DNA from: Protonemura montana
Lineage: Eukaryota > Arthropoda > Insecta > Plecoptera > Nemouridae
Assembly: GCA_947568835.1 (NCBI GenBank)
Contig: OX387607.1
Location: forward strand, 2,356,001 to 2,420,000
Reading direction: 5' to 3'
Length of the DNA stretch: 64,000 nt
Positions within the stretch are counted from its first letter, which is position 1. Every line of letters starts with the position of its first letter. The position numbers and the translations under genes were made by a program. Below, piece after piece: positions 1 to 64,000 of this stretch. The notes under the pieces were generated by a model, which was not told the origin of the DNA, did no database searches, and saw only the letters and a program-made list of their open reading frames with translations.

Positions 1-136
1 GTAAATACACATTTTTTTAAGAGGTATATTTTAGCATAAAATTAGCAATAACTTTCATGGTACACAAATAAATATATTAAATAACACAAACTTAAACATT
101 AAAAACATACAACGACAAACTCGCACCGAAATCTTG

Positions 137-2319
137 TTAGTTGTGCAAGAAATACAGCTTTTCGTGCGACTGTTTCTTCGCCGCTGCCGTCGCCGCCGAA
201 CGGAAGTATCTCGCGTCGTTGTCCACCTCGTCTTCCGGTTCCGGTCGCTTCATCCGATAGTCAGTGTTGTGATGATGAGTCAGCATTGTCAGCACGTGTT
301 TCGCTGAGTTGCTGATGTAGTAATCGATTCTGCTGAGCGCGTTCACCAACCGATCGAGACCGTCGAACGTGGTCTCCAATCTTTCTGCCCTGAGCAGTGG
401 ATTGAATAAAGATGGAGGTTGGTTATTTGGGGTTGGCAATGAAGGAGGGATGAAGTTGTTTTGGCCTAAGTTTAATAAGGGCGGTGAATTCTGAGGTAGT
501 TGGTTGATTGTTGGGATTCTCAGAGCTTGTCTTTGGAGTAGACTGCTAGGCTTCCGGTTTGCTATCGAAGACACGGCTGAGTTGATGACATTGTCCAATA
601 GTTGAGTGTCCTTCAGTCTCAAATCAGCCCGCCGCGGAACAATTTTCTTGTTTGTCACATTCAGTTCTTCGTCAAAAACTCCGAAGTTTTTATGCGCCAT
701 TCCGTTAATTTCGATCTCTTTTAAAAGCAAACCTTGGCGAATACTTCTCGGCGCCCCGTCGCGATTATTTTCAAACTTTTGTTTGCTAATCTGATTCAAA
801 TTGGATTTCGCTTGCGGCAACTTTGGCAACAAGACTGATTGCAACTTCGGCGAGGGAACTTCGTAGGCCATCGTTTCTATCGACATCGCAGCGTTGCCGT
901 CAACACTAGCATCGTCGAGATTCGAACTCACCACTTTCTTGCTGCGTCCTTTTACACCCTTTTCATCAACTGTCACATTCACTTTCCGTCCGGTTTCTTT
1001 CTCACCAACTTTCTTTTTACCTTTTTTACTTTTCTTTGCATCCGTCACCAATGCATAAGGCACTAACTTTTTAGTAACTGGGTCCAATTTCACAGAAAAT
1101 TCCTCCACGCTTTGTCCTGAGGTTAAAGTTAGATCGTCTTGCACTGACCTAACCTCAAAGCTGCGTTCTTTACTGGAGACAGCATCACTTTCTTTGCTCC
1201 ACATGACGCTACCTTCCTTGCTGGAATAGACGCTGTCTCCTTTTTTCGAAATGACCTCGCCGTTGGTAATCTGCAGTCGGATTGTCTCGTTCTTCAGGTA
1301 AGATCCTGGCGACCTGCTGATCTGTATGATAACATCGCTGTCCGTTGAGCGCAGGATCTTGATCGGTTCTTTCGGAGGAGTAAGATCATCGAGGCCAGAA
1401 GATCTCAAGATGTTGACCGGTTCGACGTCAGGAATGTCTTCCGGGTGGCTCGACGCGTTGGGCACGTGTCTTCGGATGTGAATTGGTGCTGAGAAGACGA
1501 GACCAAGCTGAGGGTGAATTGAAAAGTCAACAAAAATAAGTTTTAAAACCATATTTTTTTAAATGGTTCCAGCTGTTATTTTCGTGCAAATATAATTCAA
1601 TGCATTCGAATTGTTTCAACTAAAAATATTTTTAGTTGCAGAGGCGCAGGGAAAATTTGAACCGCTCGAAAACATGAATAAGGCTGGACATCTCTGAACA
1701 TTTAGAGGATTGTTAAAATATTAGCTTAAGACGTGAAAGATATCAAGTTTGTGATTGGTTTCCATGCTTTGCCAGGCAAGGAAAATATACTGCTTTTCAA
1801 ATTAGGTATTCTAATCAATTTGCATGTCTGGACCGCATTTGAATATAGAAACAATCGCATGAAATGTTTTCTTAGCCAGTTCCTCTCGCTGATGAGTGGT
1901 TGAGATCTACTGAAAGCATTTCGAATTGAAAATAATTGCACAAGAAACTCCTTATTTGCAAGTTAAATAAACCCTTAATACGAATAATTTAAACTCCTTT
2001 TACAAAAACTATTTTAACTGGGTTTGAATGATAAGTGAAGAACAACTAAATTTCCCAACGTTTCGTAACTTTTGCCTGTTAATTTATCAAGGGTTAAAGC
2101 AGTCCTGGCAATTTTCCGATAACAAAAGAAGCTAAGATTAGATAAAGTAAGCATGATTCTAAGAACCTGTATAATTTAGATTCCTAGCCGTCAAACAGTA
2201 AGAATGTTACAAAATGGTTGCGTTGACAATGAAATGTCTGTCAAAGATGATTTAGAACGTACCTGAAATGCGAGCACAAAAATAGCGATCGTCGATTTTA
2301 GCAGATATTCCATATTCAT
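137..2319 (-). CDS. Secreted basic low-complexity protein, two exons (475 aa)
   Basis: Exon 1 is 2319-2263 (19 codons, from tandem ATGs at 2319 and 2313) and exon 2 is 1507-137. The donor is CAG|GTACGT, the acceptor CCCTCAG|CTT, and the intron is phase 0. The intron splits a signal peptide whose hydrophobic core runs through residues 5-24 (IAIFVLAFQLGLVFSA), so cleavage is expected just after exon 2 begins. The mature protein has a Ser/Glu/Asp-rich first third, a Lys-rich stretch (KKSKKGKKK), a Pro/Asn/Leu-rich part (about 340-395), a probable helix (DGLDRLVNALSRIDYYISN) and a basic/acidic tail (RMKRPEPEDEVDNDARYF). No known domain was recognised. The signal exon matches the neighbouring secreted genes, and it is divergent from the gene at 2679. 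Exon boundaries are good by phase and consensus; function is unknown. Confidence 0.72.
2010..2130. repeat. Diverged copy of the palindromic MITE family
   Basis: Lies in the intron of the gene at 137-2319. It shares the string ACTAAATTTCCCAACGTTTCG and the following GCAGTCCTGGCAATTTTCC with the copies at 18262, 35915 and 45285. It is the most diverged of the set. Confidence 0.55.
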
Positions 2320-2678
2320 CTCTCGCGGGTATCGGCGCGTAACCAGGAACTTAAAGTGACGAATTCGCAATCGCAAGCCGCGCTTATGTAACTCGTGTCG
2401 ACTTGGCCAACTGTCAAAGTCGTGCATTTTATTGCATTCCGTGTCGCAGTGCAACTGTCAACACGAGAGGCCAACGACTTGCAAGTGCATCGCAAGGAAA
2501 ATGCAATCGTGAGGCAATCACGTGCATGCTTTGGTGCACAACGACAAGCGATGTCGTAACCGATTGAGCTTTGGATGACAGTTTGGGCGATTGTTGAAAC
2601 TTTTGAAACGTGACGAAGTATAAAACAGCTCGGTGTTGTCAGGCATGGCAGTGACATTGGGATCAGCCGCTGTTTGAA
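2320..2678. promoter_or_regulatory. Short divergent intergenic promoter region with TATA box
   Basis: Only about 360 bp separate the start codons of the divergent genes at 2319 (-) and 2679 (+). A TATAAAA box at 2619-2625 lies about 55 nt upstream of the + strand ATG, which would place transcription start near 2650. No equally clear TATA was found for the - strand gene. Confidence 0.6.
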
Positions 2679-4039
2679 ATGGTTCGAGTTCGAAACCTGC
2701 TGGTGATGTCACTGGCGTCAACGGTTTTTCTCGCCGTCGTCAAGGTAATTTGCTCCGAATATTTGATTGTATAGTTACATTTCGTTTGCAAAACAAACCT
2801 GTTGTTTATTTTAAGACGACCATTCCGTGACGAGACGATTTACCCTTTTAATCGAACTCGTGCGAACCAACTAATGGTAGACATTCGTGTCACGTATTTT
2901 CTCAAAGTTTTCTCTGTTTAACTTTTAAATTATTCTTATACACGAGCGTGAGCAACTTACCCTTTGCCCTGTCCGACCGAAACCCACCCCCTTATCAAAA
3001 ATATATGACTACAGAAAATTACAACAATAGAAAACCAAATAACGCACATAAACAATCTAAGAAAAGCTATAACTGTTCAACTTCCAAGCGATATTAAAGA
3101 GAATTAAATTTACTGCTGACAGGATTTGTAATTATTTCTCCTTGACAATTGGATTGTTTCTCTGATTTGTCGCAGGGCGAATACACGCAGGAGCCACCCT
3201 GCTTGAAAACAAGGGTGCTCCAGTCGTCTCCTCAAGTGCCCAAAACAAAGTGTGCAGCCTGCGAGAAGGAACTTGGCCACGGCCAGAAAGAAAACTACGT
3301 CTTAGTGCCAATCAACGATGAATCAAACTACAATCTGCCGCAAAAATCAGAAAACCGACCGTCAGGCTACGCTTTAGCTTCAAATTACCGCCAAACACCA
3401 AATCAGCAATCATCGAGTTACCAAAGTCCAACTCAGAAAACCAGAGATGGCCGCGGCCAACAACTGTCAAACACAGTGCCACAATGTAACTCAATATCAA
3501 ACTGTCAATCACACTTTTACTTGGTGCAAAGCTCCACGCAAGTCATCAATCATATCGAGCAACCAAGTAGTCACCAATCACACAGCTACCTTCAAGTTCC
3601 TCGGAGTGGTCATACAAATGTACCAACTTTGTCTTACAAGCCTAAGGTTACCAGTGATTCAAGACCAAGCTACAAGGCGAAGAGTGTACAAGCGAATGCG
3701 GTAACCCCTTTACATCATCTAGCTGCTAATAAAAATGAGCGTCGACCCAGCTTTTACAAGGCAGTTGAAAAGACGGGTGAACCAAAGTACCAGCCTGGTA
3801 GATTAGAGGACCGCACAAAGCCAAAAGTTTCAGTTTATAACTGGGTTTTATCGCCGAGAGAAACGAAAAAAAGCTACGCCGGGAAAACTCTGTTTGAAGG
3901 AATGAAATCAGATGAGAAAAAGTTGAGTCACGGAAAAGTGCCGGCGAAACAGAGTTTAGAAATAAGTTGTAGAAAATGTCAGAAAAGTGTTTACAGTAAA
4001 CCAAGTAAAGACAATTATAACTCTCGTGGTCAATATTGA
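2679..4039 (+). CDS. Secreted Ser/Gln/Tyr-rich protein with two CxxC motifs (309 aa)
   Basis: Exon 1 is 2679-2744 (22 codons, signal peptide ending AVVK) and exon 2 is 3176-4039; donor AAG|GTAATT, acceptor TCGCAG|GGC, phase 0. The mature protein begins GEYTQEPPC and is polar, rich in Ser, Gln, Tyr, Asn and Lys with many SY/SYQ and YK steps and no hydrophobic segment. Cysteines are concentrated at the ends: a CxxC near residue 48 (KCAACEK) and another near the C terminus (CRKCQK). Two such pairs flanking a disordered body suggest cross-linking or metal binding, which is inference. An AATAAA at 4149-4154 follows the stop. The family is unrecognised, but the 66-nt first exon equals that of four other genes here. 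Confidence 0.75.
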
Positions 4040-4154
4040 CAACGTTTATTAAGTGTGTGATTTCATTTTGTATTCACAAATACTGATTTTTATTGACCTT
4101 TTTTTATTTATTTTTCAGCCTTTTTTTGCACCTAAGTTTTGTTTTATCAATAAA

Positions 4155-4944
4155 AATTTTAAGAATTACTGAAGTCTTCAATTGAAATTTCGACGATTAT
4201 CGTGAAAAGCTGCAGAGTTTTCCGGTATGACCGCAAAGTCTGTTTTTCACTGTGGAGTTTTCATGCAGAATAAAATCCAATATGAAAAGCTGCACACTTG
4301 AAAAAGTCAAGTGAATACTATTTCCATACAATCCCAGTTCCAGGTATCCTATGAACACAATGCTCGACACGGCTTGTTTAGCATGTTTTTAATTATTTTT
4401 TAGAGTTCATAGAATGTAGAGTACACTTTGCACTTGATCCTAAAGAGGTGCTACCATTATAACACGGTACCGAGCGAGCTAGATATTCTGCTGCCGATAG
4501 AAAAGCTGCCAAGCAAAGCTGAGTTTTCACAACGTCAGGCCTGCACCGGAAAATGAACCGACACCGAGAAACTTTTCTCATTCACATTCAGTTCATTTCA
4601 CGCGAATATTCTATTCGAGCAGCAGCTGGTGTTGACTCTTGACATGACGCTATGTATGTCACATTCATTATGCAGTATTTCAGAGTGGATATATATGTTT
4701 ATAAGAGCTGTCAAAAGTGTTCTTATCAGATTCTTAAAAGGTTGAAAAGGTAAATCATTAAATGCCAGCCAAATTGTTTTCAGCATATAGGGTACTGGCA
4801 CTTGAAGGCAGCTGGCATTGGAAAATGTTCATATTATTGTCTATGGCTGAATTAATTTAAGATTCTCTTCTAAATTGGCAACAAAAATGTTACTGTTGCA
4901 AGTTTTCTTTATTTTTCGGATCGTAGCTTCGGTACTTTCCTCTT
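4155..4944. other. Intergenic, no gene seen
   Basis: AT-rich DNA between the poly(A) signal of the preceding gene and the 19-bp array. Short open frames here have no signal peptide, splice context or compositional bias. Confidence 0.5.
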
Positions 4945-7614
4945 GCCCAGTACGTTAAACATTACCTAGCGTGTTGCCCATTGCATTGCCCCTAGCCTAG
5001 TCCATTACTGTAAGCCCAGTTCATTACTGCTAGCCCAGTTCATTACTGCAAGCCCAGTTCATTACTGCTAGCCCAGTTCATTACTGCTAGCCCAGTTCAT
5101 TACTGCTAGCCCAGTTCATTACTGCTAGCCCAGTTCATTACTGCTAGCCCAGTTCATTACTGCTAGCCCAGTTCATTACTGCTAGCCCAGTTCATTACTG
5201 CTAGCACAGTTCATTACTGCTAGCCCAGTTCATTACTGCTAGCCCAGTTCATTACTGCTAGCCCAGTTCATTACTGCTAGCCCAGTTCATTACTGCTAGC
5301 ACAGTTCATTACTGCTAGCCCAGTTCATTACTGCTAGCCCAGTCCATTACTGCTAGCCCAGTTCATTACTGCTAGCCCAGTTCATTACTGCTAGCCCAGT
5401 TCATTACTGCTAGCCCAGTTCATTACTGCTAGCCCAGTTCATTACTGCAAGCCCAGTTCATTACTGCTAGCCCAGTTCATTACTGCTAGCCCAGTTCATT
5501 ACTGCTAGCCCAGTTCATTACTGCTAGCCCAGTTCATTACTGCTAGCCCAGTTCATTACTGCAAGCCCAGTTCATTACTGCTAGCCCAGTTCATTACTGC
5601 TAGCCCAGTTCATTACTGCTAGCCCAGTTCATTACTGCTAGCCCAGTTCATTACTGCTAGCCCAGTTCATTACTGCTAGCCCAGTTCATTACTGCTAGCC
5701 CAGTTCATTACTGCTAGCCCAGTTCATTACTGCTAGCCCAGTTCATTACTGCTAGCCCAGTTCATTACTGCTAGCCCAGTTCATTACTGCTAGCCCAGTT
5801 CATTACTGCTAGCCCAGTTCATTACTGCTAGCCCAGTTCATTACTGCTAGCCCAGTTCATTACTGCTAGCCCAGTTCATTACTGCTAGCCCAGTTCATTA
5901 CTGCTAGCCTAGTTCATTACTGTAAGCCCAGTTAATTACTGCAAGCCCAGTTCATTACTGCTAGCCCAGTTCATTACTGCTAGCCCAGTTCATTACTGCT
6001 AGCCCAGTTCATTACTGCTAGCCCAGTTCATTACTGCAAGCCCAGTTCATTACTGCAAGCCCAGTTCATTACTGCTAGCCCAGTTCATTACTGCAAGCCC
6101 AGTTCATTACTGCAAGCCCAGTTCATTACTGCTAGCCCAGTTCATTACTGCAAGCCCAGTTCATTACTGCTAGCCCAGTTCATTACTGCTAGCCCAGTTC
6201 ATTACTGCTAGCCCAGTTCATTACTGCTAGCCCAGTTCATTACTGCTAGCCCAGTTCATTACTGCTAGCCCAGTTCATTACTGCTAGCCCAGTTCATTAC
6301 TGCTAGCCCAGTTCATTACTGCTAGCCCAGTTCATTACTGCTAGCCCAGTTCATTACTGCAAGCCCAGTTCATTACTGCAAGCCCAGTTCATTACTGCTA
6401 GCCCAGTTCATTACTGCTAGCCCAGTTCATTACTGCTAGCCCAGTTCATTACTGCTAGCCCAGTTCATTACTGCAAGCCCAGTTCATTACTGCTAGCCCA
6501 GTTCATTACTGCTAGCCCAGTTCATTACTGTAAGCCCAGTTCATTACTGCTAGCCCAGTTCATTACTGCTAGCCCAGTTCATTACTGCTAGCCCAGTTCA
6601 TTACTGCTAGCCCAGTTCATTACTGCTAGCCCAGTTCATTACTGCTAGCCCAGTTCATTACTGCTAGCCCAGTTCATTACTGCTAGCCCAGTTCATTACT
6701 GCAAGCCCAGTTCATTACTGCTAGCACAGTACACTGTCCCTAGCCCAGTTCATTACTGCTAGCACAGTTCATTACTGCTAGCCCAGTTCATTACTGCTAG
6801 CCCAGTTCATTACTGCTAGCACAGTACACTGTCCCTAGCCCAGTTCATTACTGCTAGCACAGTTCATTACTGCTAGCCCAGTTCATTACTGCTAGCCCAG
6901 TTCATTACTGCTAGCCCAGTTCATTACTGCTAGCCCAGTTCATTACTGCTAGCCCAGTTCATTACTGCTAGCCCAGTTCATTACTGCTAGCCCAGTTCAT
7001 TACTGCTAGCCCAGTTCATTACTGCTAGCCCAGTTCATTACTGCTAGCCCAGTTCATTACTGCTAGCCCAGTTCATTACTGCAAGCCCAGTTCATTACTG
7101 CTAGCCCAGTTCATTACTGCAAGCCCAGTTCATTACTGCTAGCCCAGTTCATTACTGCTAGCCCAGTTCATTACTGCTAGCCCAGTTCATTACTGCTAGC
7201 CCAGTTCATTACTGCTAGCCCAGTTCATTACTGCAAGCCCAGTTCATTACTGCTAGCCCAGTTCATTACTGCTAGCCCAGTTCATTACTGCTAGCACAGT
7301 TCATTACTGCTAGCCCAGTTCATTACTGCTAGCCCAGTTCATTACTGCTAGCCCAGTTCATTACTGCAAGCCCAGTTCATTACTGCTAGCCCAGTTCATT
7401 ACTGCAAGCCCAGTTCATTACTGCTAGCCCAGTTCATTACTGCAAGCCCAGTTCATTACTGCTAGCCCAGTTCATTACTGCTAGCCCAGTTCATTACTGC
7501 AAGCCCAGTTCATTACTGCTAGCCCAGTTCATTACTGCTAGCACAGTACATTGTCCCTAGCCCAGTGCAATGTCCCTAGCCCAGTGCAATGCCCCTAGCC
7601 CAGTGCAATGCCCC
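4945..7614. repeat. 19-bp tandem satellite array, about 140 copies
   Basis: The unit is TAGCCCAGTTCATTACTGC, repeated almost without indels over 2.6 kb. The commonest variants are a T-to-A change giving GCAAGCCC, and AGCACAGT. Both edges are degenerate (CAGTGCAATGCCCCTAGC near 7560-7612). A five-unit block containing CAGTACACTGTCCCTAGC occurs twice about 95 bp apart (near 6720 and 6820), a small higher-order repeat. The array ends about 190 bp before the next gene's start codon. Confidence 0.97.
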
Positions 7615-7800
7615 CCGTCAAGTTTTAGTGAAAGACAAATATTTTTGTTTACCAAAAGTTTGCGTGTAAACTGAACGCATAAAGAATGTGTTGCTCTCAC
7701 CACAACACTGAGATCACCACATAAACAGGGAGTCAGGTGATAAGAGCAGGTGACCTGGAAGCCAGTCCGACATTGTCTGTTGGTCTTCGGCAAGCTCAAG

Positions 7801-10800
7801 ATGGCACATTCAGGGAAAGTCTTGCCTTTCTTGGCCGCTTCTTTCTTCACGTTCGTTGTCGTGCAGGTAAGCACTTGCACATCTCTACATCATATCATTT
7901 GCAATAAGGTTAGATTTTTTAGTATCTGAAACTTTAGGTCAACTTTCCTGGAGTGTCTTTCAATACCAATTCAATCTTTGTTCAATGAAGACTATAAACG
8001 GAATCATAAAATATTTCAGTTTGGCTTGGTCGAGACTTGGCTTAGATACAATGATTCGGGGAACATTTAGTTTTTTTAAAAACTAAAGTACAGATCTTTT
8101 TCTGCTAATACTCCTCGTCAATTCTAGAGATAATATTTTGTAGCAATGATGTTTGTCTAAGTCTTCCTTGCGAAGTTTAGATTCTTAGCTTTTAAACTAA
8201 ATTTTCAGTGCAGTTTCCTTGGACACGCACATCTCTTCTCTGTTTCTTGGGGTGGAATGAAGCATAGATTTCGGGATATTTGTTCAATAAGAACGTGTAT
8301 TAACTACCTAGTCGAGCATAACAAGATTAAGGTAGCATAACTTTTCAATAAACTTGCAAAAAATTTACGTATAACTTGCTCAGCGTTCGGTAAAACGTAT
8401 CGACAGACACCGTGCAATGCAGATTTACAGATTGCCTTACATTCATCTTTACAAAACTCGTGATTTTCAATGAAAATCTCCACTTCGACTTTAGATTTCC
8501 ATCTTAATATCAATGAAGTCTATAATACCAACGTTCTAATCCTGTCTCATCCAGGCCACTTACTGCAAGGGTCCCAGAGAGTCCTCGACCGCCAAGTACG
8601 CAGCCCCCCTGCATCTACCTGAACTCCCATACCTTCCCAGGGCCCCCAAGAAACACGCCGTCTACGTCAACCAAATCGAGAACAACTACTACGGACGTCA
8701 CCTGACTCCCGTCGACTTTCTTTCTGGTCTTCGAAAGCTCGGGGGTGAGTCTGGAGAATCCGTCGAGCAAGGATACGGGAACTACCACGACTACACAACA
8801 TCGGACTATGAAACAACTTACAAACCAGACTACACCACAAGCGAAGGAGGAACAGAAACTACACAAGACCCGGGAACCACTGACGAGTCAGGAACGACGC
8901 ATCAAAATACTGACAATACAGAAGCAACGCAAGATGCAGGGACAACTCCTGGAGATTCAGAAACCACTTCGGCAGATTCAGAAACCACTTCGGCAGATTC
9001 AGGGACAGCGACTTCAGAAGCCAGCGGAACAACAACTCAAAGTGAAACTTCTGATTCTGCAACAACAGCAACTCCAGCGGGGTCTGAAACAACGTCTGAA
9101 TCGACAACATCTGCAACGGGAGAGGGAGGAAATCGCAACAACAGAGGTCTCCGTTTTAGTCAACAGAGTCAAAGAAACGTCGGACAAATGCAATTCCACA
9201 AACACCAGCCGAGGTCCATTGAGGGGCGAGGAAGACCCGGTCCTTCAGCTACGGAGCGAAGGGTTGTTTATCCTGTTCAACAGTACATAGGTAACACTGT
9301 GGCTAGGCCAAACAGGAATATCTACCAACAGAGAAATAATCTTGCTGGTGCAAGCCGCAGTTTGAATCCTATACAATCGAATCGAAACGTCAACTATGAG
9401 CGACCGAACAGAAATATCGCTCCAAAACAATCAAGCAAAAATGTGAACCCCATGCGAGAATACAGGAATACCGCTCCTAGTAAACACATCAACACATCTC
9501 CTGCTAGACTCGTCAGGAACTCCGCTCCGATTTTATCAAGAGACAAAACTGACCGTCCAATGAACAGGAATTTCATTCCGTTTCGTCAGCAGCGTAATGT
9601 GGTAGCAGTCGAAACTGCTGACGTTCGTCCAGGAAAAATTGCTCAAAACCGGTTAAGCGAAAATGTTAAACCCGCTCGACAATACAGAAATACCGTACCT
9701 AGCAACGAGCACGACAGAGCGGCTCCTTTAAGAACCATACGGAATCCCACCCCAATTCTGAAACCAAACTCTAGCCAGACATTGACCAAGCTTTTCAGCC
9801 CACAACAATCAACAAGAAATATAAGCCCACCCAGAACGGCAGTCGTTCCTCAAAAGCTGCCATATCGAAATATCAACCCCTTAAACAGTAAGCCGACCGT
9901 CAAAAGAGAAAATAAACACGCGCCATCAAAGTCAACAGATTCCGACTTCCTTGACATCGACCGCGACGAGTACATGCGGATACTGACGACGCTGCTAAAA
10001 GAGGAACCAAAGAGCCCCGAGGCGAGCGCAAAGCGTCGTCGCTCCGTGGAGGCGTTGTTGAACGTCCTGGACCAATATTTCCCAAGACGGGACGGTGCCC
10101 CGGCGATCATGACAACCACAGAGCAGCTGGCCTCGTGTCTAACCAACCTGAACAAACAGTTCGAAGCATGGCTCGCTCTGCTCGCACCTGAGCTGTCAGG
10201 TACCACGACGCCATCACCCGACGGTCTAACCGGAATTCTGATTAAAGACAAGGCAGACTTCCAGAAGCTCTACGAGTTGTTCCAGAAGACCCTTAACGCC
10301 TCTGATGGACCAGAGCGGATGCAAGCCGAAAAAAGGGTGTCAGCCATGGGGTCCATTATCAGGCTGGCTACACGTCTTCTGCAAAGAAAGCAAAAGGAAT
10401 TAAATGACCTCGGTAGGCCGAGCCCTGACGTCAGGCGTCGGAACAAAAATATTCTCGATCATTTGAAAGCTATTATAAATATCGCCAATGAGTATCTAGC
10501 AGCTGAAGAGCGAGATCGGCGGAGTCGCCAGGCGAGCCTATTCGGCGTTCCTCAGACAAGCGTTGACGGTGGAGGCGGCACTTGGCTCTTCGGCAACTCT
10601 CCCGACTTCACGCCGTCCATCGAAAACATCCTGAAAACAGCCGAAACTATTTTGGGCAGCGATCCTAGATTGGTCGGCTTTGAGAACATATTGGATAATG
10701 TCTGGAACCTCTTCAACTTGATCCGGGAGCAAGAGAGCAACGGTCCGATCCCTGTGGTGGGGGCCACCAGGTGGGGGACCGGGGCGGTCGAGACAGACGT

Positions 10801-11065
10801 CGGCCGGCAAAGGGAGATCACAATCACCGTCTCCAGAAACAGGGGCCGTGACCAACGGATAACAATCGACGAGCTGATCAGACTCTTGAACCGAGGACGC
10901 GGTATCAGAGTCCGTTTCAATAACGGTCGCCGTCAAGGAAGTCGTGAAGAAGGACGCTTTGACGAAACTGAACTTGGAGGCGACTACCTCGTGTACTATG
11001 ACGACCCCTTTTTGCCTCCAGACCTGACTTCAGCTAACACGACGACCACGACCACGCCCAGATAG
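7801..11065 (+). CDS. Large secreted protein: Thr-rich, Arg-Asn repeats, helical C-terminal domain (858 aa)
   Basis: Exon 1 is 7801-7866 (22 codons, signal peptide ending VVVQ) and exon 2 is 8555-11065; CAG|GTAAGC and CCAG|GCC, phase 0. The mature protein starts ATYCKGPRES. Order of parts: a short conserved block (VYVNQIENNYYG); a mucin-like Thr/Ser/Glu region (about 100-215); a long basic region with spaced RNxxP-like motifs (RNIAP, KNVNP, RNTAP, RNSAP); then a helix-rich region (about 490-740) with LDQYFPRRD and FTPSIENILKTAETIL; and a Thr-rich C terminus. Dibasic and tetrabasic sites could be processed. The next gene shares the RN repeats and both helical blocks, so the two are tandem paralogues. 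AATAAA lies at 11373-11378. No named family was recognised. Confidence 0.82.
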
Positions 11066-11379
11066 ATCGTGGTGTTCACGGATACTTGAAATGAGATTGA
11101 GGGCAGGTTGAAGCCCTATTATTAAGACAAAAGGTGTGGAAATGGATGCCATATGAAAGGGGTGGTAAGGGGAATGTGTGTATGGTGCCAGACGAATAAG
11201 TTAAGCCTCTTGTCGATGACCGTCATAGACCTGGAATGGTTAAAAGTGATTACATTTTGGAAGTGTGGGTGGCGAGGGGCTGATAAGGGTAAAATGCACA
11301 AATTTTGTACAAGAAATGCAATTGTTTTCAATGTTATTTATGTCCTGTATTTTTGTTTGACTGTTATTTAAAAATAAAA

Positions 11380-12055
11380 ATAAAAAAACTTGTCAGTATT
11401 TTAACGTGGTTATATATTTTTTTTCGCCTACCTACCTGCAAAGAAGGGAAGATCTGCATGTGTTTCTGGATTGTAATGTATGTAATTTAGAAATCAAGTT
11501 TCAGCACCCGTAAATTAATATAGTTGTCTTGTCTGGTTTATCTGGCTTATATGGTATTTAATGTCACCCGTCTGCGATCTTCGGGGTGTCCTAGGGGGTG
11601 GCATCTCAGTTTTGGCCCTCCATCTCATTGGCGAATCGCTGTGTTATGATTGTACAGGTCATCTAGCTCTTGTGCAGCAAACCTGATGACCAGTGTGCAG
11701 TTTGGAATCATTGCGTTACTCACAAAAAAGTTGCAATATGATTGACATTTCAGTACTTTGCTAAACATACATTTATGCAATTTATTATAAAAATAGCTTT
11801 GGAAAGCAATAACTCGGTTACAATTAAAGGAATGCGTTGTATATCGAAACTGAAGAAGCAAAGCAATAGTAACCGACTCTAAAGTTACTTAATTATTCAA
11901 TATTATGTGGTGATGTATTTTGATTTGAAATAATCCTAGAAAATTGATTGCAACATTGAGTTAACAATTGTCGCACGGTTGTGACAAATATTTCAGTTTG
12001 TGTAAAAATGCCGTCAGCAAATTTGTGTCAATAAGAAAATGTATGTCAGTGATGT
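11380..12055. other. Intergenic, no gene seen
   Basis: AT-rich spacer between the two paralogues. No clear TATA box, repeat or exon was identified. Confidence 0.45.
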
Positions 12056-12076
12056 TTGGCAGTCTGTGAATCGAAG

Positions 12077-15064
12077 ATGTTGTTTAGTAAGAGAGTTCTA
12101 GTTTTGATGGCTGCTTTCTGTTCGGTAACTGCAGTGGTGCAGGTAAGATTTTGCCCGGGAAATTGTGACCGTTTTAGAAGCTCGTGTCCAGAACGGCATG
12201 TTTATGAAAGGGAAATTAAGCAGGCAGACAAGGAGGCGGCCGTTTTCGTTAGACTGTAGAACTATCCGAGCAATTCGGGATATAGCGGAAGACTTGAGAT
12301 CGAAACAAGGACCGATCCATTGACCTGGCAGGTCGAGGGCGCTAACTCATTGCTGTGGAAAAATTGATTTGCAAAAAAAACAGTCCCCTTCATCGCAATT
12401 ATAGTTTCCTATCATTTTCAATACTGTTTTCTGCCTTACAATTTAAAAGTAATCTCAGAAAGTTCCTACCAATACTTTCTAATTTTTTCTCTTGATAAGG
12501 AATGTATAATTCCTGGCTAATGACTTTTGTTTCAGTTTCCAAACGTCAGAGATTCAATTCCTCAACAGATTATGTGCGCTTACAAAATGCACATCAAGTC
12601 CAGCTACTCTGACTTCGACAAAATGCAGAGTCAATGAACTTAATACGCATACGAAATTAACTTAACCTCCATTGACTCTGGCTGAAAGTACAGAGTCGAT
12701 TGACTTTTCACGGGCCGACAGAATGCGCAATTAATCTAAAGACTCTGCCTTAGCAAAATCAGAGTCAATATATATTATGCGCCGCGAAATTGTAATATTT
12801 AACACATTGTAACAGTGAAATAATTTGCAGTGTAGTGGCCGTGAAGTGGTATTCTTCCAAATTAAATTGAAATCTTATCTGAATTTTCTGTTTAACAAAT
12901 CTGGTTTGAATTGAATCTGTTTTATTAATTTAATTTATTAATTTAAATCTGGTTTGTTTTGCTCTTTGCAACTGCTTCAACCACCACCAATACGAACCTA
13001 CTGTTATCCACAATGAGACTTAATTTGCTGACGATCGAGGCAAATATTGAAAAATTACTATTCTATTTTCAGGCCACGTGTTCCAAGGATGAATTCAGGA
13101 CCACGAGGGACCTAGGAATGTGTTCCAGCCAACAATGCCAAGCAAACGACAATCAAGCCAGAATATATGCCCATTCGCCACGAGAAGCTCCTTCAAAGTC
13201 TGTAGAGAGAAATAGTTATCCCTCGCAACAAAACAGAAACCGTAATCCTGTAAAAGCAAACAGGTACACTGCACCCCAACAACAGTCCAATAACCCAGCC
13301 CGACATCAGAGACAAACATGTCGCTCACATGTAAATAAGGAGGTAAACATGTATAATGTCCCACGTCCGGGCAGAAATGTCAGAGCTCCATTGAACTGCA
13401 GAAACATCCGCGAAACAGCGCGTAGTCCCGTTGTCAACCATGTCCACGTCGACGCCCCACCCAGCCTCGCCAACGTCGTCAAGTTGCTGATAAAGGCTGT
13501 GGACGTGAGTCCCGCCGACGCCGAGGCAGGATCGCGACGTCGCCGCTACGTGGAAGTGCTGATGAACGCGCTCGACCAATACTTCCCGCGCCGTGACGTC
13601 GACCCGGATATCAATGTCGGGCTAAGTACGATCATCGAGTTTCTAGATGGCTTTTCTAGAGCTAGACAAGCAACAGCCGCAACCACTGAAAGCTCAGTGC
13701 CTACTGGTATTTTTGACGGTGCTGGAGATGCAGTGACCTCTCCCATGCCGCAAGAAAACCAAGATCTAGAATCGTTGACCCCCAGTAGTTTCACGAAGGA
13801 GATCCCGATTGAGGGACGCGTCGCCAGACAGTCGCGAAGATTTAAGAACCGCAACAGGATAGGTCACCGTCGTGGCAAACGAAGTGTTGACATGTCACGG
13901 TCAGCTGACGCGTTTGACAGTTCAACTCGCCACGCCGCGAGACGTGGCGGTGGAAATACGAACCAAGGTGTCAATCGACAGCCACGGAATACCTGTTGCT
14001 TTCAATCGCACGACAATGGCTGTCTTGAGCGAAATCAGAGAAATTTAAGCCCGTCGGGACAGCGAAGAAACATGGCCGCAGTTCCTAGCAGGAGAAACGT
14101 TAGTCCCGAAAAGCCTGTTAAAAGAAATGTTGCTCCTGTTCAAAAAAATGTAAAATGCAATTTCAAGCGAAATGTCAATAATTTGAATGAAATGCGTGAG
14201 AGCAGAGATGTAAATTATGATCAGCCTAAGAAGAAGACTAGCCACCGAGTCGACCGACAAGCGACGACAAGTCCCGAGCCTTCCTACAAGCTCGGAGATC
14301 CTCGGCTGACTCTGAGGATGTTCATGGTGAAGCTGCTGAAGATTAGTGAAACGCGGGCAGCCAACGGGCAGCCGCCCTTGCTCTCGCCAAGGGACAAGAC
14401 GCAAGTGCAGACGTGTCTTGCCTGGCAGAACGCAAGTCCGCAGGAGATCCTTGAATGCGTCAACGCACCGTACCTCCGCAAGAAGACAGAACTGACGGAA
14501 CAGGACGAGTTTCAACCTCTAGTCTTTGGTCGGCTGCCAAAATTTGTTGAAATTTTTCAAAATTTCGCGACGTTGATGAAAAACGCCGGTCGATCTGTGC
14601 GAATGTCGGAGGGAATTGATGTGAATGATAGCTTCGTCGGCAATGGCAGTGACGTGAGGCCGACTTTTGAAAGTGTTTTGAAGATCGCAAGTAAATTACT
14701 CGACATTGACCCGAATGGCAAGGAAATTGAGACGACCGTTAAAAACATTTTCAAATTGTTCAATCTAGTTGTGCGACAGGTACAGGTTGGAAGGGACGAT
14801 GAAAATCATATCGACATGACAGCGACATTGAAGGAATCGACACGATCGCAACTGGACGTAGCAGGACTGTCAGAAGAAACGAGGCAATCGGATGTAACAC
14901 CGGACTCTCCGCAGCATCTGGAAGAGTTGCCCGAGGTTGTGACTTTAGAAGCACCGAGAGCAGAAGGAACGACTCGTGCAGATTTCAATCCTCCGCAGCA
15001 AATGCCGCCGTTTGACTTCTGGTGGTGGGCCAGGCCGACTTTCTGGCTCAGTTTAGATCTTTGA
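12077..15064 (+). CDS. Secreted Arg-Asn-repeat/helical protein, paralogue of the upstream gene (685 aa)
   Basis: Exon 1 is 12077-12142 (22 codons, signal peptide ending TAVVQ) and exon 2 is 13073-15064; CAG|GTAAGA and TTTCAG|GCC, phase 0. An in-frame ATG at 12056 would add seven residues; 12077 is preferred because it gives the standard 66-nt exon. Mature start ATCSKDE matches ATYCKG of the upstream gene. RN-type repeats (RNVRAP, RNLSP, RNVSP, RNVAP) occur in two blocks. The helical block with LDQYFPRRD (about 177-200) is separated from the block VRPTFESVLKIASKLL (about 550-605) by the second RN block and a GKRS-type basic site. This looks like a reshuffled version of its neighbour. No perfect AATAAA follows; AAATAATA is near 15105. 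Confidence 0.82.
12590..12790. repeat. Intronic cluster of inverted AGAGTCAAT motifs
   Basis: Within the intron of the gene at 12077. AGAGTCAATG and CATTGACTCT alternate several times over about 190 bp and could fold back. It may be a degraded MITE; no second copy was found in the window. Confidence 0.3.
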
Positions 15065-15349
15065 GGATCAAAGTCAAGTGCTGTGATTTATTGCTTGCAT
15101 TAAATAATATTTATTTATAACCCCAGATGAAGTTAAGACATTCTTGCTCCTATGAATTCCTGTGCATATTTCTAATGCAGTTGTATGCAGTTGGCCTCTT
15201 CTTTAATCACTGTGTTTTGTATTGTTTTCAAGAGGAGTTAAGAAAAACGATGCTACCTTGCTTGGATCCCAGTAGTTGTTACCGCTGATATTTGATCTTA
15301 TCATGTGAATTTTATTGTGTATTACCATAGACAGATCACGTTGTTGTCA

Positions 15350-15480
15350 GTTGCCCAGTAAGAGTCGGTTTATCAGTGGTCCTTTATGAACCTAACAGTC
15401 CGTTAGTTTGCTTGAAAACAGTCAATCAGAAGTTTTTTTGTAACGGTCTGTTAAGTAATTAGCGGGTTAATTACAGCATT
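15350..15480. repeat. Short element with TAACAGTCCGTTAG / TAACGGTCTGTTAA ends
   Basis: Contains AACAGTCCGTTAG, then AACAGTCAATCA, then TAACGGTCTGTTAA. The same three blocks in the same order recur at 60528-60660, and the flanking AGAGTCGGTTT here is matched by AAACCGACACTC there. Probably a small non-autonomous DNA element. Confidence 0.5.
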
Positions 15481-15489
15481 AAATCGCAT

Positions 15490-16567
15490 ATATTTGGCAA
15501 AACAGTCGGGGTTATTTCCTCAAATGTCTGTCAAAGTCAAACACCACAGGTTAAGATCATTTCAGAGATAGCTTTAAAGAAGAACACATTTCTAAGGCTT
15601 CAAATAACTCAACTGGTTTGTGTTTGCTATTAAATCTTACAGCTTGCAAACGTAATTAATATAATGAAAAATGTCCGGTTACATTTGGTGCCATCGGGTG
15701 AGATTTTCACTAAAACCAATGAAAATATGGCTCAAACACAGCCTTCTAGCAACATTCACCCACGATAATATTCGAGAAGGCTGTGCATTGCAGATTTTCT
15801 TCGGTTTTCATTTTTCTGACAATACGTAGTGTGAGCTTCTTGATCAATTGGCTAGCTGCTGAATTATTTGTGAATTATCCAAGGATTACATCACCATTCA
15901 CTGACGTTTCTTTAACGACCGATTGAATTTTAATTAGATATGCAGGACAAAATAACTAAAAAATCAATTATTACTGATAGCCTGTCACGAGTGAGGTTTA
16001 TGGGGATGAAAGTAGTCGACAGTCTTCAAAATGCGTTACAACGTACATAATTCCTCGCTAAGCTGTTGGCAGGAGTGGGACACCTGGTTCACAGTTCTAC
16101 ATAAAACCATAGAAATTACAACTAAAAAATTTGGTCGAAAAATGTGATAATCTTCAAAATAAAGGTGTTATGTGTACGCTAATACAGCATTACCTTCTCT
16201 TCGATTTCATAAAACTATTGATGATTGGACCAAAATATCCAGCTTCAAATCTGTTGTCAAATCTGTGGAAACTTATTTTTGCAAGCAGACTCGAGAGTGA
16301 ATAAACCATGCACATACACGCCAGGTATCCAGGTAACTTACACGGGAATTTACATGGCAATCTCTAGTTTCCCATTTGCCTCCCCTTCTCCCTCCCCTAC
16401 GCCCACACCAAATTTACCATCAACATAATCAACATCAACCATCAATCATCAACATAATAACTACAAGCTACGAGTTAGCTGACTAAGCTTACTCAATTGG
16501 ATTTCAAACAAACTGCTATTTAAAATTCTTTGAAGCAACCAGATGTTATTACCAATAATATACTCAT
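15490..16567. other. Intergenic, no gene seen
   Basis: AT-rich DNA downstream of the Arg-Asn-repeat gene. The short open frame near 16225-16428 has no splice, signal or compositional support. Confidence 0.45.
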
Positions 16568-17515
16568 GGTGGGTTTAAACACCGGTTCTCGTGAAATCAC
16601 CGAAGTTGAGCAACACTGCGCTGGATCAGGTATTGGATGGGTGATCATTATACACGTGACCAGTTCTGTTCGGGAGAGAGGTTGGAGGGATGAAAGTTAA
16701 GCAACACTGCGCTGGGTCAGGTATTGGACGGGTGACCATCATACACATGACCAGTTCTGTTCGGGAGAGAGGTTGGAGGGATGAAAGTTAAGCAACACTG
16801 CGCTGGATCAGGTATTGGATGGGTGACCATCATACAAATGGCCAGTTCTGTTCGGGAGTGAGGTTGGAGGGATGAAAGTTAAGCAACACTGCGCTGGATC
16901 AGGTATTGGATGGGTGACCATCATACAAATGGCCAGTTCTGTTCGGGAGTGAGGTTGGAGGGATGAAAGTTAAGCAACACTGCGCTGGATCAGGTATTGG
17001 ATGGGTGACCATCATACAAATGGCCAGTTCTGTTCGGGAGTGAGGTTGGAGGGATGAAAGTTAAGCAACACTGCGCTGGATCAGGTATTGGATGGGTGAT
17101 CATTATACACATGACCAGTTCTGTTCGGGAGAGAGGTTGGAGGGATGAAAGTTAAGCAACACTGCGCTGAGTCAGGTATTGGATGGGTGACCATCATACA
17201 CATGACCAGTTCTGTTCGGGAGAGAGGTTGGAGGGATGAAAGTTATTACAGCAACTTCACTCGCCTTGCTTATCAACCTCTCGACAGCATGGATTTGTGG
17301 AGGAATCCTGTTGTTCGCGTTGTACCGTCCTTCGGAAGGGACGTTAAGGCGTTGGTCCCCTTGGTGCTCTTCGACAAGAGTAGGCTACGTGTCGATACTG
17401 GTTTTCCCATCCTCCCTTCTAGGCTAGGTTAGGATCATCATCCTAATTATTTTTACTCATCCACCAAAAAGAGCTTCAATGCCCGTTATCAAAACAATGC
17501 GTCGTTAAACACCAT
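16568..17515 (+). mobile_element. 5S-rRNA-derived SINE with seven tandem 91-bp head units
   Basis: The head CGGTTCTCGTGAAATCACCG then AAGTTGAGCA resembles arthropod 5S rRNA from about position 28 through its internal promoter (boxes A and C; GGATGGGTGACC). The motif AGCAACACTG recurs at 16609, 16700, 16791, 16882, 16973, 17064 and 17155, exactly 91 bp apart. A unique body follows from about 17246 (ACCGTCCTTCGGAAGG, GTGCTCTTCGACA). Three consecutive units share private variants (ACAAATGGCCAG, GGGAGTGAGG), which shows local duplication within this copy. Confidence 0.88.
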
Positions 17516-17732
17516 GAATCAATCAACTAACTTAGTAAATACTTTCTGAAAGTAACTGTTGTTAGATATTTGCTATTCCTTCTTGAATACAGCGCTGAAA
17601 TCTGGTTGCAGTGTGAATGCAGTTAAATTTTCTTGTATTGTATTGCTAAAATCAGAATTAAAAGTTAAAAACCATTGAAACTTTATGACTTTTTGCCGGT
17701 TTGTTCGTGGAGCGATTGTCAATCAAGTTTGA

Positions 17733-17740
17733 TATATAAA
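17733..17740 (+). promoter_or_regulatory. TATA-like box upstream of the gene at 18019
   Basis: TATATAAA, 279 nt before the start codon. This is farther than for the other genes, so it would imply a long 5' leader or a non-coding first exon. Confidence 0.3.
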
Positions 17741-18018
17741 ATGAGTTTGAAGAAAGTTGCCACTTACGATATTGCACATTGCTTCAGTCTATTCGACGCC
17801 TGAAATGTTTGATGTTTAAATTTAATTTCAAGTCAACATTCGGTCACCGGACAGTGTTTACACATTGTTGCACTTGTTTTGATAAACAATTTTCTGTCGA
17901 TTGTTGCAAAACTTGTTGCATATTCGAACAACACTGTGCGGTTGACCCCGCAACAGGTAATAAGAGTACCTGAGTTCTGGGCCACGGCTTGAATCGCGTA
18001 GCGACATCGTGAGCCATC

Positions 18019-20643
18019 ATGTGTCACGGAAGAAGTTGGTCGACGGCGTTGCTGGCGTCAGTAATTGTCTTGTCATGTGCACAGGTATGTAGTTGTTTGT
18101 AGCATGCTTTGCTCGAAACATCTTCCTTAGATTGACTCGATTTACTCAAATCTACACGAAATGCAGTAATTATTTTAAGAAAATTCTTAAAATAGTCTAC
18201 GTGGGTGTACGTCGTAGATCAGAGAGATGCTCAGGAGAAGTGAAAAATTTTTCTTCCGTTTTACAGTTTTTAGAAAAACTATTTGAACTGGGTTTTGAAT
18301 GCTAAGTAAAGGGCTACTAAATTTCCCGACGTTTCGTAACATATACTAGTTACTTCTTCAAGGGTAAGAGCAGTCCTTGAAAAACCTTTAACCCTTGAAG
18401 AAGTAACTAGTATATGTTACGAAATTTCGGGAAATTTAGTTGTCCTTTACTAAGCATTCAAACCCCATTTCAAATAGTTTTTGTTAAAACTAGTGCTGAG
18501 GATAAATCAAGTAGACATGAGTCTAAAAACCATCATGGTTTAACAGTTTCTTTACCCCATTCACTTGGTTTTTTTTAATTTTTAAGAAACAGCGTAACTT
18601 GCTTATAGATTGGGCACCACATCAATATTATTTGCAGGTCTATGATATAAATCAAAACTTTGGCAATCGCAAATCAACGGAAAACGAGATAAATGAAATT
18701 ACCCTCATGGCCAGTTAATACTAATAAGCCGATAGTTTAACTAGACTTTTCACCTTCTGTCATGCGATATTTAACCTTAATTTATAAAACAATGTGATTT
18801 TCTTATAGTCATGTCAAGATACAGTTAGATGGCCATTTTCTAACCAATAACGCACATTCTAAAATGTTGTTCTTCACTTTTCCAGGCATTTCTCTTCCGG
18901 CCTCTGCCCATCCTCGACCCTCTACATCTCCTCGGCAAGACCGAGGCAATACCGCAGAAACGCTCCGTCTACATCCACGAGATCAAAAACAACTTTTTTC
19001 CAGAAGTCGACGACGCCGTCAAGCCAGGCTACCCAAAATTAAGTCACCCCAAACTTGACTACCCCAAACCAGGATACCCAAAACACGCATATACAATGCC
19101 AAGCAACCCAATCCATCGCTACCCAATTCCTGACATTCCAAAGCTCGGTTATTCAAAGCCAGACGAGTCCTACCCTACCAACATTACGCCCGGCTGTCCT
19201 AGCCGAGAACACACCACCCCTGAGCCAACGACCGATAATCCATCGACAGGGCATTTACTAATCGCAAACATCCGAGATCTGATTCAGGACATTTTAAAAC
19301 AGGAAAGGGGTGACAAATCAGGACAGTACGCTCGGTCGCTCGACCCGGTGATTCCTCCCACTCACCTACCGAAGACCAACCACTACAACCGGGGACACGC
19401 TCATTTCCTGGACCATGGCGCGCCACTCAAAGGTCCATACAATCAAGGCAGGAAGAACGAAGTCTACGAATTCGAAAACCATCGCCCATTAGTGTTCCCC
19501 CACGGTCTCCAGAGAACCAACCGCGAAAGTGATCCTCAGGTACCAGAAGAAAGCCCAACAACCCCGAGCAGCATCGATACCCAAAGCGCGACCCCAGAAG
19601 CCTCGGTCCATCGAGAGCCTCTGATACTTCCGGACATGGTCAGCAACCTCAATGCGTACCTGGGTCTGTTTACAGGGAGCGGCGTCTCGCCGGGTCCCGA
19701 AACTGAAGCGGCGTTTGAAAAAACGGTCATCGATATCGTCAAGGATGTGTTGGTGGTCTTGAAAGGCAGTCTGCAAGAGGTAACTACCACAACGCCCCTG
19801 CCAACCACTGAGGCGGAAACAGACGACACGGCGACGCAGCTGAAGAAGGCTCTGAGCGAGTTGGAAGTCTCGCTGGCGGCTGCCTCAAAAAGTATTTTAG
19901 GGTTGACAGAAATCGAGTCAGCCTCGCCCAGTCCCTTAAGTGATCTAAGAGATATAGGCACGAATATCAATGAAATTCCCTCTCAAATGGCAAAACTTCT
20001 GGAACAATTCGACGAATTGATGCCGAAATCGACGCCGGAACCGGTGGTCATTGAGCATAAAGCCTCGCCGATCGCATTCGTCAAAGACGGGCAAGTTATT
20101 TCTGACTCCAACGCATTGCTGGCGGACACACTTAAATGGCCGGACATTCTCAACGGATTTCCCATTGTCGTCGAATCGAACCGTCTGACGCGTCACAATT
20201 ATGCTCAGGATCAAAACGAGTTCCCACAGGATGAGGACACCGAGGACACCGAGGACACCGAGGAAGAGTATCCTGTTCCTGCTCGTCCAGGCTACGCTAT
20301 CGCACCGAGGAGACCGCAAGGTGTGAAGAGATACGAGCGACCACAAAGCTGTCCTAGAAACATTGATGCACAGAGACCACGGTACCAGCAGCAGCGACCA
20401 CAGCAGCGACCACAACAACGACCTCAAGAGCGTCACTCAGTGCAGGATCAGTACCGGCAGGTACAGAACAAGCACCGGCAGGTTGTGTATAGGAGACCAG
20501 TACCGGTACCGTATCCTGTCGAAGAGGAAGAGGAAGAAGAGGAAGACGAGGAAGATGATGAAGATGACGGATATAATCAGGAAGCGTATGAGCTTCCTGA
20601 AAATGAGGGGCAATGCTTTCAGGGGAATTCTGATGGATATTAG
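18019..20643 (+). CDS. Secreted Pro/Tyr/Lys and acidic low-complexity protein (607 aa)
   Basis: Exon 1 is 18019-18084 (22 codons, signal peptide ending VLSCAQ) and exon 2 is 18886-20643; CAG|GTATGT and TTCCAG|GCA, phase 0. Near the mature N terminus VYIHEIKNNFF corresponds to VYVNQIENNYY in the gene at 7801. Then come short YPKP/HPKL steps (about 68-114), a Pro/Thr-rich linker, a helix-rich centre (about 268-394) with Thr/Pro spacers, an acidic EDTEDTEDTEEE run (about 468-484), RPQQ repeats (about 523-538), a Glu/Asp run and a C terminus with one Cys (NEGQCFQ). AATAAA is at 20678-20683. No known domain, but clearly part of the local family by exon 1 and the N-terminal motif. Confidence 0.8.
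18262..18540. repeat. Palindromic MITE copy in an intron
   Basis: The left arm (ACTAAATTTCCCGACGTTTC, ACTAGTTACTTCTTCAAGG) is repeated inverted in the right arm (CCTTGAAGAAGTAACTAGTA). The outer end reads CTAAAAACCATCATGG. Related copies lie at 2010, 35915, 45285 and 48253. Confidence 0.8.
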
Positions 20644-20689
20644 TATATCTTGTTTGGTGTATTTATTTTATATCTATAATAAAATTTCA

Positions 20690-21073
20690 TGAAATATTAT
20701 GTGTATGTTCTTTGTCGTTGTGTTTTGTATTTAAGAGCGTCATAATCTGACAGATGCACAAATTCCCTTTTTTGTCCCTTTCTCTAATTCAAAAAATTGT
20801 ATCAAAACGTTTGAAGAGAACCAAAAATATCACGAAAACGTTATTTTATCAATTTCAGGCTTAGAAAATTGACAGTTCTAGCCGAGCGCGCTCTTTTATT
20901 TTTCCTGACGATTGCGCATGCGTGACCCGATTTAGATAAAAATTGGCAATCAAAAATTCAGAAGGCCGGGATTCGAATAATCTTTTGAAAGTGAGAAAGT
21001 CAATTTATTCCTCTTTTATTCCTTTTTTTTTAGCTGGATTTTCTCAAATTTTTGCAGTGACTACGTACAATAG
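20690..21073. other. Intergenic, no gene seen
   Basis: AT-rich DNA after the poly(A) signal of the preceding gene. No exon signals recognised. Confidence 0.4.
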
Positions 21074-21240
21074 TATTTTATTATTATTAACACTATAACC
21101 GTCTCAAAAATGTATGTCCAAAGGGGGACTCGAACCCCGATCTCCACCTATCGCGGGTGTTGCTCGAACCCATTGAGATTCTTGGACACTGGCTTCAATT
21201 TTTGAGACGGTTATAGTGTTGATAATAATAAAATACCCCG
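21074..21240. mobile_element. tRNA-like SINE head enclosed by a 37-nt inverted repeat
   Basis: The arms at 21074-21110 and 21199-21235 are inverted copies differing at one base. On the - strand the core folds as a tRNA-like unit: about 72 nt, GTCCAAG pairing with CTTTGGAC, and a B box GGTTCGAGTCC. U33 of the anticodon loop is not conserved, so it is not a working tRNA. The tail TTTTGAGACGGTTATAGTG recurs near 48010, and its extension AATACCCCGCGCATTGCAAG recurs at 42100, 48040 and 63310. Confidence 0.75.
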
Positions 21241-21244
21241 CGCA

Positions 21245-21867
21245 TTGCAAGCAATTTAAATACGTTTTAATCTACGTGCAATAGTAATATTTTTTGTTGT
21301 GCTAATTGCTAAAGGAATACATCAAATTTAATATACGAGGACCATTTTTAATACAAAATTAAAGACGCATGAATTGTTTTTTTTTAATTAATGTTGTCTT
21401 TGGTGACGTAAAAACTACTTTAAATTCAATTCATTCCTTTGCAACCACACCTAGAAACGAGCTACTGTCATTTGTCAATCATATCTTCGCTGTCATCAGC
21501 AGGAATAAATATCCGATAAATATTTGCACAACAAAACTGGTAGACATCGTGAAAAATGTCAGAGACAGCAAATCAGCAACAGCAGAGACAGCAGAGACAG
21601 CAGAGACAGCAGAAACGTACTTGTTTGCTGTATTTCTATGTCGGTAATACACATTACAAAATGCAACCAACATTTATGCGTTCCAAACAATCTCAAAGAA
21701 ATCGCAATGCCATGCGTTAGTATAATTTTTTGGTTTCATCCTGAATTTCGTTTTCATAATCCTCGAAGCGAAGTTTTATTGTAAGAGCACCAGCAGGCGT
21801 ATCTTCCAGAGTGACTTGTAAACCAATTTTCGTCAAACAAAGACTTTTAACTCTGCATCGCATCTTA
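21245..21867. other. Intergenic, no gene seen
   Basis: Contains a short AGACAGCAG repeat near 21590-21620 and otherwise no recognisable feature. Confidence 0.4.
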
Positions 21868-22380
21868 ACAACCCACAAGATGCTGCCTCCAACACAATGC
21901 ACCGAACACAACAACCCACAAGATGCTGTCCCCAACACAATGCACCGAACACAACAACCCACAAGATGCTGTCCCCAACACAATGCACCGAACACAACAA
22001 CCCACAAGATGCTGTCCCCAACACAATGCACCGAACACAACAACCCACAAGATGCTGTCCCCAACACAATGCACCGAACACAACAACCCACAAGATGCTG
22101 CCTCCAACACAATGCACCGAACACAACAACCCACAAGATGCTGCCTCCAACACAATGCACCGAACACAACAACCCACAAGATGCTGTCCCCAACACAATG
22201 CACCGAACACAACAACCCACAAGATGCTGCCCCCAACACAATGCACCGAACACAACAACCCACAAGATGCTGCCTCCAACACAATGCACCGAACACAACA
22301 ACCCACAAGATGCTGTCCCTAACACAATGCACCGAACACAACAACCCACAAGATGCTGCCCCCAACACAATGCACCGAAC
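21868..22380. repeat. 43-bp tandem minisatellite, about 12 copies
   Basis: Unit CAACCCACAAGATGCTGYCY then CCAACACAATGCACCGAACA with a short connector; copies differ mainly at the CTGTCCCC/CTGCCTCC position. The unit has no stop codon in several frames, and 43 is not a multiple of 3, so long open frames appear on both strands. None has an independent gene signal. Confidence 0.95.
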
Positions 22381-22758
22381 GCTTCAACACCCGAAACAAA
22401 ACACAGTACGCTCGGCCCAACTGTAATCTACAAATCTATGGCAAAAGCCCACTTTATCAGGTACAAGTACTCTTTAATGACCTCCCACAATCGTTGAAAT
22501 CGTTTCAAGGAACAAACTGCTTCAAGACTGAACTTAAAATATTTCTTTGCAAGATATGCCCTTACCCAATACATGATTATCACTTGCATGTAGAAGACAG
22601 ACTCTGAATTAACTTTGAATTTATATACTGAATTAATAATGTATAATTACTTTATGCTATCCTACTGTCTCTTGCTCCTCTCACTTTAGGTTATCCATGA
22701 CGTAATCAATAACGAACCTTTCTCACTTTGTAATGTAATGTTCCCAGAATAAAATATA

Positions 22759-22791
<33 letters not shown>

Positions 22792-22830
22792 GTTATTTTT
22801 ATTATTTTTATAATTATTGTATTATTAAGT
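22378..22830 (+). mobile_element. 3' end of a non-LTR retrotransposon (LINE)
   Basis: Directly after the last 43-bp unit an open frame encodes NTRNKTQYARP, then LFNDLPQSLKSFQ and FKTELKIFL, ending with a stop at 22607. This is the typical C-terminal tail of CR1/Jockey-type LINE reverse transcriptase ORFs. A short 3' UTR and an (ATT)n tract (about 22755-22815) follow. The element is strongly 5'-truncated. Confidence 0.7.
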
Positions 22831-23689
22831 TGGTAACATTCAAAGGTACAGAAAACAGACAGCGTTACTAATCGGTCAGTTTAGAGGCAGGAAAGCGAAT
22901 ACCAGATACTTTCGAACAAAAGGTGAAATCGATTGCATTAAATGCCATACCGACTTTAATAATAATAATAATAAATGCTTTAACCCTCCCAGTACTTGAA
23001 TCTAAGCTTCCAAATCCAAGCAACTGGTAATATAAAACTGAGGTTATTATTATTATGTGTGTAAATTTAATAGGTACATTAATTTCCTTTAGTAAAATAT
23101 ATTCTGTAAGGGTGATTTGAATCAATCTTTTGGCGTCATGCCAAACAACATCAAACTAGATTGTACAGACAATAACGGTCAATCTAAATAAAAGTCGACT
23201 TTTTACTGAATCACTTCAAATTTTAAAATTTAAAAAACCCATCAGTAATTTCACGTGAGTTTTTCAGCCAATGGGGTCCAACTTTGAAATTGTTTCGAGC
23301 ATACAATCGCTAGGTAGGTACAGGCAGTATTAGGCGACTATCTGATTTCGCAAAACGTGGTTTTTTACAATCATTTAATTAAATCTGTATCCGGCAGCAA
23401 CGTGCAGGTCCTGGGTTCAGTTCTATCTCAGCGTAGATGTTTGAAAAACAGCTTCTAGCAAAGTGGGTACATGCTGTAACGATCATTTTATTCGCGTGAA
23501 AAACTCTATGAAAACCCATGGAAACAAATGAAAGCCCATGCTGACCCATAAACACGTATTTAAACGCAAGAAAATTCATGGGAACAAATAAATTGCATAA
23601 AACCCTTCATAAAAATATGACAACCAGAAGAAAAAAAAGCATTGAAAATCTTGGAAAAGCGTGAAAAGTCATAAACATGCATGAAAACG
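22831..23689. other. Intergenic, no gene seen
   Basis: AT-rich DNA with short AAT/ATT microsatellites near 22955 and 23045 and repeated CATGAAAA-like steps near 23510-23690. Confidence 0.45.
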
Positions 23690-24730
23690 ATTGGTTGGTT
23701 GATGTTGGGTTTAACGACCTCCTTTTTGTCTATTTAATAGCCTATTATCTGTGTAAAATCCGGTGCCAGCAAGTAGCTTTCTCCTGTCGAAGATCACCAA
23801 GGGGACCACTGGCTTAACGTCCCTTCCGAAGGACGGTACAACGCGAACAACAGGATTCCTCCACAAATCCATGCTGTCGAGAGGTTGATAAGCGAGGTGA
23901 ATTAAGTTGCTGTACTAACTTTCATCCCTCCAACCTCTCTCCCGAACAGAACTGGTCATGTGTATGATGGTCACCCATCCAATACCTGACCCAGCGCAGT
24001 GTTGCTTAACTTTCATTCCTCCAACTTCTCTCCCGAATAGAACTGGCCATGTGTATGATGGTCACCCATCCAATACCTGACCCAGCGCAGTGTTGCTTAA
24101 CTTTCATCCCTCCAACGTCTCTCCCGAACAGAACTGGTCATGTGTATGATGGTCACCCATCCAATACCTGACCCAGCGCAGTGTTGCTTAACTTTCATTC
24201 CTCCAACCTCTCTCCCGAACAGAACTGGTCATGTGTATGATGGTCACCCATCCAATACCTGACTCAGCGCAGTGTTGCTTAACTTTCATCCCTCCAACCT
24301 CTCTCCCGAACAGAACTGGCCATGTGTATGATGGTCACCCATCCAATACCTGACTCAGCGCAGTGTTGCTTAACTTTCATCCCTCCAACCTCTCTCCCGA
24401 ACAGAACTGGCCATGTGTATGATGGTCACCCATCCAATACCTGACACAGCGCAGTGTTGCTTAACTTTCATCCCTCCAACCTCTCTCCCGAACAGAACTG
24501 GTCATGTGTATGATGGTCACTCATCCAATACCTGACCCAGCGCAGTGTTGCTTAACTTTCATCCCTCCAACCTCTCTCCCGGACAGAACTGGCCATGTGT
24601 ATGATGGTCACCCATCCAATACCAGACCCAGCGCAGTGTTGCTTAACTTCTGTGATCTTATAAATTTTAATCATTATATCATTGAATCTTATGAATCAAT
24701 TGGCGTGTTTCCAACACTCCAACACGCATG
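23690..24730 (-). mobile_element. 5S-derived SINE with eight tandem 91-bp units
   Basis: On the - strand the head array (about 24650-23925) precedes the body and tail (CTTCGGAAGG, GTTAAACCCAACATCAACC near the end). GCAGTGTTGCTT recurs eight times at 91-bp spacing. The head edge is interrupted after CTTCTGTGATC and resumes as GTTTCCAACAC near 24710. Confidence 0.87.
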
Positions 24731-25540
24731 AAAAATAATGGAAAGTTATTCCAGGATTTTAGCAAGAGCTTTGATTGACAGTTGTTCTATTTAATCAGCT
24801 TTTATTTGTGTAGCAGAAACCCCGAGGCGCTGAGGATTTTTACAGAAAACTCTCGAAATATAAATCCAGTGCCGAGTTTTTGAATTCACTTTGAAAAATC
24901 GGGTTTTCAACCTTATTTTCACGAAATTATACTGCAGGAACAATGACTGCACATATACAATTATAAAAGCTCAAACTCTACTTTAAAATATGCAGAACAC
25001 AAATATAAAAGTGATTTTCATTACAAACAGAACGATTACTTGGAAGAGCACAAACAAGGATTTTAATGAAAAGTATGTGTAGTGAAAATTACAGTGACGC
25101 AGGCGAGGGGATTTTTTCCCAATTATCCATTTAAAAATGTTGGACATTTGGCGTAAAGCGTCAACGTAAATCAAGATTTAGCCAAGAAAGTTGACAAGTT
25201 TTTTAGAAAGCGTAGGTAAAATTATTTAGTTTGTTGCGGAGTAGGTCCTAATAGAAGAACACAACTTAAACATCCTGAATATTTGATGATCATCTTGATA
25301 TAATTGAGTAAAGACAAGGAAAATTTCAGAAGATTTTCGATTTGAAATTAAATTGTACTATTAAAATTGTATGCCTAGGACCTGAGATCAAGTGAAATTA
25401 TGAAGTAAAAACATTGATAACTATTATGTACACACGCGTAAATATGTAGGTACTGCAAAAATGTGGTAATGCAAAACACAAGTAACGTATTCAATTGCGC
25501 TCGTTGCAAATCGCCCCGTCAGCAGAAAGGTCGGGGCAGC
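24731..25540. other. Intergenic, no gene seen
   Basis: AT-rich upstream region of the gene at 25610; no repeat or exon identified. Confidence 0.4.
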
Positions 25541-25547
25541 TATAAAT
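25541..25547 (+). promoter_or_regulatory. TATA box of the Tyr/Gln/Gly-rich gene
   Basis: TATAAAT, 69 nt before the start codon, immediately downstream of a GC-rich stretch (CGCCCCGTCAGC and GGTCGGGGCAGC). Confidence 0.65.
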
Positions 25548-25609
25548 TGGTAGGTGTTGTCCGATAAAGTCACAGTCTTCTGCCACAATTGTCTTGTGAC
25601 TTCCTAGAC

Positions 25610-27934
25610 ATGGCGATCTCAAGGAACCTGCTGACCACCGTCTTCACCTTCGCGGCATGCCTCGCCGTGGCTCAGGTAAGAACTTCACACTCATTTAAAA
25701 ATATTACTTCAAAACGATTTTAATTCTATCTGCCCTCAAAGAACAAGCCTTATCGTTGCAAACTTTTTCAATTACAAATTTAATTACTTGGTTTTTTCCC
25801 GCTGTTCCCCGATGCTTTCCAGTCAGTTTAATTAGAATATTCGATCAGATAATTTAAAATTCTAAGGCACTGTCTAAGTCTGTATGATTTGATCGGTTTT
25901 TTATGGCAGTTGGAACCACGATTCGTTCTCAACTTGCTTGCAAATAAAATCGATAACACAGTCAGGTCGACAATAATTCTAACTCACACATTTGAAACTG
26001 ATCATCTTTATTTTCACCCGCACTAGCACTTTTTGTTTCTCGCTCGCACAATTAGCTTTCCACGCATGAATTCAGTGTGTTTTTAATTTGTCACCTGTTT
26101 TGTTTGCACAAATGATAACTCGCCTAGCAGCCAGACAAGTGCATTCAATTTTAAACTGTCTGCTTTCAAACTCGCCATTGATGTGGATGCAATCACTTTA
26201 ATTTCGTATAAAATCATATCCTCGTTTCTTTGTAACTTTCAGCTTTGACAAAGATTATTTACTTATATTCTTCGTTGAACCCAATTTTTTGTTACCTTCA
26301 ATGCACGCTCGCCTTTGCATATAAAGGCACCGATATTATTTTCCCCCAAAAAACACCTCTAACCCCTGCTTGTTTTTCGCCCGTCGTCACAGTCGCTGTG
26401 CCTCTACAACGCTAACTCACCGGGGAGTCGCACCAAATCGTACCAGCCTTCCTGCCAGGAGAGCGTGCAGCCCACCTACGAGGAACCCAGCGGCTACGAG
26501 CAGCCACAGCAACACGAAGTCGCCACGTACGGTGAGGTCGAAGAGAGCGGATATGGTGCTGCCCCTGCGTACGAACCTCAGCAATCGCCTTCGTACGAGC
26601 CAGAGTCTTCGTACGGGAGTGCCCCCGCTAGTTTATATCAGTCGGAACCAGAATCATCTTACCAGCCGAAGAAATACCAGAAATCTAGACCAAGCAAGCC
26701 AACATATGGTGGAAGACAGTCGTCTTATGGAGGAAGCCAGTCGACTTACGCCGAAGAAGTGGAGTCCAGATACGAACAAGATCAGCCACAAGGATATGGT
26801 GAACAACAACAAGGATACGAGCAAGAAGAACAACAGGAATATAGCCAAGATGAACAGCAAGGATATGGACAACAATCACATGGATATGAACAACAGTCGC
26901 AAGGATATGGACAAGAACAACAAGCAGAATATGAGCAGGAACAACAAGGATATGAGCAGGAACAACAAGGATATGGACAGGAACAACAAGGATATGAGCA
27001 GGAACAACAAGGATATGGTCAAGAACAGCAAGGATACGAGTCAGAGGACCAAGAATACGGTCAACAAGAACAAGGATACGGTGAAGTAGAACAACAACAA
27101 GGCTATGAACAAGAAGAAGTATCATCTTACGGCCAAGCACCCGAGCCGTCTTACGGAGGCCAAGCCCCCGCGAAATACCACCAACAAAAGAAACAGTACA
27201 AGTCCAAGACCCACAAGCAGTCGTCATACGGTGGTAGTTCAAGCGGTGGACATCAAAGCCAATCGGGACAGACTTACGAGTCCGCTAAATCACCACTCTA
27301 CCACCAAGTCAGGAAGTCGAAGCAATCGAAGAAGCCAGCGTACGGAGGAGGAGCTCCCGCCTTGTCGTACGGTCAACAAGAACAAGGTCACGAGTCATTG
27401 TACGGCGCACCACCACCACCTGCATCCTACGGTCAGTCCAAGCAATACAAGAGCAAACCAAAGAAGACTTCTTACGGAGCACCAGCACCCAGCAAATCGA
27501 GTCACCAATCCAGTCAACCGTCATACGAATCTCACCCTGAACCATCGTACGCACCCGCCCCTGCGCCTTCTTATGGGCAGGCACAAAAATACGGAAAGGC
27601 ACCCAAAGTGAAGAAGATATCTTATAAGGTTACCGCTCCGGCGTCGTACGGGTCCGAGCCGTCTTATGGAGTCGTTGCTCCTGAGTCGTATGGCGCGTCC
27701 GAGCCATCGTACCAACAGGAGTCGTCGTACGGGTCCGCACCCGCGCCGGCGCCCAAATACAATGCCCCCAAGAAGTGCAGCAAAGCCGTGGCCAAGAAGC
27801 CTTCTTATGGGGGGTCTAGTGGAGGGTCGTCTTCAGGGGGTGGCTCTAGTTCGGGGTCGTCGTACGGACAAGAACAACAGCAGTACGAGCAGCAACTAAG
27901 TTATCACGCACAACAGCCATCTAGCGGCTATTAA
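25610..27934 (+). CDS. Secreted Tyr/Gln/Gly/Ser repeat protein (535 aa)
   Basis: Exon 1 is 25610-25675 (22 codons, signal peptide ending LAVAQ) and exon 2 is 26393-27934; CAG|GTAAGA and TCACAG|TCG, phase 0. After SLCLYNANSPG and a second Cys the protein is almost entirely repeats: about residues 155-265 are QQGYGQEQQGYEQ units (5-8 residues, Tyr every few positions), and the rest is PSYG/APSYG with KKxSYGG and Lys-rich steps, then a Ser/Gly run. A single Cys (KKCSKA) lies near the C terminus. The composition resembles disordered, Tyr-rich structural or adhesive proteins (resilin-like, prion-like); Tyr cross-linking is inference. AATAAA at 28063-28068. Confidence 0.85.
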
Positions 27935-28074
27935 AGTGAACTATATGCTAGGAGTTAAATTATTTCAACACTTTTGTTAGTGTTTTTAATTTCGTTAAGT
28001 TTCTTTTGTCAGTATTTATTGTGTAAAAGAGAATATGTGTTTGCACCTAATTGTTGAAGTGAAATAAAATTGCA

Positions 28075-28880
28075 TCATATCCGAACTACTTGCATCTCCG
28101 TCTCTGCTCCATCTCTCCATCTCCAACCACGTGTAAGTCTAGGTTTTTTTCAGAGATAAAAACAACGGACTCCTACAGCAGCTTTTATGAAACTTAGAAA
28201 ATCACAACACATTTGTCTGTGTTTATTTTTGTTTACATGACATCTTACAATGGGTGATGCTTGCACATATTTTTCCTTGTTAGCCACTAGCACATTCTTT
28301 ATTATAGCGAGGTAAGCATCCTCTACAACAAATACACCGTTGCAATAACAAGTACTTTACCATTACTTCACGTGCGCTGTTTTTTACAACCCTTAAAGCA
28401 CGGTTATTTATCGAATTATTAGTTTTGAATATCGAAGCCAGCAAAAACTATCTTAGGTCAAATTGTATCATTACCTTGTTTATATCGCACGATGTAGTGT
28501 CCTAGTTCCCACGGAACTATTCGCGGAAGGTCTTCCATGAACACTGATAAGATTTGGCAAGTGAATATTGAGAAAACTTAAACTATAATCTCGCTTTCTG
28601 ATAACTTAGAAGTTCACAATTACAAATATGTCAGTACACGAACAAAATGAACAGCACACTAATAACGGAGCACAAGAGTCGCTTCAATATCTGACTCTAA
28701 CTGGTAGACTGGCTTATAACCTGTTCACTGTCGAACCCTTGCATTAGCTTCGAATCTAACCTAAACCCATAACCAGGATACGCTGCAAACAAACACAACG
28801 GTAATGGGCCACCTTTTGACCTTTCACCAACTACCTAATTACCAAAGGGGAGCGCACTTGACGTAACCTATATTCTGCTT
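28075..28880. other. Intergenic, no gene seen
   Basis: No repeat or exon identified between the poly(A) signal and the next SINE. Confidence 0.4.
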
Positions 28881-29700
28881 GATTGATTGATTTGTGGTGT
28901 TTTACCACGCACTGTTTTGACATCTGGCCCTGCGGCAATGGCCTAATGACGTCGGTGAATGAGTGGATGATGATGAGGATGATTATGAACCTAACCTAGC
29001 TTATAAGGGAGGAGGGTAAACCCGGTGCCGGCACATAGTCTACTCCTGTCGAATAGCACCGAGGGGACCACCGGCTTAACGTCCCTTCCGAAGGACAGTA
29101 CAACGTGAACAACATGGGATTCCTCCACAAATCCATGCTGTCGAGAGGTTGATAAGCAATGTGAGTGAAGTTGCTGTACTAACTTTCATCCCTCCAACCT
29201 CTCTCCCGAACAGAACTGATCATGTGTATGATAGTCACCCATCCAATACCTGACCCAGCGCAGTGTTGCTTAACTTTCATCCCTCCAACCTCTCTCCCGA
29301 ACAGAACTGGTCATGTGTATAATGGTCACCAATCCAATACCTGACCCAGCGCAGTGTTGCTTAACTTTCATCCCTCCAACCTCTCTCCCGAACAGAACTG
29401 GTGATGTGTATAATGGTCACCCATCCAATACCTGACTCAGCGCAGTGTTGCTTAACTTTCATCTCTCCAACCTCTCTCCCGAACAGAACTGGTCATGTGT
29501 ATGAAGGTCACCCATCCAATACCTGACTCAGCGCAGTGTTGCTTAACTTTCATCCCTCCAACCTCTCTCCCGAACAGAACTGGTCATGTGTATGATGGTC
29601 ACCCATCCAATACCTGACCCAGCGCAGTGTTGCTTAACTTTCATCCCTCCAACCTCTCTCCCGAACAGAACTGGTCATGTGTATGATGGTCACCCATCTA
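28881..29700 (-). mobile_element. 5S-derived SINE with six tandem 91-bp units
   Basis: The tail and body (GGTGTTTTACCACGCACTG, GTCCCTTCCGAAGGAC) are at 28900-29180, followed by five full units and a sixth that stops abruptly at about 29698. The 5S-like head edge (GATCACCGAAG) is missing, so the copy is truncated inside the array. Confidence 0.86.
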
Positions 29701-30490
29701 TATTGTGCCCTCGAGTTACTCGGCATTCAATAATAATAACGGGACTTGCATCAAAGATCTCCAGAAAGCATCTAATTTCGAATTGAGATAAAATCATTGT
29801 TACGGTACCAAGCGGTAGCATTAATTTCCTCTAGTCTTGCAATAAGTGCGATATTGCTATCGAAATGGGTGACCCAAAAACTCGAACGGGGCTGATTGAA
29901 CACTTGCCCTTTGAGCAATGTCGACTGCAATATGCAATCTCTTTTCATCGATGCACTTCCAATCAAGCGCTATCGACACCGACCTCTGACACGGACACGA
30001 AACCTAATTAAAATTCGAAATGCACCAGAACGATTGCGTCAGCAACTTTGTTGCTACGCATTGATGCAAGAAGATTGATTTTACGCTCGACGGAATTTAC
30101 TTGGTCGATTGAAATGCAAAGCTCGCCTCCAGGAATCGCGATTCAGTTTCGACATCGAAGAGTTTGCTGAAAGTACTGATTTAATTTTATCCATAGCACT
30201 GTCGTGAATTTAAAAGCGATTGATTTAGTTTTTTTGAGCTGTCGCAAAGGGAATCAGGAAAATTTTGCTGGAAATGGATATTTCTTTCTTGTCTTGGCCC
30301 CATATCTGAGGTCCACAGAGACCTTCCAGTTGAAACGAGTTTTCAATGAACTTCTAACTTTTAGCGAAGGATTGGGAGAGTTAATGAAAATGTCATTGAG
30401 GGATTGTTAGTTTTCTTTCATTTTCCGAGCTGACTGCAAAGATGATTTCTCGTGAACACCAAAACACACACAACACAAAATTAAAATCAA
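29701..30490. other. Intergenic, no gene seen
   Basis: No credible exon. A T/A-rich tract at 30490-30515 contains the likely poly(A) signal of the - strand gene that follows (TTTATT at 30497-30502, read AATAAA on the - strand). Confidence 0.4.
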
Positions 30491-30578
30491 TTTTTTTATT
30501 AAAAAAAAAAAAAATCCAAATTAAAAATGTAATATCTTAGAAAACTTATCATTACACAAAGAAGATAGTTTTCCCCGA

Positions 30579-33427
30579 TTACGCATGAGTCGCTTGGTGC
30601 TCTTCGATGGCAGTCTTGACCTTCTCCTCGACTTGCTTGCCAATGCTGACAGCTTGTTCGACGGCGTTCCTGGTAAGTTTGTCAAGATCTTCCTGCACGG
30701 TCACCGCCTCTCCTCCGAGTGCCTTGGCGAGCTTGCCAGCTTCTTCAATCACCACGTTCAGGCCGCTCTGGATCTGTGTCTGGAGCTCGGTGGCCCCCTT
30801 GGTCACTCCAGGAGCAGAGTCTTGGAGGCTGGTTACAGTGGCGTTAAGACGAGCAGTGATTGTCTCAAGGAGACCGGTCACGCCGGAGTCGGAGTGAGCC
30901 TTGACCTAAGATCAAAAGATGCTGTGATGATTTGGATGTCTTAATAAGGTAGTGAACGAAATTAATGGGCCTTCGTTTTTTTTAATATTTGTCAGTGGAT
31001 TTAAAATATTTTTGTCTCTTGAAATGACTTGTTTTTGCAAGGTCTAGCTTGAGTTAATTTCGTTTAATTCCACCTATTAACATCAAATGTTCATTCAATT
31101 AACTTTTTAAATACCAGATACCTCAGTAAAACAGTTCAATTCAGGGTGAAAAAAACAAAACAAAACAGAGGAACGAAGAGATCCTGATTCACGTACGACT
31201 TTAACTTCCTGTTAGAGGCGCAGTTCAGTGTCTGTACTCTTGATGCCAATTATAAGATGCAATCGATCCATGTTATCGATCCATGTTATCGATCCATGTT
31301 ATCGATCCATGTTATCGATCCATGTTTCCTTCTTAGACAATATTCTGCTTGGCAAGTTTCGGGAGTTTTTTTGTTATTTTCTTAAACACGCCAATGTCCT
31401 CCTGATAAAGCAGTTATGAATTTAACCACCGTTTCCAGTTACCTTGACTGACAACTCTAGCCATCTGAGCGAAACGGTACGGTCCTAGAGCGCAAAAAGT
31501 AGCTTTGCCTTCTAATTTGTCTACAAGTAACTTATGGTTTACCCCCCTGGTTGGCCACCTGTTCAACCCGCCCAAAGAGTAAATGAAAATATTTGCAAGT
31601 AGCATCCGCTCGTCGTCGATGCAAAGTTGCTGCAATTACGACGCAAGCATGCACCAATATGCAATGGTCATCGAGTTGATTTCGATGAGCACGCTGCATT
31701 TCCATGTCGTCATCAATCGATACCATTACCATGTGATTGCTCATTTTGTTGAACACGTTTTTTAACAAAATTATTATCTGCTTTATTTGTGCTTGGTCAT
31801 TAATTTTGAGCAGACATCCTTCCAGGGGCCGCAATGATACCCCTTGACCCGTGGTGCCCTTCAGTGAAATCGATATTATTAGCGTTTCAATGTTTTCAAT
31901 GTTTTCAATGTCACAATTTGATAAGCGCATGAGATACACATTCCCTAAATTCTGAGTACAAAAAGCAGTTGGACATTAATTTCGAAAAAATGAAGATTTT
32001 TTTTTTATATTGCCATGAGAATGCAAAGTATACAACAACAAAATCGTGTAACGACGGATGATAATTTGCAACGCTGGCAAAAAAAATGCAAGTTCCGGTC
32101 CAATTTTCTTACAAGAGTAAAGATGCTAAAAAATATATGTGTAATTTATAAGTTTCTCTGTATTGGTAACGTGTATAATTAGAACAAAACTTGAAAATGT
32201 CCGTATTTCCTAAATGTTGTTACTGTTGCCCCCAACGCTTAACTACTTCTCCATCTTCTTGAAAAAGCAAAGACAACATTAAAAAATAGCTGTGAAACCA
32301 AGAAAACCTGGGAAACAACATTTTCCCCCATCTCCTGAATTACCTCCTTGTCGATAGCGCCGATATACTCCTCGATCTTGTTCTTCAAGTTGGTAGACTG
32401 GGTGTTCAGCACTTTGACCACCTCATCCTGGGTCTGAGGCAGGTTGTCGAGGCCGAGCAGGTTGGAGATATGACTGGAGACGTTGGCCAAGGAGTCTTGG
32501 GCACGAGACACAACGTCTTCCAGCTGCGGCTTCTCGGCGGGGGCGGCGGTGGTGGTGGTCGACCGAGGTACCTTGCCGGCCATCACCTGTGGGGGATAGC
32601 GAACACGTTTAAAAAGGGGTTTTTGGTTTTTTTTCGGCTCGTTGACGGAAAATGGGATACGAATGGAGACATGAGGCATGGTATTTCCTGTTACCATTTG
32701 TATAAACATTGAAGACTTGTTCAAACAACAACTCCCCTGTTCTAAACTAGTTGAAAATTATTTTAATTTCACTGTAATTTCATTGAAATCCACAATGTCA
32801 TTTCATATAAACAACTTTCAAGTAAAGAAAAGTGATTTTTTTTCAATCATTTCTATGTAAGTAGGCTCAACTTTTGTAACAAAATTTGAAAGTGAACTTA
32901 ATTTTTTTCTGGGCATGGGTAAAATTGTTGATTTCACATCGTCGCTCCAGTTTTCCGTACGTAATTACGTCACGGGTCTGGCATTTTCTCTTCCCATTAC
33001 AAATAAGCTTCGCCGGGCAACGATAATCATGACAGGTAATTGCATTAGCGCGTTAAAAGCCATGTTGAGGGTAAAATTGCAAGTTTCCAAGCTACAGCTT
33101 TGTTGGCATTACAGTAAGCAACATTAACATTACATTGCGACCTGATTTTAGGCTACACCGTGATTGTTTGAATTCGCTTTGTGATTCACAAGAGCAGGGA
33201 ATGAGCTTGATTAGAAATCGAACAGCATTTATTTTTAACTCGGTTCCAAGCAAAGTAATCCACTAGCCAGTGAAATAATTAGCTAGTTTAGACAACTCGA
33301 GACCGTTTGCAACATGTCAGCGATTCACAGAGCTTGAAGGTACAGAATAGTTGATTGGTTAATTGGTTACCTGGGCCAGGCAGACAGCGACGGCGACAGC
33401 GAACAACAGCTTCATAGCTCCAGACAT
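30579..33427 (-). CDS. Apolipophorin-III-like secreted amphipathic-helix protein (208 aa)
   Basis: Three exons: 33427-33371 (19 codons, signal peptide ending CLAQ), 32586-32344 and 30905-30579, all in phase 0 with CAG|GTAACC, CCACAG|GTG, GAG|GTAATT and CTTAG|GTC. After KVPRSTTTT the protein is predicted to be continuous amphipathic helix: SRAQDSLANVSSHISNLLG, then LKNKIEEYIGAID, then a long C-terminal set (GLLETITARLNATVTSLQ, LNVVIEEAGKLAKAL, VSIGKQVEEKVKTAIEE). Length, signal peptide and helix pattern fit apolipophorin III, an exchangeable lipid-binding haemolymph protein; the assignment rests on pattern, not alignment. Another small secreted helical protein is not excluded. The half-length gene at 38519-39393 shares the VPRS start. 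Confidence 0.72.
31261..31325. repeat. 13-bp tandem repeat, five copies
   Basis: ATCGATCCATGTT repeated five times in the last intron of the apolipophorin-III-like gene. Confidence 0.9.
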
Positions 33428-33480
33428 TTCAGATCAGAGGATTTCGACAGAGTGACTCGATTCTGGTCCATCCGTACTGA

Positions 33481-33486
33481 TTTATA
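33481..33486 (-). promoter_or_regulatory. TATA box of the apolipophorin-III-like gene
   Basis: TATAAA on the - strand, 54 nt upstream of the ATG at 33427. Confidence 0.65.
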
Positions 33487-33489
33487 CCG

Positions 33490-34190
33490 CCAGACCAGTA
33501 CGCTCTTTCATGCTCATTACTCATTGGTACAGATTCCATCTCTGTTTATCTTCTAATGGAACTATCGTCACTCCATCTCAATTCCTCGTTTGCGTTTTTT
33601 TTTTTAATTAAATATCTTTCATCTCTTATTAACCCTCTCGTGTTCAGTATCTTTTCTCTCTTTTGGTGTGGTGATCTAATTAATGTATGGTTTAGTTACA
33701 CTCATTTTTACTTGGTAATGGTACAAATAGTGAATTTTACTATTGATGATCAATGTCCAAAATACACGACACGCCATATATGTCATATTGCTTCATGGCA
33801 TGTGAAATCTCGATTTATTTTCATCATTGTTCAAAACATTTGACAAAAAAACATGAAGGAATGTAAATATTTAGACAGCGATTCTACTTAGCCTTGAAAT
33901 TAAAAAAATTGTGAAGCAATTATCGAGCAATGCTTACTGAATTATTCCGTTTCATGTTTGATGTAATTGCAAATTGTACAATAAAACATTGTTTGCATTT
34001 TTCTTTTCATAGATTCCTAATTCAGTCGGCGATTCAATGCATCGCAGAACTTACTGGTCGTATTTTTCGATTGCCATGTTGGGCAAGGAGCAAGCGAATC
34101 TCGCCAAGTTTCTGCTGGTGAACGCGTTGAGCGTAGAGTCAATTGTTGCGTGCACCGAGCTAGCCGTTCAAACCTGCTACCGGCGGTTGG
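33490..34190. other. Divergent intergenic spacer
   Basis: About 700 bp between two divergent genes. AT-rich with no clear TATA for the + strand gene; short open frames lack support. Confidence 0.4.
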
Positions 34191-34195
34191 CAAAC

Positions 34196-37100
34196 ATGGT
34201 CGCTCTCACAAGAATCTATTTGTCCAGTATCGTCGTTCTTTTCACTGTGACCAGGGTAATATATTGTTTACTTTCGGTAATTGCAAAGTCGAGAAATTAA
34301 AAAAAAAATCAAACCCAACTTGTGAAAATATTTTAATGAAACTGTCGGTTATATTTTTGGACTTTTATCTAACTTGTTGGGGTGCTAGAAGTTTGTAATC
34401 CAGATTTAAGTACATTATTTTCAGAACTTTAACCATCAGTAGAAATGGCCAACGCAGTATTTTATCCCATCAGCCATAAAATCTGAATATCTTCACGATA
34501 CCACACTTCAACTTTGTAACTTCTCCTTGGCTTGCTTAGTGCACTTCAAGGTGCCATGGAGGACAGCAAGCTTACCAACCGTACCAACCCTCGATGGATG
34601 TCGTTCATGTCGGAGACGCCTGCAGCTGTGGAAAGGTACATTTTAGCTCCAGCATTTTTCTAAGATTTTTCTCGAGTTTCTCAACATTTCTTAAGCTAAT
34701 TTGCTTAATTATTCTTTCAAACATACTTGATTAATTAACACAAGCTTACCGAATAGCAATATATTTTCTAATCAACGAATATTAAATTCTTTATTTTGAA
34801 TCATCTCTTACGTTTGAGTTCGTAAATCTTTATCATTTACTCAAAGCGTTATCATTTGATATGACATTCTTCGTGAACAAATTACGTTTTGAAATTAAAT
34901 CAAATCTTTCCATTGTGCCTGCCCTCAAATTGAATGCCTCGAGACAACAATATGTTACTAACTCCATTACCTCACTTTATGCTTGCTTCACAGCCTCTGA
35001 GCTTCGACGTGGAGGCGCCGCGGCCAAAGCAGTCCGACAGCCTGAAGGAGTACAGCTTCAGAGTGGAGGCGCCTGACTTGGAGGACGCTAGAGAGGAGCC
35101 ACACTACAATTACCACTTTGAGGTCAAGACACTTTGCATGCTCGCACTAGCTTTCAAGTCATTTATAATTGTGGTTATCTAGGGTTAAAGGGAAACGAGG
35201 CCGGCAACTCGTGGTAATGGTAGGTGCCACCCGATGGCGCTTGCAGCCATCGTTTTTTAACAAACCTCTTCAATTCAATAATTAAGATGAAAAATATCGA
35301 TACATGTTTGTCAATCGTTGAGGTTAGCGGTAATAAACTTTCTTTGATCTGCGAGTTTTCTGTGATAAATAACGACGTTACATTTCTTAAATGTCAAAAA
35401 AAAAACAGAAACTTCACGTACAGTTGACGTCGGTTTAGAAGTCGATCGGAATTTTTTGTGCAGACAGTTTAAGACGACCGCTGGGACTCTGACTTAACCT
35501 GTAAACCCAATGGTTAAATCTGGTATATACTGGGTCACTGAGCCACCGAGGTCTGGTACACCAACAACAATGTAAGACCAATTTCTCAACATATTTACTG
35601 TCTAGCTCGTGAGAGTTCATACAACGGCTCTAGAGGGCTTTGCAAATGGTACCTTCTCTCACTGAACAGACTGTTGTTTTGAAGAAAAGTTACAACTGAC
35701 CAAGAGAAAATTATTGTAACTTCCTTGTCCTGTTAGGTGGAGGTGCCCGTTGATGAAGGAAGTCCTGCGCCAGGACCAGAGTACGGGTTCATGGTGGAGG
35801 TGCCGATCACGGCAGATCCTGTACAACTTCACTCGTATGGACTTGATGTAAGTGATAAAGCCGGTGAAATCGCAAGCTGGAAGTCGCTTTTTGTTCCGGA
35901 AACTAAGAGACATTGATGGTTTTTAGACTCATGTCTACTTGATTTATCCTTAGCACTAGTTTTAACAAAAACTATTTAAAAAAACACACACATAATTAGT
36001 TAGTTAGTAAAAAACGCCAATGTGTTTCGGGATTTTATTTCAGAAAATACATCATACATTAGTTTTTAAGTTATTGACCCTGATTATTTTGTTTAGATGC
36101 ATTTAGGAAGCTTGAACTTGGTAATTGTTATAATTTTATGTGGTTCTTTTGTTATTGAAAAATTGTCAGGACTGCTCTTACCCTTGAAGAAGTAACTAGT
36201 ATATGTTACGAAACGTCGGGAAATTTAGTTGTTCTTCACTTAGCATTCAAAAACCCAGTTCACTGAGAGACATTGTTTTATTTTTTTAATGATTATGACA
36301 CAACTTGATAATGATCCAAGTGGGAAGGTTTTTGTTATTTGGTGTAATTTTTCAAAAGTAATTTGCAGTTAAACCAACCCAAAGTCACTTGAATAGTAAA
36401 ACTTAGAGGAGCACATACCAGAGATTATTTTCTAGTTGTTAGATGAAGGTAAACACACATTTATGACTCAGAATTCTAGAAGGAACAACATAAAATCTAT
36501 CGTCGAGTGGGAGATTTGCTAAATTAAGTCAGTATAACTCCACGTTTAACGGAGACAGACACTCGAGACATATTTGCGAATCGCCGAAAACCAGACAGTA
36601 AACGAATCAATATCGGAACCCCGGCATTGCTAAAGGCGCCATCCCCTTGAAAGTCTGCAGGGGGGGCAGGCATGCTAAGGGGGTGAGGTGGGAATAGGAG
36701 ACTGCTAGTTCGATCCCCGGCCGAGTATATTGGTAGTGATTAGAGTGGGACGTTATGCTCTTGTTTGTATGTCGACATGGATTACTACTCTAAAGCTTCG
36801 AGGAAGCCGTGTACCTGTACTTGATAAATACTTGAGCAGACCTGACAGAAAGCCAGCAAGTATGTGCAGGAATATTAATGTGAAAAGTATGACAGTTTCC
36901 TTTTGATGATTTAAGAAAACTCGGGCAGAAAATAGCGGTTCAAAATAAATTTAGGGGCTTTTGGCTTATTTTGTCATCTTTCGATCTGATGTATATTATT
37001 GTAAATTATTATTACCAAAAGGTCAAATGAGCAAGGTCGAGGTGATATTATCATTTATGAAACTGTTCTTAATCAGAAACGAAACTTAAATAACAAAATT

Positions 37101-37657
37101 GTGTGCAACCAGTGCAGTCAGTGCTTTTAGTGCAATCACTAGGTCAAAATTCATCATAAATTCAAAATTCAAAATAAAAATTCATAGGCCGTAGTAGCAA
37201 CCGATTTAAACTAGCACTTGAGAGATACAAGGCAAATGTAGGGAAGTTTTCATTTCTGGGAGATGCAACAAAGGAGTGGAATAAGTTGGGAGAGAAAAAA
37301 CTTCTCCCATTGCCGGACTCTGTACAGATAAACAAAGCAAGGATTGGGGCAGGTGCAATAAATGGAACAGTGAAACTCTGTCGTATGAATATTCGATATT
37401 CTCTATGAATTGGATATATGTTATTGGATATGAGTTATGGGTACTTAAGATAAATGAATTGTAACCCAGTGTAATGAACTGGAAACAATAAAGCATCATA
37501 ATAATAATAATAATCTATACGCAGCTAACAAACGGCCATTATCTCTCTTCAGGTGCACGTGCCAAAGCAAGACATGCAAAGACAGAATCTCGAATACCAC
37601 TTCCACATTGACAAGATGGCGGTGAAGAGGAAAGACTGCTGCGTGCTCGACGATTAG
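34196..37657 (+). CDS. Secreted protein with repeated VEVP-type strands, five exons (166 aa)
   Basis: Exons 34196-34255, 34540-34635, 34994-35122, 35737-35847 and 37553-37657 (20, 32, 43, 37 and 34 codons plus stop); all introns are phase 0 with good GT/AG sites. Exon 1 is a signal peptide (YLSSIVVLFTVTR). Exon 2 is Cys-rich at both ends (CTSRCHGG, GDACSCGK) around QAYQPYQPS. Exons 3-5 carry a recurring strand pattern: LSFDVEAP, YSFRVEAP, YHFEVEVP, YGFMVEVP, YGLDVHVP and EYHFHIDK. Exons 3/4 and 4/5 each break right at the V-E/H-V step, so exons behave as repeat modules. The C terminus is KDCCVLDD. The family is unrecognised; the alternating aromatic/acidic pattern suggests beta strands (inference). 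Confidence 0.68.
35915..36262. repeat. Palindromic MITE copy in an intron
   Basis: Begins GATGGTTTTTAGACTCATGT and ends GAAACGTCGGGAAATTTAGT then TTCAAAAACCCAGTTCA. It contains ACTAGTATATGTTACG and TTTTATGTGGTTCTTTTG, shared with the 45285 copy. Confidence 0.7.
36650..36862 (+). repeat. Possible tRNA-derived SINE
   Basis: Contains a pol III B-box-like AGTTCGATCCCCGG about 50 nt after an A-box-like GGCATGCTAAGGGGG, followed by an unrelated body (GGGACGTTATGCTC). No second copy in the window, so the call is tentative. Confidence 0.35.
37187..37514 (+). mobile_element. 3' end of a second LINE-like element in an intron
   Basis: An uninterrupted 74-codon frame (RFKLALERYKANVG, FLGDATKEWNKLGE, LPDSVQINKARIG) has the WN-x-L step common near the end of LINE reverse transcriptase ORFs. 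After its stop come a short AT-rich 3' region and an (ATA)n tract. It sits just before the last exon of the gene at 34196 and is strongly 5'-truncated. Confidence 0.45.
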
Positions 37658-37659
37658 AC

Positions 37660-38518
37660 AGTCAATTAGCGTCAACAACTCATTGTTGCTTCGTTAATGG
37701 ATGGACCTCTTTCGATTCGATGTGCTGTCATTTCATTTACATCCGGTTGACAGCTCAAAACCACGTGTTGCTCATGTGAGATCACGTGATGGATACCAAA
37801 GGTTAAAAGGCCGTGAATTCTATAATTTGTCATCAAAATCTGACATTGTTTGCGTCTTCTCGAATCTTACGGATATTTGTTCGTGATAACCAAAGACATT
37901 ATGACCAACTTCTTATAGCCTTGTTCATATCATTTGTGTACTGCGGACAAAAGCTTATTTAGTTCAAAAATACTTTAAAATTAGTTTTAAATTGAGTTTG
38001 AAGGTATTATATTGTCATTAGGGAAAAAAATATGCCAGGAAATGAGATTTAGATTGTTTAATATGATAAATGTGTTCAGTATTTGAAAATGATAACAGGT
38101 TTACACAAATAGAAACCCGTATTTTTTGGGAATATGTGTGAAAATGTTGGCTACATTTATGAAAAATAAATTATTAATAAACAAAAATACTTAAAATTCG
38201 ACCAGATCGATATATATTGCATAGATATTGCCGTTTTTACAACACTATTTGACTTGGTGATGTTGCTTCGACTTTGAACTTTGAAGGGCATGATAGACAA
38301 TGAGTAATCCATTTGAAGCGATCGGTCATTTAACAGTTGATTATCAAGGATTTAATGATCTCTCTTTGTTCAACATGCGATTGCTGATCAAGGTAAGAAT
38401 ATTTCAAGAATTACTACTAAAAGAAGAAAGTATCTTGTCTTGTCGGTCGAGTATTCTTGTTCGAAAATAGATATCCAAGTATTGAAGTTCAAGTATTGAA
38501 GTTCAAGTATTGAAGTGC
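37660..38518. other. Convergent intergenic spacer
   Basis: 3' flank of the genes ending at 37657 (+) and 38519 (-). AATAAA at 38165 could serve the + gene and TTTAAT at 38351 (ATTAAA on -) the - gene. A 16-bp repeat (GTATTGAAGTTCAA) lies at 38475-38518. Confidence 0.45.
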
Positions 38519-39393
38519 TTATGGCTTGGCAGTAGTCGCAGACAGAGAATCCACAAGGTCCTTGGCTGCGGTCTCCACTTTGCCCGAGATGGTCTGCAAA
38601 TGGGTAGTGATATTGTGGACTACGTTGTCAACACTGGGTGCTCCCTTGAAGAGATCTTCGATGCCCTCTTTCCACGAGTCCAGGGTGCGCGTGATTGTCT
38701 CTCCGGCGCTGGCCAAGACGTCGGATGCCGACGCCGTCGACGAAGTGGTCTCCGTGTCGGCTGAGCGGGGTACTAGCCTAGCAGCCTCATAAAGCTGGAA
38801 GGAAAAGTGTTTGATTAGAAAGGAGAGTTTTAGAAAAGTTGAAAAGCCAAGGCGTTGGGAAAAATGCTGGAAATTATTGTGGACAAACACTCCCTAAGTG
38901 TTAGATCCCGATTTCACCACCCCTCTTTTCATCCCCATTCACTTTTGACCATTCATTTTTTAAAAGAACAGAGAATTTTTTAACATCTGAATTATTTTAT
39001 CATGTTCTAAATTTTTTAAGGGATTAAAAACAAAATCTTTGATATCTTCGATGTTTTTGAAGTAAATTGGCACTGGTTTGGTTCTTTCTCCCAATTTTCT
39101 TTAGACAGGTTGTGCTTTAGAAAGATTAATACACTTTTAAAGACTGACTCTCAGCAAAATAAACCCAAAGAAGTGCCGACTTCAAACTCCAGTATTCCAG
39201 CTACAGCTTCTTGGGAATTAAGTTCAACGTAAGATTCTATTCTTCAACCTCCCGTACCGCCACCTGAGCGCAGCTCAACACAAAATCTAACTCAAGTGCT
39301 CTAAAGTGGACCAAACGTTTGTGTCCTTCTCTTAAAACCCACCTGGAAAGCGCAGAGGAGCGCCAAGATGAGAGTGAAAAGTTTGGCTGCCAT
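38519..39393 (-). CDS. Small secreted amphipathic-helix protein, half-length relative of the apolipophorin-III-like gene (108 aa)
   Basis: Exon 1 is 39393-39343 (17 codons, signal peptide ending LLCAFQ) and exon 2 is 38794-38519; CCAG|GTGGGT and TTCCAG|CTT, phase 0. After ARLVPRSADTETTSST come two predicted amphipathic helices (LASAGETITRTLDSWKEGI and VHNITTHLQTISGKVETAA). The VPRS+Thr/Ser linker and the following helices parallel the N-terminal half of the 208-aa neighbour; the C-terminal helical half is absent. A complete two-exon gene with its own TATA box, not a broken copy. A lipid-binding role is inferred from helix amphipathicity. Confidence 0.7.
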
Positions 39394-39466
39394 TTTGTTC
39401 GTTCGACTTGTTTGATGGGAACGAGTTGATTCTTCTACTGGGTCGGCGTCGACAACAGCCGCCGGC

Positions 39467-39472
39467 TTTATA
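39467..39472 (-). promoter_or_regulatory. TATA box of the 108-aa helical-protein gene
   Basis: TATAAA on the - strand, 74 nt before the ATG at 39393, in a GC-rich local context (GGCTATAAAGCCGGCGGC). Confidence 0.65.
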
Positions 39473-39474
39473 GC

Positions 39475-40800
39475 CTTGCCCCTGACACGACGCGCTGGAC
39501 AAGAAGCTGCCGGACAAGACCGACCAATAGCAGAAGACAGACCATGGGGCGTCAGATTGCACCGCTAAATCAAATACTCACTAATGGAGTACGTTTAAGT
39601 TGGTTTCAGATCAAGAGATCAAATGTTTACAACGGAATTTCGGTTTGGGTTCTGTTTTGGGAGATTGTTGAACAGTTTGGTGGTGTGGGCCTTGCTTGTA
39701 GCTGAGGAATCCGCTCGTCTTACCTGGTTATAAAAGACTAGAAGTGCATGAAAAGCTATCAGGTACAGATGAGTTATTTTTAAACATCACTTATGAAAAT
39801 CCATCATGAAATCGCTTGTTTCATTTTTGGATTAAAGGTCCCTACGCGACAGCAAAATGTAGGAATTCGTAACGTCTTTCTGAAATGTTCAGAAAATATG
39901 TAGCAAGGTGGTTGGATGTTGCAAAGGAAAATAAAATAAAACAGAGAATGAATATGTTCAAAGTGTGGGGGAGGTGGTCATTTACATCAAGTACCCACGT
40001 TAAGAAACAAATGAATTGATAATTGCGATAGAGGTGACATCATTGCATGCAAATTTCTTCAATATTTGCATGCAATTTTTTTTATATTTCCTTCATGTTC
40101 CATCACAGATTTGATCAGAAATCATGCCACACGCTATCCGCGCATGTCACGGTTTCACAAGATGATTTTTCTAAAATCAGAAAAAGATTTTTTTTCCCCC
40201 CTACAAACCCACAACAAGAACAAAAGGGAATTTTGAAGATTACATCATACCTATGAACTGATCAAGTCATCTGATCACATTGAACCAATATTCCGAGAAT
40301 TCGTTCAGTTATCTTGTGGCCTAATTTTTCCATTCAATCTGAGAGGTCAAAGCCTGGGTCAACATTGCACCAGATATTTAGGGGTCAAAGACTGACCTCC
40401 CTACGTCGTAGATGCGTCGTCAGATGACCGTGATTCTCTCTCGCCGCAATACGCAAGACGTTCTGGTGTTGATAAGAAGTAAGAGTAGACATGCGGGCAC
40501 CAAACAGAGAAGACAGCTTGAGTAACTTCTTAGATTGGATTTATTAGCCAAAGAGTCGTAAATAAAGATGGTATACAGCAAATAATTAAATAAATAAAGA
40601 TGTAAATAAATAAATAAATAAATACCAATATTGATGAGGCGCTAATGAGAAAATTACCTCTTTTGTAAAATATTGTGTTTTGATTTTTAGAAGATCCAGG
40701 ACGTTTATCTTTTAATTTTTGAAACTCAAAAAGTGATCCGCTTTTTTATGCCAAAGAATTACATCATTTCATCAACAAAAATATAATGTTTTGATATTTT
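39475..40800. other. Intergenic, no gene seen
   Basis: Contains an (AAAT)n microsatellite at 40585-40628. TTTATT at 40540 can act as a - strand poly(A) signal for the next gene. Nothing else recognised. Confidence 0.45.
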
Positions 40801-40809
40801 CTCTTCCCT

Positions 40810-42228
40810 CTACAGCAAATTGAGCCGACAATTCTTGTATTTCTCGTAATCGTCAACGTCCGACGTGCCAGCCCTGGATCGCGCGCGTCCCAGAAACTTC
40901 TTGACTCCTCCTTGGAACGTCCTGATGATATCCTGCAGGATGGCAAAGATCGGCCGCTGCGTACGCATCAGTGGCGGACCCTGTGCATCAGCAAGCTTGT
41001 CCAACTCACGCTCGGCTTGCGTCAGTGGCGAACGGACAAATCGCTTCTTCGCCACTTTGTCCGAGTTAGCTGGCTCACTGATGTTCTGTGTTTTATCATC
41101 CAACAAGCTACCAAAATCTTGCACCGAGAGTTTCATGGGCAAACTAAAGTTTGTCAAACTGTCAAAATCTTGTTTTGGTACATTCAATGACAGCCGCTGG
41201 TTTGAAGACTCGTCGCTTGCCAAACTCACAAGGTCTTGTGTTAAATTTTCAATCGCTGAACGCTCATTCCTTACGGGCATCATTGTCATCTGAAAGTTTT
41301 GATTAGTTTAGTTAGTATTAGTAATAGTATTAATTATTCAATACAATTCGCCTGGCAATAAGACAACATCATGTAGGGTCGTGCTTACGATGAGGAAGCA
41401 ATTATCGAGCATTGCAATTAGAGAATACAAGAGGAGAATATCTAATTAGATGTGAAGATGGAACATCGATTTCGCTGTCAGACATGATTAGACCTCGCTG
41501 GTTAGTGCTCTATGAAAACCCAGTGAAATGTTGTACTCAGGAATGAAAGTAGAATGAAGTCCAATACCTCACGTCAAACCAGTCATAATACGAACGTTTC
41601 TTTAAATATGAGATTAAATTCCAGTTTTCTTTCCCTTCCCAAATCTACACTAAAAGCACTGAACCACGAGACCAAACGAGGCGTAACTATCTGAAATTGT
41701 AGAAATTCCTGAAGCACGAAGCATTTCAATTCCTCTTCGAATTTCACGTTTTGATCCTGTCATGATTAAATCCTCTCATGTTTCCTTGAATTCCGCACCT
41801 GTCCATGTAGTTGATCTCAAATTCAATGCACACTGCTATCGACGTGTTGAAATTACAGGGAATCAGTAATTTTATTGGCCATGTTGCCACGTCAAGCTGT
41901 CAGTAGATCCAATTAGTTTTGATAAGGCAAAGTAACAATAATCCAGCACCCTTCAGTGTATACCTTTGATTGTCGATGATAGATTTGACTCGCAAAATCC
42001 AATAAATATGTGCGGTGACTACAATTACTTCAGAGAAACATGCACTGGAAAATAATTCAAATAACAATAGCCCAGCTTAGGATGAAATCTTCTTTAAATT
42101 GCAAACGCTTGCAATGCGCGGAGTATTTTATTATTTATTAATAACATTTTAAAATAGCCCAGCTGTCGTACCTTCTCTACTGCGACAATGCTGAAGATCA
42201 GGGCCACCAGCAAAAACCGTAGAATCAT
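40810..42228 (-). CDS. Secreted protein with dibasic sites and cationic amphipathic segment (178 aa)
   Basis: Exon 1 is 42228-42172 (19 codons, signal peptide MILRFLLVALIFSIVAVEK) and exon 2 is 41289-40810; AAG|GTACGA and TTTCAG|ATG, phase 0. The central part is polar and acidic with spaced short hydrophobic motifs (QDFDSLTNF, VQDFGSLLD). Then comes a basic site AKKRFVRS and, after MRTQR, a cationic amphipathic stretch (PIFAILQDIIRTFQGG then VKKFLGRARSR), followed by an acidic tail with a lone Cys. A processed bioactive peptide is possible but unproven; no family was recognised. Confidence 0.68.
42100..42152 (-). repeat. Tail fragment of the tRNA-like SINE family
   Basis: Reads AACGCTTGCAATGCGCGG then GTATTTTATTATT, the reverse complement of the tail found at 48040 and 63310. 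It lies in the intron close to the exon 1 donor. Confidence 0.6.
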
Positions 42229-42229
42229 T

Positions 42230-42784
42230 ATTAAGTTTCTGGTGGTATCACGAAGGATCACTCTATATGTTTAATAATTCAAAATTTCTGAATTAAGTTT
42301 CACTTGGACCTGCACAACTAGGTAACGTAAGAGGTGGGTTACTGACCAGAACCTAGCAACGAACTGAAATATAGGTCGGTTAATTGGTGGGTTTCGCAAA
42401 CATCTGGTAGGTTTGCTGATTTAGAATAACCGCTTTTGTAATAACTAACATAACAAATAGAAAATTGCAGCCCAAGCTTGTAGCGTGAAACAAATATCAA
42501 CAAAACCTCGAACTGGCTTCACCATTGATTTCTATAAACTCAATGGTTTCACAAAGTTTCCATCACCTCACTGTGAATAATATACCAAACTATTTATCAG
42601 AGTCATAACAAATGTATATTTCTACAACAAAAATGCCATCACACACAACAGAATGTATTTTCAGCTTAGATTATGTAGATGTCGTAATTACTATTCAAAA
42701 TCTTAAATAAAATATGAAGTTCATGAAAATGATCAACGGATGAATGAAATGAGCCAATGTCAACCTAAATATCTTCCCAAAAAA
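42230..42784. other. Intergenic between two co-oriented - strand genes
   Basis: 5' flank of the gene at 42228 and 3' flank of the gene ending at 42785. AT-rich; no feature recognised beyond a weak TATA-like CATATAGAG (-) near 42265. Confidence 0.35.
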
Positions 42785-45700
42785 TCAGACATTCCTTTGA
42801 CATTTCACCGTAATGCTGTCCCCACACCGGACCGGTTTACGATTATCAGGGCTCCAAGAATTCCAGGAGTTGACATTTTCGTTGTCATCTGCAGTTCTTT
42901 CTGGGAACGGTACATTTGGTCTTGATGGAGGCGGTGGAGGCGGTGGAGGCGGTGGAGGTGACGAGTTTTCGTTGATCAACTGAAGTAGACGTTGTACCTC
43001 AAGGACCAGCTGCAGTCTGGCCTTGTTCATTTGTTCGGTATTCAAGGTCGGAATTTCCTCACCAGGGCTGAAAGGGTTCATAACATCAACAAAGTTCTCC
43101 ATCACAAAGCTAAATCCCTCGAATTACTTTTTTTTGCGATGGTCACCCATCCAAAATCTGTTCGGCACTGTGTTGCTTAGCCTTGGTAACGATCAAAGAA
43201 TCTGTGTTGCCGTGGCAGGCGAAGCGTACAAACATTTAAATGCTGTTTTTAATAAAATTCGAGGTCACAACTCGCGGTAAGTGTCCAAGAATAATATTGC
43301 ATTGCAACAAATGAAGGTGCACTTAATAGGAGAGTAATTCTCTCTGGGTCGCTAAAAACTGGCCACCACGGATATTCTTAGAAGAGTCACTCTTAGCCTT
43401 CACCACTTCCTAACCATTCACCCATTCTATCATCTTGATGAATACTTCTAACAGACCGACCTATAGTTATCCCCCATCATCTAGTGTTGTTTAAGGTCCA
43501 AACTCTGAGTCAGGTATTGAATGGGTGACCATCATACACATGACCAGTTCTGTTCGGGAGAGAGGTTGAAGGGATGAAAGTTAAGCAACACTGCGCTGGG
43601 TCAGGTATTGGATGGGTGACCATCATACACATGACCAGTTCTGTTCGGGAGAGAGGTTGAAGGGATGAAAGTTAAGCAACACTGCGCTGGGTCAGGTATT
43701 GGATGGGTGACCATCATACACATGACCAGTTCTGTTCGGGAGAGAGGTTGGAGGGATGAAAGTTAGTACAGCAACTTCACTCGCCTTGCTTATCAACCTC
43801 TCGACAGCATGGATTTGTGGAGGAATCCTGTTATTCGCGTTATACCGTCCTTCGGAAGGGACACTAAGCCGATGATCCCCTTGGTGCTCTTCGACAGGAG
43901 TAGGCCTTGTGTCGGCACCGGGTTGCCCTTCCTCCCTTCTAGGCTCATACTTCTAGGCTTCATCATCATCATCATCCTCATCCTCATCCACTCATTCACC
44001 GAAGCCATTAGACCACAATGTCACATGGCCAGTTGTCAAAACAGTCCGTCGTAAAACACAATAATAAAAAATATACTTACATTGGCTCGAGAATGAGTTC
44101 CGGTTCTAACACATGCATGGGGTGCGTATGAACCGGCTCCATCATGGCTTCGGACTCAGGTACCGACACCAGTTGTATTTCTTCGGGATCCGAGTTGAAA
44201 TTCTGCGGCCGCCTGAACTGTGGTCGTCTTCGGACGAACTGGGGCGGACATTGATGGGGTGACGAGATCACCTTTGCCCTCCTGACACCGTCAGTCCTTA
44301 CACGGTACACTTGATTGTTGTTGTTTCCAGGGACGAGCACAAACCGTTCTCCGTCCTGCAAAATTATAATTGGAGAAATTATAAAAAGAGGTGAATTACC
44401 CGCGGTTCTTAATTTACTCCACATATGAGGGACAAATAACACTTGGTTGTAAGCTGAAATCAGCCACATATTTTGCGATTTTGTTTTTCATTTTGCATTA
44501 CAGTTATTTTGCCTTGAAAAACGTGTTTTTTCCTTTCATGAATATTGCACAAAGTTACGGAATTTTCTCTCACGAGCACCCATCAATGCCACTTAGAGAA
44601 AAGCTATCAACATCCTTGGGCAATTAGAAACCAAGTATTTTTTCCACATCAAGATATCTCAGTCAAAAAGGTATTTGGCGTTAAAACTCGAAATTGTATG
44701 TGCCTAAATAGTTTCAAAAGAAAATCACAGCTTTTCCACAACTTAATACTCACGGCGTTAAGGGGTTGCGGTAAAAGTGCGGAAGTAACGACTGGGGCAG
44801 CAGCCGGGGCAGCAGCCGGGGCAGCAGCCGGGGCAGCAGCCGGGGCAGCAGCCGGGGCAGCAGCCGGCGCAGCAGCTGGCGCAGCAGCTGGCGCAGCATC
44901 TGGCGCAGCATCTGGCGCAGCTTCCGGGGCAGCATCTGCTCCACGTGGCCTTGGTCGTCTAGTTGTTGTCGGAGCTGGTGTGGTGGTGGCAGCTTCGCAT
45001 TTATTCTCGCAATTTTCGCATGCTGGCGTCGTCGTACAGCACTGTTGAAGTCAAAATGTCTTGAACATATTGAACATATTGAAAATTCTACACTTAGATG
45101 AGAAAGTAATTTGTGATCAACATAGTATAAATCTGGCATTTTCTGTTCGGTAGAGAGGTTAGAGGGACTGAGACGTGTTCCTGTACCAACTTCCACCAAC
45201 CTCTCAGCATCTTGGTTAGGTGAGGTATCCTGCATCTAAAAATTGACCATCCATAGGGAGGAAAATAAGAAACCAAAATGTAATAACAAAAACTATCTGA
45301 AACTATTTGAGCAGTCCTGACAATTTTCCGATAACAAAAGAACCACATAAAATTATAACAATTGTTATAATTTCTTATAATTTGTTTTTATATATTATAT
45401 TTTTATAATTTTATGTGGTTCTTTTGTCATCGGGAAATTGTCAGGACTGCTCAAACCTCTGAAGAAGTAACTAGTATATGTTGCGAAACGTCGGGAATTT
45501 TAGTTGTCCTTTACTTAGCATTCAAAACCCAGTTGAAATAGTTTTTCTTAAAACTAGTGCTAAGTTTACATCAAGTAGACATGAGTCTAAAAACCATCAT
45601 GGGCACCAAAATGTAGTTTCTTGTCACATATCCGACATGTTTTCCAGAACATTGCAATCACACAGGATGCCATTTCAGGTATCCCATTTCATTTGTAAAG

Positions 45701-46334
45701 TTTAGGAATCATTTTGATGGCTGCGTAGGTTGGGTGGTTGAAGAGAGGCGTCGTACTTACAGGTTTTCCACAAGGTCCAAGTTGTGGGAACAGCTTTTGG
45801 AGGTGGCTGCTTAGGGGTAGAGGAAGAAGAGGCCGCACACCCGGCAAAGCTGGTAGAAACATACTTGAAGATTCCTGTTGTTCAAGGGTAGAAAGAGATT
45901 AGGAAATCGTTGTTGATTGATCCTATTTCAAGTTATTTCCACCTTTGTTTCAAAGTTACTCTCACTTAAAGCACAACATATTCTCAGATAGGAGTAATTT
46001 TTGTTTGTGAAAACTTAGTGATTTGTCAAGTCGAATTTGAAATTTTGAATATGAAATTAAATCCGAGGGTTTGAATTATATAAACTTTTTAAAATTAAAA
46101 AAATATATACTGATACTCGACACTGAACTAGATTGTGTAATTGTTCAAATTACTACAATTATATCGAAGCATATTTAACGCATATTACGTACCACCCGAT
46201 TGCAAAATACTTATGTACCTATTACATACACTTAGAATAATTTCATTACGAGCAGAAATTGCGAGCTGGATTACCTTGAAAACTGAGATTGCGACCACTA
46301 GAGCCAGCAGATGGATTGCCCGCAATTGCGACAT
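42785..46334 (-). CDS. Secreted Pro/Ala-repeat protein with Cys and polyproline regions, five exons (353 aa)
   Basis: Exons 46334-46275, 45874-45761, 45041-44754, 44355-44081 and 43109-42785; phases 0, 0, 0, 2, all joining without a stop and with strong donors (GTAATC, GTAAGT, GTGAGT, GTAAGT). Exon 1 is a signal peptide (HLLALVVAISVFK). Exon 2 is Pro/Leu-rich. Exon 3 begins with a Cys cluster (CCTTTPACENCENKCEA), then a Thr/Pro/Arg linker and about a dozen 4-residue units changing from DAAP to AAAP; it has no ATG, so an ATG-based scan misses it. Exon 4 is Arg/Pro/Glu-rich (GNNNNQVYRVRTDGVRR). Exon 5 has eleven consecutive prolines and ends VKCQRNV. No family recognised; likely extracellular structural. 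Confidence 0.72.
43133..43200 (-). mobile_element. Diverged 5S-derived SINE head fragment
   Basis: On the - strand GGCTAAGCAACACAGTGCC then GGATGGGTGACCATCGC matches 5S box A/C spacing but differs from the other copies. It lies about 25 bp upstream of the last-exon acceptor of the - strand gene. Confidence 0.6.
43490..44068 (+). mobile_element. 5S-derived SINE with about three 91-bp units
   Basis: Starts inside a unit (ACTCTGAGTCAGGTATTG), has two further full units with GGTTGAAGGG variants, then the body and tail ending at GTCGTAAAACACAATAATAA. Inserted in the last intron of the - strand gene, opposite to its transcription. Confidence 0.86.
45135..45237 (+). mobile_element. Degraded piece of the 5S-derived SINE
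   Basis: TTCTGTTCGGTAGAGAGG then ACCAACCTCTCAGCATC follows the unit-to-body junction of the intact copies, with many substitutions. Confidence 0.5.
45285..45608. repeat. Longest palindromic MITE copy
   Basis: Inner arms GCAGTCCTGACAATTTTCC and AACCACATAAAATTATAAC are mirrored by TTTTATGTGGTTCTTTTG and AATTGTCAGGACTGC around an AT-rich loop. The right flank continues through GAAACGTCGGGAATTTTAG to CTAAAAACCATCATGG. Confidence 0.8.
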
Positions 46335-46439
46335 CTTCAAAATGAAGACACTTTCGGGACAGAAATCTGTCGTCACTGTTCCTATGTAACCACACACGCA
46401 TACACCTGTTAAACTAACGCACTAAGTTGCATACCAGTA

Positions 46440-47927
46440 TATATATTTAAAAAATCTTCTGTTTTCAAACAAGGCTGTTAAAACAAGACTTGGAAATATT
46501 CGCTGCATTGAAACTTTGCACACGTTCAGTAAAATAGAGATGACAGTGAAATCATTTGTTGCCCGTGAGTTTGATTGTTTTGTCAAACGTCCCAAACACA
46601 TTCTACGTAAGTTTTGCTGATTTCTACATTCTTTGGACGAAGAACGTTGCTTTTATTTACACCTAAAGAACACAAAGAAAACAAACAAATTCCATTTTTT
46701 AAAGTCGTTAAACATCAGTTCATTGGCATCAATTATTTACAGAAAACATAAAAAGCGAACATCAGTTACAGTAACAGAAAAAAAAAAACAGGTTTCTCCT
46801 AAATATTGATAATTATCTGCAAAGGGCCTTACCAAAAGTCTACAATTTATCTTAATGTCGGGTTATGTCATCGTCCAAGGCATTACATATGTGATCCAAT
46901 TATATAATAGGTACTGCCACTTCCTATCTGGTGTCGTTATGGGCATGCCAGGTGTCTCGAACCGAACTCTTCACAGCGTCGATACGCGTGAAACATGCGT
47001 GGGGACGAGTTCCGTAAAAATATCTTTGATTAAATATGTTCGCCCACAGCCGTTCGAAAGAGAAAGCAACGTTTAGCACAATTATTCGTCTTGGCACGAA
47101 AAATCTGCGTTGATCTCGCGTGAAATGAATTGGTGTGTCGGCACCTTATCGGGTCAAAGGATGTTGCCTCTGACAAGCCGGTGGGCGCAGTTATTTAATA
47201 GCGATTAGACGAGAGTGGGCACGAGTGTGTCAAACTAGTCGCAATCTTTTGATTGCAAATCTGAGTTGGCACAGATTTACACGCACAAACGACGGTTGAA
47301 TGCGACTTTGAATTAAAAATTTGCAACTTGGGATGGTGAGCGATAAAAAATGCATAAAGATCGCTAGACAACCTTCAAAATGGGTACTATAGTTGTAACT
47401 TTGGTTTGCCCTGACCTAACGCAACGGACTTGCAGGTGGATTTTTATAAACTGAGCAAGTGCAGTGGGCGTGATAGGGTATAAAAAGCATGCCCATCAAT
47501 AGGATTTAATAGGCTAATTGCTGGTAGATTGAGTCGCAAAGAATTGGACACCGTGTGCCGGTACATATGTCATAATGTACATAGTGTACTGTATGGACTT
47601 TACTGTACTGTACATATGTAATATTCTGCACGAATTGTGCAAGAGAACAACCGCAAACTTGATTCACTTTTTCAACTTCTTGACTGTTTACGGACTTGTT
47701 AGAGAATCTAACTTCTGTTTCGGTATTTCTCTTGACAGGCTGAGATGCAACGAAGCCAGTTATTTCTGACACCAATGATTTTAACCAAACCAAGTTTCCA
47801 TCTCTTGACGCCGAAGATCTTTCTTTTTTATTGTGGCCAACAGCCGAATAGTAAAAATTTCCCAAACTTAGGGAAATTCAGTTTCATTTTCAACAAAAGC
47901 TGGTGTACAAATAGCTCGATGATTCAG
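46440..47927. other. Intergenic, only an orphan promoter seen
   Basis: No coding exon could be supported. A strong TATAAAAA at 47479-47486 (+) is not followed by a recognisable signal-peptide exon. The frame at 47575-47769 has atypical, repeat-like composition (GTACTGTACATATG). Confidence 0.4.
47479..47486 (+). promoter_or_regulatory. Orphan TATA box
   Basis: TATAAAAA in a GC-richer context (GGGCGTGATAGGG). No gene with normal features follows within 1 kb. Confidence 0.3.
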
Positions 47928-48072
47928 AGCAAAATAGCTCGATGATTCAGAGCAACACCCGCGATAGGTGGAGGTCGGGGTTCGAGTCCGCGTTTAGGCA
48001 TCAATTTTTGAGACGGTTTTAGTGTTGTTAATAATAAAATACCCCGCGCATTACAAGCGTTTGGAATTTAAA
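47928..48072 (+). mobile_element. tRNA-like SINE copy
   Basis: AGCTCGATGATTCAGAGCA (A-box-like) and GGGGTTCGAGTCC (B box) are followed by TTTTGAGACGGTTTTAGTG and the tail AATACCCCGCGCATTACAAG. The first bases (AATAGCTCGATGATTCAGAG) are duplicated just upstream at about 47909. Confidence 0.7.
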
Positions 48073-48252
48073 TAATATTTCATCCTAATACAATGAAATG
48101 CCGTTTGTTCGCTGTGGTCTATACTCTATTTCAGAGTAGAATGGTTTCACCAGTCCTAACGAAAGCTTATTTAGCAAGCTTCTTGACTTTGTGGGCACTA
48201 GATGAGCTTTCTTAAAATCAAACATACTTACTTTGAAATAGCTTCTTACTTT

Positions 48253-48380
48253 ATGATGGTTTATAGACTCATGTCTAGTTGATTTATCCTTAGCTTCTTA
48301 CTTACTTTGCTTCTCACTAACTTACTTACTTACTACTTACTAACTTACTTACTCCTAACTTACGGCTTCTTGCTTTGCTT
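48253..48380. repeat. MITE end fragment plus ACTTACTT microsatellite
   Basis: GATGGTTTATAGACTCATGT and TTGATTTATCCTTAGC match the end of the palindromic MITE. A degenerate (CTTA)n tract follows to about 48380. Confidence 0.6.
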
Positions 48381-48654
48381 CTTTACATATTAGGTTTCAT
48401 AATATGAAAAGTGATAGAATTACCATTTCAACTTCCATTAGTGCACAAAGTCTTCAATCTAAACTTAATCTTAATTTTATTGCGTTTATTGCAAAATTGT
48501 ATAAATAAAATCAGCGAAACCGACGGAATAACTTCCCAATCGTAAAAACTTCTACCAAAAATGTTGAACTCTGATTCCGTTGTCAACCACAACACTCCAT
48601 AAGGTCGCGATCGAACCAAACTGGATGCACATTTCCCTCCCACAGCGAAAGGCA

Positions 48655-48810
48655 TTACCTAACATCGGAAGCCAACCACAGACCTAACTCTGCAATCTGC
48701 AGGACTACGTCATCACGGTCCTCAGGAGGCGGCTGATCAAGTGAGAGTACGTCAGGAGTCGGGGGTACCGTCACCGTTGTGTGTACGCCGTCCCATGTGG
48801 GCGCCTTCAT
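48655..48810 (-). other. Short - strand ORF of uncertain nature (51 aa)
   Basis: The frame starts MKAPTWDGVHTTVTVPPTPD and ends LGLWLASDVR. The Pro/Asp/Val composition is more protein-like than other short frames nearby, and a GTAATG donor-like site lies just before its stop. No signal peptide, no upstream exon found. It may be a fragment of an old element or an exon of an unseen gene. Confidence 0.25.
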
Positions 48811-48819
48811 CTTGAGTAG

Positions 48820-49356
48820 GCGAACATTCTACCATATAGACGGTGAAATCTCAAGCGATTGTTTTATTTGATCAGAGGACTCAGTCGAATGATCATTCGG
48901 TTACGTGTGTCGAAGATTAGAGGTAATTTGGTATTGATGCCGTGTTCACGGTAGATTCTGTTTTGATTTAGTTTTGACATAGTGAAGACTTTCTTACTAT
49001 TGTAAAGCGTGAAATATTGGAAGTTAGTTGGAAAATCGTTAGAATATCTAGAACAATTAGACATCACGAAATTAAAAGTGAGTGCTGACCAAAAAAACAT
49101 TTCAAACGTAAATACGAGTGACTCTAAAATACGTTTCGAGTTTTGCCACATGGCTGATCTGAACATAAAAGACCCCTCAATATTCACAATTAACATAATC
49201 GATATTCTGTAATGCAATAATCAGAGATATTTCTTACTGTTTCCACTGTGTTTTATTGGTAAATCGTCTTCAATTGCACCGGCTAAGACTTGTTCTTTGA
49301 AACAACAACAAGCCGCGCATTGAAATTACCAGGACCTGAGACCCGTGTGGTTTCAG
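48820..49356. other. Upstream region of the gene at 49357, nothing seen
   Basis: AT-rich, no TATA box or repeat recognised. Confidence 0.35.
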
Positions 49357-52063
49357 ATGAAGATGAACTGCTGCTGGGTTTGTCTGCTGCTCTTTGAGAT
49401 AGTCTCGGGTGCGACCACCGGCTTCGCGATAGGCCAGTCGCCTTCACATTTACAGGTAAGCGGTTTGCTTGGTGGAAAATCTCAGCGAAATTCAAATATT
49501 CATTCAAAATTTAGGTTATCAACATAGACAACATTGCTGACTATGATTTTTGAAAATCCTCAAAAAAAGGAACTTGTTGATCCATCCATTTTTTAAAACC
49601 AAAAACAGGTCCTGCCCGGGCTCGAACCGGAGACCTTCTGCGTGTAAAGCAGACGTGATAACCACTACACCACAAGACCTCTATACCGATGAATCACTAT
49701 TACCTGACTTGGTCCCTTTTCATTGCCTAAGTTTTGCACGAGTTTTGAAATAAATTGGTTTTACCAAAAGTTTGAACTATAAGTTGGATCTATAGCTCAT
49801 AGAAACATCTGAATTTCACTGCATGTGATTGGAAGTCGTCATGGCAACAGTTTCAACAAAATGTTCAACTTTAAGTTGGATCTCTAGCTCATAGAAACAT
49901 CAGTATTTCACTGCATGTGATTGGAAGTCGTCATGGCAACAGTTTCAACAAAATGTTGAACTATAAGTTGGATCTCTAGCTCATAGAAACATCTGAATTT
50001 CACTGCATGTGATTGGAAGTCGTCATGGCAATGGTTTCAACTAACACTTCAAAGTGGAGGCAAGATTCTGGTAAAACCGGACCTGAATAGATTATCCCCT
50101 AGAATTATTTGAATCTTGGCTTTAAAAATAACTAAAGTGATTGACAAAGTTGATAACGATTCTTCTCGACCACGTCGAACGGCATGAAAGTCATGTGGTC
50201 TTCTGGTTCTTGTTCTCACAGCATCCCGCAGCACTGGCGCGCTCGAGGCGACAAACGGATGCGGGTTCGATCCTCGGCGACATTTTTCAGGTAATTGCAC
50301 GTCTCAAGAGTAGAAAGTGAAATGACGCTCGTGGTTTTCAATCGAAGATGACAACAAAACAGGTCTTGAACATAAGTAATGTCAAGTGCAATTTAAGAAA
50401 AATTTCTAAAATATTTTAATAGCCAAACATGTTCCTATACATGTTATGTTATTTGGTGAGCTTGGGATTTGATAAAACCACAGACTTATCCAATATTTCA
50501 ACATGAAACTTAAGTATACCACTGTGGATCTTTTCTGGGTTTTGTCGATTATCGTCAGAAGTCTCAGTACCTATTTCTTCATTGAGTTAGAAATGCCACC
50601 CCTTCTAAATGTTCTAAATATTTTCGAATTAAGATGCTCTGTCAGGTGATCTCAGCATCTCCATGGCTACCAAACATTGAATCTGACATTGAACCTCCTA
50701 TGCTTGGCCATGATATACCCGTGGTAACATAAGATAGCAGAATCGAGAAGCTCAGTCAGGTGATCTCAGCATCTCCATGGCTACCAAACGTTTAATCTAC
50801 CATTGAACCTCCTATGCCAGGTCATGATATACCCGTGGTAACATTAGATAGCAGAATTGAGAAGCTCTGTCAGGCGATCTCAGCATCTCCATGGCTACCA
50901 AACGTTGAATCTACCATTGCACCTCCTATGCTAGGCCATGATATACCCGTGGTAACATAAGATAGCAGAATTGAGAAGCTTTGTCAGGCTATCTCAGCAT
51001 CTCCATGGCTACCAAACGTTGAATCTACCATTGAACCTCCTATGCTAGGCCATGATATACCCGTGGTAACATAAGATAGCAGAATTGAGAAGCTTTGTCG
51101 GGTGATCTCAGCATCTCCATGGCTACCAAACGTTGAATCTACCATTGAACCTCCTATTCTAGGCCATGATATACCGTGGTAACATAAGATAGCAGAATTG
51201 AGAAGCTTTGTCAGGCTATCTCAGCATCTCCATGGCTACCAAACGTCTTCAATGCTTGCTTTTTTTTAGTGGGTAAAGAAAAAGGCTATCTTAGAAAAAT
51301 AACAGTCTTAACCAGAAAAGTGTTAAGCTGACCAACAAAAAGATAACTGCCATCTCCATAGTCACGGTCATAAAGATGCTAACTTAACCTAACCAGCAGG
51401 TTTTGTTATCACCTGGAATGTAAGAATGATCGTCTTCGAGGCTAGAAATCAATTTTACTTGTGGTTTCACAAGTGACCAACAAGAACAAGGCATTGTAAA
51501 ACCACTAAAAACCTCGTGATTTCCATCAACAGATTCCAATCCAGACACTGACAGCTGTGAGCCAACTTTTCAACACCGCCAAGAAACAGAGAGATAAACG
51601 ACGCCCCTACCAGAACCAGAACCAGAATTACGACAACGGCGACAACGACGGTGGATACAGCACCTACAACAACGGGCAACCTGCGGCCTCCTCTAACAAC
51701 AACGCGAACTCAAACTACAACAACAACGGCAACTCGTACAACAACAATGCCAACTATAACAACAATAACAAGTTTAACGGTGCGCAGACAGCTTACAACA
51801 ATGGCTACAACGCTTACAACAATGGAAACAGACGACCTAGCTATAATGGCAACAACAATGACAATAGTATAGGCGCTAATGCGTTCAGCAAGCCGGGTAA
51901 CAACAATAACTACAACAACAATTACAACAACAATATGTTTAATAGGCCGTTCCATTATTTATCGCAGTACATGAGTGGTTATAACAACAGGGTAAGTCGG
52001 ACTCATGGTGCGCTCATTTCTCAGTTAATGGAGGCGGCGGACGGATCTAGTTTTAAGATATAA
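49357..52063 (+). CDS. Secreted Asn/Tyr-rich protein, three exons (about 232 aa)
   Basis: Exon 1 is 49357-49455 (33 codons; signal peptide core CCWVCLLLFEIVSG), candidate exon 2 is 50222-50290 (23 codons, RSRRQ basic site) and exon 3 is 51533-52063; an acceptor 12 nt later at 51545 also fits. All junctions are phase 0, so exon 2 could be skipped without changing frame. After QRDKRRPYQNQNQNYDNG the protein is mostly Asn with Tyr, Ser and Gly (YNNNGNSYNNN, NYNNNYNNNMF), ending in a non-repetitive tail. A GGTAAGT at 51990 could be a donor, but AATAAA at 52205-52210 soon after the stop supports ending here. The Asn/Tyr composition resembles prion-like or adhesive low-complexity proteins. Confidence 0.7.
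49608..49679 (-). tRNA. tRNA-Val (anticodon UAC)
   Basis: A 72-nt cloverleaf on the - strand: acceptor GGTCTTG/CAGGACC with one G-U pair, D arm GTGTAGTGGTTATCAC, anticodon stem TCTGC/GCAGA around TTTACAC (anticodon TAC), T arm TCCGGTTCGAGCCCGGG. A and B boxes are intact and a run of T follows downstream (TTTTTGGTTTT). The discriminator position reads T rather than the usual A. It lies antisense in intron 1 of the Asn-rich gene. Confidence 0.87.
49774..50049. repeat. 92-bp tandem repeat, three copies
   Basis: AAGTTGGATCTCTAGCTCAT recurs at 49781, 49873 and 49965; each unit includes GCATGTGATTGGAAGTCGTC. It lies in intron 1 of the Asn-rich gene, just after the tRNA. Confidence 0.93.
50636..51245. 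repeat. 114-bp tandem repeat, about 5.3 copies
   Basis: GTCAGG or its variant starts at 50641, 50755, 50869, 50983 and 51097, then 51210 after a 1-bp deletion. Units share ATCTCAGCATCTCCATGGC and GATATACCCGTGGTAACAT. It fills most of the intron before exon 3. Confidence 0.94.
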
Positions 52064-52211
52064 AATACAAGACTGGACGAATGCGTTAGTTTATAATTTT
52101 TTTTTTTGTATTATTGTTACTTGTTTTGTACCTGAAAGATGTATTATGTGTGGTCTTTGAACGATACGTTTCTGATGCAAATATATTTGTATTTTCTCTA
52201 GATTAATAAAA

Positions 52212-52937
52212 TGGTTTCCTTTGACTTTGTTAGATAAATGAAACTCTATCTCAGCTCTTAATCATGTTGTTATTTTGTGTTTGAAACCTACGGCTTCTTT
52301 TCAGTATCTTTTAGAACTCTTTTTGGGAAGGCAGACAATTTGCCGTTTACTTTGAGTTGGGATCCATCGTTTGAAAGATTTACTTTTTGTTTCACTTTTA
52401 TTTTTTGCATAGTTTTTGTAATCATTAGAACGTAACTTGCACAATTGGTACAGCGACTGCAAACTATCTTTATAATTGGCCTGAAAATTCAACTGATACC
52501 TAAATATATTGCAAAATTCAAACAAGAATCAAGACCAGAGAAAATGTCATGTGTAGGAAAATGGTAAATTGTTGATATTAATATAAAAAACTGTTGCTGA
52601 TCTTTCCCGATCGTTTACCGCATGTCACGACATCAAAGTGTGTTCAATCGATGTCCCACTTGATCAGTTATTTACTGCCAAGCTAGCAAGATACGTACCT
52701 GAGCAAAGACAGTGTAATACAGAAGCTTGTCATAGTTGTAAATTAAAAATTTATCTCGTGCCGTCCTGCAGGCTTGATCACTGGAGTCGTAAATACAAGC
52801 TGCTAATAAATTAATAACTGCATTTATCTTCGAGCTAAAGATTATTGATTTACAGAAGAAGCTAAGCCTAGAAATATTTACAAAATAACTGAATTATTTT
52901 CGGGTATCTTGCGAATTCATTCTCGAGGTCGAACATT
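52212..52937. other. Intergenic, no gene seen
   Basis: 3' flank of the Asn-rich gene; no exon or repeat recognised. Confidence 0.4.
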
Positions 52938-53465
52938 TGATTGATTTATTGATTCGTGATGTTTAAAGACGCACCGGGTCCTGTGGCACTGGTCTAATGG
53001 CGTCGGTGAATGAGTGGGTGATGATGAGAATCATGATGAATCTAACCTAGCCTAGAAGTGAGGAGGATAAATCAGGTGACGATATGTAGCCTACTCCTGT
53101 CGAAGAGCACCAAGGGGCCCACCGGCTTCACGTCCCTTCCGAAGGACGGTACATCGCGAACAACAGGATTCCTCCACAAATTCATGATGTCGAGAGGTTG
53201 ATAAGCAAGGCGAGTGAAGTTGCTGAACTAACTTTCATCCTTCCAGCCTCTCTCCCGAACAGAACTGGTCATGTCTATGATGGTCACCCATCCAATACCT
53301 GACCCAGCGCAGTGTTGCTTAACTTTCATCCTGCCAACCTCTCTCCCGAACAGAACTGGTCATGTGTATGATGGTCACCCACCCAATAACTGACTCAGCG
53401 CAGTGTTGCTTAACTTCGGTGATCTCATGAGAACTGGTGTTTCCAACACGCCAAACCGTTCGATA
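52938..53465 (-). mobile_element. Complete 5S-derived SINE with two 91-bp units
   Basis: Tail to head on the + strand: GATTGATTTATTGATTCGTG, body with CCTTCCGAAGG, two units, then the full head edge CTTCGGTGATCTCATGAG and GTGTTTCCAACACGCC. Useful as the shortest multi-unit copy. Confidence 0.9.
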
Positions 53466-55389
53466 ATTATGTGATATTGACAAGTAAGATTTAACTTCAA
53501 TGTGTAATACTTACCAAACGTTAAGTGCAGTTCTTATCGGTATGGCATCTTTTCCATGCAAATGTCAAGTAATTATCTCTGGAGCGTAAAGATCATCGAT
53601 AACAAATGGCGCTAAGCAAACTTGACTCGAGTCGAACCTTGATGACTCATTTACAATCATCTCAAGTTGTCGCACGTGAAAAAATTGACAGTTCCAGTAT
53701 GTCACATATATTCATTGTTTTTGAAAAGTTTCCACTGATAGCGCGATGCTGTAAGATCAAGGTGCAGTCACCTGTCTTATCACGGCTTATAGAAGACTAT
53801 CAAATCATTCTAGTTAAGACAAGTTGTGTTCATGAATCTGTCAAAATCTTCCGAGAACTTCGACTGAAATCGGACTGACTGCTTGTTTGGCCAAATTTTT
53901 AGAGCTTTCTGAAGGCAATTTAAGTTTTGAGTTTCTCACTAAAATTTGGAGCAAATTCATATGTTTTCTCTCATTATACACATTATAAGATATAAAACCC
54001 TTTGGGTCCCTTTGCCCCAAAATCTGAAGCTACTCTAGCTAGTGATTGGTGTGGTGTAAACTGTATACAAATTTGGGTAAAGCACCCGAACGGCAGTCGG
54101 AAGACCCCGGGTTTGTACCCCGGTTCGGTGGCACAATTTCCCGGCAAATTAAGTCAGTTACTAGTTCTATAACCTCACAATTTTTGAAAAATAAATTAAA
54201 TATCCTGAAAATATTTTTACATATTGAGAACATGGAAAAATAAAGTTATTGAAACGGGGGACGAAATGAAAAAAATTGGTTTAAAATGTTTGAGAGCAGT
54301 TTTGTTCAATGGTCAGCTGTGAATTACATGATTTCTGAACATACTGATGCCCTTCAGTCTAACGCTGAAGATGGCAGAGCGGATAAGTCCCTTTTAGAAC
54401 TAAAAACCCTTCACATAAGTGCATTAACCAAAAAATCACAAGTCTCATGCTGATCAAATCCTAACGCCTCTTTTGTTTAAATATATTCGAATATATTTTA
54501 AAAAAGAAACGAACAAACTTTGAAACTCCCAGATTATCTACTAAGAAATGATTGCAAAATGTTTGTGATATCAAGGAAAAGTACGTCATTCGGGAAGCGA
54601 CCTACAGATGTTTTGGCCCTACATTCTATACTTTACTTCCCCAACATATTATTTTATTACTAGTAAAACTGCATTTAAGAACTCGCTGTTTAAATGGGTT
54701 GCCGAAAATAGCAAAGACTTGTTCGGAGCAATACTTGTGTAATACTGATGTTTGATTTTTCTCAATGGTAAGACAGATAGAATATTTTTCTTTTTTTTGT
54801 TTGTGTCTTTTAAGTCCACATCTTTTAATTTTGCCCACGCATAAGTGAATAGCTTATGTGGGATTCAACCACATATTTATTTTCTTTAGAAACTTTATTA
54901 ATTGAACCATGTGAATGTTATGTGAATTAATAAACAACATTTAAACATTTGAACATTTTAAACTTACTCGTTGTTGCATACTTGGTTTTTTTTTCAGTTT
55001 TTTACATCGATTACCAGAAAAACGAATGTAGGTTTTCAATTCCAATAAAAGATGTTCTGCGAATTTCTGAACACGAGTAAAACATGTCATATGTCAGATT
55101 AATGAACCGCCTCTTCTATAATATCTTGACAACTTCAATTACAGAATAAAATTTACAATCAATAAATCGATGTTATTGACCTGATACAAAGATATTAAAT
55201 ACATCCATTGTTGTCTCAATTACTGCTAGTACCGGCGACAATCATTAGATAAAGTAATTGAGTCAATTGCTAATCCTCCTATCATCATCTTTGCCCACCC
55301 CCACCTGTTTTAATTTTAGCAATATCACCATCTTCTTTGAAGTCTTGTACTTCTAATCAGTCTGATCACTGATAAGACCCGCGCAAAGG
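53466..55389. other. Intergenic, minor repeats only
   Basis: GAGTTTCTCACTAAAATTTG and GGAGCAAATTCA at 53930-53960 recur at 62275-62310. GCTGAAGATGGCAGAGCGG at 54365 has an inverted relative near 63430-63475. A tRNA-like T-arm (GGGTTTGTACCCCGG) is at 54110. No gene supported. Confidence 0.4.
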
Positions 55390-55397
55390 TATATAAA
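55390..55397 (+). promoter_or_regulatory. TATA box of the first FABP gene
   Basis: TATATAAA, 76 nt before the start codon. Confidence 0.7.
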
Positions 55398-55472
55398 GCG
55401 ACTTCAACGTCTCAATCTTCACTTTACTGTCTCCTGTTGCTGAAGATACCTTCATCACCAACACTCACCAAA

Positions 55473-57139
55473 ATGGCCGACAAAATCGCCGGAAAGAAGT
55501 TTGTCTTGGACGTGGCTTCCACCACCAACCTCGAGCCCTACCTGGTCGCCATCGGTAAGTGGTTTGGTTCATTCATTGTCGATGATTAACGACGCACTTT
55601 ACTGACATAGAGACACAGTGAGGAAAATAGGGAAGCTTTTTTTCCTGTAATCTGATTCGCAATTAACCGATACGCCAATCAAATATTTTGCCAAAGTTTG
55701 AATAATTTTCCTTTGAACAGGTATCCCTTTTTTAAATTCTCTAATCATGTTCTTAAATGTGTCTAATTTTAAATTAATACTATTAATAATAAATTGTTTA
55801 TTGCCATTTATTCACAGTAATGACATGAGGACTGTCGTATTTAAGTCCCGATCCATTATTTCATAAGTTCCACAAACTGTTAACGGTAAAAAAAAGCGAT
55901 AATTTAAACAGAATACCGACAAAAAAAACACATCATCTTATAACTCCAATTCTTCCCGTTCCAGGCGTCTCTGAGGCTGCCCGCGGCAAGGTCCTGAAGC
56001 TGGTCGTCACCCACGAGCTGTCCGTCAGCGGAGACACCTACACCCTGAACACCACCAGCGACCTCAAGAACCGCACCATCACCTTCAAGCTGGGAGAGGA
56101 GTTCGACCACACCACCGTCGATGGCCGCCAGGTCAAGGTTGTCTTCACCCGTGACGGACCCAAGCTTCTTGAGAAGCACACCGGAGCCACCACCTACACC
56201 GTGCTCTGGGAGTTCACCCTGGACACCATCAAGCTGGTACGTGCAGAAATATCATGTCGATATCAACAGCACTGAGGGAATTACATGTATAAGATAGCTT
56301 GCGGGCAAACCCTTATTCGACATATCTATGTTCTGCTGGTCCTTGGAATTCTTGAGGCACCGAGAGCTTCTTGGTTATTTCGTCTCTCATCTACCACTGG
56401 GTTACATCTGCGCCACTGCATCGCAAGCCCTCCTGGTGGCGTACAATCCCGATCCGTCTTGAGGAGATCCCTCCCAATAATCAAGGAGTTAATCATATGT
56501 TCCCAACACTTCCTTCTCGTCGGTCGCCGCTTCGGCACCCATAGAAAGTCTTGATGTTAGCGCTAATTATGCCGATGCTGAGACAGAGATAGCTTGAGAC
56601 GATAAAGTCACTTTGAAAAAACATCCCGGGGAACGTTAGTTTATGGGTGATTGGGGAAAATGTATTGTGTGACTGGGTATCAAATGCCATGCCAATTACG
56701 AACATTTTTAAATTAAACGAAAATTAACCAGCCTTTGGTGCCTTTTGCGATAAAATAACAACAATGTAAGAGGAATGCCAGGTCACAGGACGTTGGCACA
56801 GTATCATATTGACTTATGTGGGAAAAAAACTACCACTGCCGGTGCCTATTTTCGTTTTTTCTTTTCACCATTTCATTCTTATTCCTCTTCATTGCCACAG
56901 TCTACAAACCTGAGGATTAGCAACAAGCTTTTGGGGTCCTTCTGCTCGTTTTTCAATGCCATTACTCTGTCAATGTCAGACCTTTTATTCTAACTGACCT
57001 CTAAAGCTTTCAAAATGGTTTCTAGGTATATCAAAATAATTTTTAAATTGATTTTTTTTAACGCTAATGGCCCTTGTTTCTTTTTGTGCAGACCCTGACC
57101 TGCGGCAGCGTCGTGGCTACCCAGATCTACAAGGCATAA
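55473..57139 (+). CDS. Fatty-acid-binding-protein family member with altered ligand-binding arginines (133 aa)
   Basis: Exons 55473-55554, 55965-56236 and 57092-57139; intron phases 1 and 0. The length and the motifs IAGKKFVLDVASTTN, FKLGEEFDHTTVDGR, VVFTRDG and LTCGSVVATQIYKA mark the cytosolic FABP/CRABP beta-barrel family, which carries fatty acids or retinoids inside cells; no signal peptide is present, unlike the rest of the window. Introns sit at the first and third of the classic FABP positions; the middle one is missing. The two arginines that normally hold the carboxylate (in VREF and R-x-Y) are replaced by Trp (LWEF) and Gln (TQIY), while the Tyr remains. AATAAA is at 57298-57303. 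Tandem with the gene at 61188. Confidence 0.93.
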
Positions 57140-57309
57140 ACATCTTCAACTGTGCCACAATCTTCCTTGAAACTTTCCAAAAATTTCTGCAACAGAAGAC
57201 CTCAGTGCTCAAGTCAAGAAGCTGTAATATCCCTTGGCTTTTCAAGTCAAGATCTGCGATATTTGCTAACGATTGACTTGTTTGCGTTTTAAAATTCAAT
57301 AAAAACCAG

Positions 57310-58025
57310 CACACTTTTAAATTTTTTGTTTGAATTTTTTGACTATTCACAGTTCAATGCTCCTGTTTCCCAAAACCCTGATTGGTCCTAATAGTGCATA
57401 CATAATAGTGCATACATGATGGTGCATACATGATAGTGCATACTTGTGTCTAAATAAGAAATGCATGTATTTGAATTACTGTGAATCTGTACATCTTTCT
57501 GTCCAGTCATGTAACCATGATTATGCAATTATTTGAGTCCACTTTGGCGAAAAGTCATGTCTTTTAAGCAAAGATAGAGATAAAGACTAGTGATAAACGT
57601 GAAGCTTGTATATTACAAGATATATTGGTAGGTTATAAACTACTTGAGATGATTAGATTAGGAATCGAAGGGCTCAGTTTGAGGCGATTGTACACAAATT
57701 ATCTTTCGAACACTCGAAGAAATTGCTTCATTCTAGAGCCGAGATTGTCTTGTCCCGTCCTGGTAAGCAGTTGGTACCTGCCAGTGGTTCAAAGACTTCC
57801 CTGCGGGTTTTTATTGCAAAAATCCACATCAACTCCATCGTTAGTGTTGAGGTCTCCTTGTCTAAGAACTCACCCTTTAAGAGCAGCTTTTATCTTAACT
57901 CTAAATGTGCCCTTCAAGTCACTGATATCCATTAACCTGAATAACGATTGCCATTGAAATAATTTGATGCCAAGGCTGCCATCTTCAGACTCCCTATTTT
58001 TTACTTATCTCCGGAATTATATTTT
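57310..58025. other. Intergenic with a 14-bp tandem repeat
   Basis: ATAGTGCATACATG-type units occur four times at 57391-57445. The frame at 57625-57957 is not supported by signal, splice or family evidence. Confidence 0.45.
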
Positions 58026-58855
58026 GATCAGCTGGCTGGATCATATGCTCTATCCAGGTTATTTGAGATCAGCTGGCTGGATCATATGCTATATCCAGGT
58101 TATTTGAGATCAGCTGGCTGGATCATATGCTCTATCCAGGTTATTTGAGATCAGCTGGCTGGATCCTATGTTCTATCCAGGTTATTTGAGATCAGCTGGC
58201 TGGATCCTATGCTCTATCCAGGTTTCTTGAGATCAGCTGGCTGGATCATATGCTCTATCCAGGTTATTTGAGATCAGCTGGCTGGATCCTATGCTCAATC
58301 CAGGTTATTTGAGATCAGCTGGCTGGATCCTATGTTCTATCCATGTTCTTTGAGATCAGCTGGCTGGATCCTATGCTCTATCCAGGTTATTTGAGATCAG
58401 CTGGCTGAATCCTATGCTCTATCCAGGTTATTTGAGATCAGCTGACTGGATCCTATGCTCTACCCAGGTTATTTGAGCTCAGCTGGCTGGATCCTATGCT
58501 CTATCCAGGTTATTTGAGATCAGCTGGCTGGATCCTATGCTCTATCCATGTTATTTGTGATCAGCTTGCTGGATCCTATGCTCTATCCAGGTTATTTGAG
58601 ATCAGCTGGCTGGATCCTATGCTCTATCCAGGTTATTTGAGATCAGCTGGCTGGATCCTATGCTCTATCCAGGTTATTTGAGATCAGCTGGCTGGATCCT
58701 ATGCTCTATCCAGGTTATTTGAGATCAGCTGACTGGATCCTATGCTCTATCCAGGTTATTTGAGATCAGCTGGCTGGATCCTTTGCTCTATCCAGGTTAT
58801 TTGAGATCAGCTGGCTGGATCCTATGCTCTATCCAGATTATTTGAGATCAGTGGT
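58026..58855. repeat. 41-bp tandem minisatellite, about 20 copies
   Basis: Unit GATCAGCTGGCTGGATCCTA then TGCTCTATCCAGGTTATTTGA. Within each unit CTGGAT and ATCCAG can pair, so every unit can form a small hairpin. Copies vary at CATATG/CCTATG and CAGG/CATG. Confidence 0.97.
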
Positions 58856-59049
58856 CACATTGACCGTTACTAAACGTGTTTGTAGCTTCTCAATTCTCTC
58901 CTCTTTCTTTAACACCTCTTCTTACTCGATCTTCCTGCTTCCTTCTTTTCAAATTTTACTACAAATGCTTTCTTTGTTAACCTATTTTCTGCCATTCCCA
59001 CCACCTTTTCGTGAAACTTCAACCTTTCTTTACCAATTTTTCAGCATGG

Positions 59050-59150
59050 ATAGGTGGTCACCCATCCAATACCTAATCCAGCTCAGTGTTGCTTAACTTC
59101 GGTGATCTCATGAGGACCGGTTTTACCAATACGTTAAACCGTTGTGATTA
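59050..59150 (-). mobile_element. Head fragment of the 5S-derived SINE
   Basis: Only the 5S-like part is left: GGTCACCCATCCAATACC, then GTTGCTTAACTTCGGTGATC and TCATGAGGACCGG on the + strand. Confidence 0.8.
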
Positions 59151-59571
59151 GTTAAACCCAGGAAATCCGGTCATTTTAACTTTTGGAGGCAGACAGGACT
59201 CTTCGGCTGCACATTGGATTTGGCACAGTATTCATTTATCTCGAGTACATTAATTGCAACATTGCACTGCTTAAGTGCACTCAAATCCTTTGGCTCCTGC
59301 AGTTGCAACAATTTATAAAGAACCTGTCTGCTAAGTCATGCGATCTTAACCTGGGGTCGTAAATCTCTTCCGAGTCGCCGCGGTTTTATCTGAAGCGGCT
59401 TGATCACAAACATCGCTCTAAGACTTTTGACATAAATCGCATGCAATAAACGTAATGATGATCGATTTGATATGGCATTAATCCAGCGTACTGCGGTATG
59501 TCGCCCACTTGAGTACCTAGCCAGGAGCGAAGTAATCATCGTTTAGTAACTTCTTGAATTTGCGGAATCGG
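59151..59571. other. Intergenic, no gene seen
   Basis: No recognisable feature. Confidence 0.35.
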
Positions 59572-59739
59572 ATGAGTTATTTTATTTTAGTCATTTTATT
59601 TGTACAGATTGCTTCAAAAATATTGATGTTGATGATAAATGCAAGCGCAGTTCACGATCAACGCCACGTTGAAGTTTGGAAAAACACGCCCATGAATTTT
59701 AAAGAGTCCAGCGATCTTAAAAGCCGTGTTTCTTTATAA
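59572..59739 (+). CDS. Possible small secreted peptide (55 aa), weak
   Basis: The frame starts MSYFILVILFVQIASK, a plausible signal peptide, and continues with a short polar part (ASAVHDQRHVEVWKNTPM). No TATA box, splice site, homologue or nearby AATAAA supports it, and the hydrophobic start could arise by chance in AT-rich DNA. Confidence 0.2.
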   Translation: MSYFILVILFVQIASKILMLMINASAVHDQRHVEVWKNTPMNFKESSDLKSRVSL

Positions 59740-59874
59740 CTGGGTTAAGAAATGTTGTGGTGGTCGATGATCCTTCAATTCTTTGGTCCACAAAAACACT
59801 GAACAGATATAAACAAAACTAAACATAAATGAAACTGTAGTACATAACTTTCACACATCTCATTTATTTGATAT

Positions 59875-60322
59875 TTTATTTGTGGTGTTTGACGACGCAC
59901 TGTTTTGACAACTGGCCCTGTGACACTGGTCTAATGGCGTCGGTGAATGAGTGGATGATGATAAGGATGATGATGAACTTAATCTAGCCTAGCCTAGAAG
60001 GGAGGAGGGGAAACCCGGTGCCGGCACGTAGCCTACTCCTGTCGAAGAGCACCAAGGGGACCATCGGCTTAACGACCCTTCCGAAGGACGGTACAACTCA
60101 GACAGCAGGATTCCTCCACAAATCCATGCTGTCGAGAGGTTGATAAGCAAGGCGAGTAAAGTTGCTGTACTAACTTTCATCCCTCCAACCTCTCTCCCGA
60201 ACAGAACTGGTCATGTGCATGATGGTCACCCATCCAATACCTGACTCAGCGCAGTGTTGCTTAACTTCGGTGATCTCACGAGGACCGGTGTTTCCAACTC
60301 GACAAACCGTTCGGTGGCACAT
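59875..60322 (-). mobile_element. Full-length single-unit 5S-derived SINE
   Basis: About 450 bp. On the - strand: head CGAACGGTTTGTCGAGTTGG, then ACCGGTCCTCGTGAGATCAC and GAAGTTAAGCAACACTGCG, one 91-bp unit, body (CCGTCCTTCGGAAGGGTCG), and tail with CATCATCATCCTTATCATC ending near ACACCACAAATAAAATATC. This is the natural reference monomer for the array copies. Confidence 0.9.
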
Positions 60323-60527
60323 CTCAAAGCAGTCAGTTACTGTTAGAGTGGCCAAGGTGGTTGATTTCAAAAAAGGTAACCGACAAATTTTTTTCTCAAA
60401 ATGTAAAACGATCTAAGTTTAGAGCTTCCGAATGTCCGGCAGGTGTAAGTAATCTCTAGAAAACAAACTTAAAATAAAAAAAAATATTGTATTTTCCTTC
60501 GGAATTCAAGTCGAGTCTTCCCAGCTT

Positions 60528-60660
60528 TTCAATGGTTCTTAACATAACAGTCCGTTAAATTGTTATTTTCTTAGCAACAGTCAATCACATGATGATTAAT
60601 TGTATGCTAACGGTCTGTTAATTTCTTAACGTGCCGCTAAAAACCGACACTCAGTCTCTC
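60528..60660. repeat. Second copy of the TAACAGTCCGTTAA element
   Basis: TAACAGTCCGTTAAATTG, AACAGTCAATCACATG and TAACGGTCTGTTAATTTC are in the same order as at 15350-15480. TAACGGTCCGTTAA also appears alone at 61373 in the next gene's intron. Confidence 0.5.
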
Positions 60661-61094
60661 AAGCCATATTGATTTCAAACATGACTAGGAAATCACCTAA
60701 AACACATTGCACAAGCGCTAAAATATTCTTTGTTCATCGAAAATAGAGGTTACATAACCGAATTAATTATCTATGTACGGTCATTACTCTTCTGTCTATA
60801 ACAATTGCCATGCCCAAGTTCATTAACTTACCTGACAAATACACTCGTTAATGTTCGATAGCATAATAAACCACATCGATGCAAAAACTGAACGCCACAA
60901 AACAAATCTACACAAACATTTCACTCGATTTAATTCTTGATCGTTACACCGTATATCGACATTTTTCTTAATTAATTTACGACATTGATAACAGCTTCCA
61001 CTTCTAAGTAATTCATCCCTAACTTACGACATTAATCCCTTTGCTTTATCTCCTGCCTCGGTGCTTCTGATAAAATGCATCGTATACAGCACGG
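60661..61094. other. Upstream region of the second FABP gene
   Basis: AT-rich, nothing recognised before the TATA box. Confidence 0.35.
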
Positions 61095-61101
61095 TATAAA
61101 T
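61095..61101 (+). promoter_or_regulatory. TATA box of the second FABP gene
   Basis: TATAAAT, 87 nt before the start codon. Confidence 0.7.
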
Positions 61102-61187
61102 ACCAGGGTGCAGGCCTGTCAAAGTACCACATTGCACCAAGCAGTCCATCTCTTGTCACCTTGACTTCAGCATCCTCCAACGTCAAC

Positions 61188-62890
61188 ATGGTTCACCGTG
61201 TGTCTGGTATCAACTATACGTTGGAGCCGTCCTCCAGCAAGAACCTCGACGCTTACCTCACGGCACTGGGTAAGGTATTTGACGAGCAGTTGACTCAAAC
61301 CTCCTGGTCATTGTAAGCCTCATGGTTATTCTAGGTCTTAGGATTTTTTTTTCTAAGTCTGGTTAATGGTTTAACGGTCCGTTAACATGGAGTAAAGGTC
61401 TGCTCGACTTTATACAAAAAGATAACAGAGTGTATTACAGTGTAGGTAATATCAATTTGTTGGGTCTTATAATTTTAATATAATGGCTAACGCTATCGGA
61501 TCAAAAATTCCATAAAACTTTGAAAATCGCAGACAAATAATAGAGTAGAATGATATTTAATTTTCAAACATGGTACTTGAGTTAGGTTGTCTGTCAGTTA
61601 TCCCTAATTCGCCTCCCTCCCCTTGTGAGCCTCATTGAATTAAAGTGAGTGTCAATAATTCCAGGTGTGGCGCCGAAAGCGAGGGAGCTGGCCGCCGCCG
61701 CCGTCCCGACCCACGTGATCACCGTCGAAGGTGACGTCTACACCCTTAAGACGCTGTCCGACATCAAGGACGTGTCCGTCTCTTTCAAACTGGGCGAGGC
61801 GTTCCCGTACGACACCGCCGACGGCAGGAAGGTGAACTCTGTCTTCACCCGAGACGGAAACAAGCTGGTTGAGGTGCAGACGGGAGACAAGGTCAACACT
61901 ATCGTCAGGGAGTTCACGACGTCTGAGATCAAGATGGTGAGACTAGAAGACAGGATAGTTTGTCTCTACTTTCGGGTATCAAATTTAAATCAACTAAGAC
62001 TTTCGGAAAAAGAGCCTGATCGCAGAGTCAGTTTTAAAATCAGAGATTAAGATGCAAATATGAGCATCTGATTGGCTGTTACCATGGAAATGAGTATTTA
62101 ACTGGCAGTTATTTTCTTAACCTGGTCCTTAGAGGAATAGTTAAAAATAAATTGGTACATGAAGTGCTACGATGGAAGGAATTATGCTTAGGTTTTGGAA
62201 GTACGATGCCTGATTCAATCGAAATGGAGTGAACTTGCTAGAAAAAGCACTCCCAAAGTCAGGGGGATGAAAGTTTTGAGTTTCTCGCTGATATTTGGAG
62301 CAAATTCAAAATTGTATTTCATAACATGAACACAGAAAGTCCTTTGGATCTCTTTATTATAAAATCTGTCTTCTCTCCCTAACTGAACTTCCCTATGAGC
62401 TGATGGATTTATTATTTGAGGCAGATTTTGGGAAAAGGGTACGGTTTAAAGGCAATGCTTGTTTGGCTGAAGTAATTAGGTCTGTTTTTTGGAGCTGGAT
62501 GGTAGAGGAATCCAAGAAATAACGCAACAGTCCTGAAGGATGAAGCTTCGAAAAAAAAACACACGTGAAAAAAAAATAGTTCGGTAATTGCAGTGTGGCA
62601 CTCACAATAAATCAAGCTGATTAAAATCAAATGTTATCAGGTCCGGTCCAAAGAGATCAGCCACAAAAAAAAACTGTTGTGACCTTCTTGTCCACTATCG
62701 GTTTCTTTAGTCTCGATTAAAAGATTTTAATTTAGTTTCATTATATCGCTTAGATTTGATCATTCTATGATTCAACGCTATATATAGTCGGCATTGATTG
62801 ATTGTGTTGATCGATTGATTTGCCCCCTCTCTGTTTCAGACCATGACTGTTGATGGCGTGTCTGCGTCCCGCACCTACAAGGCCCAGTAA
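61188..62890 (+). CDS. Fatty-acid-binding-protein family member (134 aa)
   Basis: Exons 61188-61269, 61665-61936 and 62840-62890. The first two exons are exactly the same lengths (82 and 272 nt) and intron phases as in the tandem neighbour at 55473. Motifs: VSGINYTLEPSSSKN, FKLGEAFPYDTADGRK, SVFTRDGNKLVE, REFTTSEIKM and SASRTYKAQ. Both canonical carboxylate-binding arginines (VREF and R-T-Y) and the Tyr are kept, so this copy should bind fatty acid or a similar ligand in the normal way. Cytosolic, no signal peptide. No cysteine in the last strand, unlike its neighbour. ATTAAA near 63028 is a possible poly(A) signal. Confidence 0.93.
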
Positions 62891-62894
62891 GTTG

Positions 62895-63709
62895 TTGAGG
62901 ACCGTCTGCACTGGAAGCATCTTACAGTTCCATCGAGTTTTCCAACACCTGGTTGCCACTCTTGAATGCGTTGCCTACAAGAGTGGTCAGTTTCTTAGTT
63001 TTTACTGAAATTGTGTTAACCAATGAAATTAAATCAGCAATATCTGGATGTGATGACTTGTCATAACCTAACTTAAATTCCTCTGAATGTTTAGATTTCC
63101 CGCCATTTCCCATCACAATGTTGCATTGTGAATCGACGGAGAGGATTAGATGATTATAATCAAAAAAAATCGCTGTAGCATATCTTTAAGCTAAACCAAA
63201 TCATGTATGTTGTAATATTGGAAACACTGCTACGCTTTCAAAGAAATTATGCCCAAAGCCCAGTTTGGGCATTTCTGAAAGAGTATACTAGCGTTGTACT
63301 AGTGTTCCTAATAATAAAATACCCCGCGCATTGCAAGCGTTTGCAATTTAAATGAGTTTTCACAAATCATATAAATGAATTTGTGGTTTTTGGCTAATGA
63401 TCTTTTGTGAAGGGTTTTAAGTCCTATAGAGGACTTGTTCTGACGGTTCGGCAGAGATCGTTCTGCCATCTATGTAATTTATGTTTGCTCAAAGTCTTGA
63501 GTGTCCCTACTAACCTTTACCTTACTAAATAGCACAAGCGACTTCTAAAAATTGTCACCAAGTGTCAATGAGATAACCAAAGACAAACTTGCCAACTGCA
63601 TTAGCTCTCGATGATATCGCTTATCTATATCAAGCACTTAATATAAAACGATTAACACGCCTAGCATTGTAGACACAAGAAATAATTTATTATTTACTCA
63701 AGATATCGC
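62895..63709. other. 3' flank and intergenic DNA
   Basis: No gene seen. Contains the SINE tail at 63295 and a short repeat shared with 54365 (GTGAAGGGTTTTAAGTCC near 63408). Confidence 0.4.
63295..63355 (+). repeat. Tail fragment of the tRNA-like SINE family
   Basis: TAATAATAAAATACCCCGCG then CATTGCAAGCGTTTGC, the same tail as at 21220 and 48040; the tRNA-like head is absent. Confidence 0.65.
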
Positions 63710-63972
63710 TCAGTAATACTTTTTCTCTCCAAAGTACGGCTTTTTGGCGGTCTTGTGCGCCTCCTGAAGGCGCCTGATGAATCTCTGGAAGTGTTCGTGG
63801 TGTTGTGGGTACTCGTCGTGGTATCCGTCGTAAGATTCTGGAGGCGATGACTCAGCGGTCCTTGGGAGGTACTGCAGGGGTGGCAGGATGGGTGTTTTTA
63901 TTTGGGGTAGCTGGGGTTTTACTGGAATGCGACGCAAGAAATCAGGAACGCGTGCGTTCGATGGGTGGTATC
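63710..63972 (-). CDS. Last exon of a Pro/Tyr/His-rich protein, partial at window end
   Basis: The exon runs from the acceptor TTTTCAG|GATACC at 63972 (phase 1) to a stop at 63710. It encodes YHPSNARVPDFLRRIPV, a Pro/Leu/Gln stretch (LPQIKTPILPPLQYLP), an acidic Tyr/His part (YDGYHDEYPQHHEHF) and a basic C terminus (RFIRRLQEAHKTAKKPYF, then KKYY). Upstream exons lie beyond the window. No family recognised. Confidence 0.55.
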
Positions 63973-64000
63973 CTGAAAATAAATTATGGAGGAGATATGA

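What the first reader, a model, noticed from the sequence alone, without database searches (positions are those of the whole stretch)
2679..27934. Five neighbouring genes share a first coding exon of exactly 66 nt but encode unrelated-looking proteins
Exon 1 at 2679-2744, 7801-7866, 12077-12142, 18019-18084 and 25610-25675 is always 22 codons, always a signal peptide, always ends with Q or K at CAG/AAG, and always in phase 0. The bodies are Ser/Gln/Tyr with CxxC, Arg-Asn repeats plus helices (two genes), Pro/Tyr/Lys acidic, and Tyr/Gln/Gly repeats. The shared exon implies one duplicated gene family with extremely fast or replaced second exons, or repeated capture of new bodies by a signal exon.
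Basis: partly seen in the sequence, partly recalled or inferred. Interest (0 to 1): 0.85.

Follow-up and report, generated by a model that had tools for sequence, protein, structure and literature searches.

The report
Five tandem secreted-protein genes, shared exon junction
Five neighbouring animal genes for secreted proteins all carry their signal peptide on a 66-nucleotide first exon, most likely because they are old duplicates of one gene whose main coding parts have changed almost beyond recognition.

Summary
The exon observation holds at the stated coordinates. Five head-to-tail genes (2679-27934, + strand) have a 66-nt first coding exon, phase 0, ending CAG/AAG before GT, then one long exon 2. 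"Unrelated bodies" is only partly true. G2 and G3 are paralogues (blastp E 8e-11). G2 and G4 share an N-terminal motif (0 of 500 shuffles as high; blastp E only 0.02-0.05). G1 and G5 match nothing convincingly.

The phase-0 signal exon extends beyond the five: I read about 15 such candidate genes between 2 and 99 kb, first exons of 51 to 99 nt, one outside the array also 66 nt. The five share a finer detail, a permitted signal-peptidase site one residue into exon 2.

Exon-1 and promoter similarity within the five is only slightly above background, so capture of bodies by a mobile signal exon is not supported. Tandem duplication with fast-diverging bodies fits best; chance convergence on 66 nt is not excluded, above all for G1 and G5. 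Function is inferred: crosslinkable extracellular-matrix proteins. Close analogues are mosquito tweedledee/tweedledum, vertebrate EDC and SCPP clusters, and aphid bicycle genes.

The parts
2679..2744 (+). G1 exon 1 (66 nt): MVRVRNLLVMSLASTVFLAVVK
3176..4039 (+). G1 exon 2, 287 aa, Ser/Lys/Gln-rich with CxxC near both ends
   Evidence: no Pfam match up to E 1; only itself found in the genome
7801..7866 (+). G2 exon 1 (66 nt): MAHSGKVLPFLAASFFTFVVVQ
8555..11065 (+). G2 exon 2, 836 aa: N-terminal VYVNQIENNYY motif, Thr/Ser-rich stretch, RN repeats, C-terminal region predicted helical at low confidence; paralogue of G3
12077..12142 (+). G3 exon 1 (66 nt): MLFSKRVLVLMAAFCSVTAVVQ
13073..15064 (+). 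G3 exon 2, 663 aa, RN repeats, 11 Cys; paralogue of G2
18019..18084 (+). G4 exon 1 (66 nt): MCHGRSWSTALLASVIVLSCAQ
18886..20643 (+). G4 exon 2, 585 aa, Pro/Tyr/Lys stretch, middle region, acidic tail; N-terminus resembles that of G2
25610..25675 (+). G5 exon 1 (66 nt): MAISRNLLTTVFTFAACLAVAQ
26393..27934 (+). G5 exon 2, 513 aa, Gln/Ser/Gly/Tyr repeats. The acceptor could instead be 26459 (same frame)
2263..2319 (-). Neighbour gene A exon 1 (57 nt, or 51 from an inner ATG; phase 0), ATG-to-ATG gap of 359 bp to G1
137..1507 (-). Neighbour gene A exon 2, 456 aa, no Pfam match up to E 1, only itself found in the genome
33371..33427 (-). Neighbour apolipophorin-III gene, exon 1 (57 nt, or 45 from an inner ATG; phase 0)
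   Evidence: body exons assigned by eye: 30579-30905 (Pfam ApoLp-III E 5.7e-14, above cut-off) and 32239-32586 (E 3.3e-4, below cut-off)
39343..39393 (-). Neighbour signal exon (51 nt, phase 0); body by eye at 38519-38794, with one weak Apolipoprotein match (E 0.012, below cut-off) among other weak ones
42172..42228 (-). Neighbour signal exon (57 nt, phase 0); body by eye at about 40810-41289
46275..46334 (-). Neighbour signal exon (60 nt, phase 0); exon 2 not settled
49357..49455 (+). Neighbour signal exon (99 nt, or 93 from an inner ATG; phase 0), perhaps leading to the Asn/Tyr repeat exon at 51533-52063

Best explanation
The five genes are a tandem array that arose by duplication of one ancestral gene for a secreted protein. 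In that ancestor the signal peptide sat on a first exon of 22 codons and the intron lay one codon before a usable signal-peptidase site. The exon junction was kept because three things pin it: the signal peptide must work, the cleavage region must stay near it, and the splice site needs CAG/AAG before GT. The large second exons encode mostly low-complexity, repeat-rich bodies that tolerate almost any change, so they diverged fast. Each protein is probably secreted, cleaved near residue 23 and built into an extracellular material (eggshell, cuticle or glandular secretion), held by crosslinks through Tyr, Gln and Lys, with disulfides in the Cys-bearing ones. Shown: gene anatomy, G2-G3 homology, the G2-G4 motif. 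Inferred: common origin of G1 and G5 with the rest, cleavage position, secretion, disorder, crosslinking, tissue.
For: Five consecutive same-strand genes with 66-nt phase-0 signal exons, bracketed by minus-strand genes with 57-nt signal exons. Of 15 signal-exon genes that I picked between 2 and 99 kb, 6 have 66 nt and five of these six are this run; hand calculation: p about 0.002 for this placement, at most about 0.02 for any run of five. G2-G3 body homology: E 7.9e-11, z 8.7 even against shuffles that keep local composition. G2-G4 N-terminal motif: score 61 against 27.7 +/- 5.2, 0 of 500 shuffles as high, the only such pair of 15 tested. A permitted cleavage site (VKG, VQA, VQA, AQA, AQS) one residue after the intron is among the three best in 5 of 5, against 1 of 9 neighbours examined. 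Exon-1 peptides of the five resemble each other more than 1989 of 2002 five-gene subsets of 14 local signal exons (49357 left out). Mean exon-1 identity 27.9 of 66 exceeds codon shuffles (23.0 +/- 1.0; 24.9 +/- 1.0 with regions kept, p 0.0036). In whole-genome searches G2 and G3 match only themselves and each other, and G1, G4 and A only themselves (the tool scores only its best candidates).
Against: G1 and G5 have no convincing body homology to the rest. G1-G5 scores 91 against 63.3 +/- 9.8 (p 0.015 before correction for 10 pairs); G4-G5 similarity vanishes when local composition is kept. G3-G4 shows nothing. G2-G4 reaches only E 0.02-0.05 in blastp, and their middle regions do not align (score 39 against 37.4 +/- 5.9). 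Exon-1 DNA and promoters are near background, as expected if duplication is old but equally if it never happened. In G3 and G5 the site at residue 23 is second-best in my crude scoring, not best. If G5 uses the acceptor at 26459, its residue 23 is Glu and that feature fails for G5. One unrelated-looking neighbour (98549) also has a 66-nt phase-0 signal exon.
Confidence: 0.62

Rival explanations
1. Convergence and coincidence. Many secreted genes of this region carry a phase-0 signal-peptide exon because introns sit at CAG/AAG proto-splice sites near the cleavage region. Signal peptides have similar lengths, so several adjacent genes landed on 66 nt without one common ancestor. Only G2-G3 (and perhaps G4) are true paralogues.
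For: About ten further candidate genes between 2 and 99 kb have phase-0 signal exons, among them an apolipophorin-III gene that is surely of other origin. One of them (98549) is also 66 nt. Promoters, introns and exon-1 DNA of the five are near background.
Against: Only 1 of 10 non-array genes in my list has 66 nt, so five in a row is unlikely. The five peptides are more alike than 1989 of 2002 subsets. Three of the five are linked by body sequence. The published trend in animal signal-peptide genes near the cleavage site is phase 1, not phase 0 (PMC1626468, passages).
Confidence: 0.26
2. Repeated capture: one signal exon with its promoter was copied in front of unrelated open frames, which became new secreted proteins.
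For: G1, G4 and G5 bodies look unlike each other. A phase-0 exon carrying a nearly complete leader is a suitable shuffling module. 7 of 30 local comparisons of promoter, intron start and exon 1 fall under p 0.05, more than the 1.5 expected.
Against: Recent capture predicts plain exon-1 and promoter similarity. The best of those 30 comparisons is p 0.005, and exon-1 DNA identity is 22-33 of 66 per pair. G2-G3 bodies are clearly homologous, so at least that pair arose by duplication that included the body.
Confidence: 0.08

Closest known systems
tweedledee and tweedledum of Aedes aegypti (PMC10076016, passages read)
   Different: Two genes, not five, encoding 216 and 116 aa; proteins here are larger. 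G2 and G3 here are similar to each other. No expression data here. Relation by descent untested.
Epidermal differentiation complex (EDC) of amniotes (PMC4245816, passages read)
   Same: A cluster in which exon-intron organisation and position were used to find members, thought to have expanded by duplication, encoding structural proteins that are crosslinked (abstract start).
   Different: Simple EDC genes have a noncoding first exon and encode proteins of cornifying cells; here exon 1 codes a signal peptide.
Vertebrate SCPP genes (PMC4373244, passages read)
   Same: Tandem expansion of secreted matrix proteins, signal peptide encoded by one early exon, a variable region on one large exon.
   Different: SCPP genes carry the leader on exon 2, and amelotin of mammals has nine exons with a noncoding first one; SxE motif on exon 2b; vertebrate family.
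Aphid bicycle genes (PMC9168663, abstract, significance and section list read)
   Same: Rapidly evolving secreted-protein family whose homology is seen from gene structure rather than sequence.
   Different: That work used a classifier on many genes and species, with expression in salivary glands; here a single two-exon pattern in one genome.
Drosophila cuticle proteins with a phase-0 intron at position 5 (PMC1626468, passages read)
   Same: Secreted structural proteins with a phase-0 intron early in the coding sequence.
   Different: Intron after about 4 codons there, after 22 here. No chitin-binding Pfam match here.

Membership tests
One tandem-duplicate gene family (the five genes) | Adjacent, same orientation, same exon number and phase | tested here: met
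   five + strand genes, two predicted exons, 66 nt, phase 0
One tandem-duplicate gene family (the five genes) | Residual sequence homology between members | tested here: inconclusive
   Met for G2-G3 and, by shuffles, the G2-G4 N-terminus; not for G1 or G5
One tandem-duplicate gene family (the five genes) | Orthologues keep the same junction in related species | not testable with these tools
   The genome has no relatives in the held set
tweedledee/tweedledum-type genes | Short first exon, longer second exon, signal peptide, disordered body, no mutual similarity | tested here: inconclusive
   Exon pattern and leaders met; disorder inferred from composition only; G2-G3 do have mutual similarity
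tweedledee/tweedledum-type genes | Shared synteny with the mosquito locus and ovarian expression | not tested
   No mosquito genome searched, no expression data
Epidermal differentiation complex (simple EDC genes) | Noncoding first exon, whole coding region in exon 2 | tested here: not met
   The first coding exon encodes 22 residues in all five
SCPP family | Signal peptide on exon 2 after a noncoding exon 1 | not testable with these tools
   No cDNA; nearest TATA-like words 47-69 nt before the ATG argue weakly against an upstream exon
CPR cuticle proteins | Chitin_bind_4 domain (Pfam name recalled) | tested here: not met
   No such match among Pfam hits up to E 1 for the five bodies
Aphid bicycle genes | Structural classifier and salivary-gland expression | not tested
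   Classifier not run, no expression data

The most novel reading that the evidence does not exclude
The five genes are one corner of a roughly 97-kb 'matrix gene complex' in an unnamed arthropod: about 15 secreted-protein genes sharing a phase-0 leader exon against the published phase-1 trend, with bodies (Tyr/Gln, Arg-Asn, Asn-Tyr, Pro-Tyr-Lys, Thr-mucin) that turn over so fast that only the exon junction and position mark family membership, an arthropod counterpart of the EDC.
Probability: 0.25. Interest if true: 0.6.

Novelty: new member of a known kind. Interest (0 to 1): 0.4.

Why it matters
If the array is one family, it is a clean case in which gene structure outlives sequence: three of five members are still linked by sequence and two only by their exon junction and position. 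Such arrays can calibrate how long an exon boundary survives after the coding sequence has lost its signal, and warn that 'orphan' secreted genes may be old duplicates rather than new genes. The phase-0 bias of the surrounding cluster, against the published phase-1 excess near signal-peptide cleavage sites, could be tested genome-wide with an ordinary annotation.

Tried and rejected
Species identification: mitochondrial contig of 15,885 bp, pancrustacean-type gene order (my reading), A+T 68.4%. The stonefly Nemurella pictetii was considered and rejected: chromosome 5 is 22.19 Mb and MT G+C 29.3% in PMC9086528 (first of two parts of the text read), against 20.95 Mb for contig 5 and 31.6% here. 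A text search for the assembly size gave one unrelated paper.

Structure: AlphaFold of the G4 middle region gave mean pLDDT 42.3 and of the G2 C-terminal region with G3 53.8, pTM 0.43, only helices assigned. I judged both too weak for a fold search and ran none. Pfam up to E 1 gave nothing above cut-off for the five bodies or gene A; the strongest below cut-off was DUF7018 in G2 (E 3.4e-4, 21.2 bits against 27.8). G2 had no PDB sequence match up to E 0.1; the other bodies were not sent.

In 2-100 kb, 20 of 25 scan rows are phase 0; in the other 226 kb, 3 of 16. Rows I dropped when naming 15 genes: alternative ATGs (2313, 2706, 33415, 49363), the two 77648 rows (weak, read in two phases), the phase-2 rows at 3049 (two), 46508 and 92675, and all 16 rows outside 2-100 kb, three of which are phase 0. 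The scan paired some exon 1s with an exon 2 that I think wrong (33427, 39393, 42228); I reassigned those by eye. Its splice weights, hydrophobicity cut and signal-peptidase scoring are recalled approximations.

Literature: a search for insect tandem arrays in such words found no paper; searches gave the analogues cited. No claim is made that this locus is unpublished.
Full report
SETTING. The window is G000:C5:2356001-2420000 of a 258.5-Mb animal genome in 34 contigs. Contig 34 is a 15,885-bp mitochondrial genome read with the invertebrate code, in what I read as the pancrustacean gene order. The species could not be named.

CHECK OF THE OBSERVATION. A scan for signal-peptide-like first exons (ATG, hydrophobic 8-mer, GT donor) followed by an acceptor and at least 80 open codons recovered all five reported exons with exactly 66 nt and phase 0. 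In 124 kb it gave 23 rows, 18 of them phase 0, against 0 rows in the reversed sequence and 20 rows in five block shuffles together (5, 10 and 5 in phases 0, 1 and 2). With a stricter donor and no demand on exon 2, 324 kb gave 21 rows, 15 of them phase 0, while ten shuffles gave 4 to 11 rows each, 18 of 76 in phase 0. Exon 1 ends AAG in G1 and CAG in G2 to G5. Introns are 431, 688, 930, 801 and 717 bases, so intron length is not shared. Each gene has a poly(A) word within 450 bp of its stop, and its nearest TATA-like word 47 to 69 nt before the ATG (in G2 to G4 these are variants such as GATAAG or AATAAG, so weak).

THE BODIES ARE NOT ALL UNRELATED. Blastp of the second exons gives G2-G3 matches at E 7.9e-11, 6.7e-7 and 2.5e-5, and the pair stands 8.7 standard deviations above shuffles that keep local composition. 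G2 and G4 share an N-terminal stretch, PLHL...KK/KR..VYV/I..I.NNYY/FF, score 61 against 27.7 +/- 5.2 (0 of 500 shuffles, the only one of 15 pairs so). Over whole bodies this pair is p 0.005, and in blastp only E 0.02 to 0.05. Other pairs are weak: G1-G5 p 0.015 uncorrected among 10 pairs; G4-G5 and G2-G5 vanish with local composition kept; G3-G4 none. Whole-genome searches, which score only their best candidates, found no further G2 or G3 relatives and no second copy of G1, G4 or A; G5 found three weak matches elsewhere (E 1.9e-4 to 3.1e-4), which I take for repeat likeness. Pfam found nothing above cut-off for these bodies.

THE DESIGN IS LOCAL BUT WIDER THAN FIVE GENES. In 324 kb around the locus, 20 of 25 scan rows between 2 and 100 kb are phase 0, against 3 of 16 in the remaining 226 kb. 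I read the former as 15 candidate genes with first exons of 57 (A), 66 x 5, 57, 51, 57, 60, 99, 54, 54, 51 and 66 nt; three of the non-array values shrink if an inner ATG is used. One neighbour is an apolipophorin-III gene (Pfam E 5.7e-14). Another, at 65.7-68.3 kb, is an Asp/Gly/Tyr/Gln-rich protein found once in the genome. So the phase-0 leader exon marks a neighbourhood of secreted proteins, while the run of 66 nt marks the array. By hand calculation from these 15, the five-gene run has p about 0.002, or at most about 0.02 for any run of five; this is suggestive and post hoc.

A FINER SHARED FEATURE. In 5 of 5 array genes a permitted cleavage site (small residue at -1, small or V at -3; the rule is recalled and the scoring crude) lies after residue 23, the first residue of exon 2. 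Among 9 neighbours examined (46334 was not), 1 has such a site at that offset among its three best (lower-ranked sites were not printed). It ranks first in G1, G2 and G4, second in G3 and G5. For G5 it depends on the acceptor at 26393, which has a CTAAC word upstream but a poor tract score (-0.19), against 1.07 for the alternative at 26459.

EXON 1 AND PROMOTER VERSUS BODY. Exon-1 pairs share 22 to 33 of 66 nt. Local alignments of 300 bp of promoter, 120 bp of intron start and exon 1 are mostly inside shuffles; 7 of 30 comparisons are under p 0.05 (2 promoter, 2 intron, 3 exon 1), best 0.005 for exon 1 of G2-G5, where 1.5 are expected. Mean exon-1 identity (27.9 of 66) exceeds codon shuffles (23.0 +/- 1.0, none of 5000 as high) and region-preserving ones (24.9 +/- 1.0, p 0.0036). 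Against 9 other local signal exons, the five are as alike or less than 63 of 2002 five-gene subsets in DNA and 13 of 2002 in protein, the five themselves counted. This is weak residual similarity, in line with old duplication, and no sign of recent capture of a signal exon.

MECHANISM. I commit to tandem duplication with retention of the leader exon and fast divergence of low-complexity bodies (0.62). The compositions (Gln 16.8, Ser 16.2, Tyr 11.7% in G5; Ser 13.2, Lys 10.1, Gln 8.4% in G1; Arg 10.3% with 11 Cys in G3) suggest proteins made to be crosslinked in an extracellular material. Furin-like words in G2 and G3 (RDRRSR, RRRRYV, RGKRSV) hint at proteolytic processing. Tissue and function are inference only.

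COMPARISON. Nielsen and Wernersson (authors' names recalled; PMC1626468, passages) report an excess of phase-1 introns around codon 20 in animal signal-peptide genes and a phase-0 peak at position 5 in Drosophila, mostly cuticle proteins. The present junction is neither. The nearest published likeness I saw is tweedledee/tweedledum (PMC10076016, passages). Gene-structure homology has been used for bicycle genes (PMC9168663, abstract, significance and section list) and the EDC (PMC4245816, passages), and SCPP genes show a leader exon kept across diverged matrix proteins (PMC4373244, passages). The locus is therefore a new example of a known way of evolving; membership in any of those named families is not claimed.

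Noticed in passing
16603-17245, 23916-24649, 29180-29698, about 43500-43760: 91-bp tandem repeats (the last array seen only by word match and eye) whose unit contains a 5S-rRNA-like word; likeness recalled. Two full 5S rRNA matches lie at 53344-53464 and 60195-60315 on the minus strand.
   Followed up: partly
4992-7552: Minisatellite of 19 bp, about 135 copies, 96% matches, directly upstream of G2.
   Followed up: no
21867-22380: 43-bp tandem repeat, 12 copies, open in several frames but with no sign of being a gene.
   Followed up: no
30579-33427 and 38519-39393, minus strand: An apolipophorin-III gene (Pfam E 5.7e-14 for one exon) and a second small secreted protein with a weak Apolipoprotein match below cut-off, near each other.
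   Followed up: partly
55829-56275 and 61649-62050, plus strand: Two exons that look fatty-acid-binding-protein-like; only the second was scanned and matches Pfam Lipocalin/FABP at E 5.8e-8.
   Followed up: no
Right flank, window coordinates about 92.9-99.4 kb (in the stretch joined from L011-L013 and L024 onward): Three tandem candidate secreted genes with Thr/Pro-rich mucin-like stretches, first exons 54, 51 and 66 nt, all phase 0.
   Followed up: partly
L002 against L003: A stretch of contig 4 carries a near-identical copy (99.8% over 4,338 bases) of part of the mitochondrial genome: a recent nuclear insertion or an assembly artefact.
   Followed up: no
2320-2678: Gene A and G1 are head to head with 359 bp between their start codons, possibly sharing a promoter region.
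   Followed up: no
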